From Pseudotabrizicola sp. (GTDB lineage Bacteria > Pseudomonadota > Alphaproteobacteria > Rhodobacterales > Rhodobacteraceae), in contig NZ_JAUSNR010000002.1 of NCBI RefSeq assembly GCF_030656345.1, positions 248,001 through 312,000 on the forward strand: a stretch of DNA of 64,000 nt, read 5' to 3'. The translations under genes were made by a program, and so were the position numbers. Of this stretch, positions 1 to 64,000 are shown piece after piece. Within the stretch, counting starts at the first letter, position 1. Each line of letters starts with the position of its first letter. The notes beneath the pieces are model-generated. The model did no database searches and was not told the DNA's origin. It saw only the letters and a program-made list of their open reading frames with translations.

Positions 1-1508
1 GTGTTTGCCCGCACCTCTTGCCATTCTGTCACCCGGCCATCGGGCCAGATCACCCGCACTTCGGCGCTTTCCGCTTCGCCAAGCCCGAAATGCTGCGACC
101 CCCAGATGCCGCTGACATGGCCGCCGCCGGAAGTGATCTCTTGCCGCTGCAGATGATCACCCGTCCGCACCTCGACCCATGAACCAATGCCCGTGGCGTT
201 CGGCCCCGACTGGCGCAGATCGATGCGGGCCCAGTTGCCGACAGGCCCCGCATTGCGCCAGACCTGCGAGGGTGCGTTGCGGTTGACCACCACCAGATCC
301 AGCGCGCCATCGCCGTTCAGATCCACCACCGCGCCCCCGCGCGCGGCCAGCGTGCTGGCGACCCCGGCCTTGTCGGCGGCTTCCACAAACACCCCGTCTT
401 CGCCCTGCAACAGCAGGTTGTTGGGGTCGGCCATGGCAAAATCGGGCATTTCCCAGACATTGCCCTTGGCCACGAACAGATCCGCCCGGCCGTCATTGTT
501 CACATCGGCAAACTGCGCGTGCCAGCCGGTGGATGGGCGCAGATCTTCGCCCATGAACGGCCGGTGCGCGGTCACACCGCGTGCCCAGGCAATATCGGTG
601 TAATCGGGTTCCGCATCCGGGGCCGGGGTGACCAGCCGTTGCAGCTTGTTGTCGGCCATGCTGGTCAGGTAGAACTCAGGGTAGCCATCGGCGTCCAGAT
701 CGGTGCTGGCGATGCCCATCCCCCAGATCCGCAGGCGCTTCCAGCCCTCGGCTTCGGTATACAGGCGCGGGGGCTGACTGGCCTCCAGATGCCACATCTG
801 CTCCTGCCCGCCCTCGTAATACTCGCGGTCATTCGACACCCGCAGCGACTTTTTGCCTGACCCGTTCCAGTCGGTGAACAGCATCGACAGCGCGCAAAAG
901 CTGGGCGTCAGCGCCAGCGGTGCGGCGTAGCCGGTGCCTTCGGGCCGGTGCAGCCAGTTGTCGGTGCACGATCCCCAGGGGTAAGCCTCTTCACGCTGGT
1001 TGATGTAATTGCCGATGGCCAGCGTCGGCAGGCTTGCCCCCGTCTCCCACATCGCGGCAAAGGCGGTGGACCATGCGTCGCCGCCGTCAAACCCCCAGGC
1101 CTCATTCGCGCGCTCAAAGCGGCAGTCGCCCAAGCCGCGCATCACCACGTTCTCGCCCACCCGCAACAGCATCAGATCGGTAATGCCGTCACTGTCGATG
1201 TCGATGGGGTAGGTGCCCGTCACCGCCGCCATCTCGATCCCGGACTCAACAGGCGCAAAGGCCAGTGCCCCACCCGCCACGCTTTGATTGACGAACAAAG
1301 CCGCAGGCGCGGTGCCGCCCGACAGCGCCAGATCGGGCAAGGCATCGCCGTTGCAGTCGAACGCCGCCACGCCGCCGCCGACCATGTATTCCCATTCGCC
1401 GCTGAACTGGTGCGCCAGACCCGAGGGCCCCGTTTCTTCGACAAACTGCGGCACATCCTGTGCCGCCGCAGGCCCGGCCAGCACCAGACAGAAAACCCAA
1501 CCCCTCAT
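1..1508 (-). CDS. CRTAC1-like FG-GAP/VCBS repeat protein with ASPIC/UnbV domain (partial)
   Basis: An open minus-strand frame runs from the ATG at 1508 off the left edge, at least 502 codons. It starts with a short signal peptide (MRGWVFCLVLAG...AAA|QD), so the product is exported. Repeated Asp-rich FG-GAP/VCBS calcium-loop motifs of the D-x-D/N-x-D-G type follow (FDCNGDALPDL, DIDSDGITDL, DLDADGYPEF, DVNNDGRADL, DLNGDGALDL), consistent with a beta-propeller. The last ~70 visible residues (IDLRQSGPNATGIGSWVEV...HFGLGEAESAEVRVIWPDG) match the ASPIC/UnbV domain that ends CRTAC1-type proteins. The start overlaps the stop of the upstream haloperoxidase gene by 4 nt (ATGA), so the two are translationally coupled. 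CRTAC1-like and vanadium haloperoxidase genes often pair in bacteria, but the partner role is unknown. The true C-terminus is outside the window. Confidence 0.9.
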   Translation of the reverse strand, partial: MRGWVFCLVLAGPAAAQDVPQFVEETGPSGLAHQFSGEWEYMVGGGVAAFDCNGDALPDLALSGGTAPAALFVNQSVAGGALAFAPVESGIEMAAVTGTYPIDIDSDGITDLMLLRVGENVVMRGLGDCRFERANEAWGFDGGDAWSTAFAAMWETGASLPTLAIGNYINQREEAYPWGSCTDNWLHRPEGTGYAAPLALTPSFCALSMLFTDWNGSGKKSLRVSNDREYYEGGQEQMWHLEASQPPRLYTEAEGWKRLRIWGMGIASTDLDADGYPEFYLTSMADNKLQRLVTPAPDAEPDYTDIAWARGVTAHRPFMGEDLRPSTGWHAQFADVNNDGRADLFVAKGNVWEMPDFAMADPNNLLLQGEDGVFVEAADKAGVASTLAARGGAVVDLNGDGALDLVVVNRNAPSQVWRNAGPVGNWARIDLRQSGPNATGIGSWVEVRTGDHLQRQEITSGGGHVSGIWGSQHFGLGEAESAEVRVIWPDGRVTEWQEVRAN

Positions 1509-2815
1509 GCCAATGTCCTTAGTGCCACCGTATGGGCCCCGATGCAGCGGCCCTGATCCAGCCCCTGCTCAATCGCGGCGCGGAAATGTATCCCGCCATA
1601 CAGCCGCGAAATCCCGGCCTCATTGGCGGCGTCCCAGAAGCTGGCATAGGGCCGCCCGTCCATCCCCTCGCGCTCATGAGTAAAATCTTCATAGGCGTAG
1701 CCGTCGCCCAAGGCCGCCGTCAGCACCGTCGCCGCTGCTGCCGAAACGGTGGAATGGCCGGATGGGTATTCGGGAAACGGCGGGGTGATCAGCAGCGGTT
1801 TCCACGCCGGGTCGATCACCCGGTTGATATAGGTCACGGGGCGCAGCAGGTTGTATCCGGTCTTTTCATGCCAGCAGCCGATGAAGGCATCGGCCATCGC
1901 AACCCCCAAGCGCGCCATCACATCGACGCTGACAGCCAGCGGCAACTGCCGGCGGGTGATCAGATCATTGGCGACATAAATCCAGTGCCCCGGCGGGGTG
2001 GAGGACAACATCGGGTCATCCGACCAGAATCGCGCGATCAGCGTCTGTTCGGGGGTCAGCGCGCGGGTCACGGTGTAAACCTCCATGGCCTCGGCATAAA
2101 AGGCCGAACCCGGGTCTTCGCTGTAGGTCGGGGGCGGGGGCAGGGCGCAAGCATTGCCCACCGGCATCGCAAAGGGCCGCACATTGCCCCAGTCGGGCAG
2201 CAATGGAGCTTGTTGTTGCCGGACCAGACTGGTCGGCACCCATGCCGCCGGGTCGCCGGGCGCGGTGTAGCTTTGCGGAAAGCCCATATTCTCGACCACC
2301 GCGCCGCCATCACCGTCGGCCCAGCCGCAGATATGCGCGGCAATCGCCTGCCCCAGCACCGCACTGCGTGCGGCCACATCCGGGGCAAGACCCTCGGTCA
2401 CCCTGGCATCCAGCGTGCGGGTCATCGTGGCCAGTGCCCGCTGACCCGAAGGGCCGGTGTTGGCAAAGAAATGCGCCACCGCCCCCGACAGCGCCGCCTG
2501 CAGTACCGCTGCCGCATCATGCGCGCCTGCGCCCTGCGTAGGCAGCGGCGTCAGCCCGTTCACCTGCCCGGAAAGGCTGGTCATCGCCCCGTCACAGGCC
2601 GCCACCGCCTCATAGGCGGTGACCCCCAGATAGCCAAAGGCCCGCGCAGCGACCGGGGGCGAATAGGTTGCCGTGTGCCGCACCAGTTGCAGGGTCAGCT
2701 TGTACCAGTTCGTCAGAACCGGCACCGGGTCAGCGGCGGCCATCGCCCGCCCCGGCAACAGCGCGGCAATGCCTGCCGCTGCCCCCAAGCCCAGTACCCT
2801 GCGCCGGTCCATCAT
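1505..2815 (-). CDS. Vanadium-dependent haloperoxidase / PAP2-superfamily protein, Tat-exported
   Basis: The protein has 436 residues. The N-terminus MMDRRRVLGLGAAAG...AMAAADP is a twin-arginine-type signal, so it folds in the cytoplasm and acts in the periplasm. All three PAP2/haloperoxidase oxyanion motifs are present: KxxxxxxRP (K318...R325-P326), PSGHS (351-355, catalytic His354) and SRxxxxxH ending at His410. In this family the site binds vanadate (halide oxidation with H2O2) or phosphate (acid phosphatase); the sequence alone does not decide which. The start is ATG 2815 (or 2812) behind AGGGGGGT, only 7 nt after the xylA stop, so it is probably transcribed with the xylose operon. The CRTAC1 gene follows with a 4-nt overlap. 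Confidence 0.9.
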   Translation of the reverse strand: MMDRRRVLGLGAAAGIAALLPGRAMAAADPVPVLTNWYKLTLQLVRHTATYSPPVAARAFGYLGVTAYEAVAACDGAMTSLSGQVNGLTPLPTQGAGAHDAAAVLQAALSGAVAHFFANTGPSGQRALATMTRTLDARVTEGLAPDVAARSAVLGQAIAAHICGWADGDGGAVVENMGFPQSYTAPGDPAAWVPTSLVRQQQAPLLPDWGNVRPFAMPVGNACALPPPPTYSEDPGSAFYAEAMEVYTVTRALTPEQTLIARFWSDDPMLSSTPPGHWIYVANDLITRRQLPLAVSVDVMARLGVAMADAFIGCWHEKTGYNLLRPVTYINRVIDPAWKPLLITPPFPEYPSGHSTVSAAAATVLTAALGDGYAYEDFTHEREGMDGRPYASFWDAANEAGISRLYGGIHFRAAIEQGLDQGRCIGAHTVALRTLA

Positions 2816-2822
2816 ACCCCCC

Positions 2823-4124
2823 TCAGATGTACTTGTTCCACAGGTTCTCCAGCCGCTCCTGACGGCCCGATACCGGCTGCGGTTCCAGACCTTCCGCTTC
2901 CACCCGTGCGGCCGCTGCTTCCAGCCCGCCGGTCAGCATGGCCTGCGCGGCGGGGGTTTCCCACCCGGCATAGCGGGCGCGGCGGTTGGCCTCCATCTCA
3001 TCCGACTCCATCATCGCGGCGGCGCATTTCAGCGCCCGCGCGCAGGTGTCCATCCCGCCGACATGGGCGAGGATCAGATCTTCCGGGTCCAGCGACTGTC
3101 GGCGGATCTTGGCGTCAAAGTTTGTGCCGCCGGTGGTATAGCCACCCGCGCGCAGAATCTCGTAGAACGCCACCGCCTTTTCGGCGTGGTTGTTGGGAAA
3201 CTGGTCGGTATCCCAGCCAGACTGGTAATCGTTCCGGTTCATGTCGATCGACCCGAAAATCCCCAAGGCCGCCGCCATCCCGATCTCATGCTCGAACGAA
3301 TGGCCGGCCAGAATGGCATGGCCCTGTTCGATATTGGTCTGCACTTCCTTTTCCAGCCCGAAGTCCTTCAGGAAGCCGTAGACCGTGGCGACATCATAAT
3401 CATACTGGTGCTTGCTGGGTTCCTGCGGCTTTGGCTCGATCAGGATCGCGCCCTTGAAGCCGATCTTGTGTTTATACTCCACCACCTGCTGCAGGAACCG
3501 GCCCGCGTGCTTGCGTTCCGCCTTCAGGTCGGTGTTGAGCAAGGTTTCATACCCCTCTCGCCCGCCCCACAGCACGTAGTTCTGGCCGCCAAGCTTCATC
3601 GTGGCGTCCATGTTCGCCTTCACCGTTGCGGCGGCATAGGCATAAACATCGGGGTCGGGGTTGGTGGCCGCCCCCGACATCCAGCGCCGGTTGGAAAACA
3701 GGTTCGCGGTGCCCCACAGAAGCTGCGTCTTGTGGCTTTCCTGCTTCAGGCCAAGGTAGTCGACCATTTCATCCAGATTGCGTTTGCTCTCGGCAAACGT
3801 TGCGCCTTCGGGGCGCACATCGGCATCGTGGAAGCAATAAAACGGCGCGCCCAGAATATCGAACATCTCAAACGCCACATCGGCTTTCAGCCGGGCCAGA
3901 TCCATGCTGTCGCCGAACCAGGGCCGCTGCAGCGTTTGGCCGCCGAACGGGTCGCCGCCGGGCCATGCAAAGCTGTGCCAATAGGCGACGGCAAAGCGCA
4001 GATGATCTTCCATCCGCTTGCCCAGAACAATCTCATCCGGGTTGTAATGGCGGAAGGCATATTCGCTGGTGGCGCTTTCGCCCTCATATTTGACAGCGGG
4101 GATATCTTTGAAAAAATCGGTCAT
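2823..4124 (-). CDS. xylA: Xylose isomerase
   Basis: Cytoplasmic isomerase converting D-xylose to D-xylulose, 433 aa, the normal length for the class II (long-form) enzyme. Recognisable family segments are the N-terminal [12 protein letters not shown] start, [12 protein letters not shown] with the catalytic His, the metal and substrate loop [25 protein letters not shown] and the DTDQFPNN metal-site region. It overlaps the upstream xylB stop by 4 nt (ATGA), so it is translationally coupled as the last catabolic gene of the operon. The haloperoxidase gene begins 7 nt after its stop. Nothing is missing. Confidence 0.98.
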
Positions 4125-5557
4125 GTCAGGCCCTTGATGGCAGATTGAGCGTTAAGGTGGCGGGCATGGCCCGCGTCGAAGGCGTCTTTAAGCGCCGGAT
4201 CGGGGTCGATGACGCGGGCGATGGCGGGCAAGGTGGCCACCTCGGCCCCGGCACCTGTGGCGGCCATCAGCGCCAGCCGTGCGGCCCCAAAGGCCCCACC
4301 GAAATCACCCGCCACCGGCACCTGCACCGGGCAGTCCAGCGCAGTTGCAATGGCACGCAACCAGTAGTCCGACTTCGACCCGCCGCCCACCGCCAGCAGA
4401 GAGTCCAGTCGGGTGCCGGTGGCGGCCAAGGCATCGCGACAATCGCGGAAGGCAAATGTTACGCCTTCGAGTATCGCGCGCGTTGCCGCCTGCCGGTCGG
4501 TCGCATGTTCCAGCCCGATGAACGCGCCCCGGACCGCAGCAGAGTTCAGCGGTGTCCGCTCGCCGCCCAGATAGGGCAGGAACAGCGTCTTGCCGGGCAC
4601 CTGCAGCGCCCCCAGATTGCTGGTCAGGCTGGCCGCATCGCTGCCGGTCAGCCCCGCAAACCAGTTCAGCGCATCGGTGCAGGCAAGGATCACCCCCATC
4701 TGATGCCAGGTGCCCGGCAGCGCGTGGCAGAAGGTATGCACCGCCGTCGCCGGGTCGGGCTGATAGCCATCGTTGGCCGCAAACAGCACGCCCGACGTAC
4801 CCAGCGACACAAACGCCTCACCGGCGCGCACCACACCGACCCCAACGCCCGATGCCGCGTTGTCGCCGCCACCGCCCGCGATGACCACGCCTGCAGGCAG
4901 GCCCCAGCGCGACGCCAACCCGGCGCGCAGAGTGCCAGACACCTCGGACCCCTCCACCAGCCTTGGCATATGATCGCGCGACAGCCCGGTCGCGGTCAGC
5001 AGATCATCGGACCAGTCGCGCGCGCCGGTATCCAGCCAGGCCGTACCCGCCGCATCCGACATTTCGCCCACATGATCGCCGGTCAGCCACAGGCGCAGGT
5101 AATCCTTGGGCAGCAGCACCTTGGCCACCTTGGCCCAAGTGCCCGGTTCATGCGCCTGCACCCACATCAGTTTCGGCGCGGTAAAGCCGGGAAAGACGAT
5201 GTTGCCGGTCAGCCGCCGGAACATCGGGTCGTCGTCAAGCTCGGCCGCTTCCACATGGCTGCGGCTGTCGTTCCACAGGATGCAGGGCCGCAGCACCTGA
5301 TCGGACGCGTCCAGCAGCGTGGCTCCGTGCATATGACCCGACAACCCGATGCCGCGCACCGCACCCAGACCATGCACCGCCAGCGCATCCATCACGGTTT
5401 CCGCGGCGGCAATCCAGTCGTTCGGCGATTGCTCGCTCCACCCCTCGTGCGGGCGCTGTACGGTCAGGGGGGCGGTGGCCTCGGCCATCACCTCCTGCGT
5501 GTCGGACATCAGAATGCCTTTCAGTCCCGATGTGCCCAGATCCAGCCCGATATACAT
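4121..5557 (-). CDS. xylB: Xylulokinase
   Basis: FGGY-family sugar kinase of 478 aa that phosphorylates D-xylulose to D-xylulose 5-phosphate for the pentose phosphate pathway. Visible motifs are the N-terminal phosphate-1 loop [20 protein letters not shown] (substrate contact), LWNDSRS, the adenosine-side [14 protein letters not shown] and the C-terminal [11 protein letters not shown] characteristic of FGGY kinases. Its ATG overlaps the xylG stop (TGATG) and its stop overlaps the xylA start, giving a tightly coupled xylG-xylB-xylA order. Placement between transporter and isomerase supports xylulose rather than another pentulose as substrate. Confidence 0.97.
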
Positions 5558-6318
5558 CAGTAGGCCTTTGCGGGTTTCTTGCCCATGATGATCATGCCCA
5601 GAATGTCGTCATCGGTCACATCGCCGACGTTCACCGTGCCGACCCGCTGGCCGTTCTTCATCACCACCGCGCGGTCACACAGGTCCATCACCGCATGAAT
5701 GTCATGCTCAATCAGGAAGATCCCCAGACCCTGCCGCTTCAGCTCCTGAATAAGCTCGGCCACCATCTGGGTTTCCTGCGGGCCAAGCGCAGCCGTGGGT
5801 TCGTCCATGATCAGGATACGCGCGTTGAAATACACCGCCCGCGCAATGGCGACCGACTGGCGCTGCCCGCCTGACAGGGCAGACACCGGCACGTTGAACT
5901 TGCGGAAGTTCGGGTTCAGCCGCGCCATGATCTTGCGGGTTTCTGCCTCCATCCGGGCATCATCGACAAAACCCGCCGCCGTCACCAGCTCGCGCCCCAG
6001 AAACAGATTCGACGCCGCATCCAGATTGTCGGCCAAGGCGAGGGTTTGATAGATCGTCTCGATGTTGTAGTGCCGGGCGTCGCGCGGATTGCCGATCTCG
6101 GCCTTTTCGCCGTTGATATAGATCTCGCCGGCGTCTTTCTGATAGGCACCCGACAGGCACTTGATCAGCGTGGATTTCCCCGCACCGTTGTGGCCCAGCA
6201 GGCCCACAACCTCACCCGGATGCAGGTCGATGCTGACGTGATCGACTGCCTTGATCCCGCCGAAGGAAATCGAGATGTCGCGCATCTCGACCAAGGGGGT
6301 TCCTGTGTTCGTGGTCAT
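5557..6318 (-). CDS. xylG: Xylose ABC transporter ATP-binding protein, single nucleotide-binding domain
   Basis: Cytoplasmic ATPase of a sugar ABC importer, 253 aa. It has Walker [10 protein letters not shown], the Q-loop region YQTLALADN, signature LSGGQRQS, Walker [13 protein letters not shown] and the H-loop EHD. The start is ATG 6318 ([11 protein letters not shown]) because GAGGCAG lies just upstream; a longer reading would run into xylH. Classical XylG/RbsA/AraG ATPases of the CUT2 class are about 500 aa with two fused ABC domains. This protein carries one, like the FrcA type of alphaproteobacteria, and presumably works as a homodimer. It begins 10 nt after the xylH stop. Confidence 0.93.
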
Positions 6319-6328
6319 ATCTGCCTCC

Positions 6329-7642
6329 TCACTTCGTGCGGGCGCGGTAAAGGTTGTCGAGATAGACGGCGAGCACCAGAACCATGCCCACGACGATCCG
6401 CTGAATCGCGGCGTCAAAGCCGATCAGCACCATGCCGGATTGCAAGGACTGCATCACCAGCGCGCCAAGGATGGCACCGTAAATCGTGCCCACACCGCCA
6501 GCCAATGACGTGCCGCCAATGACGGCTGCCGCAATCACATACAGCTCGTCCAGCGTGCCAAGCGCGTTGGTGGCCGAATTCAGACGGGCCGAGGCGATCA
6601 CCGCCGCAATCCCGGTCAGCGCGCCCATCAGCGCAAAGATCTTCATCGTCATCCAGCGGGTGTTGATGCCCGCCAGCGCTGCAGCCTCGGGGTTACCGCC
6701 GATGGCAAAGACATAGCGGCCAAAGCGGGTGCGGGTCATCAGCACGGTCATCAGAATGCCGACGCCCAGCATGATCAGTACCGGAATGGCAAAGCCGTGC
6801 GAGACAAAGGCATCATCCGGCAGATCCATCTGGCGCAGAATGCCGCGCGGCAGCGGATAGGCGTTCATCAGCAGCACCGTCCCGATGATCGCGCCACAGC
6901 CGATGGCCCCCAAAGTCACCTCTGCCCACATCGGGCGCAGCGGGAATTCGTGCTTCACCCGCTGTTTGCGCCCGTTCATCAGCATCCAGACCACCCCGGC
7001 ACAGGCCAGCGCGCCGACAATCCAGCTGCCGGTCGCGCCCACATTGCCGCCGGGGCCACCACCCAGCAGCGCGAATGTGCTGTCGACCGGCGAAATCGTC
7101 TTGCCACCGTTCGAGATGAACGCCATCCCGCGCCAGACCATCAGCCCGCCCAGCGTGACGATAAACGACGGAATGCCGCGATAGGCGATCAGCCAGCCAT
7201 GCAGCGCGCCGATCAGCGTTCCGAGAATGATCCCGGCAATACACGTGATGATCCAGATCGACCAATGTCCCAGCCCAAGGATCTGCGGCAGCACATCCAC
7301 CTGCAGGATGCCCATGGTCATGCCGGTCACGCCGATCATCGACCCGACCGACAGGTCGATGTTGCGGGTGATGATCACCAGCACCATCCCCGTCGCCATG
7401 ATCCCGATGCTGGATGTCTGCACCGACAGGTTCCACAGATTGCGCGGGGTCAGGAACGCGCCATTGCCGTTCACGATGGCCCCGTACATGTGAAAGCCAC
7501 CCCAGATCAGCATCAGGGCGGCCAGCATGCCCAGCAGGCGGGTGTCAATCTCGGTGGCGGCCAGAAAGCGCTTTACCGGGTTGCCGCTGACGGCCGCCGA
7601 GGCAGGCATCGCGGGGGGGGAAGTAAGGGGAGTCTGGGTCAT
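6329..7642 (-). CDS. xylH: Xylose ABC transporter permease
   Basis: Inner-membrane permease of the CUT2 (ribose/xylose) family, about 437 aa, with many hydrophobic helices and the family signature region [17 protein letters not shown] followed by [17 protein letters not shown] and [15 protein letters not shown]. It forms the channel for xylose delivered by XylF and powered by XylG. I chose ATG 7642 ([13 protein letters not shown]); an in-frame ATG at 7675 would add 11 residues and has no clear ribosome-binding site. A hairpin sits between xylF and this gene and probably lowers its expression relative to the binding protein. Confidence 0.95.
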
Positions 7643-7760
7643 GGCATCGTCCAACGCTATGGGGGACAGGGACATCGTGCAAAAACAGCAGCCCGGTGCG
7701 TGGCTTGGGCCACGGGACCGGCAACGCGCGTATCAGGCGGTCAGGATGTCGTAAAAGGCA

Positions 7761-7789
7761 GGCGCGGCGACCGTTCGGGCCGCCGCGCC
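7761..7789 (-). terminator. Attenuator-type hairpin between xylF and xylH
   Basis: On the minus strand GGCGCGGCGGCC pairs with GGTCGCCGCGCC (12 bp including one G-T pair) around the loop CGAAC and is followed by TGCCTTTT. It lies 11 nt downstream of the xylF stop and ahead of xylH. A partial terminator here would favour the binding protein over the membrane components, a common arrangement in binding-protein operons. Strength is inferred, not measured. Confidence 0.7.
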
Positions 7790-7799
7790 AGGTCAGATC

Positions 7800-8825
7800 T
7801 TATTCGCAGCCGACAACGCCGGCAGCAGCGCCTTCGCAGGCAGCGGCCTTGGTGATGTGCCCTGCGTCAATCGCGGCGTTCAGGTTTTCCTTGGTCAGTG
7901 GGGTTGGCGCCAGCAGGATCGCGTTCATCTCGATCCCCTTTTCGCCGTCCGAGAACTTGGAAGCGCCTTCGATCGAGTCCAGCGCGGCACCCTCTGCCAG
8001 AGCCGAGGCGATTTCGCCCGCAGCCTTGCCCAGCTGGCGCGCATCTTTCCAGACCGAAACGGTCTGGGTGCCACGGGCCACACGGTTGATCGCGGCATGG
8101 TCGCCATCCTGGCCACCAACCGGAACGGTCAGGCCCTGTGCGCCCAATGCAGCCACAACGCCACCGGCCATGCCGTCGTTCTGGCTCAGAACCGCGTCAA
8201 CGTCGTTGTTGTTGGCGGTCAGGATCTGCTCCATGTTCTTCTGGGCATTTTCCGGCTTCCATCCATCCGAGAAGGCCTCGCCGACGATGGTGATATCGCC
8301 CGCATCAATCGCAGGCTGGATCACCGACATCATGCCTTGCAGCAGGAAACCGGCATTCGGATCGCCCGGATCGCCCTTGATGATGGCATAATTGCCGGTC
8401 GGGGCCTGTGCAAAGACGTTTTCGGCAATGATCCGGCCCACGCCGACGTTGTCGAACGTGAGATAGAAGGTGCGGTCATCTTCGATCAGACGGTCATAGC
8501 CGACAACCGGAATGCCCTCATTCGCGGCAGCCTCGATGGCCGGTGCGATGGCGTCCTTGTCCCAGGCGTTGATGATCAGCGCGTCAACGCCCTGAGCGAT
8601 CAGCGCTTCAACGTCGGTCAGCTGCTTGGCCGAAGACGATTCAGCATCAGCCGAGACGTATTCGTTGCCAGCGGCTTCCAGTGCGGCCTTGACGGCGGCC
8701 TCGTCGATTTTCCAGCGCTCCTCCTGAAAGCTCCCCCAGGAAACGCCGATCTTTTTGCCCTCTGCCAGTGCAGCAGAGGAAAACCCCGTCGCCGCGATCA
8801 CGGCGAGCACGATTGCATTACGCAT
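7800..8825 (-). CDS. xylF: D-xylose ABC transporter substrate-binding protein
   Basis: Periplasmic sugar-binding protein of 341 aa. It begins with a Sec signal peptide (MRNAIVLAVIAATGFSSAALA|EG). The mature part has the Peripla_BP_4 fold typical of XylF: KIGVSWGSFQEERWKID, ALIINAWDKDAIAPAIE, IPVVGYDRLI, NDGMAGGVVAALG and VGGQDGD. The start is ATG 8825 behind AGGGAGGATACAC; longer in-frame readings would place 31 polar residues before the signal peptide. It is the first gene of the operon, transcribed away from the ROK regulator, as expected for a xylose-induced promoter. Confidence 0.97.
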   Translation of the reverse strand: MRNAIVLAVIAATGFSSAALAEGKKIGVSWGSFQEERWKIDEAAVKAALEAAGNEYVSADAESSSAKQLTDVEALIAQGVDALIINAWDKDAIAPAIEAAANEGIPVVGYDRLIEDDRTFYLTFDNVGVGRIIAENVFAQAPTGNYAIIKGDPGDPNAGFLLQGMMSVIQPAIDAGDITIVGEAFSDGWKPENAQKNMEQILTANNNDVDAVLSQNDGMAGGVVAALGAQGLTVPVGGQDGDHAAINRVARGTQTVSVWKDARQLGKAAGEIASALAEGAALDSIEGASKFSDGEKGIEMNAILLAPTPLTKENLNAAIDAGHITKAAACEGAAAGVVGCE

Positions 8826-8883
8826 GTGTATCCTCCCTATGGATGCAGCCAGCGTATGGCTGGTTCGGCAGATTCGCCGAGAC

Positions 8884-8898
8884 GGGCAAAAATTGCCC
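8884..8898. promoter_or_regulatory. Inverted repeat, candidate operator near the xylF promoter
   Basis: GGGCAA-AAA-TTGCCC is a perfect 6-bp inverted repeat with a 3-nt spacer. On the minus strand a consensus -35 hexamer TTGACA occurs at 8918-8913, which would place the -10 element within or next to this repeat, about 60-70 nt before the xylF start. A repressor bound here would block xylF transcription. The promoter assignment is weak because the -10 is poor. Confidence 0.45.
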
Positions 8899-8965
8899 TT
8901 ATTAATTTCAGTTGTCAAAATAAAAATTATGTCTGAACCTGCCGATGCGCAAAGAACTGGCCTTC

Positions 8966-8986
8966 AATTGCTGCTTTGCAGCAATT
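8966..8986. promoter_or_regulatory. Perfect palindromic operator candidate between xylF and the ROK gene
   Basis: AATTGCTGC-TTT-GCAGCAATT is a perfect 9-bp inverted repeat with a 3-nt spacer, 52 nt upstream of the regulator start and 140 nt upstream of xylF. Its size and position between the divergent genes suit a dimeric regulator, most simply the adjacent ROK protein, controlling both. It has no downstream U-tract and no gene end nearby, so it does not look like a terminator. Confidence 0.6.
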
Positions 8987-9038
8987 TTCAGACGGTATAT
9001 GTGCAATCGCAGGGTGAATTTGTTAGGGTGTCGAAGAA

Positions 9039-10319
9039 ATGCTAACGCAATATGCAGCGGGCGACACGAGCGACGGACGCAAGGGCGTGGGGCCGCTGAT
9101 CCCGCCGCTGTCCGATACGCTGCGCCCCCTGCGCCAGCAGGTGTTCGAATGCGTCCGCGCCGCCGGGCTGATTCCGCGTGTGCAGGTGGCGAAAGATCTG
9201 GGCGTCAGCCCGGCAAGCGTGACCACCATCACCTCGGACCTGATCGACTCAGGGCTGATCGAAGAAGTCGCAGCCCCGCCGCGCGACAGCGAAACCGTCC
9301 GCGGTCGTCCGGCGGTGGCGCTTGGGGTGCGCGCGCAGGCGCACCGCGTTGCGGGCATGAAGATTTCAGACCGCGAGCATACCGCCGTCATCGTCGACTT
9401 TGCCGGCACCCTGATTGCCGACGATTCCATTCCCCGCCGCCCCGGCCCGATGTCGGTGGCCGAGCTGCTGGATGCCATTGAGGCCCTGCTTGACCGGGTC
9501 TGCGCCAAGGCGGGGGTCGCGCGGGCCGAACTGTCCGGCATCGGTGTCGGCGTTCCGGGCTTTGTCGACAGTGCCGACGGGGTGGTGCTGTGGTCATCGG
9601 TGCTGACCGACCGCACCGTCCCGCTGGCGGCACTGGCCAGCGCGCGTCTGGGGCCGCCGGTCTGGATCGACAACGATGCCAATCTGGTCGCGCTGGCCGA
9701 ACTGTGGTTCGGGGCAGGGCGGGGTCTGTCAGATTTTGCCGTTGTCACCATCGAGCACGGCGTCGGCATGGGCTTTGTGATGAACCACCGCATCTATCGC
9801 GGCTCGCAACGGCTGGGGCTGGAACTGGGCCATACCAAGGTGCAGCTGGATGGCGCGCTGTGCCGCTGCGGCCAGCGCGGCTGTCTGGAGGCTTATGTCG
9901 CCGACTACGCCCTTGCGCGTGAGGCGACCACCGCGCTGAACTGGGGCCACAAGGAGGGGCAGAGCATCACCGTCCTGCTGGAAAGCCTGTATGACCACGC
10001 CAAGGCTGGCAATGCCACCGCGCGCAGCATCTTCCGCCGTGCCGGGCGCTATCTGGCAGTGGGCCTGTCCAATGTGGTCAACCTGTTTGACCCGGCGCTG
10101 ATCATCCTGTCTGGCGAACGGATGCGCTATGATTACCTCTATGCTGCCGAAACCCTGGCCGAGATGGACAACCTGACCATCAACACCGGCCGCCCCCGCC
10201 CGCCGATCGAAATCCACGCCTGGGGCGACCTTCTGTGGGCGCATGGCGCGGCGGCACTGGCGCTGTCGGCGGTCAGCGAAAGCCTGCTGTCGGCCAACCG
10301 CGACATCGCCGCGCAATAG
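9039..10319 (+). CDS. ROK-family transcriptional regulator, probable xylose repressor
   Basis: The protein has 426 aa. Residues ~30-80 form a winged helix-turn-helix (RQQVFECVRAAGLIPRVQVAKDLGVSPASVTTITSDLI), followed by a ROK sugar-kinase-like fold with IDNDANLVALAELWFG, the ExGH-type ELGHTKVQLDG and the zinc signature CRCGQRGCLEAY (CxCGxxGCxE). ROK regulators of this architecture (XylR, NagC, Mlc) bind DNA as dimers and release it when a sugar is bound. Divergence from xylF and two palindromes in the shared intergenic region point to xylose control, but the ligand is inferred. The start is ATG 9039. Confidence 0.9.
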   Translation: MLTQYAAGDTSDGRKGVGPLIPPLSDTLRPLRQQVFECVRAAGLIPRVQVAKDLGVSPASVTTITSDLIDSGLIEEVAAPPRDSETVRGRPAVALGVRAQAHRVAGMKISDREHTAVIVDFAGTLIADDSIPRRPGPMSVAELLDAIEALLDRVCAKAGVARAELSGIGVGVPGFVDSADGVVLWSSVLTDRTVPLAALASARLGPPVWIDNDANLVALAELWFGAGRGLSDFAVVTIEHGVGMGFVMNHRIYRGSQRLGLELGHTKVQLDGALCRCGQRGCLEAYVADYALAREATTALNWGHKEGQSITVLLESLYDHAKAGNATARSIFRRAGRYLAVGLSNVVNLFDPALIILSGERMRYDYLYAAETLAEMDNLTINTGRPRPPIEIHAWGDLLWAHGAAALALSAVSESLLSANRDIAAQ

Positions 10320-10427
10320 TTTTTCTGCCCCCGCAACCGCATGAAATGTCACAGGACAATCCGCACTGCGTCATTTGGGCCATAGTGGCGGAAAGACGCT
10401 AAATGTAATCGGCGAAATGCACGGATT

Positions 10428-10449
10428 GATGTGCAGTTGATTGCACATC
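10428..10449. promoter_or_regulatory. Inverted repeat upstream of tamA
   Basis: GATGTGCA-GTTGAT-TGCACATC is a perfect 8-bp inverted repeat with a 6-nt spacer in the 201-nt gap before tamA, 71 nt upstream of its start. It is not followed by a T-run, so it looks more like a protein-binding site than a terminator. No regulator is suggested by the neighbours. Confidence 0.35.
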
Positions 10450-10520
10450 CAACCGCCTGTTGCGATAGTCAGGCCAACCCCCCGTGAGGTTTCCCCCCAT
10501 GAGTTTCCCATGAGGTTTCA

Positions 10521-12377
10521 GTGACCCAGCGCAGACCCCTCTTCTCCCGCTTGCCCTTCGTGGCCTGCCTTGCCGTCGCGATGACGCTGGGCCAGACCGG
10601 CCACGCGCTGGACCGGGTGCAGTTCACCGTCATCGGCTCTGGTGGTGATACCGATCTGGGCGAGGCGCTGCGCAACGCCTCGGCGCTGCTGGCGCTGGAA
10701 AACGGCGAAGATCAGCCCGATCAGGTGCTTGCCGCTGCCCGCGCCGAATATGGCCGTCTGATCGGCGCACTTTATGCGCAGGGATATTATTCAGTCGTCG
10801 TTTCTGTCTTGCTGGACGGGCGCGAAGCGTCGGCCATCGCCCCGCTCGACGCGCCGCCGCGCGTGTCTCGGATTGAGGTGCGGGTTCAGCCCGGCCCGCA
10901 GTTCCGCTTTGGCCAGACCGCCATCACCCCCCTGGCTGGCGGCACCGAACTGCCCGACGGCTTTGCGCCGGGCGAGCCTGCGCAAAGCGGGCTGGTGCGG
11001 CAGGCCGTCACCGCAGGCGTTGACGGCTGGCGCGCGCAGGGCCACGCCAAGGCCCGCGTCACCGGGCAGGATGTGGTCGCTGACCACCCCAACCGCACGC
11101 TGTCGGCCCGTGTCGGCATCGACCCCGGCCCGCGCCTGCGCTTTGGCCCGGTCGATGTCACCGGCAACCAGCGCACCCGCGAAAACCGCGTGCGCAAGAT
11201 CGCGGGTATCCCGCAGGGCGAAACCTATGATCCGGCCGATGTGGCCCGCGCCGAAGACCGCCTGCGCCGCACCGGCACCTTTGCATCGGTCACCATCACC
11301 GAGGATGAAGGCATCACCCGCCCCGATCTGCTGGGTACCACCATCACCGTGGTTGAGGAACGCCCCAGAAACCTCAGCTTCGGGGTTGAGGTATCCAGTC
11401 TGGAAGGGCTGGATCTGACCGCCGCCTTCATGCACCGCAACCTGCTGGGCGGGGCAGAGCGTCTGCGGCTCGAAGGCTCGGTCACCAATATCGGCGCCAG
11501 CCGCATCGGCGACGGCTACAATGGCATGGACTATGGCCTGCGGCTGACCATCGACCGCCCCGCCACCCTGACCCCCGACACCATCGCGCGGTTCTCCAGC
11601 GAGATCCGCCATCTGGATGAACCGGATTTCCGGGCCGATCAGGCCCGGCTTGGCATCGGGTTTACCCATATCTTTTCCGACAGCCTGACCGGCCGCGTCG
11701 ATCTGTCCTACAGCTTCATCGACGGCACCGAAATTTCCGAAGACCGCAGCAGTTTCAACGATTTCCGCTTCCGCAGCCTGTCGCTGCCCGTCGCCCTGAC
11801 TTGGGACCGCCGCAACGACCGGAACGACGCCACCCGTGGCTATTTCATCGAGGCAGAGGTCAAGCCCTTCCTCGGCTTCGGCACCACCGGGTCGGGCGTG
11901 CGCGCCACCGCCGATCTGCGCGGCTATCGCGGCTTTGGTGAGGATGACCGTTTTGTCGTCGCCGCCCGGATACAGGCCGGCATCGTCAGCGGGGCCGGTC
12001 TGCTGGAAACGCCGCGCGATGATCTGTTCTACTCGGGCGGCGGCGGCACCGTGCGGGGCCAGCCGTTCCAGTCGCTGGGGGTAAATGTGCTGCGCAGCGC
12101 CGACTCCTTCAAGATCGGCGGCAATCATTTCCTTGGCAGCTCGCTTGAGCTGCGCACAAGGGTCACCGGCAATATCGGTCTGGTCGGCTTTGTCGATGCG
12201 GGCCGCGTCGATGTGGGCAGCTTCTTTGATCCGGCGGGCGACTGGCACGCCGGGGCGGGCATCGGTGTGCGCTATGCCACCGGCTTTGGCCCGATCCGGC
12301 TGGATATCGCAGGCCCGGTCGGCGGCACCACCGGCAGGGGCGTGCAGCTTTATGTCGGTCTGGGGCAGGCATTCTGA
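10521..12377 (+). CDS. tamA: Translocation and assembly module outer-membrane protein TamA
   Basis: BamA-superfamily protein of 618 aa. It has an N-terminal signal sequence (hydrophobic FVACLAVAMTLG, cleavage near GHA|LD), POTRA-type periplasmic repeats over residues ~30-270 (for example VDVTGNQRTRENRVRKIAGIPQGE), and a C-terminal D15/surface-antigen beta-barrel ending LQLYVGLGQAF-like with terminal Phe (VQLYVGLGQAF). TamA works with TamB to insert some outer-membrane proteins and autotransporters. The start is GTG 10521, since nearby upstream ATGs run into stops. Its stop overlaps the tamB start (TGATG), the canonical pairing. Confidence 0.93.
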   Translation: MTQRRPLFSRLPFVACLAVAMTLGQTGHALDRVQFTVIGSGGDTDLGEALRNASALLALENGEDQPDQVLAAARAEYGRLIGALYAQGYYSVVVSVLLDGREASAIAPLDAPPRVSRIEVRVQPGPQFRFGQTAITPLAGGTELPDGFAPGEPAQSGLVRQAVTAGVDGWRAQGHAKARVTGQDVVADHPNRTLSARVGIDPGPRLRFGPVDVTGNQRTRENRVRKIAGIPQGETYDPADVARAEDRLRRTGTFASVTITEDEGITRPDLLGTTITVVEERPRNLSFGVEVSSLEGLDLTAAFMHRNLLGGAERLRLEGSVTNIGASRIGDGYNGMDYGLRLTIDRPATLTPDTIARFSSEIRHLDEPDFRADQARLGIGFTHIFSDSLTGRVDLSYSFIDGTEISEDRSSFNDFRFRSLSLPVALTWDRRNDRNDATRGYFIEAEVKPFLGFGTTGSGVRATADLRGYRGFGEDDRFVVAARIQAGIVSGAGLLETPRDDLFYSGGGGTVRGQPFQSLGVNVLRSADSFKIGGNHFLGSSLELRTRVTGNIGLVGFVDAGRVDVGSFFDPAGDWHAGAGIGVRYATGFGPIRLDIAGPVGGTTGRGVQLYVGLGQAF

Positions 12378-15300
12378 TGCGCTGGCTCCTCCCCCTCGCC
12401 CTTATCGTCGCCCCTTGCATGGCCGTCGCACAGGATGACGAACCGCTGACCGAGGCGGAACGCACCGATCGCGGCACCATCGTCGGCTTTCTGGAAGACA
12501 GCCTGTCCGGCGCAGGCCGCCAGATCACCCTGCGCGGGTTTCAGGGCGCGCTGTCATCGCGCGCCACCGCCACCCAGCTGACCATCGCCGATGACGACGG
12601 CATCTGGCTGACCCTGAACGATATTGTGCTGGACTGGTCACGGTCTTCCCTGCTGGCGGGCCGGGTGCAGATCAGCGAGTTGACGGCGGCTGAAATCATC
12701 GTCGCCCGCGCGCCGCTGTCGGATGACACGATCGCCGCGCCCGAGGCATCGGGCTTTGCCCTGCCGGAATTGCCGGTGTCTATCAACATCTCCAGCCTGC
12801 AGGCCGACCGTGTGGTGCTGGGAGAATCGCTTCTGGGCCAGCCGGTCGAGGGCAGCATTCAGGCCTCGGTCTCGCTCGCCGGGGGCAAAGGCGCGGCGGA
12901 TCTGACGATTCTGCGCACCGATTCCGGCCCGGATGGCCGGATCGAGCTGTCCGCCGCTTACGCCAATGCAACCAACGAACTGTCGCTGGCGCTGAACGCG
13001 GTTGAAGATGCGGGCGGCATCGCGGCCACGCTGCTGGACCTGCCCGGCGCGCCAGCGGTGGCCCTGCAGATCAACGGCGAGGGCCCGCTGGACAACTTCA
13101 CCGCCACTGTCGCGCTGACCAGCGATGGTGCCGAGCGTCTGGCCGGAACCGTTACCCTGCTGGGAACGGAAGAGGGCGGGACACAGTTCAACGCCGATCT
13201 GGGCGGCGATCTGGCCCCGTTGTTCCTGCCCGAATATGCCGCCTTCCTTGGCGATGCGCTGACCCTGAACGTCACCGGACAGCGCAGTGCGGCAGGCCGC
13301 ATCGACCTGTCCGCGCTTGACCTGCGCGCCCGGTCGGTCGAGTTGCGCGGCCAGACCGTGATTGCCGCCGATGGCCTGCCCGAGGTGATTGCGCTGAACG
13401 GATTTCTGCGTGACCCCGATGGCAACCCGGTCGTGATCCCCGGCTTTGATGCCGGGGTATCGGTCCGCGCCGCCCGGCTGGAGGTCGCCTACGACGCCCG
13501 CACCGATGAGACATGGCGCATGGTGATCGACGCCGAAAATGTGGTCACCACCGACGTGCAGATCGCGCGGGCCGACCTGCGCGGCTCTGGCCGGATCTCG
13601 CGCTCTGCCGTGGGGCGGGTGATCGGCGGCAGTTTCACGCTGAACGGCACCGGCATTACCTTGCAGGACCCAAAGCTGGCGATGGCCATCGGCGACAGCG
13701 TCACCGCATCAACCCGCCTGTTCTGGCAGGAAGGCTCTGGCGTCATCCGCGTCGGCGCGCTGGATCTGGCCGCCGGGCCGGTCACCCTGTCGGCAGGCGG
13801 CGAGATTTCGGGTTTGGGCGAGGGCTTCCGCACCCGTGGCCAGATGCGCATCGACGCCAGCGATCTGGCCCCGCTGTCCGGCCTTGCCGGGCGCAGCCTG
13901 TCGGGGCGCGGCACCATCACCGCCGAAGGGCAGGGCAGCCCGCTGGGCGGCGATTTCGACGTGCAAACCCGGATCGACGGTCAGAACCTGACCGTCAGCA
14001 TCCCGCAGGCCGACAACCTGCTGCGTGGCCCGTCCAGCATTGCACTCGATATCCGCCGCGACACCACCGGCACCGTGCTGCGCAGCTTTGCCGTCCGCGC
14101 GCCCTCGCTTGCCGCCGATGGCTCTGGCACCGTGACCTCTGACCTTGCCGATCTGACGCTGACCCTGCGCATGGATGACCTGTCGCGTCTTGGCCCCGGA
14201 TATGGCGGTTCCATCAGCGGAGACATGCGGCTGTCCGGCCCGCTGACCAGAGGTCAGGCCCGGATTGATACCGACCTGACCGCCTCCGCCCTGCGCGTGG
14301 GCCAGCCCGAACTGGACCGGCTGCTGAGCGAAACCTCGCAGGTTTCCATCATCGCCAACCTGATCGACAATACCCTGATCGTGGAAGAACTGAACGTCAC
14401 CGCCCCCGGCGCCAGCATCGCCGCCACCGGCACGCTGGCGACCGCTGGCAGCGATGTCACGGCACGGCTGGCCCTGCAAGACCTGTCTCGCCTGCGCGCG
14501 GGCCTTGGCGGCAGCCTCGCCGCCAACGCGACCTTCACCGGCACCGCCCAAACCGCCAGCCTGACGTTGGACGCCACCGCCAACGCCCTGCGCACCGGGC
14601 AGGCGCAGGCCGACCGGCTGCTGGCCGGCGATTCCGCCTTCAATGTCGCCCTGCGGCTGGAGGATGGGCTGGTACGGCTGGATGACCTGACCCTGACCAG
14701 CCCGCAGATCACCGCCAATGCCACCGGCCGACTGACCGGCACCGCGCGACAGATTGACCTGTCGGCCCGGCTGGCCAACCTTGGTGTGCTGCTGCCGGAA
14801 TTTCCCGGCCCCGTCACCCTGTCGGGCACGGCGGTGGACACCGGCACCGGCTATACCCTTGCGCTGACCGGCACCGGGCCGGGCAGCATCGACGCCCGCG
14901 TCGCGGGCCAGATTGCCAGCGATTTTGCCACCGCCAACCTGACCGTGCAGGGCACGGCGCAGGCGGGCCTCGCCAACCCTTTTCTTGGCAACCGCGTCGC
15001 CTCCGGCCCGCTGGGCATCGACCTTGCGCTCAACGGACCTGTTGCGCTGTCGTCGCTGTCGGGCCGTGTCAGCCTGTCGGGCGGCAGCCTCGCCGACCCG
15101 GCCTTGCCGTTTTCGCTGCAGGGGCTTGATGCCACTGCCACCCTGTCGGGCGGCTCTGCCCAGATCAACGCCGCCGCCAATGTCTCGACCGGCGGTCGCC
15201 TCGCGCTCAGCGGCCCCATCACGCTCACCGCGCCCTATCGCGGCGACCTTGCGCTGACGCTGTCCAGCGTCACCTTACGCGATCCGCAGCTGTACCAGAC

Positions 15301-16228
15301 CCTTGCCAACGGCCAGCTGCGCATCACCGGACCGCTGACCGGTGGCGCGCTGATTGCAGGCCGCATCGCCCTGCCGCAGACCGAAATCCGCATCGCCCCC
15401 ACCGGCCTTGGCGGGCAAGAGCTGATTGACGGGTTGCAGCACATCGGCGAACCCGCCGCCGTGCGCGAAACCCGCCGCCGCGCGGGTCTGATCGGCCAGC
15501 CGGGTGCCACGGCCCGCAGCGCCGCCGCGCGCGCCTTTGAGCTGGATATCGAAATCTCGGCCCCCAACCAGCTGTTCATCCGGGGCAGGGGGCTTGATGC
15601 CGAACTGGGCGGCACCTTGCGCCTGACCGGCACCACCACCGATATCATCCCCTCGGGGTCGTTCGACCTGATCCGGGGCCGGCTTGATATCCTTGGCCGC
15701 CGCCTGACCCTCACCGAAGCCTCGCTTCAGCTTGAGGGCGATTTTGACCCCCGCCTGCGCGTTGTCGCCAGCAGCGAGAATGACAATGTGACCAGCTCTG
15801 TCGTGATCGACGGTTCAGCCAATGATCCGGAGGTCAGCTTCACCTCCAGCCCGCAACTGCCGCAGGAAGAGGTGCTGTCGCAACTTCTGTTTGGTCGCCG
15901 TCTCGACTCGCTGTCCGCACTCCAGGCGCTGCAACTGGCCAATGCCGTCGCTACCCTCGCCGGTCGCGGCGGCGAAGGGATCATCAGCCGACTGCGGCAG
16001 GGCTTCGGGCTGGACGATCTGGATGTGCAGACCGATGCCGAGGGCGGGGCGCAGCTGACCGCTGGCAAATACCTGTCGGAAAACGTTTACTCCGAGGTGG
16101 TGGTTGACCAGAGCGGCCAGAGCCAGATCAACCTGAACCTAGATATCAGTGACACGGTCACGCTCAAAGGCCGGGTCGGGGCCGACGGCAATACCGGCAT
16201 CGGGTTGTTCTACGAACGCGATTACTGA
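12377..16228 (+). CDS. tamB: Translocation and assembly module inner-membrane component TamB
   Basis: A 1283-aa protein with an N-terminal signal/anchor (MRWLLPLALIVAPCMAVAQ) followed by a very long, repetitive beta-rich region of AsmA/DUF490 type with recurring LTLS, LSG, GTLT and TGTL segments. The C-terminal ~300 residues are the conserved TamB domain (RGRLDILGRRLTLTEASLQLEGDFDPRLRVVAS, then EEVLSQLLFGR) and it ends in LFYERDY. TamB spans the periplasm as a hydrophobic groove and partners TamA, encoded immediately upstream with a 1-nt overlap. Confidence 0.94.
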   Translation: MRWLLPLALIVAPCMAVAQDDEPLTEAERTDRGTIVGFLEDSLSGAGRQITLRGFQGALSSRATATQLTIADDDGIWLTLNDIVLDWSRSSLLAGRVQISELTAAEIIVARAPLSDDTIAAPEASGFALPELPVSINISSLQADRVVLGESLLGQPVEGSIQASVSLAGGKGAADLTILRTDSGPDGRIELSAAYANATNELSLALNAVEDAGGIAATLLDLPGAPAVALQINGEGPLDNFTATVALTSDGAERLAGTVTLLGTEEGGTQFNADLGGDLAPLFLPEYAAFLGDALTLNVTGQRSAAGRIDLSALDLRARSVELRGQTVIAADGLPEVIALNGFLRDPDGNPVVIPGFDAGVSVRAARLEVAYDARTDETWRMVIDAENVVTTDVQIARADLRGSGRISRSAVGRVIGGSFTLNGTGITLQDPKLAMAIGDSVTASTRLFWQEGSGVIRVGALDLAAGPVTLSAGGEISGLGEGFRTRGQMRIDASDLAPLSGLAGRSLSGRGTITAEGQGSPLGGDFDVQTRIDGQNLTVSIPQADNLLRGPSSIALDIRRDTTGTVLRSFAVRAPSLAADGSGTVTSDLADLTLTLRMDDLSRLGPGYGGSISGDMRLSGPLTRGQARIDTDLTASALRVGQPELDRLLSETSQVSIIANLIDNTLIVEELNVTAPGASIAATGTLATAGSDVTARLALQDLSRLRAGLGGSLAANATFTGTAQTASLTLDATANALRTGQAQADRLLAGDSAFNVALRLEDGLVRLDDLTLTSPQITANATGRLTGTARQIDLSARLANLGVLLPEFPGPVTLSGTAVDTGTGYTLALTGTGPGSIDARVAGQIASDFATANLTVQGTAQAGLANPFLGNRVASGPLGIDLALNGPVALSSLSGRVSLSGGSLADPALPFSLQGLDATATLSGGSAQINAAANVSTGGRLALSGPITLTAPYRGDLALTLSSVTLRDPQLYQTLANGQLRITGPLTGGALIAGRIALPQTEIRIAPTGLGGQELIDGLQHIGEPAAVRETRRRAGLIGQPGATARSAAARAFELDIEISAPNQLFIRGRGLDAELGGTLRLTGTTTDIIPSGSFDLIRGRLDILGRRLTLTEASLQLEGDFDPRLRVVASSENDNVTSSVVIDGSANDPEVSFTSSPQLPQEEVLSQLLFGRRLDSLSALQALQLANAVATLAGRGGEGIISRLRQGFGLDDLDVQTDAEGGAQLTAGKYLSENVYSEVVVDQSGQSQINLNLDISDTVTLKGRVGADGNTGIGLFYERDY

Positions 16229-16251
16229 CGCTCAGGGCAGACGGCGGGCGC

Positions 16252-17073
16252 TCAGCGCCAGCCGTCAATCGCCGTCACCGCCTCTTCCGCGGTTTCCACA
16301 AACTGAAACAGCGCCAGATCTTCCGGGCTGATCGTTCCGGCCTCGGCCAGCGCGTCCCAGTTGATGATCTTTTCCCAGAACGCCCGGCCGAACAGCAGGA
16401 ACGGGATCGGCTTCATCCGCCGGGTCTGAATCAACGTCAGCGCCTCGAACATCTCGTCCAGCGTGCCGAATCCGCCGGGAAACACGCAGATTGCCTTGGC
16501 CCGCATCAGGAAATGCATCTTGCGGATGGCAAAGTAGTGAAAGTTGAAACACAGGTCCGGCGTCACGTAAGCATTCGGGGCCTGCTCATGCGGCAGCACG
16601 ATGTTCAGGCCAATCGACTGGCCCCCAGCCTCATGCGCGCCCAGATTGCCGGCCTCCATCACACCCGGGCCGCCGCCGGTCATGATCACATTCTCGCGGC
16701 CATAGGTTTCCATGCTGCGCTGGGTCATCAAACAGGCAAACTTCCGTGCCTCGTCATAATAGGCTGACAGCGCCGACAACGCAGGCGTCCGCCCCGCCTC
16801 TGGCGTGGGCGGTATCCGCGCGCCGCCGAACAGCACGATGGTTGATTCAATGCCGCGTTCATCCATCACCATCTGCGGTTTCAGCAATTCCAGCTGCAAC
16901 CGCACCGGGCGCAATTCCTCACGCGTCATGAAATCCGGGTCGGCAAAGGCCAGCCGGTACGCAGGGGCGCGGGTCTGCATCGTATCGGGGCACAGGTCTG
17001 CCGCTTTCACGTCCTCGACCGAGTCGCGGAACGGGTGGGCGCGGGGTTCGTCTTTCATAAGATGCTCTTGCAT
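16252..17073 (-). CDS. LOG-family protein (TIGR00730-type Rossmann fold)
   Basis: The protein has 273 aa with the two LOG-family motifs: [16 protein letters not shown] (the GGGxGxME phosphate loop) and [16 protein letters not shown] (PGGxGTxxE). Members of this family are often misnamed lysine decarboxylases; characterised ones release free cytokinin bases or hydrolyse nucleoside monophosphates. The ~70-residue N-terminal extension places it in the long LOG subgroup, for which the substrate is not established. The start is ATG 17073, with GGAGGAG 9 nt upstream; an upstream TTG in frame would sit inside that site. It converges on tamB and is divergent from dapD. Confidence 0.9.
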
Positions 17074-17138
17074 TGCGTGAAACTCCTCCAAGCCTTATAG
17101 GCAGGGCGCAACAGGACCAACCGAAAAAGGGTGACAGC

Positions 17139-17966
17139 ATGTCAAACGCCGCTCTGGAAACCGCGATCGAGGCCGCATGGGAAACCCGTGACAGCATCAC
17201 TCCCGACACAAAGGGGGAGTCGCGCGACGCCATCGAGGCGACTCTGACAGCCCTTGATTCAGGCACGCTGCGGGTCGCCGAAAAGCGCGACACCGGCGAC
17301 TGGCATGTGAACCAATGGGCGAAAAAGGCGGTGCTTTTGTCGTTCCGCCTGACCGACATGTACGAGATTTCGGGCAGCAATGGCGGGTCCAACTGGTGGG
17401 ACAAGGTTCCGTCGAAATGGCAGGGCTGGACCGAGGCCGACTGGCGCGCTGCAGGTTTCCGCGCCGTGCCCGGTGCCATCGTCCGCCGCTCGGCTTATAT
17501 CGCCAAGAATGTGGTGCTGATGCCCTCTTTCGTGAACATCGGCGCCTTTGTCGATGAAGGCACCATGGTCGATGGCTGGGCCACGGTCGGCTCCTGCGCG
17601 CAGATCGGCAAGAACGTTCACCTGTCCGGCGGCGTCGGCATCGGCGGCGTGCTGGAACCGATGCAGGCCGGCCCCACGATCATCGAAGACAATTGCTTCA
17701 TCGGCGCCCGGTCCGAGGTCGTCGAAGGCTGCATCATCCGCGAAGGCTCGGTGCTTGGCATGGGCGTGTTCATCGGCAAATCGACCAAGATCGTCGACCG
17801 TGACTCGGGTGAGGTGATGTATGGCGAAGTCCCCGCCGGTTCGGTGGTGGTGGCAGGCTCGATGCCGTCAAAGAACGGCATCAACCTGTACTGCGCCGTG
17901 ATCGTGAAAAAGGTCGATGCGCAGACCCGCAGCAAGACCTCGATCAACGAGCTGTTGCGCGACTGA
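17139..17966 (+). CDS. dapD: 2,3,4,5-tetrahydropyridine-2,6-dicarboxylate N-succinyltransferase
   Basis: Enzyme of the succinylase branch of lysine and meso-diaminopimelate synthesis, 275 aa (normal). An alpha-helical N-terminal domain is followed by left-handed hexapeptide repeats ([25 protein letters not shown]..., [36 protein letters not shown]), typical of the trimeric acyltransferase family. The start is ATG 17139 ([18 protein letters not shown]), preceded by AAAAAGGGTGA. dapE lies 3.3 kb downstream on the same strand, separated by unrelated genes. Confidence 0.97.
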
Positions 17967-17977
17967 TGCTTATGGTT

Positions 17978-17999
17978 CCCACAGCCTTCGGGCTGGGGG
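17978..17999 (+). terminator. Weak hairpin after dapD
   Basis: CAGCC pairs with GGCTG around TTCG, flanked by CCC and GGG with one mismatch, 12 nt after the dapD stop. The following sequence (TAAAAGTTAAA) is A-rich rather than T-rich, so termination here is uncertain. Confidence 0.35.
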
Positions 18000-18099
18000 T
18001 AAAAGTTAAAGCCTGGTTGAAATGGCGAGGACAAGCCATTGATATCAATTAATCCGCTAAGCCTCCCCCTGTGTTACACGCCGCCCGAAAGGCCCCGCC

Positions 18100-18435
18100 A
18101 TGACCGACGAGAAACCCGCCAAGACCAGCCGCCAGCAAGTCTATACCCTGTTGGTTCAGGTCGGCCGCAAACCCGGCGACGACCTGCCTGCCAAGGCCAC
18201 CGGCGGCGCCCTGATGTGCTATGCCAGCGGCGTCGATGAGGCCGAGGCGGTGCGCGAAACTGTGGCCATCCTCAAACAGGCCGAACTGGCCGTGCTGGAG
18301 GTCGAAGGCCACGGCTCGCTCGACGAACAGAAGGAAGCCGGGGCGGAAATCCCGCCCGAGGAAGAGGCGCTGATGCTGCGGGCGCTGGAGGAAAACTCGG
18401 TCATCGTGGCTCAGATGACGGCGCTGTACGACTAG
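18100..18435 (+). CDS. Conserved hypothetical protein
   Basis: Small acidic protein of 111 aa (MTDEKPAKTSRQQVYTLLVQ...). No signal peptide, membrane segment or catalytic motif is visible. It has an alpha/beta pattern with RKPGDDLPAKATGGALMCYASG and a Glu-rich C-terminal helix (IPPEEEALMLRALEEN). GC-rich codon use like its neighbours and an unbroken frame after a 133-nt gap following dapD support it as a real gene. I do not recognise the family. It converges with the Hint-domain gene, overlapping its end by 4 nt. Confidence 0.7.
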   Translation: MTDEKPAKTSRQQVYTLLVQVGRKPGDDLPAKATGGALMCYASGVDEAEAVRETVAILKQAELAVLEVEGHGSLDEQKEAGAEIPPEEEALMLRALEENSVIVAQMTALYD

Positions 18436-19418
18436 GCTGCGCCAAACAGGCTCCGCCGCGCCATCAGGCTGACCAGCTGCTGCGCCTCAAACGGCAGCAG
18501 CACCGGCAGCGGCGGCTCGGCCAGCGCCCCGTGGCTCAGCAGTTTCAGCCCGTCGACCAGCAGCAGTTCCGGCAGGCCAAGGTCCAGCGCCACGCAGTCA
18601 ATCGCCGCCTGCCGTCCGTCAAGCCGCCCGATGGTCCCGTTCGCCAGCGCCCCGGCGCTGACCAGAACCTCCTCGACGCCGAACATATACTCCACCTCGG
18701 CCCCTGCCAGCACCACCAGCTGATCGGCAGACAGCAGCACATCGCTGCCCTGACCCAGAAACGGCGCGCGCAGGATGACCGGGGCAAAGCTGCCCCGGCT
18801 GGGCAACCGCAGCCGGTTGACCCGCAACACCGGCTGCAAGCCATTGTCCGCCGTCCGCACCAATTCCCCCACCCGCAAGGCCCCCGCCGCCACCGGCCCC
18901 CGCGCGGTGTCTACCGGGGTGCGCAGGCCAAGCCAGGGTGCGCGTTCGGGCGGGTGCGCCCCTTGCGTCACCCCGAACCACAACAAGGACCGATGCCGCA
19001 GCGCCGCCCCGTCGCGCCGGCACAGCGCCGCCAGTTCGTGCCGCGACAGGGCAATCGGCCCGATGCCCGCACTGCTGCATTCCTCACCCTGCCCGATCCG
19101 CCCGAAACTCAGCCGCCACGCGCCGGTGCCCCGGTTCCAGGCGTAGGTGATCCGTGCCGTGCCCTGCCCGAATGGCAAAGGTCCCGGCAGCACATGCCGC
19201 CGCATCAACTGCCCCGCGCGGTGCAGCACCACAATCCCGGCCTGCGGATCGGCGAACACCGAAAAGCTGCGATGGGTGCCGTCATCGTGGTGCCATTCCA
19301 GCAAGACCGTGCCCGCACCCAACGGCAAGGCGGTCTCGCACAGGAACAGCCCTTGCTCCAGCGGGCTGGTATCGCCCTCGGGCAGGGCCAGATCGGACAG
19401 CGCCAGCCAGTCATCCAT
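18432..19418 (-). CDS. Hint-domain-containing protein, apparently degenerate at the cleavage site
   Basis: The protein has 328 aa. The first ~150 residues form a beta-rich region of unknown function. Residues ~165-320 resemble a Hint (hedgehog/intein) fold: GLRTPVDTARGPVAAGALRVGELVRTADNG, then QPVLRVNR, DVLLSADQLVVL and VEEVLVSAGAL. The initiating Cys (or Ser/Thr) of active Hint domains, seen as CFVAGT in the upstream gene, is not present at the equivalent position here, so self-cleavage is doubtful. It begins 3 nt after the upstream Hint gene stop, so the two are co-translated. The ends of both share the phrase PFEAQ-L. A paralogous tandem pair is the simplest reading. Confidence 0.75.
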   Translation of the reverse strand: MDDWLALSDLALPEGDTSPLEQGLFLCETALPLGAGTVLLEWHHDDGTHRSFSVFADPQAGIVVLHRAGQLMRRHVLPGPLPFGQGTARITYAWNRGTGAWRLSFGRIGQGEECSSAGIGPIALSRHELAALCRRDGAALRHRSLLWFGVTQGAHPPERAPWLGLRTPVDTARGPVAAGALRVGELVRTADNGLQPVLRVNRLRLPSRGSFAPVILRAPFLGQGSDVLLSADQLVVLAGAEVEYMFGVEEVLVSAGALANGTIGRLDGRQAAIDCVALDLGLPELLLVDGLKLLSHGALAEPPLPVLLPFEAQQLVSLMARRSLFGAA

Positions 19419-19421
19419 GGA

Positions 19422-21002
19422 TCATGCCGCCTTTTCCGCCGCCGCAAACAGCAGCTGCGCCTCGAACGGCCGCAGCGTCCGCCGGGCCGCCGGGCTGTAG
19501 CCGGTTCCGGTGTGCGGGTCCAGTTCGGGGAACAGGGTGCAGATCTCATCGATGATCGCCGCCTCGAACAGCCGCGTCGATTGCGGGCCGGGCAGGAAAC
19601 TCTCGGTCGCCAGCCCTTCGGAAGACACGATCTGATGCCGGTCGAACAGCAGGTGCACATAGTCTACTGCACCCCCCTCCATCACCCGCACCGACCGGCC
19701 GTTGACCAGATCGCGCGCCGCGACCAGCACCTCGGTCTCGCCGAACAACAGCTCGGTCAGCGGGTCATGCACCAGCACCCGGTGCTGCGGCGACACCAGC
19801 AGCCGCCGGTGGTTGCCGAAAGTGCCGGCCCGGATCTCGATGGGTGCCAGCGGCCCCAAGGCCGCCACCTGCCGCCGCCCGGTCCAGCGCAGCGGCTGCG
19901 GGCCGTCATCCTTTGTCATCACCAGATCGCCGGGGCGCAGCGCCTCAACCGGGCATTCGCCCCTGTCCGTCAGAATCATCGTGCCCGCGACAAAGCAGGG
20001 GATGGTGGTGATCTTGACGATCCCGGTGTCGATATGCCCGCCAGAGGTCGAGGCGACGGTATAGGTGAAGTTCACCTGTTCAATGTCACCATTGCCGATC
20101 ATCGTGATGGTGCCATCGGCGTTCAGCTTCACCTGCTGACCTGATGCGAGGGTGACAATCTGCCCCGGTGCCACATTGACCCCGTTGATCTGGGTGATCT
20201 GCAGCGACCCCGCGCCGCTGTAAAGATCGTTGGCCAGAATGTCGAAGGTCTTTTCCCCGGTGGCAAACATGGTGTCGATATCGTCGCGCGCGACCAGCGT
20301 GGTCTGGATGCTGTCACCCACGATGATCAGATTTGAATCGTAGCGCGCATCGCCAGTATCGGCGACGCCGATGCGTATGGAATTCACCACCCCGGATTGC
20401 ACCGGGATGGTCAGGGTCATGGTGACGGTGAACCCGTCCATCTCGGTGTTGTATTCGTCATTCAGGTTGCTGATGAACATGTTCGGCTGGGTCAGCGGAT
20501 TGATGTTGTTGATCGACGAGGTGCCGTTGCCGACCGAGATCGGCACATAGGTGCCGTTCACCCAGACCGCCATCACATCGTTGAAGGCAGAGTTCACGTA
20601 CTCCGGGTACTCTTCCGAGCTGAACACAAAGCGCATCGTCATGACATCCCCGGTGGGGATGAAATCCACGTCGATCCATGCCGCGTCATAGGTGCGGGCA
20701 CCCGCAACAGCGTTGAACTGGCTGTTGTTGTCGACGCCTGTCGTGTCGGTCGAGGTGTCGGTGGCGCGGTTCGGGTCGCCGCTCGACTGGGTAAAGTCGC
20801 GCACATTGCCGGTCGACAGGATCACCCCGGACGCCGATGGCAGCACGCCGGGGGCAAGATTGCCGTTGGTAAAGGTGGCAGAGCTGTCGCGCGCGCCGGT
20901 ATAGCTTGCGCCGACCACGGTCACTCCGCTGCCGAACATCGCATTCGCCATCGTCATGGCGTTTGCGTTGACGTTGTAGTTCAGTTCTGCGCCTGTCGCC
21001 AA
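19422..21002 (-). CDS. Choice-of-anchor L domain and Hint domain protein
   Basis: Secreted-type protein of 526 aa. Residues ~1-225 form the choice-of-anchor L domain (MATGAELNYNVNANAM when started here, MFGSGVTVVGASYTGARDSSATFTNG, FSSEEYPEYVNSAFNDVMAVWVNG). A cadherin/VCBS-like beta segment (~230-330) follows. A C-terminal Hint domain begins at the reactive Cys of CFVAGTMILTDRGECPVEALRPGD. The TTG at 21002 is preferred as start because GGAGG lies 6 nt upstream and it gives the normal family N-terminus; an ATG at 21032 would add 10 residues. There is no Sec signal peptide, as is usual for type-I-secreted proteins of this group in Rhodobacterales. Confidence 0.85.
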   Translation of the reverse strand: MATGAELNYNVNANAMTMANAMFGSGVTVVGASYTGARDSSATFTNGNLAPGVLPSASGVILSTGNVRDFTQSSGDPNRATDTSTDTTGVDNNSQFNAVAGARTYDAAWIDVDFIPTGDVMTMRFVFSSEEYPEYVNSAFNDVMAVWVNGTYVPISVGNGTSSINNINPLTQPNMFISNLNDEYNTEMDGFTVTMTLTIPVQSGVVNSIRIGVADTGDARYDSNLIIVGDSIQTTLVARDDIDTMFATGEKTFDILANDLYSGAGSLQITQINGVNVAPGQIVTLASGQQVKLNADGTITMIGNGDIEQVNFTYTVASTSGGHIDTGIVKITTIPCFVAGTMILTDRGECPVEALRPGDLVMTKDDGPQPLRWTGRRQVAALGPLAPIEIRAGTFGNHRRLLVSPQHRVLVHDPLTELLFGETEVLVAARDLVNGRSVRVMEGGAVDYVHLLFDRHQIVSSEGLATESFLPGPQSTRLFEAAIIDEICTLFPELDPHTGTGYSPAARRTLRPFEAQLLFAAAEKAA

Positions 21003-21296
21003 GACTGCCTCCACCCGTTGGAGACAGAGCATTGTAAGCGGTCAGGCGGGTGCCTGCCGGAGCGTTTTGTCGTGATTGGGTGCGTTGACCCTGCTCTGCC
21101 CTGCCTCTGGGACTGTCGTTTTAACGAAGGTTAACAGAGTTTTGCGGCAAGTCATCCACATTTCCGCCACAATGCATGGCGCGCAAGGCTGCCCGGGGCG
21201 ATCCGTGTCGCGGCGGCAACAATATGTGTCGACGCCGCAGACAGTTGCAGCGCACGCGCCCTGTGGGTATGCCTGCATTACCCCTGTCGGAGAGTA

Positions 21297-22448
21297 ATGA
21301 TGCCCAGATCTGTTGACCCCGCTGCCCTGACCGCCGATCTGGTCCGTTGTCCTTCGGTCACGCCAGTGGAAGGCGGCGCGCTGGTCTTGCTGCAGGCGCT
21401 GTTGGCAGATGCCGGTTTTACCTGCACCCGGGTGGACAGGGGTGGCGTGTCAAACCTGTTCGCCCGCTGGGGCGCGCGCGGGGCCAACCGCAGCTTCGGC
21501 TTCAACGGCCACACCGATGTGGTGCCGGTCGGCGACGCCGCCGCCTGGACGCAAGATCCGTTCGGAGCAGCGGTGGTTGATGGCTGGATGTATGGCCGCG
21601 GCACCACCGATATGAAATCCGGCGTGGCCGCCTTTGTCGCGGCAGCGGTGGATTTCGTGCGTGCCACCCCGCCCGATGGCGCGGTGATCCTGACCATCAC
21701 CGGCGATGAGGAAGGGATCGGGGCCGATGGCACCGTGGCCCTGCTGGACTGGATGGCGCAGCACGGCGAGCGGATGACGCATTGTCTGGTGGGTGAACCG
21801 ACCTGCCCAAATGAAATGGGCGAAATGATGAAGGTCGGCCGTCGCGGCAGCATGACCGCGTTCATCACCGCAACCGGGGTGCAGGGCCATTCGGCCTATC
21901 CGCACCGGGCGAAAAACCCGATGACGGCGCTGGTAAAGCTGCTGGCCCGGCTGGAGGAAAAACCGCTGGACGACGGCAGCGCCCATTTCGATGCCTCTAC
22001 CCTTGCGATCACCACCATTGATTGCGGCAACCCCGCCAACAACGTGATCCCGGCGCGCGGCACCGCCACGGTGAACATCCGCTTCAACGATCTGCATTCG
22101 GGGGCCAGCCTGACCCGCTGGCTGCAGGATCATGCGCAGGTGGTCGCGCAGGAAACCGGGGTGCAACTGGACCTGCGCATCCAGATCTCGGGTGAAAGCT
22201 TCCTGACCCCGCCCGGCGATTTCTCGGCCCTGATCGCAAGCGCGGTGCAGGCGGAAACCGGGCGCGTGCCGGTGGCCTCCACCTCTGGCGGCACCTCGGA
22301 CGCGCGCTTTGTGAAAGATCACTGCCCGGTGGTGGAATTCGGACTGGTCGGCAAAACCATGCATCAGGTCGATGAGCGGGTCGAGGTGGCGCAGATCCAC
22401 CAGCTCAAAGCCATCTACAGCCGCATCCTGCAGGACTACTTCGCATGA
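21297..22448 (+). CDS. dapE: Succinyl-diaminopimelate desuccinylase
   Basis: M20 metallopeptidase of 383 aa that removes succinate from N-succinyl-LL-diaminopimelate. Visible motifs are the first zinc ligand region [12 protein letters not shown], the bridging/catalytic region [12 protein letters not shown], the general-base region [12 protein letters not shown], the dimerisation-domain segment [15 protein letters not shown] and the C-terminal ligand region [12 protein letters not shown] followed by VVEFGLVG. The start is ATG 21297, after GGAGAGTA. The next gene (GNAT) overlaps its stop by 4 nt. Confidence 0.96.
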
Positions 22449-22864
22449 TCCACATCGCCCCCACCCGCGATATCGCCATCTGCCGCCAACTGCGAAGGAC
22501 CGTGTTCATCGAAGAACAGGGCGTGGCAGAGGCGGAGGAGCTGGACGACAAGGATGACCACGCCATCCACATCCTCGCCACGCTGGACGGGGTGCCGATG
22601 GGATCGGCCCGGCTGCTGCTGTCGGGCGATACCGGCAAGATCGGCCGGGTCTGCGTGCTGCCAGCCGCACGCGGCACCGGGCTGGGCGCGGCCCTGATGC
22701 GGGCGGCGATTGGCGAACTGCGCCGCCAGCCCGGCATCACCCGCGCCAAGCTGGGTTCCCAAACCCATGCGCTGGGGTTTTATGAACGGCTAGGTTTCAT
22801 CGCCGAAGGTCCGGTCTATGACGACGCCGGCATCCCTCACCGCGACATGGTCATGGCGCTATAA
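22445..22864 (+). CDS. GNAT-family N-acetyltransferase
   Basis: The protein has 139 aa with the GNAT core: [26 protein letters not shown] at the start and the acetyl-CoA-binding stretch [19 protein letters not shown] (Q/RxxGxG/A). It resembles the ElaA/YjdJ subgroup that begins with xxxREIRxxVFxxEQGV. The substrate is unknown. The start overlaps the dapE stop (ATGA), so it is translationally coupled to lysine/DAP synthesis, though no direct pathway role is known to me. Confidence 0.88.
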
Positions 22865-22994
22865 GGGCACTGCCCCTTGCTGGCTTTGCCTGCTTTCGCC
22901 GGAACATTTGTCGAAAGGCGCATCGCATATGGCTTTGCACCTTTCTGAAATACTCCCGCGCGGAGCGCATCCACGCTTTCCGCCAGCGCGACCC

Positions 22995-24041
22995 TCAGGC
23001 CACCGCGCGGTCGCTTGCCAGCATGTCGCGCACCATCGGAATGACACTTTCGCCATACAGCCGGATACAGTCCATCAGATCGCCATGCGGCTGGGGGCCA
23101 GTTGCGTATTTCATATCAAAGCGCTGGATCTTCAGCGTCCTGACCGTCTTGGCGATTTTCTTCGCCACAGTCTCCGGGCTGCCGACGTAAAGCGAGCCAT
23201 GCTCGACCTCGGCCAGATACTTGTCCTTGGTCACCGGCGGCCAGCCGCGTTCGCGCCCGATGCGGCCGAACATCTCGCGGTAATGCGGCCAAAGCGCCTC
23301 ACGTGCGGCCTCATCCGTGGCGGCGACAAAGCCGGGGGAATGCACGCCGATCGGGCGCGTCTTCGCATCCATAGAGGCCACGGCGCGGTGATACAGGTCG
23401 ATATAAGGCACAAACCGCGCCGGATCGCCGCCGATGATTGCCAGCATCAACTGCAGATCCTGCCGCACCACCCGCACCACCGATTCCGGGCTGCCGCCGA
23501 CGCCGACCCATGTGGTCAGCCCCTTTGGCCCCAGCGGCGGATAGACCACCTGATTTTTCAGAGCCGACCGCGTCTCGCCCTTCCAGCTGACCTTTTTCTC
23601 ACGCACCAGACGGGCGAACAGGTCCAGCTTTTCCTCAAACAGCTGATCGTAATTGGCCATGTCATAGCCAAACAGCGCATAGCTTTCGCTGAACGACCCC
23701 CGGCCCAGAATGGCCTCGGCCCGGCCATTTGACACGGCGTTCAGGGTGGAAAACCGCTGAAATGCCCGCACCGGATCATCCGATGACAGCACAGTCACCG
23801 CCGTGCCAAGGTGAATGCGCTGCGTGCGCCCGGCGATGGTGGCCAGCACAATCTCGGGCGCAGAGATGGCGAAATCATCGCGGTGGTGTTCGCCCAACCC
23901 GATGAAGTCGATGCCCACCTGGTCGGCCAGCACCGCCTGTTCCACCACATCGCGCAATACCTGATCCATCGGCAGCAGCTGCCCGTCTGCGCCACGGTTC
24001 ACGTCGCCGAACGTGTCCAGCCCCAAGGAAATCTCGCCCAT
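22995..24041 (-). CDS. LLM-class flavin-dependent oxidoreductase
   Basis: Luciferase-like TIM-barrel flavoprotein of 348 aa. Characteristic segments are LGLDTFGD at the first strand, FIGLGEHHRDDFAISAPEIVLATIAGRTQRIHLGTAVTVLSSDDPVR, the FMN-binding region GRGSFSESYALFGYD and VGVGGSPESVVR. These enzymes use reduced FMN to oxidise organic substrates; the substrate cannot be read from the sequence. It stands alone, converging with the GNAT gene and lying downstream of the NYN gene on the same strand with an 83-nt gap. Confidence 0.88.
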   Translation of the reverse strand: MGEISLGLDTFGDVNRGADGQLLPMDQVLRDVVEQAVLADQVGIDFIGLGEHHRDDFAISAPEIVLATIAGRTQRIHLGTAVTVLSSDDPVRAFQRFSTLNAVSNGRAEAILGRGSFSESYALFGYDMANYDQLFEEKLDLFARLVREKKVSWKGETRSALKNQVVYPPLGPKGLTTWVGVGGSPESVVRVVRQDLQLMLAIIGGDPARFVPYIDLYHRAVASMDAKTRPIGVHSPGFVAATDEAAREALWPHYREMFGRIGRERGWPPVTKDKYLAEVEHGSLYVGSPETVAKKIAKTVRTLKIQRFDMKYATGPQPHGDLMDCIRLYGESVIPMVRDMLASDRAVA

Positions 24042-24124
24042 ACCGGCCTCCTGTTCTTTGGCTTAACATAGGCGCGCCTGCGCGCCATGCAAAGGTGCCG
24101 ACCTGCACCGCAGCTGTGCGCGGC

Positions 24125-24874
24125 TCAGGACAGGTCGCGCAGCTCCAGCTGGCCGCCGGGGCCTTGCCGCACCTCGAACCGGGGCAGGCGGCGCACCAGA
24201 TCCGACAGTTTTGCCGCGCCATAGGTGCGGGTGTCGAAATCGGGATTCGCCTGCGTGATGAACTGTCCAAGCGGCCCCAGAGTATACCATTCGCCATCCG
24301 GGTCGATGGCCCGCATCGCGGCGACGATCAGCGGAATGGCCTTCGACGGGGCCTCTTTGGTGCCGGGGCGTGGCGGCGGCGCGTCTTCCACCGCTTCACT
24401 GCGGAACATGCTGCGCGGCGCTTCTTCAGCAGGGGTGCTCAGGTTCTCGACATAGATGAACCGCTTGCAGGCCATGCGGAACGCTTCGGGCGTTTTCTGC
24501 TCGCCGATGCCGTAAACATCCAGGCCCTGTTCGCGGATACGGGCGGCAAGCCGGGTGAAATCGCTGTCGGATGACACCAGCACAAAGCCATCGAACAGGC
24601 CGGAATGGAGGAAATCCATCGCCGCAATCACCAGCCCGATGTCAGACGCGTTCTTGCCCTTGGTGTTGGAAAACTGCTGATCGGCCACCAGACCAAGCGC
24701 CGCCACCTTTTTCGCCCAACCGCCCAGACGCTGCGCCGACCAGTCGCCATAAATCCGGCGCACCGAGGCTTCGCCAAGGGCTGCAATCTCCTCAAAGATC
24801 GCCTCGGCATAGCTGGCGGGCACATTGTCGGCGTCGATCAGGACGCACAGGCGGGGGGTACGGGTTTCGGCCAT
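24125..24874 (-). CDS. NYN-domain (LabA/DUF88-type) RNase with C-terminal OST-HTH/LOTUS domain
   Basis: The protein has 249 aa. Residues 1-~150 form the NYN nuclease fold with the acidic metal-binding positions in VLIDADNVPAS, NASDIGLVIAAMD and VLVSSDSDFTRLA. After a Pro-rich linker the C-terminal ~75 residues (KAIPLIVAAMRAIDPDGEWYTLGPLGQFITQ...GAAKLSDLVRRLPRFEV) match the OST-HTH/LOTUS RNA-binding domain. The combination suggests RNA cleavage or surveillance; the target is unknown. ATG 24874 (MAETRTPRL) is preferred, with GGAG 6 nt upstream; ATG 24886 would add 4 residues. Confidence 0.88.
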   Translation of the reverse strand: MAETRTPRLCVLIDADNVPASYAEAIFEEIAALGEASVRRIYGDWSAQRLGGWAKKVAALGLVADQQFSNTKGKNASDIGLVIAAMDFLHSGLFDGFVLVSSDSDFTRLAARIREQGLDVYGIGEQKTPEAFRMACKRFIYVENLSTPAEEAPRSMFRSEAVEDAPPPRPGTKEAPSKAIPLIVAAMRAIDPDGEWYTLGPLGQFITQANPDFDTRTYGAAKLSDLVRRLPRFEVRQGPGGQLELRDLS

Positions 24875-25044
24875 TTTTTTCTCCATTCCCCCGCTTGTCG
24901 CATCTTGGCCCCGCCAAGGAAAGCCTCAAGCTGCGGGGGCAGTGCCAGCGCATCAATGACCGGCCGGCCTCCTATTTTCAGTCGTCAAATATCTCACCGG
25001 GGTTGCCAATTGTTTTCGCCATTGGTTCGAAAAACCAATTGGCT

Positions 25045-25067
25045 GGGGGGGTGTGCCCCCCCCCCCC
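25045..25067 (-). terminator. G7/C12 homopolymer hairpin downstream of the alcohol dehydrogenase gene
   Basis: Seven G, TGTG, then twelve C lie 15 nt beyond the alcohol dehydrogenase stop codon. Any seven C can pair with the seven G. A second stem (ATTGGTT pairing with AACCAAT around CGAAA) follows at about 25022-25040. Together they may end the minus-strand transcript. The tract is also prone to slippage and sequencing error. Confidence 0.45.
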
Positions 25068-25081
25068 GGTCAACGTCAGCC

Positions 25082-26212
25082 TCAGTAAATCACGACAGAC
25101 CGGATGCTCTCACCCGAATGCATCAGGTCAAACCCCTTATTGATGTCTTCCAACTTGAGCGTATGGGTGATCATCGGGTCGATCTGGATTTTGCCATCCA
25201 TGTACCAGTCGACAATCGTCGGCACATCGGTGCGGCCGCGTGCGCCGCCAAAGGCTGTGCCTTTCCAGACCCGCCCCGTCACCAGCTGGAACGGCCGGGT
25301 TTCGATCACGGCGCCTGCAGGGGCCACCCCGATCACGACAGACACGCCCCAGCCGCGGTGGGTGCATTCCAGCGCGTCGCGCATCACCTTCACATTGCCG
25401 GTGCAGTCGAACGAGTAATCCGCGCCGCCGATCTGGTCGAAGGGCGTTTTGGTCATGTCGACTATATGCTGAACGACCGAGCCTTCGATCTCTTTGGGGT
25501 TGACGAAATGGGTCATGCCGAACCGCTCGCCCCATTCCTTGCGGTCATTGTTGATATCGACGCCGATGATCATGTCGGCCCCGGCCAGCCGCAGCCCCTG
25601 CAGCACGTTCAGCCCGATGCCGCCCAGACCGAAGACCACCGCCTTGGCCCCGATCTCCACCTTGGCGGTGTTGATCACGGCACCGATGCCAGTGGTGACG
25701 CCGCAGCCGATGTAGCAGATCTTGTCAAACGGCGCGTCGTCGCGCACCTTGGCCAGCGCGATTTCCGGCACCACGGTGTGGTTGGCGAAGGTCGAGCAGC
25801 CCATATAGTGGTGGATCGGCGTGCCATCCAGCATCGAAAACCGGGTTGTACCGTCTGGCAGCAGGCCCTGCCCCTGGGTCGAGCGGATTGCGGTGCACAG
25901 GTTGGTCTTCTGGCTCAGGCAGCTGGGGCACTGGCGGCATTCAGGCGTGTAGAGCGGGATGACGTGATCACCGGGTTTCAGGCTTTTGACGCCCGGCCCG
26001 CAGGCAATAACCACGCCCGCGCCTTCATGGCCCAGAATGGCGGGGAACAGCCCTTCGGGGTCGGCACCGGACAGGGTGAATTCATCGGTGTGGCAGATGC
26101 CGGTGGCCTTGATTTCCACCAGCACTTCGCCCTCTTTCGGGTCGGCCAGATTGACCTCCATCACGGTCAGCGGTTTACCGGGGGCTAGGGCGACGGCGGC
26201 ACGGGTGCGCAT
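25082..26212 (-). CDS. adhC: S-(hydroxymethyl)glutathione dehydrogenase / class III alcohol dehydrogenase
   Basis: Zinc-dependent medium-chain dehydrogenase of 376 aa that oxidises the glutathione adduct of formaldehyde with NAD+; class III enzymes also reduce S-nitrosoglutathione. Motifs are the catalytic-zinc region ATGICHTDEFTLSG and GHEGAGVV, the structural-zinc Cys cluster CRQCPSCLSQKTNLC, the Rossmann loop VFGLGGIGLNVLQG and the class III segment STQGQGLLPDGTTRFS. The start is ATG 26212 (MRTRAAVALAPGKPL) with GGAG 7 nt upstream. An open frame extends ~190 codons further upstream, but its residues are low-complexity and unrelated to the family. Also called frmA/flhA in other bacteria. 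Confidence 0.96.
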   Translation of the reverse strand: MRTRAAVALAPGKPLTVMEVNLADPKEGEVLVEIKATGICHTDEFTLSGADPEGLFPAILGHEGAGVVIACGPGVKSLKPGDHVIPLYTPECRQCPSCLSQKTNLCTAIRSTQGQGLLPDGTTRFSMLDGTPIHHYMGCSTFANHTVVPEIALAKVRDDAPFDKICYIGCGVTTGIGAVINTAKVEIGAKAVVFGLGGIGLNVLQGLRLAGADMIIGVDINNDRKEWGERFGMTHFVNPKEIEGSVVQHIVDMTKTPFDQIGGADYSFDCTGNVKVMRDALECTHRGWGVSVVIGVAPAGAVIETRPFQLVTGRVWKGTAFGGARGRTDVPTIVDWYMDGKIQIDPMITHTLKLEDINKGFDLMHSGESIRSVVIY

Positions 26213-26431
26213 TGGCTTCTCCTGTTTCGATTTGCCCCTAGGCTGGGGGAAACTGCCGGGCAAGGCAAGACCCTGCACCCGGAAATCCGCTGGCTGCAAA
26301 CCTGCAGGGCCAGCGGACTGCGCAGGCTTTCGCCGGGTCGCAAGGCGGGGGTTGAAGCCGGGGCGCAGGGGTGGCCAAGTATAGGGGCAAGTGTAACCCT
26401 GCGCCGATGGCGCAGAAGAATGGAGAATCCC

Positions 26432-26701
26432 ATGAAACAGGCAGCCTTTGCCGGATGTCTTGTGGCCGTGCTGGCCGCGTGTCAGCCGGTTGTGCCCGAT
26501 GGTCCTGACCTTTCCACCTGCGGCGCGGCTGCGCTGCAAGGTCTGGTGGGCCAGCCCGCATCGGTGCTGCAGACGATGAAGTTCGGTCAGGAAACCCGGA
26601 TCATCCGCCCCGATACGGCGGTGACTATGGATTACCGGGCCGACCGGCTGAACATTGATATCGACCGCAACGAACGGATATCCCGCGTGCATTGCAGCTG
26701 A
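26432..26701 (+). CDS. Peptidase-inhibitor I78-family lipoprotein
   Basis: The protein has 89 aa. It starts with a lipoprotein signal peptide ending in the lipobox LAAC (LVAVLAAC, Cys at residue ~17), so it should be lipidated and periplasmic or outer-membrane. The mature part (LSTCGAAALQGLVGQPASVL...TRIIRPDTAVTMDYRADRLNIDIDRNERISRVHC) matches the small I78/elastase-inhibitor-like fold, with C...C positions and the RPGxxxTMDxRxxRLNIxxDxxxxI signature. The start is ATG 26432, with GGAG 6 nt upstream. It is divergent from adhC. Confidence 0.87.
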   Translation: MKQAAFAGCLVAVLAACQPVVPDGPDLSTCGAAALQGLVGQPASVLQTMKFGQETRIIRPDTAVTMDYRADRLNIDIDRNERISRVHCS

Positions 26702-26740
26702 CAGAGGGGGGGCCGCTGAACCGGCCCGCCGCAAAACGAC

Positions 26741-26768
26741 AAAAGGCCCCCGGTTCCGGGGGCCTTTT
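26741..26768. terminator. Bidirectional intrinsic terminator
   Basis: AAAAGGCCCCCGG-TT-CCGGGGGCCTTTT is a perfect 13-bp inverted repeat with A-run and T-run flanks. It sits between the convergent I78 lipoprotein and cytochrome c' genes and can serve both strands. Confidence 0.92.
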
Positions 26769-26785
26769 CTCAAACGGACCGGGCC

Positions 26786-27220
26786 TTACATCCGATAGGT
26801 GGAATGGCAATCGCGGCAGCTGCCGCCAACAGCCCCCATTCCGGCCTTTACCCCGTCAAGCGAGGCCGGGTCCAGCGCGGTTGCGGCGGCGTTCAGGGCT
26901 TCGCCCTTGGCCACAAAATCATCCCAGTTTGTCCAGATTTCCGGCTTGGCCTCTGCCACCGGGTCGGTCGCCTGCGGTTCAAACTTCGCACTGATATCGG
27001 CCGAAGCGGCGATCAGCGCCTCTTTCGCAGCGGCTGCTGCGGTGGCATCAAAGGCCACCTTGTCGGTCGCCATGTCACCCAGAACCTTGACGTTCATGCC
27101 GATGGTTCCCATCAGGTCCATCCGGGCCTTCACGGTCGGGTCCTGCACCCCCTCTTTGGCGACAGCAACACCGGCAACAAGGATCAGTCCGGCGAACAGG
27201 CATTTGGGCAGTAACGTCAT
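26786..27220 (-). CDS. Cytochrome c' family protein
   Basis: Periplasmic haem protein of 144 aa with a Sec signal peptide (MTLLPKCLFAGLILVAGVAVA|KE). The mature four-helix-bundle part contains RMDLMGTIGMNVKVLGDMA with the Met/Leu positions of the distal pocket region, and a single haem attachment motif CRDCH at the very C-terminus (GGSCRDCHSTYRM), the diagnostic location for cytochrome c'. Such proteins bind NO and may protect from nitrosative stress. The nearby class III dehydrogenase can also act on GSNO, but they are not in one operon. Confidence 0.92.
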   Translation of the reverse strand: MTLLPKCLFAGLILVAGVAVAKEGVQDPTVKARMDLMGTIGMNVKVLGDMATDKVAFDATAAAAAKEALIAASADISAKFEPQATDPVAEAKPEIWTNWDDFVAKGEALNAAATALDPASLDGVKAGMGAVGGSCRDCHSTYRM

Positions 27221-27323
27221 GGCTTCTGGCTCCTGGCTGGAAATTCCATCGCAGTATATGGCCAGACTTCCGTCGCGGAAGCAGATCGTTTCCGGATCAC
27301 GCGAACGTCATCCTGGCCCGTCC

Positions 27324-27539
27324 TCACTCCAGCGTGCGGGCTTCGCTGACCAGCATGACCGGAATGCCGTTGCGGATCGGAAAGGCCAGACGCGCCACCT
27401 TCGACACCAGCTCCTGCGCGGCTGCGTCATAGGACAGAACCGACTGGCTGACCGGACAGACCAGACTTTCCAGCATACGCGGGTCCACCATCTGCGCCGT
27501 GCCGGCGGCCCCTTCGCGCGGCGGCTGGGTATCGGTCAT
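27324..27539 (-). CDS. Trm112/UPF0434-family small protein
   Basis: A 71-aa protein with the Trm112-like core [42 protein letters not shown]. Bacterial members often have CP-x-C...C zinc-ribbon remnants; here only one Cys (LVCPVSQ) remains. In eukaryotes Trm112 is an activating subunit of methyltransferases; the bacterial role is undefined. It overlaps the Lon-N-like gene by 4 nt and is the last gene of a three-gene operon starting with the thioredoxin gene. Confidence 0.88.
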
Positions 27540-28180
27540 TGCATCACCTCATCATCTGCGCCGCCCCGCAGGGCGAATTCGATCAGCGTCACCAGCGTTT
27601 CGCGCCGGGTCGACAGCGACGGCGCCTCCAGCAGGGCCTGCTTGTCTTCGGGGGTAAAGGGGCACAGCATTGACAGCGAGTTGATCAGCAGCTCGGTCTC
27701 GGCCTCTTTCAGGCTGTCCCAGTCGGTGGCAAGATTCAGCGTCGTCAGATACCGCCCCAGAACCCCCAGAAACGCAGGGCGGTCAAAACCGGGGTCGCTT
27801 TCATCTTCGCGGTTCAGGTCGCGTCCGAACGGCGACCAGTCAACCAGACAGCGGCGATAGGGCGTAAAGCCCTGCACCTCTTCGCGCACCCGGAACCGCG
27901 ACATGCCCGCAAGGGTGATCATGTAGCGCCCGTCTTCGGTTTCGGAAAACCCGGTCAACCGGCCTGCACAACCGATGGATTGCAGCCGCTTTTCGCCGCC
28001 GGGGGTTTCCCGGGTCTGGATCATGCCGATCAGCCGGGTCTTGGTCTTCATGCAGTCTTCGACCATCGCCAGATAGCGCGGCTCGAAGATATGCAGCGGC
28101 AACCGCGCCCGGGGCAGCATCAGGGCACCGGGCAACGGGAAAACCGGAATGGTATCGGGAAGGTCTGAGGCGTTCATCAT
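27536..28180 (-). CDS. LON peptidase substrate-binding (LonN) domain protein
   Basis: The protein has 214 aa (213 if the second Met at 28177 is used). It corresponds to the N-terminal substrate-recognition domain of Lon without AAA+ or protease domains: [34 protein letters not shown], then [28 protein letters not shown]. The free-standing LonN family is widespread; its role is presumed to be protein binding. It is 27 nt after the thioredoxin-family gene and overlaps the Trm112-like gene, so all three are likely co-expressed. Confidence 0.92.
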
Positions 28181-28207
28181 GATACCCCACCTAGGCCGGA
28201 AACGGCG

Positions 28208-29116
28208 TCAGGCAAATATCATCGACGACAGCTTGCGCCGCCCTTTCATGACAATGGGGTCTTTGGCCGCCAGCGCATCGAAAATGGTGAAGAGCTGGGT
28301 TCGCGCGGCCCCCTCGTTCCATTCCCGGTCGCGCCGGAACAGTTCCAGCAGCTGATCCACCGCCTCTTCGGTCTTGCCTGCGGCCAGCAGGGCGGCGGCA
28401 TAGTCGAACCGGGCCTGATGATCGGCGGGGTCCGCCTCGACCGCGCGCTGCAGGTCCTGTTCCGGCCCGGCATTGGCAGCCTGCTTGGCCAGTTCGATCT
28501 GGGCACGCGCCGCCTCGACCTCTTTGGCGGTGGCGATGGCTTTGGGGGCATTGGCGGCCAGAACCTCGGCCTGTTCCAGATTGCCAAGCGCCAGATGGCT
28601 GCGGATCAGCCCGCCATAGGCGGCGGCATTTTCCGGCTCTTCTTCCAGAATGGCGGCAAAGGTTTCGGCTGCATCCACGGCCGCGCCTTCGGTCAGCATC
28701 TGTTCGGCTGCCTCAATCGCCTCGGCCAGGCCCCCATCGCCGCCAAGCGCCTTGATCCGGTCGATGAATGTCTTGATCTCGGACCCCGGCACCGCGCCCT
28801 GAAACCCGTCCACCGGCTGGCCCTGCCAGAAGGCAAACACTGTGGGGATCGACTGCACCCGCAGCTGGCCCGCGATCATCTGGTTTTCGTCGACGTTGAC
28901 CTTGACCATGCGGACCTTGCCGCCTTCGGCCTTCACCGCCGCCTCAAGCGCCGGGCCAAGCGTTTTGCACGGGCCGCACCATGGTGCCCAGAAATCGACG
29001 ATCACCGGCACTTCGCGGCTGGCCTCGATCACATCGGCCATGAAAGTGGCTTCGGTCGTGTCCTTGATCAGGTCATTGATCGGGGCGGGCTTCGGTTTGT
29101 CACCAAGGCTGAACAT
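28208..29116 (-). CDS. Thioredoxin-TPR chaperone-like protein (YbbN/CnoX type)
   Basis: The protein has 302 aa. The N-terminal thioredoxin domain (residues ~20-120) has an intact WCGPC active site (FWAPWCGPCKTLGP). The C-terminal ~170 residues are TPR-like alpha-helical repeats (AEAIEAAEQMLTEGAAVDAAETFAAILEEEPENAAAYGGLI...). This domain order matches YbbN/CnoX, which holds oxidatively stressed clients for the chaperone machinery. The start is ATG 29116 (MFSLGDKPKPAP) after AGAGGGACCCG; upstream extensions are unrelated sequence. First gene of the thioredoxin-LonN-Trm112 operon. Confidence 0.93.
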   Translation of the reverse strand: MFSLGDKPKPAPINDLIKDTTEATFMADVIEASREVPVIVDFWAPWCGPCKTLGPALEAAVKAEGGKVRMVKVNVDENQMIAGQLRVQSIPTVFAFWQGQPVDGFQGAVPGSEIKTFIDRIKALGGDGGLAEAIEAAEQMLTEGAAVDAAETFAAILEEEPENAAAYGGLIRSHLALGNLEQAEVLAANAPKAIATAKEVEAARAQIELAKQAANAGPEQDLQRAVEADPADHQARFDYAAALLAAGKTEEAVDQLLELFRRDREWNEGAARTQLFTIFDALAAKDPIVMKGRRKLSSMIFA

Positions 29117-29244
29117 CGGGTCCCTCTTCCGGCTGAGATTTGCCCCTATATGCGCACACCGTGCGAAAAGGCCAAGGGGGAAGGGGCATTTACGAAGCCG
29201 GATTCTGCCCGTAGCCTGCGGGCAACATGATGATGGAGACTGCG

Positions 29245-29880
29245 ATGTCGTTTCTGATGACCTTTGGTGACAGCAACACCCATGGCACACCACCCATTGT
29301 CACGCGTGGCGAATATCACAGGTTCGGCGCCGGGGTGCGCTGGCCGCAGGTTACCTTACGCGCGCTTGGTGTCGGCTGGGAACTGGCCGAAGAGGGGCTG
29401 CCGGGGCGCACTGCGCAATTTGCCGACCCGGTGATGGGCGCGCATATGAACGGGCAGGACGGGCTGAAGATCGCGCTGCAAAGCCATGGCCCGGTTGATG
29501 TGCTGACGATCATGCTGGGCACCAATGACGTGAAGGCGCGGTTTTCCGCCACGCCGGAAACGGTGACAGCCGGGGTGGCCGGTCTGGTCGATATCGCGCT
29601 CAGCCTTGAAATGCAGGACCGGCATGGCGGCTTTCGCGTGCTGCTGATCTGCCCGCCCCCCGTGGCCGAAGTGGGGCCAATCGCCGGGGAGTTTCTGGGG
29701 GCGACCGCGCGCAGCACGGGCCTTGCCGAACGCTATGAGGCACTGGCCCACGCGCGGGGGCTGGGGTTTCTGGATGCGGGCCGGATCATCAGCGTGAGCC
29801 CGCAGGACGGCATCCACTTTGAAGCCGAGGCCCATGCCGCGCTTGGTCTGGCAGTGGCCGAGGCGATCAAACACCTGTAG
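29245..29880 (+). CDS. SGNH/GDSL-family hydrolase
   Basis: Esterase-type protein of 211 aa. Block I is TFGDSNTHG with the catalytic Ser, block II Gly is near EEGLPGRTAQ, block III is IMLGTNDVK with the oxyanion Asn, and block V is DGIHFEAEAHAALG with the Asp-x-x-His pair. It resembles bacterial arylesterase/acyltransferase-like members such as the M. smegmatis type. The start is ATG 29245 (MSFLMTFGDSN), with GGAG 6 nt upstream. It lies next to the exopolysaccharide locus but on the opposite strand to the first glycosyltransferase; a role in deacylating sugars is possible but unsupported. Confidence 0.9.
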   Translation: MSFLMTFGDSNTHGTPPIVTRGEYHRFGAGVRWPQVTLRALGVGWELAEEGLPGRTAQFADPVMGAHMNGQDGLKIALQSHGPVDVLTIMLGTNDVKARFSATPETVTAGVAGLVDIALSLEMQDRHGGFRVLLICPPPVAEVGPIAGEFLGATARSTGLAERYEALAHARGLGFLDAGRIISVSPQDGIHFEAEAHAALGLAVAEAIKHL

Positions 29881-29892
29881 GGGCCGCAGGGG

Positions 29893-31116
29893 TCAGCCCT
29901 TGCCCTTGCTGGCAAACAGCTCGGTCAGTTTTTCGGCCTCAACGTTGATGTCATGCCGCTCAAACACGCGCTGACGTGCCGCCTGTCCCATCGCGGTCAG
30001 GCGGTCGGGCGGGGTTGCGGCCATGTCGCGGATTGCCTGTGCCAGACCCGCCGCGTCACCGGCGGGGACCAGCCAGCCGGTATCCGTAGTCACCAGCTCG
30101 GGTATTCCGGCAATTGACGTGGCGATGACCGGGCGCCCCGAGGCCATGGCTTCCATGATCACCACCGGCAAGCCTTCGGCAAAGGATGGCACGATCAGCG
30201 CCTGCGCGCCCCCCAGCGCATCGCGCACCCGCGCCTCGGTCAGCCATCCGGTCAGGGTGACATGGCGGGCAAGGCTGTGCCGGGCAATCGCGGCTTCGAT
30301 CTGCGGCCGCAGCCCGCCGTCACCCACCAGCGTCAGATGCAGATCGGGCAGGGTCTGCACCGCAATCGCCACCGCGTCGATCAGCAGCGCAAAGCCCTTT
30401 TGTTCAGACAACCGCCCGATGGCCACCAGATGCGGCCCGCCCGCAGGCATCGGCACCGGGTCGGGAAAGCGCCACGCCTCGATCCCGCAATGCACCACAT
30501 GCAGCCGGGCCCATGTGCCCGGATCGGTCCAGCGGCACAGCTGGCTGCGGCCAAAGCTGGAAATCGCCACCGCAAAGGCGGCCCGGTCGGCTTTCAGACC
30601 CAAAGACAGGGTGCGGGGCGCGTCAAACTCTTCGGGGCCATGGACGGTAAAGGAATACTCTGGCCCGCCCATCATCGCCGACAGCATGGCGACGGTGGTG
30701 GAATTGGTGCCGAAATGCGCATGCAGATGTGCAAGCCGCAGATCGTGACAGCGCCGCGCCAGATGTGCCGCCTCGGCCAGATAGACCATGTGGCGCAACC
30801 GCCCTCCGGTGCCCGGGGTGGCGCCATCAAACCGCGCCCCGCACCGCCATGCCATGCCAAGCGCGCGCACCGCGCCAAGCGGATGATTTGCCATCCAGCC
30901 AAGCGCAGACAGCACCAGCTTGCCTGCCCCGATTTCCAGAATATGCTCGGTCCGGGCATCTTCGGCCATATCCGCCGGGTCCGGCAGCGCCGCGCGGTCT
31001 GACCGCAACGCAAAGCGGTGGATGTCCCAGCCCTGACGTTCCAGCGCCAGAATCTCGCGCCGGATAAAGGTCAGCGAGCTGCGGGGATAGGTGTTCACCA
31101 GATACGCGATCTTCAA
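29893..31116 (-). CDS. GT4-family glycosyltransferase
   Basis: The protein has 407 aa with a GT-B fold. The N-terminal MKIAYLVNTYPRSSLTFIRREILALERQG is typical of exopolysaccharide GT4 enzymes, HLHAHFGTNSTTVAMLSA lies in the acceptor domain, and the C-terminal donor-binding domain has AIGRLSEQKGFALLIDA, LVGDGGLRPQIEA and PSFAEGLPVVIMEAMASGRPVIAT (the E-x7-E motif). It probably adds one sugar to a lipid-linked intermediate at the inner membrane. Donor and acceptor are unknown. It is the left-hand end of the polysaccharide locus, 129 nt downstream of the Wzz-like gene on the same strand. Confidence 0.93.
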   Translation of the reverse strand: MKIAYLVNTYPRSSLTFIRREILALERQGWDIHRFALRSDRAALPDPADMAEDARTEHILEIGAGKLVLSALGWMANHPLGAVRALGMAWRCGARFDGATPGTGGRLRHMVYLAEAAHLARRCHDLRLAHLHAHFGTNSTTVAMLSAMMGGPEYSFTVHGPEEFDAPRTLSLGLKADRAAFAVAISSFGRSQLCRWTDPGTWARLHVVHCGIEAWRFPDPVPMPAGGPHLVAIGRLSEQKGFALLIDAVAIAVQTLPDLHLTLVGDGGLRPQIEAAIARHSLARHVTLTGWLTEARVRDALGGAQALIVPSFAEGLPVVIMEAMASGRPVIATSIAGIPELVTTDTGWLVPAGDAAGLAQAIRDMAATPPDRLTAMGQAARQRVFERHDINVEAEKLTELFASKGKG

Positions 31117-31245
31117 CGTCAGCTCCGCAACGCTCGGGGGCGGGGGTGCAGCAGCGCGCTTGGGTTCGGACGCGCAACGGGCACAAGGCCCCCGGCGCAG
31201 TCTGATCCGTCCCCCTTTGTCATCTGTTGCGCCCTGCCGGATGTG

Positions 31246-32568
31246 TCACTTCAGGGCCACCGCAAGCAGTGCCAGCACCGCTGCACCCAGCACAAGGCGG
31301 GTGCGGTTTCCGGTCATGCTCCCGGCATCATTCTCGATCAGCGTGGTGATCACCCGGCGCGCCAGCGGCTTGCGGCTGCTGTGCCGGACTTCAGGGATCG
31401 ACACCACCGGGCGCAGGTTCAGCTCGCGCTCCATCTGGGCGGCGGTGCGGATCACCGGGTTCGCCAGATCAAGCAGGAAGGCCACAACAAGCGCCAGCCC
31501 CGCACTGCCGATCAGCCCGGCGATAGCGATTTTCCTGGCCCCGGACCCGACCGCATAATCGGGGGTAATCGCGCGTTCCAGCATGGCAAAGCGTTCGGTC
31601 TGCTGGCGGGCGGCGAGGCTTTGGGCGGTTTCCGCCTCGGCCATGCGCTGCGACACCAGCGAATACTGATCCTGCAGCTGGCGCATCTGCCGGTCATAGG
31701 CCGACAGCGCCCGTTCCACCTCGGCGGTGTTGCCAAGCGTCTCCTCCAGCGCGGTCTTGCGGTCGGTCAGCGGGGCACGCTGTGCCGTCAGTACCGACAG
31801 CCGCTGTGCAATATCCTCCAGCCGCCGCCGGTCGGTAGCACGCGGAGTTGGCAGGGCGCGCAGCTGTGCCTCTTCGCTTTGCAGGCCGGTGGTTTCCTGA
31901 TCCAGCACCCGCAGCGAGGTTTCAATCAGCGCAATTTCATCCTGCCGCGCTTCGCGTACACCGGGCAGGGCGCTGCGGTTGGCATCGCGGTAGGTGGCAA
32001 TCTGGGTCTCCAGCGTGGCGATGTCCTGCCACAACCGGCTTTCCTGCTCCTTGAAAAAGGCGAAACTCGCCTCGGCCGTGGCCCGATTGCCTTCGGCGCC
32101 CAGATCCAGCACGCTTTGCGCCAGATCATTGGCAATCCGCGCCGCATCCTCGGCCCGCCCGGCCCGCGCCACGATGAACAGCGCCGACAACGCCCCCGAT
32201 GGCCCGGTCACGCTTTGAAACCGCACCGACTGCCGCATCGCATCGACCTTGTCTTCCAGCGACATGCCCGGCGCATCGGCAAACAAGCCGTGGCGTTCGA
32301 TCAGCGTGATCATGTTTTCGCGGGTGGTCAGACGCTGTTCGATACTGGTCAGCAATTGCAGCACATTGACCGGCGTCGCCGTCGCCCGCCCGCCATCGGT
32401 GACCATCGGCAGTTCCACCTGCAGAACGGCAGTGGATTCGAACACGGCGGGCCGGGTCTTGGCATAGACAACCGCCAAAGCCGTCCCGATCAGCGTGATC
32501 GCCAGCAGCAGCCAGAACCGGCGCCGGATCAGGTTGAGCAGATCTTCAACGGTCTGGATCGGGCCCAT
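31246..32568 (-). CDS. Wzz/GumC-type polysaccharide chain-length regulator
   Basis: Inner-membrane protein of 440 aa with transmembrane helices at each end (residues ~18-36 FWLLLAITLIGTALAVVYA, ~352-372, and a final one at LVLGAAVLALLAVAL). The long periplasmic region between contains coiled-coil stretches (FFKEQESRLWQDIATLETQ...). This is the Wzz/GNVR (PCP-2 co-polymerase) architecture that sets exopolysaccharide length with Wzy and a CpsD-type kinase. The kinase gene lies 3 nt upstream, the normal two-gene split of the BY-kinase system. Confidence 0.92.
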   Translation of the reverse strand: MGPIQTVEDLLNLIRRRFWLLLAITLIGTALAVVYAKTRPAVFESTAVLQVELPMVTDGGRATATPVNVLQLLTSIEQRLTTRENMITLIERHGLFADAPGMSLEDKVDAMRQSVRFQSVTGPSGALSALFIVARAGRAEDAARIANDLAQSVLDLGAEGNRATAEASFAFFKEQESRLWQDIATLETQIATYRDANRSALPGVREARQDEIALIETSLRVLDQETTGLQSEEAQLRALPTPRATDRRRLEDIAQRLSVLTAQRAPLTDRKTALEETLGNTAEVERALSAYDRQMRQLQDQYSLVSQRMAEAETAQSLAARQQTERFAMLERAITPDYAVGSGARKIAIAGLIGSAGLALVVAFLLDLANPVIRTAAQMERELNLRPVVSIPEVRHSSRKPLARRVITTLIENDAGSMTGNRTRLVLGAAVLALLAVALK

Positions 32569-32571
32569 CGG

Positions 32572-33444
32572 TCAGTCCTGCCCGTAGCGCAGGCGGCCAA
32601 GGCCACGGTCCTGCGCACGGTTCAGGACCACGCCCATCAGCGGAATACGGTTTTCGAACAGCGCTTCGCAGGCGCGGATGTCTTTGGCGGTGCTTTGCTT
32701 GCCATCGACCACCACCAGAACCGCATCCAGCTTGCCCCGCATCGCCAGCACATCATCGCTGACCAGCGCCGGGGGCAGATCCAGCACCATGATGTCGGGG
32801 TCCAGCAGCTGGTCAATCGACTCCAGCGCCTGCGTCGTCTCGGCGCTGTGCAGGATATCGCCCGCATCCGCTGCGGCTTCGGAGTTGAACCCGATCGCCA
32901 GCGTCCTGCCCACCCGCACAAAACGCGACTCCATCGGCTGCGTGCCATCCAGAAAGTCGCGCAACGCGCCGCCGGGGGTTGCGCCGAACAGGTTGTGCAG
33001 GCCGGGGCGACGCAGATCAAGGTCCAGCAGCACGGTCCGGCTGCCGGGGCGGCGGGCAAGGGCCATCGCCAGATTGGCCGCCGTAAAGGACTTGCCGCAG
33101 CCATGGGTGGGCGAGGTGATGCCGATGCGTTTCCAGCCACGCTCTGTCATTGCCTGCGACACGCGGGTGCGCAGAATGTCGAATGCGGTGCCCGCAAGGC
33201 TTTGGTCGGGATTTGAAAACAGACCGTTTCCTGCCAGATGGTCGCCATCAAGGCTGATCGCGGTCAGCGATTCCCACACCCGGGCGGGGCTGAACAGCGC
33301 CAGCGGATAGGTATCGGAAAACACGTCCCGGCTCAGGGTGTTGTCCGGCAGTCTGGACCGCAGGGCAGGCACTTTGCCGGGGCGGAATACCGACACAGGC
33401 ATCAGCCGGTTGCGCCGCGATGGGGCGTCGCCCTCCTCGGCCAT
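32572..33444 (-). CDS. CpsD/CapB-family (BY-kinase-like) ATPase of polysaccharide synthesis
   Basis: Cytoplasmic P-loop ATPase of about 290 aa with the atypical Walker A TSPTHGCGKSFTAANLA, Walker A' VLLDLDLRRPGLHNLFG and Walker B IMVLDLPPAL, as in BY-kinases that partner Wzz-like proteins. Unlike classical CpsD/Wzc the C-terminus has almost no Tyr cluster (only LRYGQD), so autophosphorylation in the usual tail is doubtful. ATG 33444 (MAEEGDAPSRR) is preferred because AGGGGA lies upstream; ATG 33507 would add 21 residues. It ends 3 nt before the Wzz-like gene and is divergent from a GT2 gene. Confidence 0.88.
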   Translation of the reverse strand: MAEEGDAPSRRNRLMPVSVFRPGKVPALRSRLPDNTLSRDVFSDTYPLALFSPARVWESLTAISLDGDHLAGNGLFSNPDQSLAGTAFDILRTRVSQAMTERGWKRIGITSPTHGCGKSFTAANLAMALARRPGSRTVLLDLDLRRPGLHNLFGATPGGALRDFLDGTQPMESRFVRVGRTLAIGFNSEAAADAGDILHSAETTQALESIDQLLDPDIMVLDLPPALVSDDVLAMRGKLDAVLVVVDGKQSTAKDIRACEALFENRIPLMGVVLNRAQDRGLGRLRYGQD

Positions 33445-33788
33445 CGTCAAAATCCCCTGATTCATTAACGTTTGCACTGGTAACGCCAACTTATTGTGTC
33501 GGGCCATGAAATGGCGCGCTCCTGAAAAGCGCAGCGCGGGGGCTGCTTGCCGAAAATCAGACCTGCGAAACAGCAAGCCAAGACCGTTGGTTCCTCTTTG
33601 CCAGCGGCAAGGCACCCATGGTGTCCCGCAACCGCCTCAGACTCACCAGACCCCCGTCCAGTTAGGGGGATGATTAGCAGATTGTCATCCGAAATGAAAG
33701 GCTTTGCCCCTGTCACGCTGCGTGCGGGGCATGGTGTTCCGGCGGGGTCGGCTTTAGGCTTGGCGGGGCAAAAACGGGGGCGGCAGGC
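33445..33788. other. Divergent intergenic region inside the polysaccharide locus
   Basis: 344 nt between the CpsD-like gene (minus) and the GT2 gene (plus). It may contain up to 21 more codons of the CpsD-like protein if ATG 33507 is used. No convincing promoter, operator or RNA structure was seen. It presumably carries the promoters of both gene groups. Confidence 0.5.
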
Positions 33789-34739
33789 ATGACCGGGATC
33801 ATTGATGCAGTGGTGATCGGCCGCAACGAAGGCGACCGGCTGCTGGCCTGTCTTGCATCGCTCATGGGCCAGGTCCGGCGGCTGGTCTATGTTGACAGCG
33901 GGTCCACCGATGGCTCGGTCGCGGCGGCGCAGGCGGCGGGGGCACAGGTGATCGCGCTGGATATGCGCCAGCCCTTCACAGCGGCGCGGGCGCGCAATGC
34001 CGGGCTGATGGCGCTGGCAGCCGACCCGCCGCAGTTTGTGCAACTGATCGACGGCGATTGCCAGCTGGACTGCGGCTGGATCACGGCGGCGCGACAGGCG
34101 TTTGACGATCATCCCGCAGCCGTGGTGGTCTGTGGCCGACGGGCCGAGCGGTTTCCCGAAGCTTCGGTCTATAATGCGATGGCCGACCGGGAATGGAACA
34201 CGCCGGTGGGGCTGGCCACAGCCTGCGGCGGCGATGCGCTGATGCGCTATGATGCGGTGATGGCAGTGGGCGGCTACCGCGACGATCTGATCGCGGGGGA
34301 AGAGCCGGAGCTGTGCCTGCGCCTGCGCCGCGCCGGGGGCACCGTCTGGCGGATTGACGCGCCGATGACCCTGCATGATGCCGCCTTGCTGCGCTTTGGC
34401 CAGTGGTGGCGGCGGACGGTCCGGTCAGGCCATGCCTTTGCCGAAGGGGCGGCGCTGCATGGTGCCGGGCCGGAACGGCATTGGGTGGCCGAGCATCGCC
34501 GCGCGCTGCTTTGGGGCGTGGCGGGGCCGCTGGCCGTCGTCGCGGCGGGGCTGGTGCATCCGCTGGGCTGGGCGCTGGTGCTGGCCTATCCGGCGCAGGT
34601 CATCCGGCTGGCGCAGCGCGAAGGGTGGTCATGGGCCGTGCTGATCGTGGTCGGGCGTTTTGCCGAGGCGCGCGGCGCCTTGGGCTACCACCTGAACCGG
34701 CTGCTGGGCCGCCGCCGCGGATTGATCGAGTATAAATAG
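33789..34739 (+). CDS. GT2-family glycosyltransferase with C-terminal membrane segments
   Basis: The protein has 316 aa. The GT-A N-terminus is IIDAVVIGRNEGDRLLACLASL, followed by VYVDSGSTDGSV and the metal/UDP region QLIDGDCQLDCGW (DxD-type). EEPELCLRLRRAGGTVWRID is the ED-x-D/E catalytic segment. The C-terminal ~90 residues include hydrophobic helices (LLWGVAGPLAVVAAGLVHPLGWALVLAYPAQVI), so the enzyme is membrane-bound and likely works on a polyprenyl-linked sugar. Its last 111 nt overlap the end of the convergent WecG/TagA gene. Confidence 0.9.
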   Translation: MTGIIDAVVIGRNEGDRLLACLASLMGQVRRLVYVDSGSTDGSVAAAQAAGAQVIALDMRQPFTAARARNAGLMALAADPPQFVQLIDGDCQLDCGWITAARQAFDDHPAAVVVCGRRAERFPEASVYNAMADREWNTPVGLATACGGDALMRYDAVMAVGGYRDDLIAGEEPELCLRLRRAGGTVWRIDAPMTLHDAALLRFGQWWRRTVRSGHAFAEGAALHGAGPERHWVAEHRRALLWGVAGPLAVVAAGLVHPLGWALVLAYPAQVIRLAQREGWSWAVLIVVGRFAEARGALGYHLNRLLGRRRGLIEYK

Positions 34740-35495
34740 CGCCCGGGCGTTGCGCTGCCGCAGCGCCCCGACCACCTGACCGGGCAGGATCGCCACGCAG
34801 GCCACATAGCGCGGGATCAGGCGACGCGGGGCAGACATCACCCGCCACAGCCATTCCAGCGCCAGCTTGCGCATCCAGTGCGGGGCGCGTGTCTGCTGGC
34901 CCGCCACAAAATCAAGCCCCGCACCAAAGCCGCAAAACCCGATGGCGGGGGCCTGCGTGCGGCCAAAGGCGGCGAAGGCTTCCTGCCGGGGCGCGGACAG
35001 CGAGATGATGCACAGCCGCGCGCCAGAGGCCCGCATCGCGGCCAGCGCGCTGACGGCTTCGGCACCCGTCGGGTCAAACCCCATCGCAGGCGCGCCGGAC
35101 CAGACCACCCGCAGGCCGGGCATTTCGGCGTTCAGGTTCAGCGCCGCCTGCGCCAGCACGGCGGGGGTAGAGCCGTAGAACGCCACCGCAATCCCATCCG
35201 CAACCGCCATTTCCAGCAGGGGACGCAGCAGGTCAGACCCGGGGACGAGTGACACCGGAAGGCCAGCCAGCCGGGACAGCCAGACGATGGGGTTGCCATC
35301 GGCCACGATCAGATCCTGCGCCGCATAGATCTGCCGGTAGCTGGCAGAGGCGCGCAGTTTGACCAGATGGTCGAGGTTGATGGTGGCCAGAGAAAACCCC
35401 TGCCCGGACAGCAGCCTTGCCCGCACCTCGGCCAGCAGGCGGGGCCGGTCGGGGACGTTCACGGTGATGGTCTGGTCAGGGAACTGGAACCGCAA
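34629..35495 (-). CDS. WecG/TagA/CpsF-family (GT26) glycosyltransferase
   Basis: The protein has 288 aa. The GT26 hallmark order is present: INLDHLVKLRAS near the start, DLIVADGNPIVWLSRLAG, FYGSTPAVLAQAALNL, GLRVVWSG, a C-terminal GAPRQE-like helix (LSAPRQEAFAAFG), GFCGFGAGLDFVAGQQTRAPHWMRKLALEWLWR. These enzymes add N-acetylmannosaminuronate- or ManNAc-type sugars to undecaprenyl-PP-linked GlcNAc. The catalytic domain ends by ~residue 255; the last ~35 residues overlap the antisense end of the GT2 gene and look like run-on sequence. Transcription points away from the BLUF gene region. Confidence 0.92.
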   Translation of the reverse strand: MRFQFPDQTITVNVPDRPRLLAEVRARLLSGQGFSLATINLDHLVKLRASASYRQIYAAQDLIVADGNPIVWLSRLAGLPVSLVPGSDLLRPLLEMAVADGIAVAFYGSTPAVLAQAALNLNAEMPGLRVVWSGAPAMGFDPTGAEAVSALAAMRASGARLCIISLSAPRQEAFAAFGRTQAPAIGFCGFGAGLDFVAGQQTRAPHWMRKLALEWLWRVMSAPRRLIPRYVACVAILPGQVVGALRQRNARALFILDQSAAAAQQPVQVVAQGAARLGKTPDHDQHGP

Positions 35496-36002
35496 GGCTC
35501 GGACTTTCGGGAGGGGAGCCGGGGCCCTTGATCAGGGGCGCAGGCACAGCGGGGCAAAATCGAAAAACGTGCTTTCCCACTGTGTTACAACGGGATGGTT
35601 CCTTTAATTTCAACAGCTTGGCTTTTCTGTGTTCATAATTTGTTAACACTTTGGTCCCTTAGTCAACAGGTTTGACCGGCGGTTCATGACAAAGGTTAAG
35701 ACCGCCAGAGCATGGTTTGATCTGGATCAAATCATGTATCTGGAATATATGTTAAAAATCCCCACAGACGCTTGGCAGCGCATCGGAGTTTCGCTAGCGT
35801 AGGGCAATCTGTGGTAGAAAAGCGCATGCTTTTGTCCCGCATGATGTGTGGCAAGGTCCGCCTTGTTTCAAAGCGTCTGACAGAGTGTCCGGGCCGCCCG
35901 GACCAGCAGATCGCGGGTATCGCCGCTGTTTGCGTCACGTCTTCGCCCAGGGCTGCCTCCCTGGTTACACCCAGAGATTTAAGCAAAGATATACGGTTCA
36001 GA
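35496..36002. other. 507-nt intergenic region with FNR box between the GT26 and BLUF genes
   Basis: This region is more AT-rich than its surroundings and contains no convincing coding frame. It holds the FNR/FnrL-type box at 35717-35730 and several T/A-rich stretches (around 35600-35660) that could be promoter elements for the divergent WecG-like (minus) and BLUF (plus) genes. Open frames here lack ribosome-binding sites and family resemblance. Confidence 0.6.
35717..35730. promoter_or_regulatory. FNR/FnrL/FixK-type binding site
   Basis: TTGAT-CTGG-ATCAA is an exact match to the FNR-family consensus TTGATnnnnATCAA. It lies 222 nt upstream of the GT26 gene and 287 nt upstream of the BLUF gene. 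This suggests oxygen-responsive control of one or both, though the distances are long for a class II activator site. Confidence 0.75.
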
Positions 36003-36461
36003 ATGACTCATCACATCGCCTATACCAGCGCCGCGCCCGAGCCGGTCGACCCCGGCCTTCTGGCCAGTTTGCTGAAGGTGTCGGTGCGCAACAATACACG
36101 TGACGGGATCACCGGGGTGTTGCTCTATCACGATCAGTCGTATTTTCAGATTCTGGAAGGCGAGAAAGACGTGGTTGAGGCGTGCTATGCGCGGATCGTC
36201 TGCGACCCCCGGCATGTCGGTGTGCTGCGGCTCTGGAACCAGACAGCCGAGGAGCGGGTGTTTTCGCATTGGGCGATGGGCTATGCCGGGCCGGATCAGC
36301 TGCAGCTTTTCGAAGGCGCGGCGCAGGACAGGCTGACCCGGTTCATGCGCCATCGCAACGGCGAGACGCCGGGCGAGCCGGTGGCTTTGGCGCTGGCGCG
36401 TCAGATGTACAAGCGGTTCAGATTTGGCATGGCGCGCTATGGCGGCCCGATCCTGACCTGA
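36003..36461 (+). CDS. Short BLUF-domain blue-light photoreceptor
   Basis: The protein has 152 aa, almost entirely BLUF domain plus a short C-terminal helical tail, as in BlrB of Rhodobacter. Flavin-site residues are visible: Tyr7 (IAYTSAA), Asn30/31 (VRNNTRDGITG), Gln49 (YFQILEG) and Trp90 (HWAMGY). It therefore senses blue light through FAD and must act via a partner, since no output domain is attached. ATG 36003 begins the conserved domain directly; the ribosome-binding site is weak. It lies within the polysaccharide/PKS-NRPS locus, so a light effect on that locus is plausible. Confidence 0.92.
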   Translation: MTHHIAYTSAAPEPVDPGLLASLLKVSVRNNTRDGITGVLLYHDQSYFQILEGEKDVVEACYARIVCDPRHVGVLRLWNQTAEERVFSHWAMGYAGPDQLQLFEGAAQDRLTRFMRHRNGETPGEPVALALARQMYKRFRFGMARYGGPILT

Positions 36462-36492
36462 GCGGTTGGTTTCACGACGCGGCGCGGTCCGG

Positions 36493-37095
36493 TCAGCCAG
36501 CCTCGCCCTGCCGTTGCCCGGCGCTGTCGACCCACCAGCAATACAGCCGCGCCTCAGTGCGGTAACGGTCCGCCTCTGCCGGGTCGGTGGCGCTTTGGCT
36601 GCGGTGGCAGGGCAGACCGGCGATCTGCAGCGTGCCGGTGGCGGTATGGCCCAGATGATGCGAGATCACCTTGTCGATCAGATAGGCATCAAGCTCTTCG
36701 GGCCGGGCGCAAGCCGGATCGGCGATGATTTGAGCCAGCCGCAGGCGCTTTGCAGCGTCTGCCGCCAGAATCCGCGCCACATCGGCGCGGAACACCGCCT
36801 CGGTGGCGATATAGGCTTCCAGCGCGGGCAGGGATTTCGCCGGGGGCTTTTTCAGCTTCAGCTGCCCCGTATCATGCAGCACCTTCAGCACCCGCGCCCC
36901 GACGGGCGAGGTCAGCTGCACATGCGCGTCGTGAAACGCCAGCTCGCGGTCCTCATCCGACATGCGGAAGGTGGCGGGCCGCCCTTCCAGCACCGCGCGA
37001 CGCAACACGGCCAGCGCCGGGGTGCGGTGGATGTTCGGGATCAGGTCGATGATGGACAGCGCCGGTTTCATGCGCGTCCGGATTTCCCACAGCAT
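36493..37095 (-). CDS. Conserved hypothetical protein
   Basis: Soluble, largely alpha-helical protein of about 200 aa (MLWEIRTRMKPALSIIDLIPNIHRT...). Features include LAVLRRAVLEGRPATFRMSDEDRELAFHDAHVQL and a His-rich segment KVISHHLGHTATGTLQIAGLPCH with a nearby CWW near the C-terminus. There is no signal peptide or membrane helix. I do not recognise the family. ATG 37095 is favoured over the ATG at 37131 (adds 12 residues) because of AAGGGCAAAG upstream. It lies convergent to the BLUF gene and divergent from the Wzy-like gene. Confidence 0.65.
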   Translation of the reverse strand: MLWEIRTRMKPALSIIDLIPNIHRTPALAVLRRAVLEGRPATFRMSDEDRELAFHDAHVQLTSPVGARVLKVLHDTGQLKLKKPPAKSLPALEAYIATEAVFRADVARILAADAAKRLRLAQIIADPACARPEELDAYLIDKVISHHLGHTATGTLQIAGLPCHRSQSATDPAEADRYRTEARLYCWWVDSAGQRQGEAG

Positions 37096-37315
37096 GGATC
37101 TTTGCCCTTTCCACAGCGCAAGCGGCTGCAAGGCTGTGGTCTATAGCTCAGGTTGCGCCGCAGTGCCACCCGCTGCGCCCGGTCCGGCTTTGCCCTTTCT
37201 GTGCCGCAATCAAGGCATGGTCATGCCGTGAAGCCATGGCAAGACCCGCAGCAGCGGCAAGACAGGGGGCACGATCCGTGCTATCGCCGCCCCGGAAAGC
37301 AGCAGCCAGACACCG

Positions 37316-38725
37316 ATGCCGATTGCGAATACGCTTGCCTATCTGATGCTGGCCCTGTGGCCGGTGGCTTCGTGGATACTGTTCACGAAGCTTGATCCGG
37401 CACGCGCGCTGATCTGGACAGTGCTGGGCGCCTATATGCTGCTGCCGCCGGTCATCGCGCTTGATATGCCGGTGGTGCCGGGCATCGACAAGGATGCGGT
37501 GGCCGGGCTGGCGGCGCTGCTGGCGGTGCTGTTTTTGCTGCGGCAGCGGGTCGGCGTCCTGCCCGCATCGCGCATCGGGCGTGGGCTGATCGTGCTGTAT
37601 ATCCTCAGCCCGTTTGCCACCGTGCTGACCAATGGTGACGAGATCTGGTTTGAGGCCTCTGGCCTGCAGGCGCTGCGGATCTATGACAGTGTGGCGGTTG
37701 TGGCCAATCAGGCGATTGCGCTGGTGCCGTTCTTTCTGGCCCGGCGGTTTCTGGCGACAGATCAGGCGATGCGGGCCATCGTGGTGGCGCTGGTAATCGC
37801 CGGGCTGATCTATTCCCTGCCGATGTTGTTTGAAACGCAGATGTCGCCGCAGCTGAACCTGTGGATCTATGGCTTTTTCCAGCATGAATTCAGTCAGGCC
37901 ATCCGGTTTGGCGGCTACCGGCCCTTTGTGTTCATGCCGCACGGGCTGTGGGTCGCGTTCTTTGCGATGATGTGTTTCATCGCGGCAGTCACGCTGATGC
38001 GGGTGGGGCCAGCGGCCTCGCGGCCGGGGCAGGTGCTGGTGGCGGGCTATCTGTTGGTGGTGCTGCTGCTGTGCCTCAGCGCCGGGCCGGTTGTCTATGC
38101 CCTGCTGCTGGCCCCGCTGGTGCTGATCGCGCCGCCACGGTTGCAGATATTGGTCGCAGGTCTGATGGTTGCGGTGGTGATCACCTATCCGCTGCTGCGC
38201 GGGCTGCAAATGGTGCCGGTGCAGGACTTGCTGACCTTCTTCACCGGGATGAACGCCGAACGCGGGGCCTCGCTGGCGTTCCGGATCACTAATGAAGAGC
38301 TGCTGCTGGACCGTGCGGCAGAGCGCCCGTGGTTCGGCTGGGGCCTCTACGGGCGCGGGTTGTTGCACGACCCTGTCACCGGCCAGATCAATGTGATCGC
38401 CGATGGCGGCTGGATCATCACGCTGGGCACCTTTGGCTGGGCCGGGTATATTGCGGAATTCGGCCTGCTGTCCCTGCCTGTGGGGCTGATGGCGCGCGAG
38501 GCGTTGCGCCAGCCTGCCGCCCTGCTGTCGCCCTTTGCCGCAGCGGTGGCGCTTTTGCTGGCGGTCAATCTGGTGGATCTGTTGCCCAATGACACGCTGA
38601 TCCCCTTTACCTGGCTGATGGCCGGGGCAATGCTGGGCCATGCCGAGGCGCTGCGCAGCGCGTGGAAAGCCGGGCGCGGGCAGGCAGCAGGCCACGCCCT
38701 GCCGCCGGGGCGGACCGTGATATGA
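37316..38725 (+). CDS. Wzy/O-antigen-ligase-like polysaccharide polymerase
   Basis: Polytopic inner-membrane protein of 469 aa with about 11-13 predicted hydrophobic helices and a large loop (residues ~305-355) containing GMNAERGASLAFRITNEELLLDRAAERPWFGWGLYGRG, the region where Wzy_C/O-antigen-ligase proteins carry the conserved RP(W/L)xGxG motif. It likely polymerises or ligates the lipid-linked repeat unit on the periplasmic side. The GT4 gene downstream overlaps its stop (ATGA). Confidence 0.85.
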   Translation: MPIANTLAYLMLALWPVASWILFTKLDPARALIWTVLGAYMLLPPVIALDMPVVPGIDKDAVAGLAALLAVLFLLRQRVGVLPASRIGRGLIVLYILSPFATVLTNGDEIWFEASGLQALRIYDSVAVVANQAIALVPFFLARRFLATDQAMRAIVVALVIAGLIYSLPMLFETQMSPQLNLWIYGFFQHEFSQAIRFGGYRPFVFMPHGLWVAFFAMMCFIAAVTLMRVGPAASRPGQVLVAGYLLVVLLLCLSAGPVVYALLLAPLVLIAPPRLQILVAGLMVAVVITYPLLRGLQMVPVQDLLTFFTGMNAERGASLAFRITNEELLLDRAAERPWFGWGLYGRGLLHDPVTGQINVIADGGWIITLGTFGWAGYIAEFGLLSLPVGLMAREALRQPAALLSPFAAAVALLLAVNLVDLLPNDTLIPFTWLMAGAMLGHAEALRSAWKAGRGQAAGHALPPGRTVI

Positions 38726-40014
38726 GCCGGGTTTTCCGCCCCCGCGTGTTGCTGCTGGCCGAGGCTGCGAACCCCGAATGGGTATCGGTGCCGCTGGTCG
38801 GCTGGTCGATGGCGCAAGCCTTGGCCCGGGTGGCCGATGTGCATCTGGTGACACAGGTGCGCAACCGCGACGCTGTGCTGCGCGCCGGGCTGGTCGAGGG
38901 CACGGATTTTACCGCGATTGACTCCGAGGCGTTGGCGCGGCCCTTGTGGAAGCTGGGCAGCTTTCTGACCGGCGGGCGCGGGGGGTGGACGATTCAGCAG
39001 GCGGTGGCCACCATCAGCTATCCGTACTTTGAGCGTCTGGTCTGGCAGCGCTTTGGTGCCGACATCCGCGCCGGGCGCTATGACGTGGTGCACCGGATCA
39101 CACCGCTGTCGCCGGTGCAGCAAAGCCCGATCGCCGCGAAGTGCCGCCGTGCGGGCGTGCCCTTCGTGCTGGGGCCGATCAACGGCGGCGTGCCATGGCC
39201 ATCGGGATTTGAGGCCGAAATGGCGCGCGAACGCGAATGGCTGTCGCAGGTGCGGGGCCTCTACCGCGCGCTGCCGGGGCGGCAGGGCACTTTGCGGGCC
39301 GATGCCATTCTGGCCGGATCGCGGCAAACGCTGCGTGAGATTCCGGCGGCGCATCGGACCCGTGTGATCTACCTGCCCGAAAACGCGGTGGACCCGGCGC
39401 GGTTCAACGCGCTTGCCAGCCACAACGCGCCGGGGCCGATGCGCGCCTGCTTCATCGGGCGTCTGGTGCCGCTGAAGGGCGTTGATATGCTGATCGCAGC
39501 TGCCGCGCCCCTGCTGCGCAGCGGCAGGCTGGTGCTCGACATCATCGGCGACGGGGACATGATGCCCGCGTTGCGCGCGCAGGCCGCCGAATTTGGTGCG
39601 GCTGTCACCTTCCACGGCTGGCAGGACCATGCGCAGGTGCAGGATCTCGCCGCGCGCTGTCAGCTGCTGGCCTTTCCGTCGATCCGCGAATTCGGCGGCG
39701 GCGTGGTGCTGGAGGCGATGGCGCTGGGCCTTGCCCCCATTGTCGTCGATTACGCGGGCCCGGCAGAGCTGGTCACCGATGCGACCGGCTGGAAGGTCCC
39801 CATCACCGGGCGCACGGGGGTGATCGCCGGGCTGTCCGCGCGGCTGGCATATTGCGTGGACCATCCGGACGAGGTGGCGCAAAAGGGGCAGGCCGCGCGC
39901 GACCGGGTGCAGGCGTTGTTCACATGGGACCGCAAGGCGGCGCAGATCCTCGACATCTACCGCTGGGTGCTGGACCCGGCGCAGCCAAAGCCCGCGCCGT
40001 TCGGCCCGGGTTAA
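38722..40014 (+). CDS. GT4-family glycosyltransferase
   Basis: GT-B enzyme of 430 aa: PRVLLLAEAANPEWVSVPLVGWSMAQALA at the N-terminus, DVVHRITPLSPVQQSP, then the donor domain with ACFIGRLVPLKGVDMLIAAAAPLL, DIIGDGDMMPALRAQA, HGWQDHAQVQDLAARC and PSIREFGGGVVLEAMALGLAPIVVDYAGPAELV (E-x7-E region). ATG 38722 overlaps the Wzy-like stop by 4 nt. The PKS gene begins 68 nt after its stop on the same strand, so polymerase, GT4 and PKS are probably one transcription unit. Confidence 0.93.
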   Translation: MSRVFRPRVLLLAEAANPEWVSVPLVGWSMAQALARVADVHLVTQVRNRDAVLRAGLVEGTDFTAIDSEALARPLWKLGSFLTGGRGGWTIQQAVATISYPYFERLVWQRFGADIRAGRYDVVHRITPLSPVQQSPIAAKCRRAGVPFVLGPINGGVPWPSGFEAEMAREREWLSQVRGLYRALPGRQGTLRADAILAGSRQTLREIPAAHRTRVIYLPENAVDPARFNALASHNAPGPMRACFIGRLVPLKGVDMLIAAAAPLLRSGRLVLDIIGDGDMMPALRAQAAEFGAAVTFHGWQDHAQVQDLAARCQLLAFPSIREFGGGVVLEAMALGLAPIVVDYAGPAELVTDATGWKVPITGRTGVIAGLSARLAYCVDHPDEVAQKGQAARDRVQALFTWDRKAAQILDIYRWVLDPAQPKPAPFGPG

Positions 40015-40051
40015 GTCAGTAAAAGTTCCTTATTTCGGCCAAGTTTATTCT

Positions 40052-40060
40052 TTATCCACA
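40052..40060 (+). other. DnaA-box-like sequence in the PKS leader
   Basis: TTATCCACA, identical to the strongest E. coli DnaA box, lies 23 nt before the PKS start. A single box does not make an origin; it could be chance or a minor DnaA regulatory site. Confidence 0.25.
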
Positions 40061-40082
40061 GCACCGATTGTGCCTTCTGAGT

Positions 40083-43000
40083 ATGCCAATAATGTCCGAT
40101 ACCCCGCCGCGCACCGACCTGTCCGACACCGACATCGCGATAGTCGGTATGGCCGCCCATCTGCCGGGGGCCGAAGACATTGCCACCTACTGGCGCAATC
40201 TGCGCGACGGGGTGGACTCGATCCGCGTGCTGGATGAAGCGGCCCTGCTGGCGGCAGGTGAAACCCGCGCCCGGATGGCGCGCCCGAATTACGTGCCATC
40301 AGCGGCGGTGCTGGACGGGTTCGAACGCTTTGACGCCGAGTTCTTCGGATTTTCCCCGAAAGAGGCCGCCATCCTCGATCCCCAGCACAGGCAGTTCCTT
40401 GAGGTGGCATGGGAGGCGCTGGAAAACGCCGGCCACCCGCCCGAGAATTTCCCCGGCCCCATCGGGGTCTGGGCCGGCTGCGGCATGGGGTCGTATTTCT
40501 ATTTCAACCTGTGCTCGCATCGCGATCTGGTCGATCAGACCGGCATGTTCCTTTTGCGCCACACTGGCAATGACAAGGATTTTCTGGCCACCCGCGTCAG
40601 CCATATCCTTGATCTGAAAGGGCCAAGCATCAACGTGCAGACCGCCTGTTCCACGAGCCTTGTGGCGGTGCATTACGCGTCGCAGGCGCTGCTGAACGGC
40701 GAATGCGATATGGCTTTGGCAGGTGGTGTCACCATCGAGCTGCCCCATGCGCGCGGCTATCTGTACACCGAGGGCGAGATCCTGTCGCCTGACGGCCATT
40801 GCCATGCCTTCGACCACCGGGCGCAGGGCACCGTGTTCGGCTCGGGCGCGGGCTGTGTGGTGCTGCGCCGCGCGCAGGATGCCGTGCGGGATGGCGATCA
40901 CATCTGGGCCATCCTCAAGGGATCGGCCGTCAACAATGACGGCGCGGCCAAGGCGGGCTATCTGGCCCCGTCGGTCGATGGTCAGGCCCGCTGCATCGCC
41001 GAGGCGCAGGCGGTGGCCGGGGTTACGGCGGACTCCGTCACCTACGTCGAATGTCACGGCACCGGCACCTATCTGGGCGACCCGATCGAGGTGGCAGCCC
41101 TGACCGCCGCCTTCCGCGAAACCACCGATGCGGTGGGCACCTGTCGCATCGGGTCGGTGAAAACCAACATCGGCCATCTGGATACGGCGGCAGGTGTGGC
41201 CAGCCTGATCAAGGTGGCCCTCGCGTTGCACCACCGCGAACTGCCGCCCTCGCTGGGGTACGAGGCCCCGAACCCCTCCATCGACTTTGAAACCTCGCCC
41301 TTCCGCGTCAATGACCGGCTGACCGCGTGGAATGCGCCGGTGCTGCGGGCCGGGGTGAACAGCCTTGGCGTCGGCGGCACCAATGCCCATGCGGTGCTGG
41401 AACGTGCCCCGCCCCGCCCCGCATCGGGGCAAAGTGACTGGCCGTTCCAGCCGCTGGTGCTGTCGGCGCGCAGCAAGGCCGCGCTGGACGGCGCATCGGC
41501 CCGGCTGGCTGCGCATCTGCGCACAAACCCCGATCAGCCCTTGGCAGATGTGGCCTATACGCTGAAAGAAGGCCGCCGCGCCTTTGACAAGCGCCGGGTG
41601 CTGGTGGCAGGCAGCCATGAGGCCGCCGCCGATATCCTTGACAGCAACGATCCCCGCCGCGTCTTCACCCATGACCATCTGGGCGATGACCCGCAGGTCA
41701 TCTTCATGTTCCCCGGCGGCGGCGCGCAATATGCAGGCATGGCACGCGATCTGTATGAAACCGAGCCGGTGTTCGCCGACTGGATGGACCGTGGCCTCGC
41801 TGTGCTGGACCCCAAGCTCGACTACGACATCCGCGCGCTGTGGCTGCCCGAAGCCGGGGCCGGACCAGCGGCAACCGAGGCGCTCAAGCGCCCCTCTGTC
41901 CAGCTGCCGCTGATCATGATCACCGAATATGCGCTGGCCAAACTGTTTGAGAGCTGGGGCATCACCCCCACCGCCCTCGTCGGCCATTCAATGGGCGAAA
42001 ACACCGCCGCCGCGCTGGCCGGTGTCATGCGCTTTGAAGACTGCATCGGCCTCGTCCACCTGCGCGGCACGCTGTTTGATACGATTGCGCCGGGCGGTAT
42101 GCTCTCGGTGCCGCTGTCTGAACCCGACCTGCGCCTCCGGCTGACCGACCGTGCCATTCATCTTGGCGAAAGTACTCCGGGGGCCCGGGGGCTGGCCCCC
42201 GGTTCACCGCCTCAGCTGGACATCGCCTCGGTCAATGCGCCTGACCTTTGCGTCGTCTCCGGCCCCGATGCCAGCCTCGCCGAGCTTGCCGCAAAGCTCG
42301 CCGCCGAAGGCATCGAGACCCAACGTATCGCCATCGACATCGCCGCGCATTCCGCGATGCTGGACCCGATCCTCACAAAATTCGGCGATTACCTCCGCGC
42401 CATCCCGCTCAACCCGCCGACCCTGCCGATCATCTCCAACCGCACCGGCGTTGCGCTGACACCGCAGCAGGCGACGGACCCCGACTATTGGGTGCAGCAC
42501 CTGCGCGGCACGGTGAACTTCCGCGCCTGCATGGCGACGCTGATGGCGGAGCCCGGGCGGGTTTATCTGGAAATGGGGCCGGGCCGCGCGCTGTCATCCC
42601 TGGCGCAGGCCAATGGTGTGGCTTCCGGTCAGGTGATCCCGGCCTTGCGCCACCCGGATCAGACCATGGCCGATGACGCCTGGCATATGGTCACGCTCGC
42701 CCGGCTCTGGGCCTGCGGCGTGGCGGTGGACTGGGGGCAGATCTGGGGCGACGCACCCCGGCAGCGCGTGCCGCTGCCCGGCTATGCCTTTCAGCGCAAA
42801 CCCTATTTCATCGCTCCCGCCGAAACCCAACACACACAGGTCGAGGCTCCGCCCGTGCGCATTGACGACCTGTCAAACTGGGGCTGGGCCCCGCATTGGC
42901 GGCCCGTGGCGGCGGGGTTCGATCTGGATGACCTCTCTCTCACCCCGCCCGAGACTTGGCTGATCTTTCTGGATGACACCGGCCCGTGCGCCAGCGTGGC

Positions 43001-46000
43001 CGACCGGCTGGTGCAGGCCGGGCACCGGGTGGTGCGGGTGCGTCCGGGCGATGCCTTTGCCCGCGATGCGCAGGGTGATTACCGCTTGTCGCCCGAATGC
43101 GGGCGCGAAGGCTATGACAGCCTGATCCGCGATCTGGTGGCGCGCGGGCTGGCCCCCAGCCGGATCGTGCACGGCTGGCTGGTGACGGCCAAGGAAACCT
43201 TCCGCCCCGGTTCCAGCTTTCTGCACCGCAATATCGAGCAGGGGTTCTACGCCCTGCTGTTCCTTGGGCAGGCACTGGCCGAAGAAAACCTGCCGCGCCC
43301 GATCCGCATCACGGTGCTGACCACAGGGGCGGCGCAGGTGAAGGCTGAGCGGCTTTCCTATCCCGAAAAAGCCATGGTGCTCGGCCCCGCCCGCGTGATC
43401 CCGCGAGAGGTGCCGGGGGTGCTGGTCGGCCTCCTTGATCTGGGTCCCGGCGATGCGGCGGATGTGGTGCTGGAAGAGGTGCTGTCGGACCAGCCCGCGA
43501 TTGCCGCATGGCGCAAGGGGCGGCGATACGAGTCTGCCATCAGGGCCGTGGCCCTGCCTGACACCGGGATTGACCTGCCAAAAGGCGCGCATGTGCTGAT
43601 CACCGGCGGCTTTGGCGGCATCGGGCTGACCATCGCCGAAGACCTGATCCGGCGCTTTGGCGTGAAAATCACCCTGATCGCGCGGCGGCCCTTGCCCGAA
43701 CGTGCGCGCTGGCCTGCCATGTTGGCCAAGGCATCCCCCGATGATCCGCTGGCCCGGCGCATATCGGCGCTGCAACGGCTGGAAGCCTTGGGCGGGCAGG
43801 TGCTGGTCGCCCGCGCCGATGTGGCCAATGTCGATGAGATGCAGGCGGCACGCGCGGCGGGTGAGCAGCGCTTTGGCGCTGTGCATGCGGTGATCCATGC
43901 GGCGGGCGTGGTTGATGACGGGCCGCTGCTGGTCAAGACCAGTGCCGAGGTGGAAGAGGTGTTCGCCCCCAAACTGCACGGCACGCAGGTGCTGGAGCGG
44001 TTGTTCCCCGACGGGTCCATCGCGCTTTTGGTGCTGTTCTCCTCCACCTCCACCGTCACTGGCCCTGCCGGGCAGATCGACTATGTGGCGGCGAATGAAT
44101 ACCTCAACGCCTATGCAAAACACCGGGCGGGCGGCAAAACCCGCGTGGTCGCGCTGAACTGGGGCATCTGGCAGGGCGTCGGCATGGCCGCAGAGGCGCT
44201 GGCCGACCGCACGGGGCGGGTGGAGAGCCCGCGTGTGCCGATTGCATCGCCGATGCTCGACGAATCCGGGTTCGACCGCCACGGCAACCGGGTGTTTCAC
44301 GCGACCTATGGCCTTGACCGCTGGGTGCTGGACCAGCACCGCACCAAAGATGGCACGGCACTGGTGCCCGGCACCGGCTATCTGGAGGTGATGGCCGAGG
44401 CATGGGCGGCGCAGGGCGAAGGCGACGGGTTCGAAATCCGCGATCTGACGTTTTTCCGCGCGCTGGATGTCGGCGCGCAGGCGCTGCCGGTCCGGGCACG
44501 GCTGCTGCGCAGTGACGAAGGCTATGGGTTCGAACTGCACTCCGGCCTGACGGTCAAGGCCCGCACCGGCTGGCTGCTGCATGCATCGGCCCGGCTGCTG
44601 CCGCTCACCGATCCGGCCCCGCGCATCGACGTGGCCGCAATTGCGGCGCGTCTGCCGCCGCCGGAAACCGGCGACGGCCTGCGCAGCCCGCAAGAGGCGC
44701 ATCTGAACTTTGGCCCGCGCTGGCGCGTGCTGCGCTCGCGCACCATTGGCAGCGGCGAAGGGCTGGCGCATCTGGCCTTGCCGGATGCCCACCGGGCAGA
44801 GCCGGATCAGGGCTGGCGCATCCACCCCGCGCTGATGGATCTGGCAACCGGCTGGGCGATGGGGCTGATCGACGGCTACCAACCCGATCATCTGTGGGTG
44901 CCGGTGTCTTATGCCCGGGTGCGGGTCTACCGCCCGCTGCCCGCCCGCATCGTCAGTCATATGCGCAACGCTGGCCACAATACGGCGGCACGCGGCGCGG
45001 CGGTGTTCGACATCACACTGGCCACGCCTGAGGGTGAGGTCTGCATCGAGGTCGAGGGCTTTGCCATCCACCGGCTGGACGGCGGCTTGACGCTCACCGC
45101 GCCCGACCCGCGCAGCCTTGAGTTTGATGACGTGCAGGCAAAACCCACCTCCACCGCCGAAGGCCGCCTGCTGCACGCCTTCTCGCAAGGCATCCGCCCG
45201 GCAGAAGGGGCCGAGGCCTTTGGCCGCGCCTTGGCGCTGGGGCAAAGCCAGATCATCGTCTCATCGCTCGACCTGCCCGCGCTGATCCGCAGCACGCAGG
45301 TGGTTGAAGCCACGCGGGCCGAGGGCACCAGCTTTGACCGCCCCGATCTGGACAGCGATTATGTCGAGCCGAGCAATGACATTGAGCGCACTCTGGTCGG
45401 GTTCTGGCAGGATCTGCTGGGCGTGGCGCGGGTGGGGGTTGACGACAGTTTCTTTGATCTTGGCGGCCACAGCCTGATTGCGGTGCGGCTGTTTGCCATG
45501 GTCAAAAAGGCCTACCGCGTCGATTTCCCGATTTCTGTGCTGTTCGAGGCCCCGACCATCGCCGCCTGCGCCGCGCTGATCGAAGCGCAGATCGGCCCGC
45601 AGGAAACTGGCACGGCCAAGCCGGTGGCAACGCCCGCCCCGCGCCGGTTCACCCATATCGTGCCGATGCACCGCGGTGAAGGCGGGGCCAAAACGCCGTT
45701 CTTCCTTGTGGCCGGCATGTTCGGCAATGTGCTGAACCTGCGCCATCTGGCGCAGCTGCTGGGCGGCGACCGGCCATTCTATGGCTTGCAGGCGCGCGGG
45801 CTATACGGCGATGCGCGACCGCATTCAGACTTTGTCGCAGCGGCGCGCGACTACATTGCCGAGATGCGGCAGGTGCAGCCACATGGCCCCTACCTTCTGG
45901 GCGGGTTTTCGGGCGGCGGATTGATCGCCTGGGAAATCGCCCGGCAGCTGGAGGCGGCAGGCGAGGCAGTGCCGCTGGTTGTCCTGCTGGATACCCCGGT

Positions 46001-46481
46001 GCCGCTGCGCCCGGTGCTGAGCAAGCTCGACAAGCTGATGATCCGCGCGGCGGAACTGCGGGCCGAGGGGCCTGCGTTCTTTGCCCGCTGGTGGCGCGAA
46101 AAACAGGCCTGGAAACAGGCGCAGGGGGCCACGTCCACCGATGACATCGCCTTCCACAATGCCGCGATCGAAGCGGCGTTCCGCGCCGCCCTGCCGCTCT
46201 ATGACATGACAGCGCGCCAAGGGCCGACCGTGCTGTTCCGCCCGGCGCTGGACCGGCAGTGGCAGGTGACGGGCGGGCGCTGGGTCAGCAAAGCGCGGGA
46301 ATTTGTGGTGCCCGACAATGATCTTACCCCCTTCGCCCCCGCGCTGGAGGTGATCGAGGTGCCGGGAAACCACGACTCGATGGTGCTGGAACCCAATGTG
46401 CGGGTGCTGTCGGCCCGGATGCGCGCGGTGATTGCGGCAGCCGAAGGCCCGGCGTCCCCTTTGGCACAGGCGGCGGAATAG
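40083..46481 (+). CDS. Single-module type I polyketide synthase, KS-AT-KR-DH-ACP-TE
   Basis: Multidomain synthase of 2132 aa. KS (~15-445): Cys189 in TACSTS, His325 in HGTGT, His365 in GHLD. AT (~530-875): Ser636 in GHSMGE; the specificity motif reads AAHS rather than clear malonyl HAFH or methylmalonyl YASH. KR (~1165-1395): TGGFGGIG cofactor loop and Tyr1334 in DYVAAN. DH (~1410-1680): His1419 in HRTKDGTALVPG and Asp1586 in HPALMDLATG. ACP: Ser1797 in LGGHSL. TE (~1855-2115): Ser1943 in GFSGGG, His2097 in GNHDSM. One round of extension, ketoreduction, dehydration and release is expected. Having DH after KR is unlike the usual DH-ER-KR order. There is no ER or loading domain, so a starter must come from elsewhere. 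ATG 40083 or 40092 could be the start. Confidence 0.95.
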   Translation: MPIMSDTPPRTDLSDTDIAIVGMAAHLPGAEDIATYWRNLRDGVDSIRVLDEAALLAAGETRARMARPNYVPSAAVLDGFERFDAEFFGFSPKEAAILDPQHRQFLEVAWEALENAGHPPENFPGPIGVWAGCGMGSYFYFNLCSHRDLVDQTGMFLLRHTGNDKDFLATRVSHILDLKGPSINVQTACSTSLVAVHYASQALLNGECDMALAGGVTIELPHARGYLYTEGEILSPDGHCHAFDHRAQGTVFGSGAGCVVLRRAQDAVRDGDHIWAILKGSAVNNDGAAKAGYLAPSVDGQARCIAEAQAVAGVTADSVTYVECHGTGTYLGDPIEVAALTAAFRETTDAVGTCRIGSVKTNIGHLDTAAGVASLIKVALALHHRELPPSLGYEAPNPSIDFETSPFRVNDRLTAWNAPVLRAGVNSLGVGGTNAHAVLERAPPRPASGQSDWPFQPLVLSARSKAALDGASARLAAHLRTNPDQPLADVAYTLKEGRRAFDKRRVLVAGSHEAAADILDSNDPRRVFTHDHLGDDPQVIFMFPGGGAQYAGMARDLYETEPVFADWMDRGLAVLDPKLDYDIRALWLPEAGAGPAATEALKRPSVQLPLIMITEYALAKLFESWGITPTALVGHSMGENTAAALAGVMRFEDCIGLVHLRGTLFDTIAPGGMLSVPLSEPDLRLRLTDRAIHLGESTPGARGLAPGSPPQLDIASVNAPDLCVVSGPDASLAELAAKLAAEGIETQRIAIDIAAHSAMLDPILTKFGDYLRAIPLNPPTLPIISNRTGVALTPQQATDPDYWVQHLRGTVNFRACMATLMAEPGRVYLEMGPGRALSSLAQANGVASGQVIPALRHPDQTMADDAWHMVTLARLWACGVAVDWGQIWGDAPRQRVPLPGYAFQRKPYFIAPAETQHTQVEAPPVRIDDLSNWGWAPHWRPVAAGFDLDDLSLTPPETWLIFLDDTGPCASVADRLVQAGHRVVRVRPGDAFARDAQGDYRLSPECGREGYDSLIRDLVARGLAPSRIVHGWLVTAKETFRPGSSFLHRNIEQGFYALLFLGQALAEENLPRPIRITVLTTGAAQVKAERLSYPEKAMVLGPARVIPREVPGVLVGLLDLGPGDAADVVLEEVLSDQPAIAAWRKGRRYESAIRAVALPDTGIDLPKGAHVLITGGFGGIGLTIAEDLIRRFGVKITLIARRPLPERARWPAMLAKASPDDPLARRISALQRLEALGGQVLVARADVANVDEMQAARAAGEQRFGAVHAVIHAAGVVDDGPLLVKTSAEVEEVFAPKLHGTQVLERLFPDGSIALLVLFSSTSTVTGPAGQIDYVAANEYLNAYAKHRAGGKTRVVALNWGIWQGVGMAAEALADRTGRVESPRVPIASPMLDESGFDRHGNRVFHATYGLDRWVLDQHRTKDGTALVPGTGYLEVMAEAWAAQGEGDGFEIRDLTFFRALDVGAQALPVRARLLRSDEGYGFELHSGLTVKARTGWLLHASARLLPLTDPAPRIDVAAIAARLPPPETGDGLRSPQEAHLNFGPRWRVLRSRTIGSGEGLAHLALPDAHRAEPDQGWRIHPALMDLATGWAMGLIDGYQPDHLWVPVSYARVRVYRPLPARIVSHMRNAGHNTAARGAAVFDITLATPEGEVCIEVEGFAIHRLDGGLTLTAPDPRSLEFDDVQAKPTSTAEGRLLHAFSQGIRPAEGAEAFGRALALGQSQIIVSSLDLPALIRSTQVVEATRAEGTSFDRPDLDSDYVEPSNDIERTLVGFWQDLLGVARVGVDDSFFDLGGHSLIAVRLFAMVKKAYRVDFPISVLFEAPTIAACAALIEAQIGPQETGTAKPVATPAPRRFTHIVPMHRGEGGAKTPFFLVAGMFGNVLNLRHLAQLLGGDRPFYGLQARGLYGDARPHSDFVAAARDYIAEMRQVQPHGPYLLGGFSGGGLIAWEIARQLEAAGEAVPLVVLLDTPVPLRPVLSKLDKLMIRAAELRAEGPAFFARWWREKQAWKQAQGATSTDDIAFHNAAIEAAFRAALPLYDMTARQGPTVLFRPALDRQWQVTGGRWVSKAREFVVPDNDLTPFAPALEVIEVPGNHDSMVLEPNVRVLSARMRAVIAAAEGPASPLAQAAE

Positions 46482-46482
46482 C

Positions 46483-47457
46483 ATGGCCAGCGTGCTGACA
46501 GTCATTCTGAACTGGCGGACGGCAGAGATGACCCTGCGCTCGGCCGAGGCCGCGTTGGTGGCGATGCAGGGCATCGACGGCGCGGTGGTGATCGTGGACA
46601 ACGATTCCGGCGATGGCAGTTTTGAGCAGATGACATCAGAAGTGGCCGCGCGCGGCTGGGACTGTGGCCCGCACGCCGTGCGGGTGCTGCAATCGGGGCG
46701 CAATGGCGGCTTTGGCGCGGGCAACAACTTTGGCATCAGGGCCGGTCTGCCGGGGGGCGCGCAGCCTGATTATGTCTACCTTTTGAACTCCGATGCCTTT
46801 CCGGCCCCCGATGCCATCGGTGCCCTGCTGGCGCATCTGGAGGCCCATCCGGCCACCGGCTTTGCCGGCAGCCGCATTCATGGGACCGACGGCGTGCCGC
46901 ATCACAGCGCCTTCCGCTTTCCGTCGATTGCGGGCGAATTTGAACAGGCCGCGCGCTTTGGCCCGATCACCCGCCTGCTGCGCGGATCAGTCGTGGCACC
47001 CCCATTGCCCGAAGCCACGGGCCGGGTGGACTGGCTGGCCGGGGCCAGCCTGATGATGCGCAGCACCGTGCTGGACCGCATCGGGTTGTTTGATGAGACG
47101 TTTTTCCTGTATTTTGAGGAAACAGAACTGTGCCTGCGCGCCGCCCGCGCCGGGTTCCCCACCGATTATGTGGTGGAAAGCCAGGTCACGCATATCGGGT
47201 CGGTGTCGACCGGCATGAAAGGGTGGCAGCGGGTGCCAGGGTTCTGGCTGGATTCTCGGATGTATTATTACACCCGTTCGCATGGCCGGGCCTATGCGCT
47301 GGCGGCCACAGCGGCGCATGTGGCGGGCGGGCTGATCTGGCGGCTGCGGGCGGTGATCCAGCGTAAAGATGTGATCGACCCCGCGCATTACCTTCGGGAT
47401 ATGTCTGCCCACGCGCTGCGCTGGGCGGTTTCCGGCTTCCGGCCGGTGGCAAAGTAA
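46483..47457 (+). CDS. GT2-family glycosyltransferase (WbbL/rhamnosyltransferase-like)
   Basis: GT-A enzyme of 324 aa: SVLTVILNWRTAEMTLRSAEAAL, VVIVDNDSGDGS, NGGFGAGNNFGIR, the metal-binding segment YLLNSDAFPAPDAIG, then WLAGASLMMRSTVLDRIGLFDETFFLYFEETELCLRARR-like residues (ETELCLRAARAG). This set, especially GGFGxGNN and the LFDExFFxYxExxDL-type motif, marks rhamnosyltransferase-like GT2 enzymes. It starts 1 nt after the PKS stop and ends 27 nt before the NRPS, so it is physically wedged between the two synthases. That suggests the PKS/NRPS product is glycosylated. Confidence 0.93.
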   Translation: MASVLTVILNWRTAEMTLRSAEAALVAMQGIDGAVVIVDNDSGDGSFEQMTSEVAARGWDCGPHAVRVLQSGRNGGFGAGNNFGIRAGLPGGAQPDYVYLLNSDAFPAPDAIGALLAHLEAHPATGFAGSRIHGTDGVPHHSAFRFPSIAGEFEQAARFGPITRLLRGSVVAPPLPEATGRVDWLAGASLMMRSTVLDRIGLFDETFFLYFEETELCLRAARAGFPTDYVVESQVTHIGSVSTGMKGWQRVPGFWLDSRMYYYTRSHGRAYALAATAAHVAGGLIWRLRAVIQRKDVIDPAHYLRDMSAHALRWAVSGFRPVAK

Positions 47458-47484
47458 AGCCGCTGCGGCGGCGAGGAGAGTGTG

Positions 47485-50400
47485 ATGGGTCTGACAGCGC
47501 TTCTGATCGGCAATGAAAGTCTGACACAGGCCTGCGGGGCCGCATGGCTGGCGCGCGGGCATCGGCTGGTGGCAGTGGTCACGCGTGATCCGCAGGTGCG
47601 CACCTGGGCAGTGGCGCAGGGTCTGCGGGTCGAAGCGCCGGGTGCGGGGCTTGAGGCGCGGCTGGCGGGGCTGTCGTGTGACTGGCTGCTGTCGATCGCC
47701 AACCTGTCACTGGTGCCTGCGGCGGTGCGCGGCATGGCGGCGCGCGGCGCGGTGAATTTTCACGACGGCCCCCTGCCACGCTATGCCGGGCTGAACGCGC
47801 CGGTCTGGGCATTGCTGGCAGGCGAGCCGCAGCACGGCATCACCTGGCATTTGATGACCGACGGCGTGGATGAGGGCGACATTCTGGAGCAGCGTCTGTT
47901 TGATGTGCTGCCCGGCGATACAGCGCTGACCCTCAACACGCGGTGCTTTGGGGCGGGGGTGGAAAGCTTTCCGGCAGTGATGGCGCAGATGGAAAGCGGG
48001 CTGCGGCCCGTGGCGCAGGATTTCAGCGCGCGTCGGGTGTTTGCCCGCGCCGACCGGCCAGCGGCCTTCGGGCGGCTGGACTTTGCGCAGCCCGCCGACA
48101 CGGTGGCGCGGATGGTGCGGGCGCTGGACCATGGCCGCTACTGGAACCCGCTGACCACGGCCAAGATTGAGGGCGCGTTCGGCGTGCTGAACGTGGGCGC
48201 GGCGGATGTGGCGGATGGGCAGGGGGTGCCGGGGGCGGTGCTGTCGTCCTCGCCCGAAGGGGTGGTGGTGGCTTGCGGGTCGGGCGCGGTGCGCCTGCAC
48301 CGGCTGACCTGCCAGACACGCGGTCTGCCGGTGTGCCCGTCTACGGTGCGTGATCTGGCACCTTTGACCGATGCGGGCGCACTGACCGACGCCTTGGCAG
48401 CCTTGGTGCCGGTTGAGGCCGGGCTGCGCAAGCGGCTGGCGGCGATGTCGCCGCTGGTGGTTACAGGCGCGGGCGAGGGCGCCGGCTGGCTGCGGCTGGA
48501 AGTTGCGGGCGACGCCACCACGCTTGCGGTGGCCATGGCGCGGGTGTCGGGGCAGGACAGCCCCGATGTGGCGCTGTCCGTCGCACCCGGGCTGGCGGGC
48601 TATACCAGCGGCTGGGTGCCGGTGCGGGTGGCGACCCATGGTACGGTTGGTGCTGCGCGCGCCGCGTTGCTGGCCGAACGCGCGCCGGGGTTCCCGCTGG
48701 ACCTGATGACGCGCGACGCGAGCCTGGCCGATCTGGCGATGCCGCAGGTGGCGGTGTCGCTGCACGGCGCGCCGGTGCCGGGCGCTGTGATCACGCTTGC
48801 CGATCGCGCATTGCATGCCGACCTGTCGAAGGTCTCTGAGGCCGAGGCGCGGGCGCTGGCCGGGCGTCTGTCTTACGTCGCGGGGGAGGCCCGCGATGCA
48901 GATGCGATATCGTCGCTGCCCATGCTGTCACCGCACGAACGTCATGCTGTTTTATACGACGTGAACCATACGTTTGCCATACGTGAACCATACTGCGTGC
49001 ATCAGGCGTTTGAGGCGCAGGTGCAGCGCACACCGGACGCCCCGGCAATCAGCTTTGAGGCGGTGGAACTGACCTACGCCGCCCTGAATGCGCGGGCGAA
49101 CCGGGTGGCCCATGTGCTGCGCAATATGGGCGTGGGGCCGGGGGTGCTGGTCGGCCTGCACATCCGCCGCAGTGTCGATATGCTGGTGGGCGCGCTGGCC
49201 ATTCAAAAGGCAGGCGGGGCTTACGTTCCGATGGACCCGGCCTATCCCCTTGAGCGAACAGCGCTTTTTATTGAGGATTCCGCCTGCCCGGTGATTGTGA
49301 CCACCAGTGATCTGGCGGCTGACCTGACCGGGCAGGCGCCGCCGCTGTGTCTGGATACCGATGGGCGGATCGCCGGGGCGTCTGATGCAAACCCCACATC
49401 TGGTGTCACTCCGGGCGATCTGGCCTATATGATCTACACGTCCGGCTCCACCGGGCGGCCCAAGGGCGTGATGGTCGAACACCGCAACGTGGCGAACTTC
49501 TTCACCGGGATGGACCAACGTATCGGCACCGATCCGGGGGTCTGGCTGGCCGTCACCTCGCTGTCGTTCGACATCTCGGTGCTGGAGCTGTTCTGGACCC
49601 TGGCGCGCGGGTTCAAGGTGGTGATTTCGTCGGATGAGAACCGGGCACTGGTGTCTTCGGGGCGCATCGTTTCGGATAAAAAGATAGATTTTTCATTGTA
49701 TTACTGGGGGAATGACGATGGCATCGGCCCCAAGAAATACGAGCTGCTGCTGGAAGGTGCCAAGTTCGCCGACAGCCACGGCTTCGTGGCCGTATGGACG
49801 CCTGAACGGCATTTCCATGCTTTTGGCGGCCCATATCCGAACCCCTCGGTAACAGGCGCGGCCGTTGCGGCGGTCACCAGGAACATTGGCGTGCGGGCGG
49901 GGTCTTGCGTGGTGCCGCTGCACCATCCGGCGCGGATTGCCGAGGAATGGGCGGTGATCGACAACCTGACCGGCGGCCGCGCCGGGATGGCGATTGCCAG
50001 CGGCTGGCAACCGGATGACTTTGTGCTGCGCCCGGAAAATACCCCGCCAAACAACAAGTTGGCAATGTATGCCGCCGCCGATCAGGTGCGTCGGCTGTGG
50101 CGCGGCGAGGCGGTGGAATTCCCCACCGCTGACGGCACGATGTTCCCGGTGGTGACCCAGCCGCGCCCTGTGTCGGCGGAACTGCCGCTGTGGGTGACCA
50201 CGGCGGGCAACCCCGAGACATGGCGCGAAGCGGGGGAAATGGGGGTCAATGTGCTGACCCACCTGCTGGGCCAGTCGGTGGATGAGGTGGCGGGCAAGAT
50301 CAAGATCTACCGCGAGGCGCGCGCCAGGGCGGGCCATGACCCGCAGGCGGGCGTGGTGACCTTGATGCTGCATTCCTACGTCGGGCGCGACCGGGCGCAG

Positions 50401-51987
50401 GTGCGGCGCGTGGCCGAAGCACCGATGAAAGCGTACCTCGCGGCGGCGGTCGGGCTGGTGAAACAATATGCCTGGGCCTTTCCGGCCTTCAAGAAACCCC
50501 ACGGTGTAACCAACCCGATGGAGATCGATCTGCGGTCGCTAAGTGCCGAGGAAAACGAGGCAATTCTGGATTTCGCCTTTCAGCGCTATTTTGAGGATTC
50601 GGGTCTGTTTGGCACGGTTGACGATGCCTTGGCGCGGGTCGAACAGCTTAAGCGTATCGGCGTGGGCGAGGTGGCCTGCCTGATCGATTATGGCATCGCG
50701 CCCGAGCAGGTGATGGAGGGGCTGTACCCGCTGGCCGAAGTGGTGCGGCGCGCTAACGCGGGCGGCGGGGTTGCGGCGGATGATTATTCCATCGCGGCGC
50801 AACTGATCCGGCACCGGGTGACCCATCTGCAATGCACGCCATCCATGGCGCGGATGATCGCGATGAATGAAGACTCGCGCGGCGCGCTGGCGGGGGTGAA
50901 AACCCTGATGGTGGGCGGCGAGGCGCTGCCGGGGGCCTTGGTGCAGGATCTGCGGGCCGCCTGTAATGCGCGCATTCTGAACATGTATGGGCCCACGGAG
51001 ACCACGATCTGGTCTTCGGTGGAAGAGGTGACCACCACGGAAAGTGTGTCGAACATCGGCACGCCCTTGGCCAATCAGCAGATGTATGTGCTGGATGCGG
51101 CGCAACAGCCTGTGCCGGTTGGCACTGCGGGCGAGTTGTGGATCGGCGGCGATGGCGTCTCGCGCGGCTATTGGCAGCGCGACGATCTGACGGCAGAGCG
51201 GTTTGTGGATGACCCGTTCGTGACGCCAGACCGGGCCTGCCCATGGCGCGCGCAGATGTACCGGACCGGCGATCTGGTGCGCAGGCGCCCGGATGGAAAA
51301 ATCGATTTCCTTGGCCGCACCGACCATCAGGTCAAGCTGCGCGGCTACCGGATTGAACTGGGCGAGATCGAGGCGGTGCTGGAGGCGCAGCCGGGGGTGC
51401 GCCAAGCCGTGGTGATGGCGCGCGAGGACAGCCCCGGCGATGTGCGGCTGGTGGGCTATGTGACCGGGACGGCACAAGAAGTTGCGCTGCGCGCGGCGCT
51501 GGGCGCGGTGTTGCCCGACCATATGGTGCCCGCGCATATCGTGACGCTGGAGGCATTCCCGCTGACCCCCAACCGCAAGGTGGACCGCAAGGCGCTGCCG
51601 ATGCCGGGGGTGCGGGTGGCCGAAGCGGCGGCTTTTGTCGCGCCCACATCGGATATTGAGGCGCAGATCGCCGCGGTCTGGGCGCGGGTGCTGGGGGTGC
51701 CAAAGGTCGGGGCCAGGGACAACTTCTTTGCGCTGGGCGGCCACTCCCTGCTGGCGGTGCAGGCGCATCGTGAGATCCGCGAGGCGCTGGGGGCTATGAG
51801 GCTGTCGATCACCGATATCTTCCGCTTTCCCACATTGTCCGCCTTGGCCGCACATCTGGATGACGGGCCAAAGCCGGTGGCAGTGGTGACCCTGCCCGCC
51901 GGGCTGGCCGGGCAGGCGGGGGCGCGGGTGGATGCCATGGCGCGCAGGCGTGCGATGCGGGCAGGGCGGACGGGCGTGGATGCCTGA
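47485..51987 (+). CDS. NRPS: formyltransferase, condensation remnant, adenylation domain with inserted luciferase-like monooxygenase, PCP
   Basis: Megasynthase of 1500 aa. Residues ~1-275 resemble methionyl-tRNA formyltransferase, with catalytic Asn91, His93 (NFHDGPLP) and Asp129 (DEGDIL). Residues ~310-510 look like a degenerate condensation region without HHxxxDG, ending in the usual linker LSPHERHAVLYDVNHT. The adenylation domain starts near 525 (A3 YTSGSTGRPKG). After FDISVLELF (A4) a ~360-residue FMN-dependent luciferase-like monooxygenase is inserted (~734-1092: DFSLYYWGND, WTPERHFHAFGG, RAGSCVVPLHHP), then A5 resumes (NMYGPTETTIWSS). Specificity positions read D-I-L-Q-M-G-M-I-W-K, 8 of 10 equal to the glycine code DILQLGLIWK. 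PCP Ser1421 lies in LGGHSL. There is no thioesterase. The start is ATG 47485, with GAGGAG 6 nt upstream. The insertion site matches the myxothiazol MtaG-type architecture. Confidence 0.93.
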   Translation: MGLTALLIGNESLTQACGAAWLARGHRLVAVVTRDPQVRTWAVAQGLRVEAPGAGLEARLAGLSCDWLLSIANLSLVPAAVRGMAARGAVNFHDGPLPRYAGLNAPVWALLAGEPQHGITWHLMTDGVDEGDILEQRLFDVLPGDTALTLNTRCFGAGVESFPAVMAQMESGLRPVAQDFSARRVFARADRPAAFGRLDFAQPADTVARMVRALDHGRYWNPLTTAKIEGAFGVLNVGAADVADGQGVPGAVLSSSPEGVVVACGSGAVRLHRLTCQTRGLPVCPSTVRDLAPLTDAGALTDALAALVPVEAGLRKRLAAMSPLVVTGAGEGAGWLRLEVAGDATTLAVAMARVSGQDSPDVALSVAPGLAGYTSGWVPVRVATHGTVGAARAALLAERAPGFPLDLMTRDASLADLAMPQVAVSLHGAPVPGAVITLADRALHADLSKVSEAEARALAGRLSYVAGEARDADAISSLPMLSPHERHAVLYDVNHTFAIREPYCVHQAFEAQVQRTPDAPAISFEAVELTYAALNARANRVAHVLRNMGVGPGVLVGLHIRRSVDMLVGALAIQKAGGAYVPMDPAYPLERTALFIEDSACPVIVTTSDLAADLTGQAPPLCLDTDGRIAGASDANPTSGVTPGDLAYMIYTSGSTGRPKGVMVEHRNVANFFTGMDQRIGTDPGVWLAVTSLSFDISVLELFWTLARGFKVVISSDENRALVSSGRIVSDKKIDFSLYYWGNDDGIGPKKYELLLEGAKFADSHGFVAVWTPERHFHAFGGPYPNPSVTGAAVAAVTRNIGVRAGSCVVPLHHPARIAEEWAVIDNLTGGRAGMAIASGWQPDDFVLRPENTPPNNKLAMYAAADQVRRLWRGEAVEFPTADGTMFPVVTQPRPVSAELPLWVTTAGNPETWREAGEMGVNVLTHLLGQSVDEVAGKIKIYREARARAGHDPQAGVVTLMLHSYVGRDRAQVRRVAEAPMKAYLAAAVGLVKQYAWAFPAFKKPHGVTNPMEIDLRSLSAEENEAILDFAFQRYFEDSGLFGTVDDALARVEQLKRIGVGEVACLIDYGIAPEQVMEGLYPLAEVVRRANAGGGVAADDYSIAAQLIRHRVTHLQCTPSMARMIAMNEDSRGALAGVKTLMVGGEALPGALVQDLRAACNARILNMYGPTETTIWSSVEEVTTTESVSNIGTPLANQQMYVLDAAQQPVPVGTAGELWIGGDGVSRGYWQRDDLTAERFVDDPFVTPDRACPWRAQMYRTGDLVRRRPDGKIDFLGRTDHQVKLRGYRIELGEIEAVLEAQPGVRQAVVMAREDSPGDVRLVGYVTGTAQEVALRAALGAVLPDHMVPAHIVTLEAFPLTPNRKVDRKALPMPGVRVAEAAAFVAPTSDIEAQIAAVWARVLGVPKVGARDNFFALGGHSLLAVQAHREIREALGAMRLSITDIFRFPTLSALAAHLDDGPKPVAVVTLPAGLAGQAGARVDAMARRRAMRAGRTGVDA

Positions 51988-52609
51988 CGCGGGCCTGCTG
52001 GCCGCCCTGCGGGAGATTGCTCCCGGGGGTGCCGGGATCGGCTGGGCCGATCCGCGCGCCGAATATGCCCTGATGCCGGGAGAGGTTTTGCCGGGCGCAG
52101 TGCCTGCGCGGATGCGCGAATTTGCGGCGGGGCGGACGGCGGCGCGCACCGCCTTGGCCGGGATCGGGCTTGCGCCGCTGGCCATTGGGCAGGGGGCTGA
52201 TCGTGCGCCGGTCTGGCCTGCAGGGGTGGCCGGGTCGATCACCCACAGCCGCAGCCAGTGTCTGGCGGTGGTGATGTCCGCGCAACTGTGCCGGGGGATT
52301 GGGATTGATCTGGAGGAGGATACCCCGCTGGAGCCTGCCTTGTGGCCTGATATCCTGCGCCCCGAGGAACAGGCGGGGATCACCGGCGCGCAGGCCAAGG
52401 CGGTGTTCTGTGCCAAGGAAGCGGCGTTCAAGGCGCAGTACGCGGTCAGTCGCACGCTTTATGGTTTTGACGGCATGCGGGTAGAGATGGAGGGCGACCG
52501 CTTTGCCGCCGTTTTCATGCGAAGCGTGCCGCCCTTTGCCATCGGCGACCGGATCAGCGGGCGCATTCTGCGGGCCGGGGGCCATGTGCTGACGCTGGCC
52601 AGTCTTTGA
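51980..52609 (+). CDS. 4'-phosphopantetheinyl transferase (EntD/Sfp type)
   Basis: The protein has 209 aa. It contains GSITHSRSQCLAVV, the Mg/CoA motif GIGIDLEED and the C-terminal FCAKEAAFKAQY (WxxKEAxxK-type). It installs the phosphopantetheine arm on carrier domains, here most simply the PKS ACP (Ser1797) and NRPS PCP (Ser1421). The ATG at 51980 overlaps the NRPS end by 8 nt (stop at 51985-51987), so it is translationally coupled. This marks the right end of the biosynthetic locus and argues that the synthases are functional and self-sufficient in activation. Confidence 0.93.
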   Translation: MPDAGLLAALREIAPGGAGIGWADPRAEYALMPGEVLPGAVPARMREFAAGRTAARTALAGIGLAPLAIGQGADRAPVWPAGVAGSITHSRSQCLAVVMSAQLCRGIGIDLEEDTPLEPALWPDILRPEEQAGITGAQAKAVFCAKEAAFKAQYAVSRTLYGFDGMRVEMEGDRFAAVFMRSVPPFAIGDRISGRILRAGGHVLTLASL

Positions 52610-52726
52610 CGTTGTCCTGTCATTGACGCAGGGCGGCGACGAATTGTCGCGACAGGCGCGCGCGATGCGCTATCCTGCGCCAACCCGCATGCCTTGAGGA
52701 GGGGATGCGGTGTCTGGGAGGATGCA

Positions 52727-52936
52727 ATGAACAAACTTGTCGCGGTTGCCTGTGTGATCAGCTGGTCGGGTTTCTGGGCCTTTGGCTATCTGGCGCTTTC
52801 GGCCGATATTCAGGATCAGGGGCAGATTCTGGTGGCCAGCCTGCTGGCGGCACTTGGGTTTTTGTCGGGGATGTTTGCCTATATCAGGCTGGCCCGCGAC
52901 CGGCCGGTGGATTACACCCGTGTGCGGCAGGGCTAA
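52727..52936 (+). CDS. Small two-helix membrane protein
   Basis: A 69-aa protein (MNKLVAVACVISWSGFWAFGYLAL...) with two hydrophobic segments (residues ~3-23 and ~34-54) and a short charged tail (RLARDRPVDYTRVRQG). ATG 52727 follows GGGAGGATGCA, a good ribosome-binding site. I do not recognise a functional family. It lies 117 nt after the phosphopantetheinyl transferase and is not obviously part of that locus. Confidence 0.7.
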   Translation: MNKLVAVACVISWSGFWAFGYLALSADIQDQGQILVASLLAALGFLSGMFAYIRLARDRPVDYTRVRQG

Positions 52937-52996
52937 ACCCGGGCCAAACGCCGCTTTGCCCTTGTTCGGGGGCGGGGTCCGACTTACCTCTGGGGC

Positions 52997-53791
52997 ATGA
53001 AGCACCTCATCCCCTTTTTGCCCAAACCGCCCCTTGTCGCCGTCATCCGCCTGCAGGGCGCGATTGGCACCGGCGCGCGCAGCCTGTCTGATCAGGCCCT
53101 TGCCCCGTTGCTCGAACGGGCGTTTTCCCGTGGCAAGCCGGCGGCGGTGGCGCTGGTCATCAATTCTCCGGGCGGATCGCCGGTGCAATCGTCGCTGATC
53201 GCGGCGCGCATCCGGCGGTTGTCGCAAGAAAAGCGGGTGCCGGTGCATTGCTTTGTCGAAGATATCGCGGCCTCGGGCGGCTATTGGCTGGCAACGGCGG
53301 CGGATCAGATCTGGGTGGATGAGTCGTCGCTGGTCGGATCTATCGGGGTGATCTATGCCAGTTTCGGGCTTCATGAGCTGATGCAGAAAAACGGTGTCGA
53401 ACGCCGGGTTCATACGGCGGGCAGGTCGAAATCTTTTGCCGACCCGTTCAAACCCGAACGACCCGAAGATGTGGAACGCATCCACAAGATGCTGGCCCCG
53501 CTGCACGAGAATTTCATCGCGCAGGTCAAGGCGCGGCGCGGGGTGCGGCTGAAACCGGACGCCGATCTGTTCAACGCCGATATCTGGGTGGGTCGTGCCA
53601 GTGTGGACAACGGGCTGACCGACGGGGTTGCGCATCTGGTGCCCAAGATGAAAGAGCTGTTCGGCGACAAGGTGCGGCTGGTGCCCTATGGCCAGCGGCG
53701 CGGCTTGTTGCAGCGCTTTGGGATGACGATGGGTGATACGCTGATGGCCTCGGTCGAGGAGCGTGCCCTGTGGGCGCGCTATGGGCTGTAG
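52997..53791 (+). CDS. S49-family (SppA-like) serine peptidase
   Basis: ClpP-fold peptidase of 264 aa lacking the N-terminal membrane helix of long SppA. Visible parts are VAVIRLQGAIG, ALVINSPGGSPVQSSLIAARI, the nucleophile Ser in EDIAASGGYWLATAADQIWVDESSLVGSIGVI, and the catalytic Lys region TAGRSKSFADPFKPE. SppA-type enzymes degrade signal peptides and membrane-protein fragments with a Ser/Lys dyad. The next gene starts directly at its stop codon, suggesting an operon with a small membrane zinc-ribbon protein and an SDR. Confidence 0.92.
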   Translation: MKHLIPFLPKPPLVAVIRLQGAIGTGARSLSDQALAPLLERAFSRGKPAAVALVINSPGGSPVQSSLIAARIRRLSQEKRVPVHCFVEDIAASGGYWLATAADQIWVDESSLVGSIGVIYASFGLHELMQKNGVERRVHTAGRSKSFADPFKPERPEDVERIHKMLAPLHENFIAQVKARRGVRLKPDADLFNADIWVGRASVDNGLTDGVAHLVPKMKELFGDKVRLVPYGQRRGLLQRFGMTMGDTLMASVEERALWARYGL

Positions 53792-53974
53792 ATGCTGTTC
53801 AAGATCATCCTGATCTTTCTGCTGGCCATGGTGCTGGTCGGCATGGTGGGCAAGCTGGTGTTTCCGTCGGCGATTGACCGGATGAAGTCCAAAGCACTGG
53901 GGCGCGGGCCTGTGTGCCGGTCTTGCGGGCGCTATATCATCGGCAAACAGTGTGATTGCGAAAAGAAGGGCTGA
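53792..53974 (+). CDS. Small membrane protein with C-terminal zinc-ribbon-like Cys cluster
   Basis: A 60-aa protein. Residues ~3-25 form one hydrophobic helix (FKIILIFLLAMVLVGMVG), followed by a basic linker and CRSCGRYIIGKQCDC, a CxxC...CxC arrangement suited to zinc binding. The ATG directly follows the peptidase stop codon (0-nt gap), and the SDR gene starts 3 nt after its own stop, so it is co-translated with both. Function unknown. Confidence 0.8.
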   Translation: MLFKIILIFLLAMVLVGMVGKLVFPSAIDRMKSKALGRGPVCRSCGRYIIGKQCDCEKKG

Positions 53975-53977
53975 GGC

Positions 53978-54751
53978 ATGGCGGCTTTGGTAACCGGGGC
54001 GGGCAAGCGGCTTGGCCGCGCGATGGCGCTGTATCTGGCGGCGCGCGGACATGATGTTGCGGTGCATTACGACTCATCCGCCGATGAGGGGCGGGCGGTG
54101 GTGGAGGAGATCACCGCCATGGGCCGCCGCGCTGTGGCCTTGCCGGCCGATCTGCTGGTTGAATCGCAGGTGGAAACACTGGTGCCGCGTGCGGTGGCGG
54201 CTTTGGGGCCGCTGACAGTTCTGGTGAATAACGCGTCGATCTTTGAGTATGACACGGTACAGACCGGCACGCGGGCCAGTTGGGACCGCGCGATGGAAAG
54301 TAACTTGCGTGCGCCCTTTGTGCTGATTCAAGGCTTTGCCGCGCAATGCCCGCAGGCGGTGCCGGACGCGCAGGGCGAGCCGGTGGCGCAGGGGCTGGTG
54401 GTGAACATGATCGACCAGCGGGTGCAAAAGCTGACGCCGGAGTTTGCCAGCTACACCCTTGCCAAGATGGGGCTTTGGGCACTGACGCGGACGGCAGCGC
54501 AGGGGCTGGCCCCGCATGTGCGGGTCAATGGCATCGGGCCGGGGCCGACCTTGCAGGGCGGCCGCCAGTCTGCCGACCACTTTGCACGGCAACGCGCTGC
54601 CACTGTTCTGGGGCGGGGCGCGAACGCCTCCGATGTGACGGCGGCGCTTGGATTTTTCCTCGATTCCCCTGCCGTGACCGGGCAGATGATCGCGGTGGAC
54701 GGCGGGCAGCATCTGGGTTGGAAAACGCCTGATGTTCTGGGTGTCGAGTGA
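53978..54751 (+). CDS. Short-chain dehydrogenase/reductase, pteridine-reductase-like
   Basis: The protein has 257 aa. The cofactor loop reads TGAGKRLGRAMA (TGxxKRxG), the variant used by FolM and pteridine reductases for NADPH, rather than the usual TGxxxGxG. It is followed by VLVNNASIFEYD, a catalytic-Ser-region replacement VNMIDQRVQ, and the YTLAKMGLWALT Tyr-x-x-x-Lys pair, then RVNGIGPGPTLQ. These match dihydromonapterin/pteridine reductases; the Met-Ile-Asp in place of Ser also fits that subgroup. It probably reduces a pterin in folate-related metabolism. Confidence 0.87.
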   Translation: MAALVTGAGKRLGRAMALYLAARGHDVAVHYDSSADEGRAVVEEITAMGRRAVALPADLLVESQVETLVPRAVAALGPLTVLVNNASIFEYDTVQTGTRASWDRAMESNLRAPFVLIQGFAAQCPQAVPDAQGEPVAQGLVVNMIDQRVQKLTPEFASYTLAKMGLWALTRTAAQGLAPHVRVNGIGPGPTLQGGRQSADHFARQRAATVLGRGANASDVTAALGFFLDSPAVTGQMIAVDGGQHLGWKTPDVLGVE

Positions 54752-55071
54752 TCCTGACAAGGACACCGGCTAAAGTTGTCCACTTTTCTTAAGACGTTCA
54801 CACATCCGTTACACAAGCCCCTGATTTTGCATATCTTTACTCTGATGAGAAAATTATATCCAACATTTTCAGTATCTTATGTTTTTGCCCAAAAAATGGG
54901 CATGTTAACGAAATGGGCGAAATACAAGGGAAATTCGGCGCTGATGAAACTTTCTCCGCAGAGTTATCCACAGAAACGGTGGACTTCTTCCCCCTTGCCC
55001 CCCGCGCGATATCATTGCAGCGGTAGGGCAGAATCGATGACTTTGAACCGGATCTTTTCAGGGGGTCTGAT
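54752..55071. other. AT-rich intergenic region upstream of uvrC
   Basis: 320 nt, clearly more AT-rich than the surrounding genes. It contains TTATCCACA (DnaA-box consensus) at 54964-54972, a GCCCA-AAAAA-TGGGC hairpin at 54887-54901 and several T/A-rich tracts, then AGGGGG before uvrC. I see no gene in it. It probably carries the uvrC promoter. Confidence 0.55.
54964..54972 (+). other. DnaA-box-like sequence
   Basis: TTATCCACA, an exact consensus DnaA box, 100 nt upstream of uvrC in an AT-rich spacer. It is single, so an origin function is not supported; local DnaA regulation is possible. Confidence 0.3.
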
Positions 55072-56946
55072 GTGAGCGACGAAAACCCGCAGACCGAGGT
55101 CGTAGCCACCGGGCAGGCGGTGATTCAGGGCTATCTGAAGACTCTGGATGCCTCGCCCGGCGTGTACCGCATGCTGAACCCCAAGGGCGAGGTCCTGTAT
55201 GTCGGCAAGGCGCGCAACCTCAAAGCGCGGGTGTCGAATTATGCACGCGGCACTGGGCATTCAGCCCGGATCGCGCGGATGATATTCGAGACCGCCAGCA
55301 TGATGTTCCTGACCACCCGCACCGAGGTGGAGGCGCTGCTGCTGGAGCAGAACCTGATCAAGCAGCTGAAGCCGCGCTACAACGTGCTGATGCGGGATGA
55401 CAAAAGTTTCCCCAACATTCTGATTTCCAAAACCCATGCCTATCCGCAGTTGAAAAAGCACCGTGGGAAGAAGACGGAAAAGGGTGCATATTTTGGCCCC
55501 TTTGCCAGTGCGGGCGCGGTGAACCGGACGTTGAACCAGTTGCAGAAGGTTTTTTTGCTGCGCAATTGTACTGACGCGATGTTTGAATCGCGCACCCGGC
55601 CCTGCCTGCAATACCAGATCAAACGCTGCGCTGCGCCCTGTGTCGGCAAGGTGTCGGGTGAGGGATATGCCCAGTTGGTGGCCGATGCCGAACGGTTCCT
55701 GCAAGGCAAGACGACCACGGTGCAGGCCAATCTGGCGGGTGAGATGGCCCGTGCGTCAGAGGAGATGGAGTTTGAACGCGCCGCCGCCCTGCGCGACCGC
55801 ATCCGGGCGCTGACGCAGGTGCAGCAGACGCAAGGCATCAACCCGCGCGGCGTGGCCGAAGCGGACATCGTGGCGCTGCATCTGGAGGGTGGGCAGGCCT
55901 GCGTGCAGGTGTTTTTCATCCGCGCCAACCAAAGCTGGGGCAACCGCGACTTTTACCCCCGCACCGGGGCGGGGGCCGAGGAGGCGGAGATTTTAACCGC
56001 GTTCCTGACCCAGTTCTACGATGACAAGGACCCGCCCCGGCTGATCCTGCTGTCGCACGCGGTCGAGGACGAGGATCTGGTGGTGCAGGCGCTGTCAGAT
56101 CGCGCCGGTCGCAAGGTTGAGCTGGCGGTACCGTTGCGCGGTGAAAAGGCCGAGCTGGTGGAAAACGCCACCCGCAACGCACGCGAAAGTCTGGCCCGCA
56201 AGATGGCCGAGGGAGCCACGCAGAACAAGCTGCTGGCCGGGCTGGCGGAGGCGTTCGATCTGGATGCACCGCCCACGCGCATCGAGATCTACGACAACGC
56301 GCATATTCAGGGCTCTGATGCGGTGGGTGGCATGGTGGTTGCCGGGCCGGAAGGGTTTGTGAAATCGCAGTACCGCAAGTTCAACATCAAATCGGCGGCG
56401 GGGGCGAACTCGGATGACTTCGGCATGATGAAAGAGGTGCTGACCCGGCGGTTCGAGCGGCTGATCAAGGAAGACCCCGACCGCAAATCCGACATGTGGC
56501 CTGACCTGTTGCTGATCGACGGCGGGGCGGGGCAGGTGTCAGCCGTGGGCGAGATCATGGCCGAGCTGGGGGTCGATGATGTGCCATTCATCGGCGTGGC
56601 CAAGGGGATCGACCGTGACGCGGGCAAAGAGGAATTTCACCGCCCCGGCGTGCGGCCCTTTGCCCTGCAGCGCAATGACCCGGTGCTATATTTCGTGCAG
56701 CGCCTGCGCGATGAGGCGCACCGCTGGGCCAACGGCGCACATGTGGCCAAACGGGCCAAGCAGGTGGGGGTGACGCCGCTGGATGATATTCCGGGCGTCG
56801 GGGCCACCCGCAAACGGGCGTTGCTGGCGCATTTTGGCAGTGCAAAGGCGGTGTCGCGGGCCGGAGTGTCGGACTTGACGGCGGTGGACGGCATATCCGA
56901 GGCGATGGCGCAGGTGATCTACGACACGTTCAACGCACGCGGCTAA
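55072..56946 (+). CDS. uvrC: Excinuclease ABC subunit C
   Basis: Nucleotide excision repair nuclease of 624 aa. It has an N-terminal GIY-YIG domain ([30 protein letters not shown]), UvrB-contacting UVR motif ([23 protein letters not shown]), an RNase H-like 5'-incision domain ([23 protein letters not shown]-type, here [25 protein letters not shown]) and C-terminal HhH repeats ([21 protein letters not shown]). The start is GTG 55072, with AGGGGG 7 nt upstream. The 3' end overlaps the convergent YcaQ-like gene by 17 nt. Confidence 0.97.
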
Positions 56947-58141
56947 GCGGCTCGCGCTGCCAGTCGGGGGCGTAATCGCAGGTGGTGCCACTGGCAAGGG
57001 CGGCCAGCCGGTCCAGCTCGCGTTCCAGTCTGGCAAGCCGGGCCTTGGTCAGCCGGATGCCCGGTTCCGGCCAGAAGGCGCGGATGCGCAGGGTGGCGCT
57101 GCTGCGGTCTGCCTTTGCGTCGATGCGGCCGATCAGTGTCGTGCCTTCCAGAACTGGAAAGACGTAATAGCCGTATTGGCGCTTTGGTTCGGGTACGAAC
57201 ACCTCAATCCGGTAGTGAAAGCCGAACAGACGTTCGATCCGCGCCCGGTCACGCAGGGCGGGGTCAAAGGGCGACAGGATGCGCAACCCGGCGGGGGTGT
57301 CGGGCAGGGCCTGCACGCGTGCCGCCAGATCGGGGCGGGCGAGGGCGGGGCGCGGGCTGCCATCGGCCTGTTCAACGGCAATGCGGATCAGCCGACCGGC
57401 GGCGATTTCCGCCCGCACCCAATCCTGCACCGCCGCTTTGTCAACGGCATGCCAGTACCGGGCGATTTCCGTCTCGTCGGCAAAGCCGAGGTTGGCAAGC
57501 GCGGTGGCGCAGGCCCAGTCGCAATGCTGTCGGGGCGAGGTTTCGGTGCGGTAAATCTCTGCCGGGATGACATTTTCGGTCAGGTCATAGACCTTGCGGA
57601 AGGCATCGCGGCGGGTGACGGCGATCTGCCCGGTGCGCCAGAGCCATTCCAGCGCGGTTTTGGACGGGTGCCAGTCCCACCAGCCGCCTTTGCCGCGCTC
57701 TTCCCCGATACCCACATCGCTGCTGCTGACCGGGCCATGCGCGGCGATATGGTTCAGAATGGTGTCAAATTGTGCAGCGTACCCGTCACGGAACCAGCGC
57801 TGCCAGTTGGCGTGCAGGCGGGTGGCGTCGCGGGCAAAGCGGTGCTTCCACTGTGGGAACAGGTCCATTGGGACAAGAGAGGCATCATGCGTCCAGTGTT
57901 CGAACAGGGCGCGGTCCCGTTCCAGCAGGGGTTTCAACGCCGGGGGGCGGTAGCTGTGTCGCCTTGCCCAGAGGATCATGTGATGCGCGCGTTCCACCGT
58001 GGTGATGCTGTCGACCTGTACAAAGCCGATCCGGTCGATCAGCCCCGACAGATGCGCGCCCTTGGCCGGGCCGCTGCGCGGTTCGGTCAGGGCGTGGTGG
58101 TGCAAGAACAGGTGGCGGGCGGTGGGGTTGGGCAGGTGCAT
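56930..58141 (-). CDS. YcaQ-like winged-helix DNA glycosylase (interstrand crosslink repair family)
   Basis: The protein has 403 aa. It begins [17 protein letters not shown] and carries the QxD catalytic motif of the HTH_42/AlkX-YcaQ family in [25 protein letters not shown]. Later family blocks are [39 protein letters not shown] and the C-terminal [41 protein letters not shown]. Characterised members unhook DNA interstrand crosslinks. It is convergent with uvrC, a functionally related repair gene, but on the opposite strand. Confidence 0.93.
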
Positions 58142-58172
58142 GGCGTCAGAAAACGCCGGGTGGCCGGTGCGG

Positions 58173-58607
58173 TCAATGAGGATTCGTATGCACCCGAAGT
58201 TGCCAGGCTTGCGAATGGCCGGGGAAAGGGGCGTGAAATTTGCGCAACAGTGCAGAATAGCTGTGGCCGAGTTCAGAGCCTTTGCAGAGCCGTTCGCCTT
58301 GCGGATGGGTGATCAGCACCAGCCCGCCGCCGGATTCTGCCAGACGATAACCCTTGGCAATCAGGCGCGATTGCAGATCTTGCCAGCCCTGCGCATAGGC
58401 AAAATCATTAGCGAGGAGCGCCCGCAAGGGAGCGACGAGCCGCTCATCCGCCCTGACGGGCGTCTTCGCTGAGGCGCGGCGGCGCAATTCACGCTCCACC
58501 GCGTCGCGGATCAGCTGGCCCGGCGTCACATAATCCTGTTCGGCCAGCCGCTTCAGTGCCGCGACAGTGGCGAGGGGCAGTTTCAGTGTTAGGTCTTTGG
58601 TGTCCAT
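58173..58607 (-). CDS. Ribbon-helix-helix protein with relaxase-like C-terminal region
   Basis: The protein has 144 aa (ATG 58607; an ATG at 58628 would add 7). The N-terminal ~45 residues (DLTLKLPLATVAALKRLAEQDYVTPGQLIRDAVEREL) form a CopG/Arc-type DNA-binding fold. The C-terminal half (YAQGWQDLQSRLIAKGYRLAESGGGLVLITHPQGERLCKGSELG) resembles, by eye, the small domain following the nuclease in MobA/VirD2-type relaxases. There is no conjugation gene nearby. It lies 31 nt upstream of the YcaQ-like gene on the same strand and is probably a chromosomal regulator. Confidence 0.75.
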   Translation of the reverse strand: MDTKDLTLKLPLATVAALKRLAEQDYVTPGQLIRDAVERELRRRASAKTPVRADERLVAPLRALLANDFAYAQGWQDLQSRLIAKGYRLAESGGGLVLITHPQGERLCKGSELGHSYSALLRKFHAPFPGHSQAWQLRVHTNPH

Positions 58608-58650
58608 GCGCCGAGTTTCCCAGCACATGGTTAAGGTGGGGTTAAGCCCC

Positions 58651-59697
58651 TCAGGCCGCCTGAGCCGCCCGGGCCTGATGCGCTTCGCGGAAGGTGACCA
58701 GACGGCGGCCTGCTTCGTCCCACAGGTGCAGGCGGGCGCAGGACAGGCTTTCGCGCAGGGTCAGCACCTGGGCTTCGGCCAGCACCGGATAATCGCGCAA
58801 GATCTCGGACAGGCGGTAGAACGGGATGCGGCTGTACAGGTGATGCACATGGTGGATGCCGATATTCGCGGTCATCCAGCGCAGGGGCTGCGGGAGTTTG
58901 TAGTGTGAGCTGCCCAGCAGCGCCGCATCATGCATCTGCCAGTCGGCTTCGTTGTCCCAATAGGTGTCTTCGAACTGATGCTGCACAAAGAACAGCCAGA
59001 CCCCGATGGTGGCAGCAGCGACGACAGTTGGAAAGAAGATCACCACCGGAAGCTGCCAGCCGCCCAACAGGTACAACCCGGTGATCAACCCGGCCAGCAC
59101 CAGATTGGTGCCCATGGCCGACAGCCAGTAGCGCCAGCCTGCGGTCATCAGACCCAGTGGCAGGCGGTATTCCAGAATGAACAGATAGGCGGGGCCGATG
59201 CCGAACATCACGATCGGATGGCGATAGGCCCGGTACAGAAGGCGGCCAAGCCAGCTGCGCTGGTTGTATTCGTCAATCGTCAGCGTCATCACGTCACCGA
59301 TGCCGCGCCGGTCCAGATTGCCGGCATGGGCGTGGTGAATTGAGTGCGTGCGCTTCCACACCGTATAGGGCGTCAGCGTCAGCACGCCGATGGCGCGGCC
59401 AACCCAGTCATTCACCTCGCGATTGGCAAAGAACGACTGATGGCCGCAATCATGCTGGATCAGGAACAGCCGCACCAGCCAGAAGCCGTTCAGCACGGCA
59501 ATGGCGAGCGCCAGCCAGGGGCTGACCGACAGCGCCGCCCAGGCTGCGGCCCAGAAGGCCAGAAATCCGGCCAGCGTGACCGCCAGTTCAAACAGCGAAC
59601 GCTTGGTCGAAGGATCGCGGTATTTGGCCAGCAACGGCACCCATTTTCTGGCGCTCGCCTCTTGGGCTTGCGCCAGGTCGTTCTGCATCATCGTCAT
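58651..59697 (-). CDS. Membrane fatty acid desaturase
   Basis: Di-iron integral-membrane desaturase of 348 aa. The three His boxes are HDCGHQ (~88-93), HSIHH (~125-129) and IHHVHH (~295-300), separated by hydrophobic helices (LAGFLAFWAAAWAALSV, LIPVVIFFPTVVAA-like). The order and spacing match omega-6/delta-type acyl-lipid desaturases of alphaproteobacteria. It introduces a double bond into membrane acyl chains; regiochemistry is not deducible. It stands as a single gene between the ribbon-helix-helix gene and rlmN. Confidence 0.93.
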   Translation of the reverse strand: MTMMQNDLAQAQEASARKWVPLLAKYRDPSTKRSLFELAVTLAGFLAFWAAAWAALSVSPWLALAIAVLNGFWLVRLFLIQHDCGHQSFFANREVNDWVGRAIGVLTLTPYTVWKRTHSIHHAHAGNLDRRGIGDVMTLTIDEYNQRSWLGRLLYRAYRHPIVMFGIGPAYLFILEYRLPLGLMTAGWRYWLSAMGTNLVLAGLITGLYLLGGWQLPVVIFFPTVVAAATIGVWLFFVQHQFEDTYWDNEADWQMHDAALLGSSHYKLPQPLRWMTANIGIHHVHHLYSRIPFYRLSEILRDYPVLAEAQVLTLRESLSCARLHLWDEAGRRLVTFREAHQARAAQAA

Positions 59698-59841
59698 TCA
59701 GGGGCCTTTGCGGCTTGTCGTTCGGGTGTCTTTACAGATCCGGACCGTAGCGGAACGGTCCCGGACTGGTATGTCGGGTAACACAAATATGCTACAGAAA
59801 TTTGCACAACAGCGGGAACGCGGCAATTTGCCCACCCGGCG

Positions 59842-61041
59842 TTATCCATGCGCAAGACCCGCCTCGGCCGCGATGGCGCGTGACGATTTGCGGGCGCGTT
59901 CGGTCGCTGATTTCAGCTGGCCGCAGGCGGCCATGATATCTTCACCGCGCGGGGTGCGGATCGGGCTGGCGTAGCCGGCCTGATAGATGATGTCGGCAAA
60001 GGCATGGATGCGGTTGCCGCTGGACCGTTTGTAGGGCGCGCCGGGCCATTCGTTGAACGGGATCAGGTTGACCTTGGCCGGAATGCCGCGCAGCAGTTCG
60101 ACCAGTCGATGCGCGTCTTCCTTGGTGTCGTTCACCCCGTCCAGCATCACATATTCAAAGGTGATCCGTTCGGAATTCGACAGGCCCGGATAGTCGCGCA
60201 GCGCATCCAGCAGTGTGGCGATGTTCCAGCGTTTGTTGATCGGCACCAACTGGTCGCGCACCTCGTCAGTCGTGGCGTGGAACGACACCGCCAGCAGACA
60301 GCCGATTTCAGTCGCGGTGCGGGCGATTTCGGGCACGACACCGCTGGTGGACAGGGTGATGCGGCGGCGGCCAAGGGCAATGCCTTCGTTGTCCATCACC
60401 ACTTTCATCGCGTCGCGGACGTTGTCGAAGTTGTACAGAGGCTCGCCCATACCCATCAGAACGATATTGCTGATCAGCCGGATCTCATTCTTGGGGTCGC
60501 CCTGCACCGGCCATTCGCCCAGATCGTCGCGCGCCAGCATGACCTGACCGACAATTTCGCCCGCCGTCAGGTTGCGCACCAGTTTCTGGGTGCCGGTGTG
60601 GCAGAACGAACAGGTCAGCGTGCAACCGACCTGAGAGCTGATGCACAGCGTGCCACGGTCGGTTTCGGGGATGTAGACCACCTCTACCTCGTGCCCGCCC
60701 GCGATGCGCACCAGATATTTGCGGGTGCCATCGGTAGAGACCTGTTTGCTGACCACCTCGGGCAGCTCGATCGTGAAGTGGTCGGCCAGCAGGGCGCGGT
60801 AGTCTTTCGCCAGATTGGTCATCTGCGCAAAATCGCGCACGCCCCAGTGGTAGACCCATTGCCAGATCTGCCCCAGCCGCATTTTCGTCTGCTTTTCCGG
60901 GGTGCCTGCCGCGATCAGCGCGTCGCGCAGCTGGTCGCGGGTCAGGCCGATGATATTGGTCAGCCCCCCCTCGGGCAGCTTGCGCGGCAGGGTCAGCACA
61001 TCCTGAGTGATCGGGGCAGTCGGGGTCATCGGCGTTTCCAT
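59842..61041 (-). CDS. rlmN: 23S rRNA (A2503)-C2 / tRNA (A37)-C2 methyltransferase, radical SAM
   Basis: The protein has 399 aa from ATG 61041 ([10 protein letters not shown]; 61029 is also possible). It contains the radical SAM cluster CTLTCSFC (CxxxCxxC) after [10 protein letters not shown], then [36 protein letters not shown] and [10 protein letters not shown]. The methyl-carrying Cys lies in the C-terminal region ([15 protein letters not shown]). RlmN methylates A2503 of 23S rRNA and A37 of some tRNAs. Upstream in-frame codons to 61095 lack family similarity. Confidence 0.96.
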
Positions 61042-61146
61042 TGGCGGGCTAAGGCATTCATATAGGGGATTCGGTGCCAAAACGGAACCGGGCAAACGAA
61101 ACCGTGCGATTCAGCACACCGGACCGTTGGGGCGGGAAACGCAAAA

Positions 61147-61167
61147 CGCCCCGGGGTGGCCGGGGCG
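61147..61167 (-). terminator. Intrinsic terminator of the IalB-family gene
   Basis: On the minus strand CGCCCCGG-CCACC-CCGGGGCG is followed by TTTTGCGTTTC. It lies 25 nt beyond the IalB stop and before rlmN, so it should end the IalB transcript. Confidence 0.8.
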
Positions 61168-61191
61168 CCGTGTCTTTCCTGAGCCCGGGGC

Positions 61192-61716
61192 TTATTTGCA
61201 GCGGGTTTCAGCCTCTGTCATGGCGGCGGTAAAGCCGCGCAGGCTGAAGGTATCCTGGGTCTGGGTGCCGCGCCCGGATGCGCCGGTGATCACCGCAGTG
61301 GCCCCGCGCTTCATCGCGGTGAGCAGGGCACCGTCGGCCTCGGCGCTTGCGGGCCAGGCCCATTCGCCATCGGCAAACAGATCATAGCTTTGCCCGTCGA
61401 TCACGACTTTGACGGTCGAGCCGTTGGCAAAGGGGTAGCCGCCGGTGAACGACACTTCGCCGCGCGCACCTGCGCCCGGACGGAAGGTCACGAACAAAAG
61501 GATATCGCCCCGGCGCACGGAAACCGCCTGGCCATCACGGCTGTTCACGGTTTCCTTCGGGCTGGACACGCCCCAGCATTCCTTGGGATTTTCTTCTGTA
61601 AACACGCTCCAGTCCGTGAGGGTGGCGACGCGGTTCGTCGATTCTTGCGCGAAGGTGGACGATGCGGCCAGGGCCATGGCAACGCCAAGTGCGGTGCGCA
61701 CGAAGATGGATGTCAT
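61192..61716 (-). CDS. Invasion-associated locus B (IalB) family protein
   Basis: Exported protein of 174 aa: signal peptide MTSIFVRTALGVAMALAASSTFA|QE, then WSVFTEENPKECWGVSSPKETVNSRDG, VRRGDILLFVTFRPGAGARGEVSFTGGYPF, and a C-terminal Cys (ETRC). The order Trp...Cys-Trp...Gly-Tyr-Pro-Phe matches IalB-type periplasmic proteins, first linked to erythrocyte invasion in Bartonella but widespread and of unknown role in free-living alphaproteobacteria. The start is ATG 61716, with GGAGGCTG upstream. It is divergent from the asparaginase gene. Confidence 0.9.
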   Translation of the reverse strand: MTSIFVRTALGVAMALAASSTFAQESTNRVATLTDWSVFTEENPKECWGVSSPKETVNSRDGQAVSVRRGDILLFVTFRPGAGARGEVSFTGGYPFANGSTVKVVIDGQSYDLFADGEWAWPASAEADGALLTAMKRGATAVITGASGRGTQTQDTFSLRGFTAAMTEAETRCK

Positions 61717-61890
61717 AATGTTACAGCCTCCAAGCTGTCCTTTGCCTCTGCCCCTCCGCCGCCGTTTTTGTGATACGGCTTTTCCTGTGGCATGGGGGCG
61801 TTCAACCCGATATCCCACCCATAACGCAAAAAGGCCAATCCGCGAAAGCCCCATGGGCAACAAATCGCGCATCTGTGAGGGGGGACGCTG

Positions 61891-62902
61891 ATGAAAAACG
61901 CGGTGCCGATGGTAGAGCTGTGGCGCGGCGGGCGGCTGGAAAGCTGCCACGCAGGTCATGCGGTGATCTGGGATGAGGGCGGCGTGCGGGAAAGCTGGGG
62001 CGATCCGGCGACCATCATCTTCCCCCGGTCGTCGTGCAAGATGATTCAGGCGCTGCCCTATGATTCAGGCGCTGCCCTTGGTCGAAAGTGGTGCCGCAGA
62101 TGCGGCAGGTCTGACCGACCGGCATCTGGCGCTGTCCTGCGCCAGCCATCAGGGTGCGGCTTTGCATGTGGGGATGACCGGGCAATGGCTGGCGGAGCTG
62201 GGTCTTGCCGAGGCGGATCTGCGCTGCGGGTCGCACGAACCCTATGACCGCGAAGAGCGCAACCGGCTGATCCGCGCGGACGACCCGCCCTGCCAGTTGC
62301 ACAACAATTGCTCGGGCAAGCATTGCGGTTTTCTGACCGCCACGCAGTACATGAAAGCCGGGCCGGAGTATGTGGAGATTGACCATCCGCTGCAACGCGC
62401 GATCAAGGCCGCAACCGAAGAGGTGACGGGTGAATCCGTGGCGGGCTACGGTATCGACGGCTGTTCGGCCCCCAATTTTGCGATGTCTTTGGCGGGTCTG
62501 GCGCGGGCGATGCAGGGCTTTGCCGCTGCGCGCGACAGTGGCGATGCGCGGCAGCGGGCCATGGCCCGGCTGCGCGACGCGATGGCGGCGCATCCTGAAA
62601 TGGTGGCGGGCGAAGGCCGGGCCTGCACCGAACTGATGCGGGCCATGGGCGGGCGCGTGTCGATCAAGACCGGGGCCGAGGCGGTGTTTGTCGCGATGAT
62701 CCCTGAGCAAAAGATCGGCATTGCGTTGAAGATCGCCGACGGGGCCACCCGCGCATCCGAGGCGGCGGTGGTGGCGCTTCTGGTGCGGCTGGGGGTGCTG
62801 GCGGCAGATCATCCGATGGCACAAAAGCGGCTGCCCGGCGTGCAGAAGAACTGGCGCGGGCTGGAAACCGGCGAGGTCCGGCTGGCGGCTGGATTTACCT
62901 GA
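61891..62902 (+). pseudogene. Rhizobium-type L-asparaginase (asparaginase II family), broken by a 19-bp tandem duplication
   Basis: From the ATG at 61891 the first 50 codons encode the asparaginase N-terminus, including the catalytic SxxK pair (Ser47-x-x-Lys50 in RSSCK). An exact 19-bp duplication then shifts frame, so this reading drifts into unrelated residues and stops at 62247. The correct frame resumes in the second copy and runs intact to 62902, with SCASHQG, the zinc-type NNCSGKH and DGCSAPN motifs. Removing one copy restores a ~330-aa enzyme with all the hallmarks of R. etli asparaginase II. An ATG in the second copy (62060) could start a 280-aa fragment, but that lacks the N-terminal Ser/Lys pair. 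It may be a recent or reversible mutation, or an assembly error. Confidence 0.9.
62041..62078 (+). repeat. 19-bp perfect tandem duplication in the asparaginase gene
   Basis: The 19 bases at 62041-62059 (ATGATTCAGGCGCTGCCCT) are repeated exactly at 62060-62078. Each copy encodes MIQALP in one frame. 19 is not a multiple of 3, so the duplication causes a +1 frameshift. No other repeat of this kind was seen nearby. Confidence 0.97.
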
Positions 62903-62932
62903 CAGGCGCGGTGACCGGCACGGGCAACAAAA

Positions 62933-62961
62933 AAAGCCCCCGTCACGAAGACGGGGGCTTT
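62933..62961 (-). terminator. Strong intrinsic terminator, best read on the minus strand
   Basis: AAAGCCCCCGTC-ACGAA-GACGGGGGCTTT is a perfect 12-bp stem with a 5-nt loop. Read on the minus strand it is followed by seven consecutive T; on the plus strand by only TTTG. It lies 30 nt after the asparaginase reading frame, which it could also end, but its U-tract favours a minus-strand transcript. Confidence 0.88.
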
Positions 62962-63173
62962 GTGTCGCGGCGTGACGGTCCGGGGACCGGGCATCTGGGC
63001 GGGGGCAGTCAACACCCGATCCCCGGACTTTACTCACACAACGTAGGCTCTGTATCGCGGGGTGGTGTGGCGGCAATCGGGTCGGCCCGCGGCAGGGCCG
63101 GGGTCTTTTCATGGTGGAAGTGGGGCAGCGCATCCGGGCTTGATTTAAACGGCCCCGGCAGTAAGCTGATCGG
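62962..63173 (-). ncRNA. Candidate minus-strand small RNA ending at the 62.93-kb terminator
   Basis: No protein gene is convincing on either strand here. Read on the minus strand, the sequence contains a long hairpin (63028-63015 pairing with 62991-62978, 13 of 14 positions) and then runs into a perfect terminator with a 7-T tract. A structured transcript of roughly 100-240 nt is possible; its 5' end and promoter are not identifiable. It does not match SRP RNA, tmRNA or RNase P signatures I could recall. Confidence 0.4.
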
Positions 63174-63521
63174 ATGACGGTTCAACCCCCGAGCCACTAC
63201 CCCTTCACCACATCCCTGCCCGAGCAGGTGTGTTTCGACCGGCCGGAGTTGTCGGCGATTCTGGCGCTGTATGGCCGGATGGTGGCTTTGGGCGAATGGC
63301 GCGATTATGGCATTTCCACCCTGCGCGATTTCGCGGTGTTCGAGGTGTACCGGCGCACGGCCGAACAGCCGCTGTACCGGATCGAAAAGCGCCCGAAGCT
63401 GCGCGGCAAGCAGGGGATGTATGCGGTGGTGGGCATGGATGGTCATATCCTGCGGCGCGGCGGCGATCTGGCGCAGGTGCTGCGGGTGCTGGAACGCAAG
63501 CTGATCCGGCCGATAGACTGA
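63174..63521 (+). CDS. DUF2794 domain-containing protein
   Basis: Small protein of 115 aa covering the whole DUF2794 family: VCFDRPELSAILALYGRMVALGEWRDYGIS, then LRDFAVFEVYRRTAEQPLYRIEKRPKLRGKQGMYAVVGMDG and HILRRGGDLAQVLRVLERKL. The family is conserved in alphaproteobacteria and has no known function; it is soluble with a compact alpha/beta pattern. The start is ATG 63174. It is convergent with the NlpC/P60 gene. Confidence 0.93.
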   Translation: MTVQPPSHYPFTTSLPEQVCFDRPELSAILALYGRMVALGEWRDYGISTLRDFAVFEVYRRTAEQPLYRIEKRPKLRGKQGMYAVVGMDGHILRRGGDLAQVLRVLERKLIRPID

Positions 63522-63564
63522 CCGGGCGCTCCTCCGCTCTGTCCTGTTTACCGAAGATCGACCG

Positions 63565-64000
63565 TCAGGGAGAGATGAGACGTCGGCGCGCCGTCACCGG
63601 GCCGCCGTCCTGCGCCAGAATGCGGGCGATGGCACCGGCGATCGGCTCGTAGGCCACGGTCATCGTGTGGCCATTGGCATGAAGAATGCGCCGGGCATCC
63701 ACCACCCATGCGACATGTCCGGCCCAGAACATCAGGTCACCGCGCTGCACGGCCATGTTATCGGCCAGATCCTGACCCAAGGATTGCTGCTGGTCGCTGT
63801 CACCGGGGCAGGGCAGGCCGCAAGCCAACAGCGCCGCCTGCACCAGCCCGGAACAGTCGATCCCCGCTGCCGAGTTCCCGCCCCACAGATAGGGCGCGCC
63901 CAGAAAGGCTTCGGCCACCGCCACCGGATCATCCGGGCGGTCGTGCGTCCCGCGCAGATGGGCCAGCGGCACGAACCCCATCTGGGTTTCGGCAAAGCTG
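63565..64000 (-). CDS. NlpC/P60-family cell-wall peptidase (partial, N-terminus missing)
   Basis: The frame is open to the right edge (about 145 codons visible, coming in as SFAETQMGFVPLAHL). The visible C-terminal part is the NlpC/P60 domain: FLGAPYLWGGNSAAGIDCSGLVQAALLACG with the catalytic Cys, then GDLMFWAGHVAWVVD with the catalytic His, and ILHANGHTMTV with the third polar residue. The preceding MGFVPLAHL is typical of the SH3-like domain that normally comes first. It probably cleaves peptidoglycan stem peptides; the missing part would show any signal sequence. Confidence 0.92.
   Translation of the reverse strand, partial: SFAETQMGFVPLAHLRGTHDRPDDPVAVAEAFLGAPYLWGGNSAAGIDCSGLVQAALLACGLPCPGDSDQQQSLGQDLADNMAVQRGDLMFWAGHVAWVVDARRILHANGHTMTVAYEPIAGAIARILAQDGGPVTARRRLISP

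Follow-up and report, generated by a model that had tools for sequence, protein, structure and literature searches.

A formyltransferase-bearing NRPS-PKS cassette recurs in exopolysaccharide loci of Rhodobacteraceae and may supply an acyl group to a surface glycan

Introduction

A lipid anchor or carrier role has been suggested for the polyketide synthases (PKSs) of WcbR/RkpA-type capsule systems. In excerpts from PMC3908369, such a type I PKS is described among genes for capsular polysaccharide synthesis and export, in wcb/rkp loci. A PKS in a polysaccharide locus is the known precedent for the cassette reported here, which is started by a non-ribosomal peptide synthetase (NRPS) and is a variant of that precedent. 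Parts of the cassette have described counterparts elsewhere. Linear gramicidin modules of the LgrA type have an N-terminal formyltransferase (FT) fused to a starter made of adenylation (A) and peptidyl carrier (PCP) domains, and FT-less clusters of Nostoc, Streptomyces and Agrobacterium have luciferase-like monooxygenases (LLMs) of the TIGR04020 family joined or adjacent to A domains. Enzymes of this subfamily are described as hydroxylases or as Baeyer-Villiger-type enzymes in excerpts from PMC8739492. The Gly-MOX A domains of PMC12283262 hold a monooxygenase inside a glycine-type A domain, and the text available from that paper has the monooxygenase cleave the glycine backbone to leave a terminal amide. 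A plasmid copy of the cassette in Paracoccus marcusii CP157 was reported, in the portion of PMC8273931 at hand, within an HSL-NRPS-PKS hybrid cluster with a likely bioactive product, and PKS-NRPS-HSR hybrid clusters were found in 60% of the Paracoccus strains compared there.

The locus described here lies in a 64,000-nucleotide stretch of Pseudotabrizicola sp. DNA (the window), on a 357-kb contig of a genome with a contamination estimate of 7.8% (G000). It resembles each of these systems in part. Unlike WcbR/RkpA, as judged from domain content, its PKS ends in a thioesterase (TE), gives no enoyl reductase (ER) match, has its ketoreductase (KR) before its dehydratase (DH) and has an NRPS starter alongside. 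By sequence, Met-tRNA formyltransferase and ArnA are nearer relatives of its FT (3.2e-20) than LgrA is (3.6e-4), and the FT is followed by half of a condensation (C) domain. The Gly-MOX outcome must differ here, or the cleavage must be used otherwise, because the monooxygenase sits in a starter module beside a PKS. The three FT-less TIGR04020 clusters differ in having neither an alignment over the FT region nor any match to our panel of polysaccharide genes (0/3), and belong to siderophore or other ordinary clusters.

Results

Gene content and organization of the locus

The earlier note had named an exopolysaccharide gene set at 29893-52609, followed by PKS, GT2, NRPS and 4'-phosphopantetheinyl transferase (PPTase) genes, and all of these were confirmed. 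On the minus strand are genes for an EpsE-like GT4 glycosyltransferase (29893-31116; Pfam PF13692/PF00534, with NF041876 at 2.6e-63, under its cut-off), a Wzz-type chain-length protein (31246-32568; PF02706 over and TIGR03007 under cut-off), a CpsD-type (BY) kinase (32572-33465; PF10609, with TIGR03018 and TIGR01007 under cut-off for the open reading frame 32572-33615) and a WecG/TagA/CpsF (GT26) glycosyltransferase (34629-35495; PF03808 at 7.8e-44, TIGR00696 over cut-off). A GT2 glycosyltransferase gene is on the plus strand (33789-34739; PF00535). With Wzz, a tyrosine kinase and glycosyltransferases all present, the set resembles a Wzx/Wzy-type exopolysaccharide locus. No Wzx was found at the window locus, and the genome's two PF13440 matches (1e-20) are on other contigs (C38 and C43). 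No tRNA was found across the 64-kb window, and its remaining parts (1-27000 and 55001-64000) gave no polysaccharide panel matches.

The only co-directional block spans 37316-52609 on the plus strand. It opens with a Wzy-like gene (37316-38725), so labelled from its position and its similarity to unnamed proteins placed alike elsewhere; its product matches nothing in Pfam, even at E 5, and the annotated neighbours that resemble it are called hypothetical, one of them with a sub-cut-off Wzy_C match. There follow genes for an EpsH-like GT4 (38722-40014; NF041879 at 1.5e-141, under cut-off), the type I PKS (40083, or 40092, to 46481), a second GT2 (46483-47457; PF13641/PF00535), the NRPS (47482-51987, with an ATG at 47485) and the PPTase (51980-52609; PF17837 and PF01648 for the open reading frame 51932-52609). 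The gaps of 68 nt (from 40083), 1 nt and 27 nt (from 47485) and the overlap of 8 nt that had been described match our coordinates, and the genes from PKS to PPTase are all on the plus strand. The 22.7-kb stretch as a whole is not a single operon, since the EpsE-like GT4, Wzz, kinase and GT26 genes are on the minus strand and one GT2 gene of that part is on the plus strand. A promoter and terminator scan of 36900-53200 returned 6 promoter-like and 17 terminator-like signals against 2.4 and 9.9 expected, and does not indicate the transcription units.

Between the two parts lie two genes that were absent from the earlier note. A plus-strand gene for a BLUF blue-light sensor domain protein (36003-36461; PF04940 in the open reading frame 35772-36461), whose membership in the locus is uncertain, has a homologue at the equivalent position in two of nine same-genus genomes (G009 and G011). 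An unnamed minus-strand gene (36493-37131) recurs at the same position, 81-87% identical, in three same-genus genomes.

The NRPS resembles a formylating starter module

The plus-strand NRPS gene begins with an FT domain (47482-48336; PF00551/PF02911) carrying the motif NFHDGPLPRYAG. Its predicted structure is a confident model (mean pLDDT 94.3, 36 sequences), its relatives by both sequence and fold are Met-tRNA formyltransferase and ArnA, and N92, H94 and D130 are invariant among the 36 sequences. These form the N-x-H...D pattern that we take to be the catalytic residues, so that an FT with this pattern is fused upstream of an A-PCP unit, as in formylating initiation modules. Although Pfam gave no condensation-domain match in the NRPS, hhalign aligned its residues 306-489 to positions 177-433 of the 434-position C-domain profile (94.9%), which places the C-terminal part of such a domain at 48397-48948. 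The missing half is presumably the one with the catalytic histidines. The FT occupies the place before the remaining half, and the NRPS lacks a functional condensation domain upstream, as an initiation module does.

The A domain is split into an N-terminal part (49009-49644; PF00501) and a C-terminal part (50788-51597; TIGR01733, PF13193) by a TIGR04020 LLM (49690-50742; 5.6e-143, 476 bits against a cut-off of 244), inserted between the FDISVLELFWTLARG and QCTPSMARM stretches. A PCP with a GGHSL motif closes the protein (51664-51858; PF00550). Under the position mapping that we assume, the specificity code of the A domain reads D-I-L-Q-M-G-M-I-W-K. In excerpts from PMC12283262, DILQLGMIWK is the code of four glycine domains that carry a monooxygenase, and the window code differs from it at one of the ten residues. 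From this likeness the A domain appears to carry a glycine specificity code, and FDISVLE, Q and NMYGPTETTIW recur among the 14 NRPS rows listed. Active-site motifs recur across 99 NRPSs, the FT N-x-H pattern being missed in 2/99 and a looser second FT motif in 42/99 by regular expressions. The NRPS therefore looks like a starter module for N-formylglycine, probably in oxidised form.

Domain content of the PKS and a proposed single round of extension

Pfam orders the PKS as KS-AT-KR-DH-ACP-TE, with KR ahead of DH and without an ER match. Among 89 PKSs from the fetched loci, regular expressions recovered the KS cysteine stretch in 88, the AT serine in 89, KR YxxxN in 85, the DH histidine motif in 71, a second DH motif in 76, the ACP serine in 80 and TE GxSxG in 77, where a miss does not prove that a motif is lost. 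HAFH and YASH are the two textbook AT extender motifs. Most matched sequences have a DIAAHS-type motif that is neither of these, so malonyl, the extender proposed in the earlier note, is a putative one.

Distribution of the cassette

Using a profile of the LLM region (E <= 1e-100), we detected the NRPS in 106 of the 295 genomes of a family sample with about one genome per genus. Outside the family it was rare in the samples drawn, with 5/289 genomes at the class level and 12/299 at the phylum level (1e-120), counts in which the window genome and further members of the family are included. One same-genus genome (G003) gave a weak match alone, with no such NRPS found, and several other same-genus genomes were fragmentary. 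A genome scan confirmed at least 472 relatives, 80 of which are listed as named loci. By their titles almost all of these 80 come from Rhodobacteraceae/Roseobacteraceae genera, together with a Hydrogenophaga assembly. Among them homologues of the PKS occur in 77, of the GT2 in 76 and of the PPTase in 69, and the NRPS frame exceeds 1400 amino acids in 76. Distances between NRPSs correlate with those between PKSs (68 loci, Mantel r 0.87), GT2s (73 loci, r 0.68) and PPTases (68 loci, r 0.57), each with 0/999 permutations, although common descent of the species alone could explain part of these values.

The cassette recurs beside polysaccharide genes

We fetched 20-kb flanks for 14 genomes with near-complete matches, nine of the same genus and five of other genera of the family, and panel polysaccharide genes lie beside the cassette in all 14. 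A Wzy-like homologue is upstream of the PKS gene in 9/9 and an EpsH-like GT4 homologue is present in 8/9 of the same-genus genomes. Four of these nine (G002, G005, G006 and G015) gave no panel matches for the GT4-Wzz-kinase part; the first three have Wzy-like and GT4 genes next to the cassette, and G015 has the Wzy-like gene alone, which makes it the weakest of the 14 cases because the Wzy-like label is itself soft.

The earlier note had named PKS-NRPS-PPTase sets standing regularly away from polysaccharide genes as the observation that would speak against it, and this is not what we found. Of the 106 NRPS carriers five are fragments, and among the first 80 of the 101 genomes with near-complete matches, 70 have WecG (PF03808), Wzx (PF13440) or both no more than 15 kb from the NRPS. 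Counting WecG by itself, 65 genomes have it within 20 kb (median 12.8 kb), and 53 have Wzx within that range, whereas a random place would fall within 20 kb of WecG with a chance of about 1%. These Pfam distances are independent of our labelling panel, which was built from RefSeq-annotated relatives and the window; the panel counts for the 80 named loci listed, 73 with at least one and 61 with at least three polysaccharide-type genes nearby (17 of the 80 loci being read with extension), are, like the other panel-based results, not independent of the related loci that supplied the panel. A single-genome accident is ruled out by the same-genus flanks, the 106/295 family genomes and the WecG/Wzx distances.

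Other replicons and lineages have a similar context. Sixteen plasmid records reach a coverage of at least 80%; of the 11 that we opened, 10 place the cassette within polysaccharide loci, eight by annotation and two unannotated ones (L141 and L142) by the panel. In P. marcusii CP157 the FT is annotated as its own gene with an overlap into the NRPS gene, for which a frame change is another possible reading, and in Deinococcus actinosclerus, of another phylum, a match of 74% coverage lies in a polysaccharide locus with the FT as a separate gene. Of the five loci opened from outside the family in the class and phylum samples, G750 and G855, from other alphaproteobacterial families, have the cassette inside polysaccharide loci, sugar-type genes stand at a distance of about 4-14 kb in G614 (40-43% identity), and the remaining two, G882 and G753, are NRPS/PKS clusters of another sort that gave no polysaccharide panel matches. 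Aminobacter and Shinella loci look alike in polysaccharide context, and there the PKS gene is divergent from the NRPS gene with no GT2 between them. The position of the GT2 between PKS and NRPS had been put forward as an argument for one product; the arrangement is not universal, and we dropped the notion that it proves one product.

Exceptions and control loci

WecG and Wzx are absent within 30 kb on the same contig in 10 of the 80 genomes, seven of which we fetched (leaving out G093, G230 and G280). Kinase and Wzz genes are present in G243 and G163 despite this absence, and contig ends interrupt the loci of G222 and G183. In G281 the exception is genuine: its NRPS-PKS pair has neither the GT2 nor any panel polysaccharide gene around it in 40 kb. 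G249 also holds a pair without GT2 or panel genes, in 35 kb, on a contig that ends 4.8 kb past the PKS. In G208 and in L027, an Aliiroseovarius plasmid, an NRPS of 44-46% identity is paired with larger megasynthases, and the L027 copy has nos genes around it and, at a greater distance, genes for an exosortase and a GT2. Panel genes are missing at 7 of the 80 named loci listed: L086, L096, L111 and L132 are short pieces, L061 and L069 were read without extension, and for L095 the upstream region, read in G243 (taken as the same genome), holds kinase, Wzz and Wzy-like genes.

As controls we used 15 other NRPS/PKS loci. All ten from the same genus gave one Wzx match, because a second NRPS (C-A-PCP-TE) adjoins a Wzx flippase gene in 10/10 examined genomes of the genus, the window's included. 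Of the five loci taken from other genera, L154 and L156 carry a sugar-transferase homologue, 3.2 and 0.6 kb from a PKS gene respectively, and L157 has a weak Wza match (21% identity) beside its NRPS. From these three matches, megasynthases near polysaccharide genes may be commoner in the family than this one cassette.

An SGNH-type protein in many relatives

In 33 of the 80 named loci listed, a homologous protein is encoded directly after the NRPS or PPTase. It has no Pfam match over cut-off (the best is DUF4886, E about 0.01). Its predicted model (mean pLDDT 94.0, 23 sequences) matches the folds of a DUF4886 protein, the peptidoglycan O-acetyltransferase PatB and GDSL esterases (best E 8e-7) at modest TM-scores on the query of about 0.3-0.45, and an N-terminal helix and the GHSLV and D-x-I-H motifs are kept. 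On this model, an extracytoplasmic SGNH enzyme would fit acyl transfer or trimming on a glycan. It cannot be the general transferase, since the flanks fetched for the nine same-genus genomes showed no homologue. We identified no acyl transferase common to all loci, and the TE, the GT2 or another transferase are candidates for the attachment step.

Discussion

We consider it somewhat more likely than not that the cassette is an assembly line dedicated to making an acyl group and integrated into exopolysaccharide loci of the Wzx/Wzy type. The polymer link comes from the recurrent gene context, which at the sequence level makes it appear strong, and the chemistry comes from domain logic. The PPTase would prime the carrier domains, the A domain would activate glycine, and the fused FT, standing where the catalytic half of a C domain was lost, would N-formylate it, so that the module would be one that starts chains. 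The FMN monooxygenase inserted in the A domain would probably hydroxylate the alpha carbon of glycine. One extension, a reduction and a dehydration by the PKS would then give a short formamido-C4 enoyl group that the TE would hand over or release, and that would be placed either on a repeat-unit sugar or on a separate sugar that the GT2 adds for it, and would leave the cell with the polymer; in many relatives the SGNH-type protein with its N-terminal helix may adjust or move it outside. The most likely product is a short acyl group that derives from N-formylglycine and is destined for a surface glycan; we infer its structure, the acceptor and the attaching enzyme, as well as the substrate (from the A code), the hydroxylation, the chain length, the transfer step and the biological role. 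The proposal of the earlier note is supported in part: the domain logic (glycine, formylation, one extension, KR, DH, TE) is intact and conserved, and PKS/NRPS/PPTase sets stand beside polysaccharide genes in many genomes besides that of the window. The exact acid, hydroxylation by the LLM, a single rather than iterative use of the PKS and the acceptor are putative.

Other products would use the same enzymes differently. The line might make a short acid that the GT2 glycosylates into a small molecule, with the exopolysaccharide machinery a mere neighbour. The GT2 homologues of the named loci listed (76/80) and the pairs of G281 and G249 without panel polysaccharide genes are what such a product would leave; the Aminobacter and Shinella loci, which retain the polysaccharide context without an intervening GT2, and the closeness of WecG and/or Wzx in 70/80 genomes make it unlikely. 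An ordinary secondary metabolite, antimicrobial or signal, encoded in gene-rich exopolysaccharide islands is about as unlikely, if slightly more so. The CP157 cluster is treated as an HSL-NRPS-PKS hybrid with a possible antimicrobial role in excerpts from PMC8273931, three relatives without an FT belong to siderophore clusters or to clusters of other kinds, and sugar genes adjoin some of the family's further PKS/NRPS clusters. The exopolysaccharide context is, however, repeated in many genera, two orders and two phyla, and neither 'polysaccharide' nor 'saccharide' occurs in the main text of PMC8273931, so the link was not considered in that text.

A single-module PKS within a polysaccharide locus, as in the wcb/rkp loci of the PMC3908369 excerpts, could also make an RkpA-like lipid anchor or carrier for the polymer. 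The missing ER match, the terminal TE and the co-divergence of a glycine-loading NRPS with the PKS weaken this reading, which we regard as very improbable. Quite improbable, too, is a bolder form of the acylated glycan, in which these polymers would be a separate class: their repeat units would carry a reactive acyl group, 4-formamido-4-hydroxycrotonyl, made by hydroxylating N-formylglycine and extending it once; this could lose formamide to become 4-oxocrotonyl, an aldehyde-enoyl that could cross-link amines and harden the polymer into a glue or biofilm matrix, with the second NRPS perhaps adding an amino acid to the polymer. As judged from sequence, the dedicated acyl-group assembly line probably makes a chemical decoration for a surface polymer and not a free antibiotic.

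In open-licence PMC text we found nothing that ties the cassette to polysaccharides, and the tie is absent from the excerpts of PMC8273931, PMC12283262, PMC3908369, PMC4062626, PMC8739492 and PMC4359443. In genome mining, such loci are classed as orphan NRPS-PKS clusters and searched for free antibiotics, as for P. marcusii CP157. If the product is polymer-bound, extract-based searches would miss it. If the proposal is true, assembly-line enzymology would be extended from small molecules to the decoration of polymers. With the NRPS present in roughly one in three of the Rhodobacteraceae genomes sampled, the proposal, if true, would also matter for how members of this abundant aquatic family attach and form biofilms.

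Discussion

The genome of the window encodes a second NRPS (C-A-PCP-TE, 1323 aa) on another contig (C38; positions 6475-11819 of the fetched locus L152), where its gene and a Wzx flippase gene overlap by 4 nt. A Wzx match adjoins the second NRPS in all ten genomes of the genus that were examined (L144-L153). As no Wzx was found in the window locus, that locus and the second NRPS-Wzx locus may serve one polymer. In two Paracoccus loci (L025 and L140), an NRPS of the second kind shares an EPS locus with the PKS-NRPS cassette, the L025 counterpart having 41% identity.

A BLUF blue-light sensor gene (window 36003-36461) is embedded among the EPS genes and is retained at the same place in two of nine same-genus genomes; the polymer may be under light control. 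Close to the cassette of Ruegeria sp. SCSIO 43209 (L022), consecutive genes for a UbiA-type prenyltransferase, GtrA, an FAD-binding oxidoreductase and an SDR (28500-32414) form a row that resembles a polyprenyl-phosphate arabinose pathway.

An assembly labelled Hydrogenophaga pseudoflava, a betaproteobacterial species, has the cassette and an NRPS2-like gene (L065, L165). This cassette, with 79% identity in the LLM (monooxygenase) region, could reflect either recent transfer or contamination.

Related FT-LLM NRPSs (44-46% identity) in locus L027 and genome G208 (L176-L177) adjoin larger NRPS/PKS genes (~9 kb), and these clusters probably represent a different product family. Among other PKS/NRPS clusters of the family, taken as controls, a sugar-transferase homologue lies 0.6-3.2 kb from a PKS gene in L154 (847-14299; G022, contig C1) and L156 (1250-14782; G021, contig C36), and a weak Wza-like match adjoins an NRPS gene in L157 (13649-17762; G032, contig C19). 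Megasynthases linked to polysaccharide genes may thus be commoner in the family than the cassette alone.
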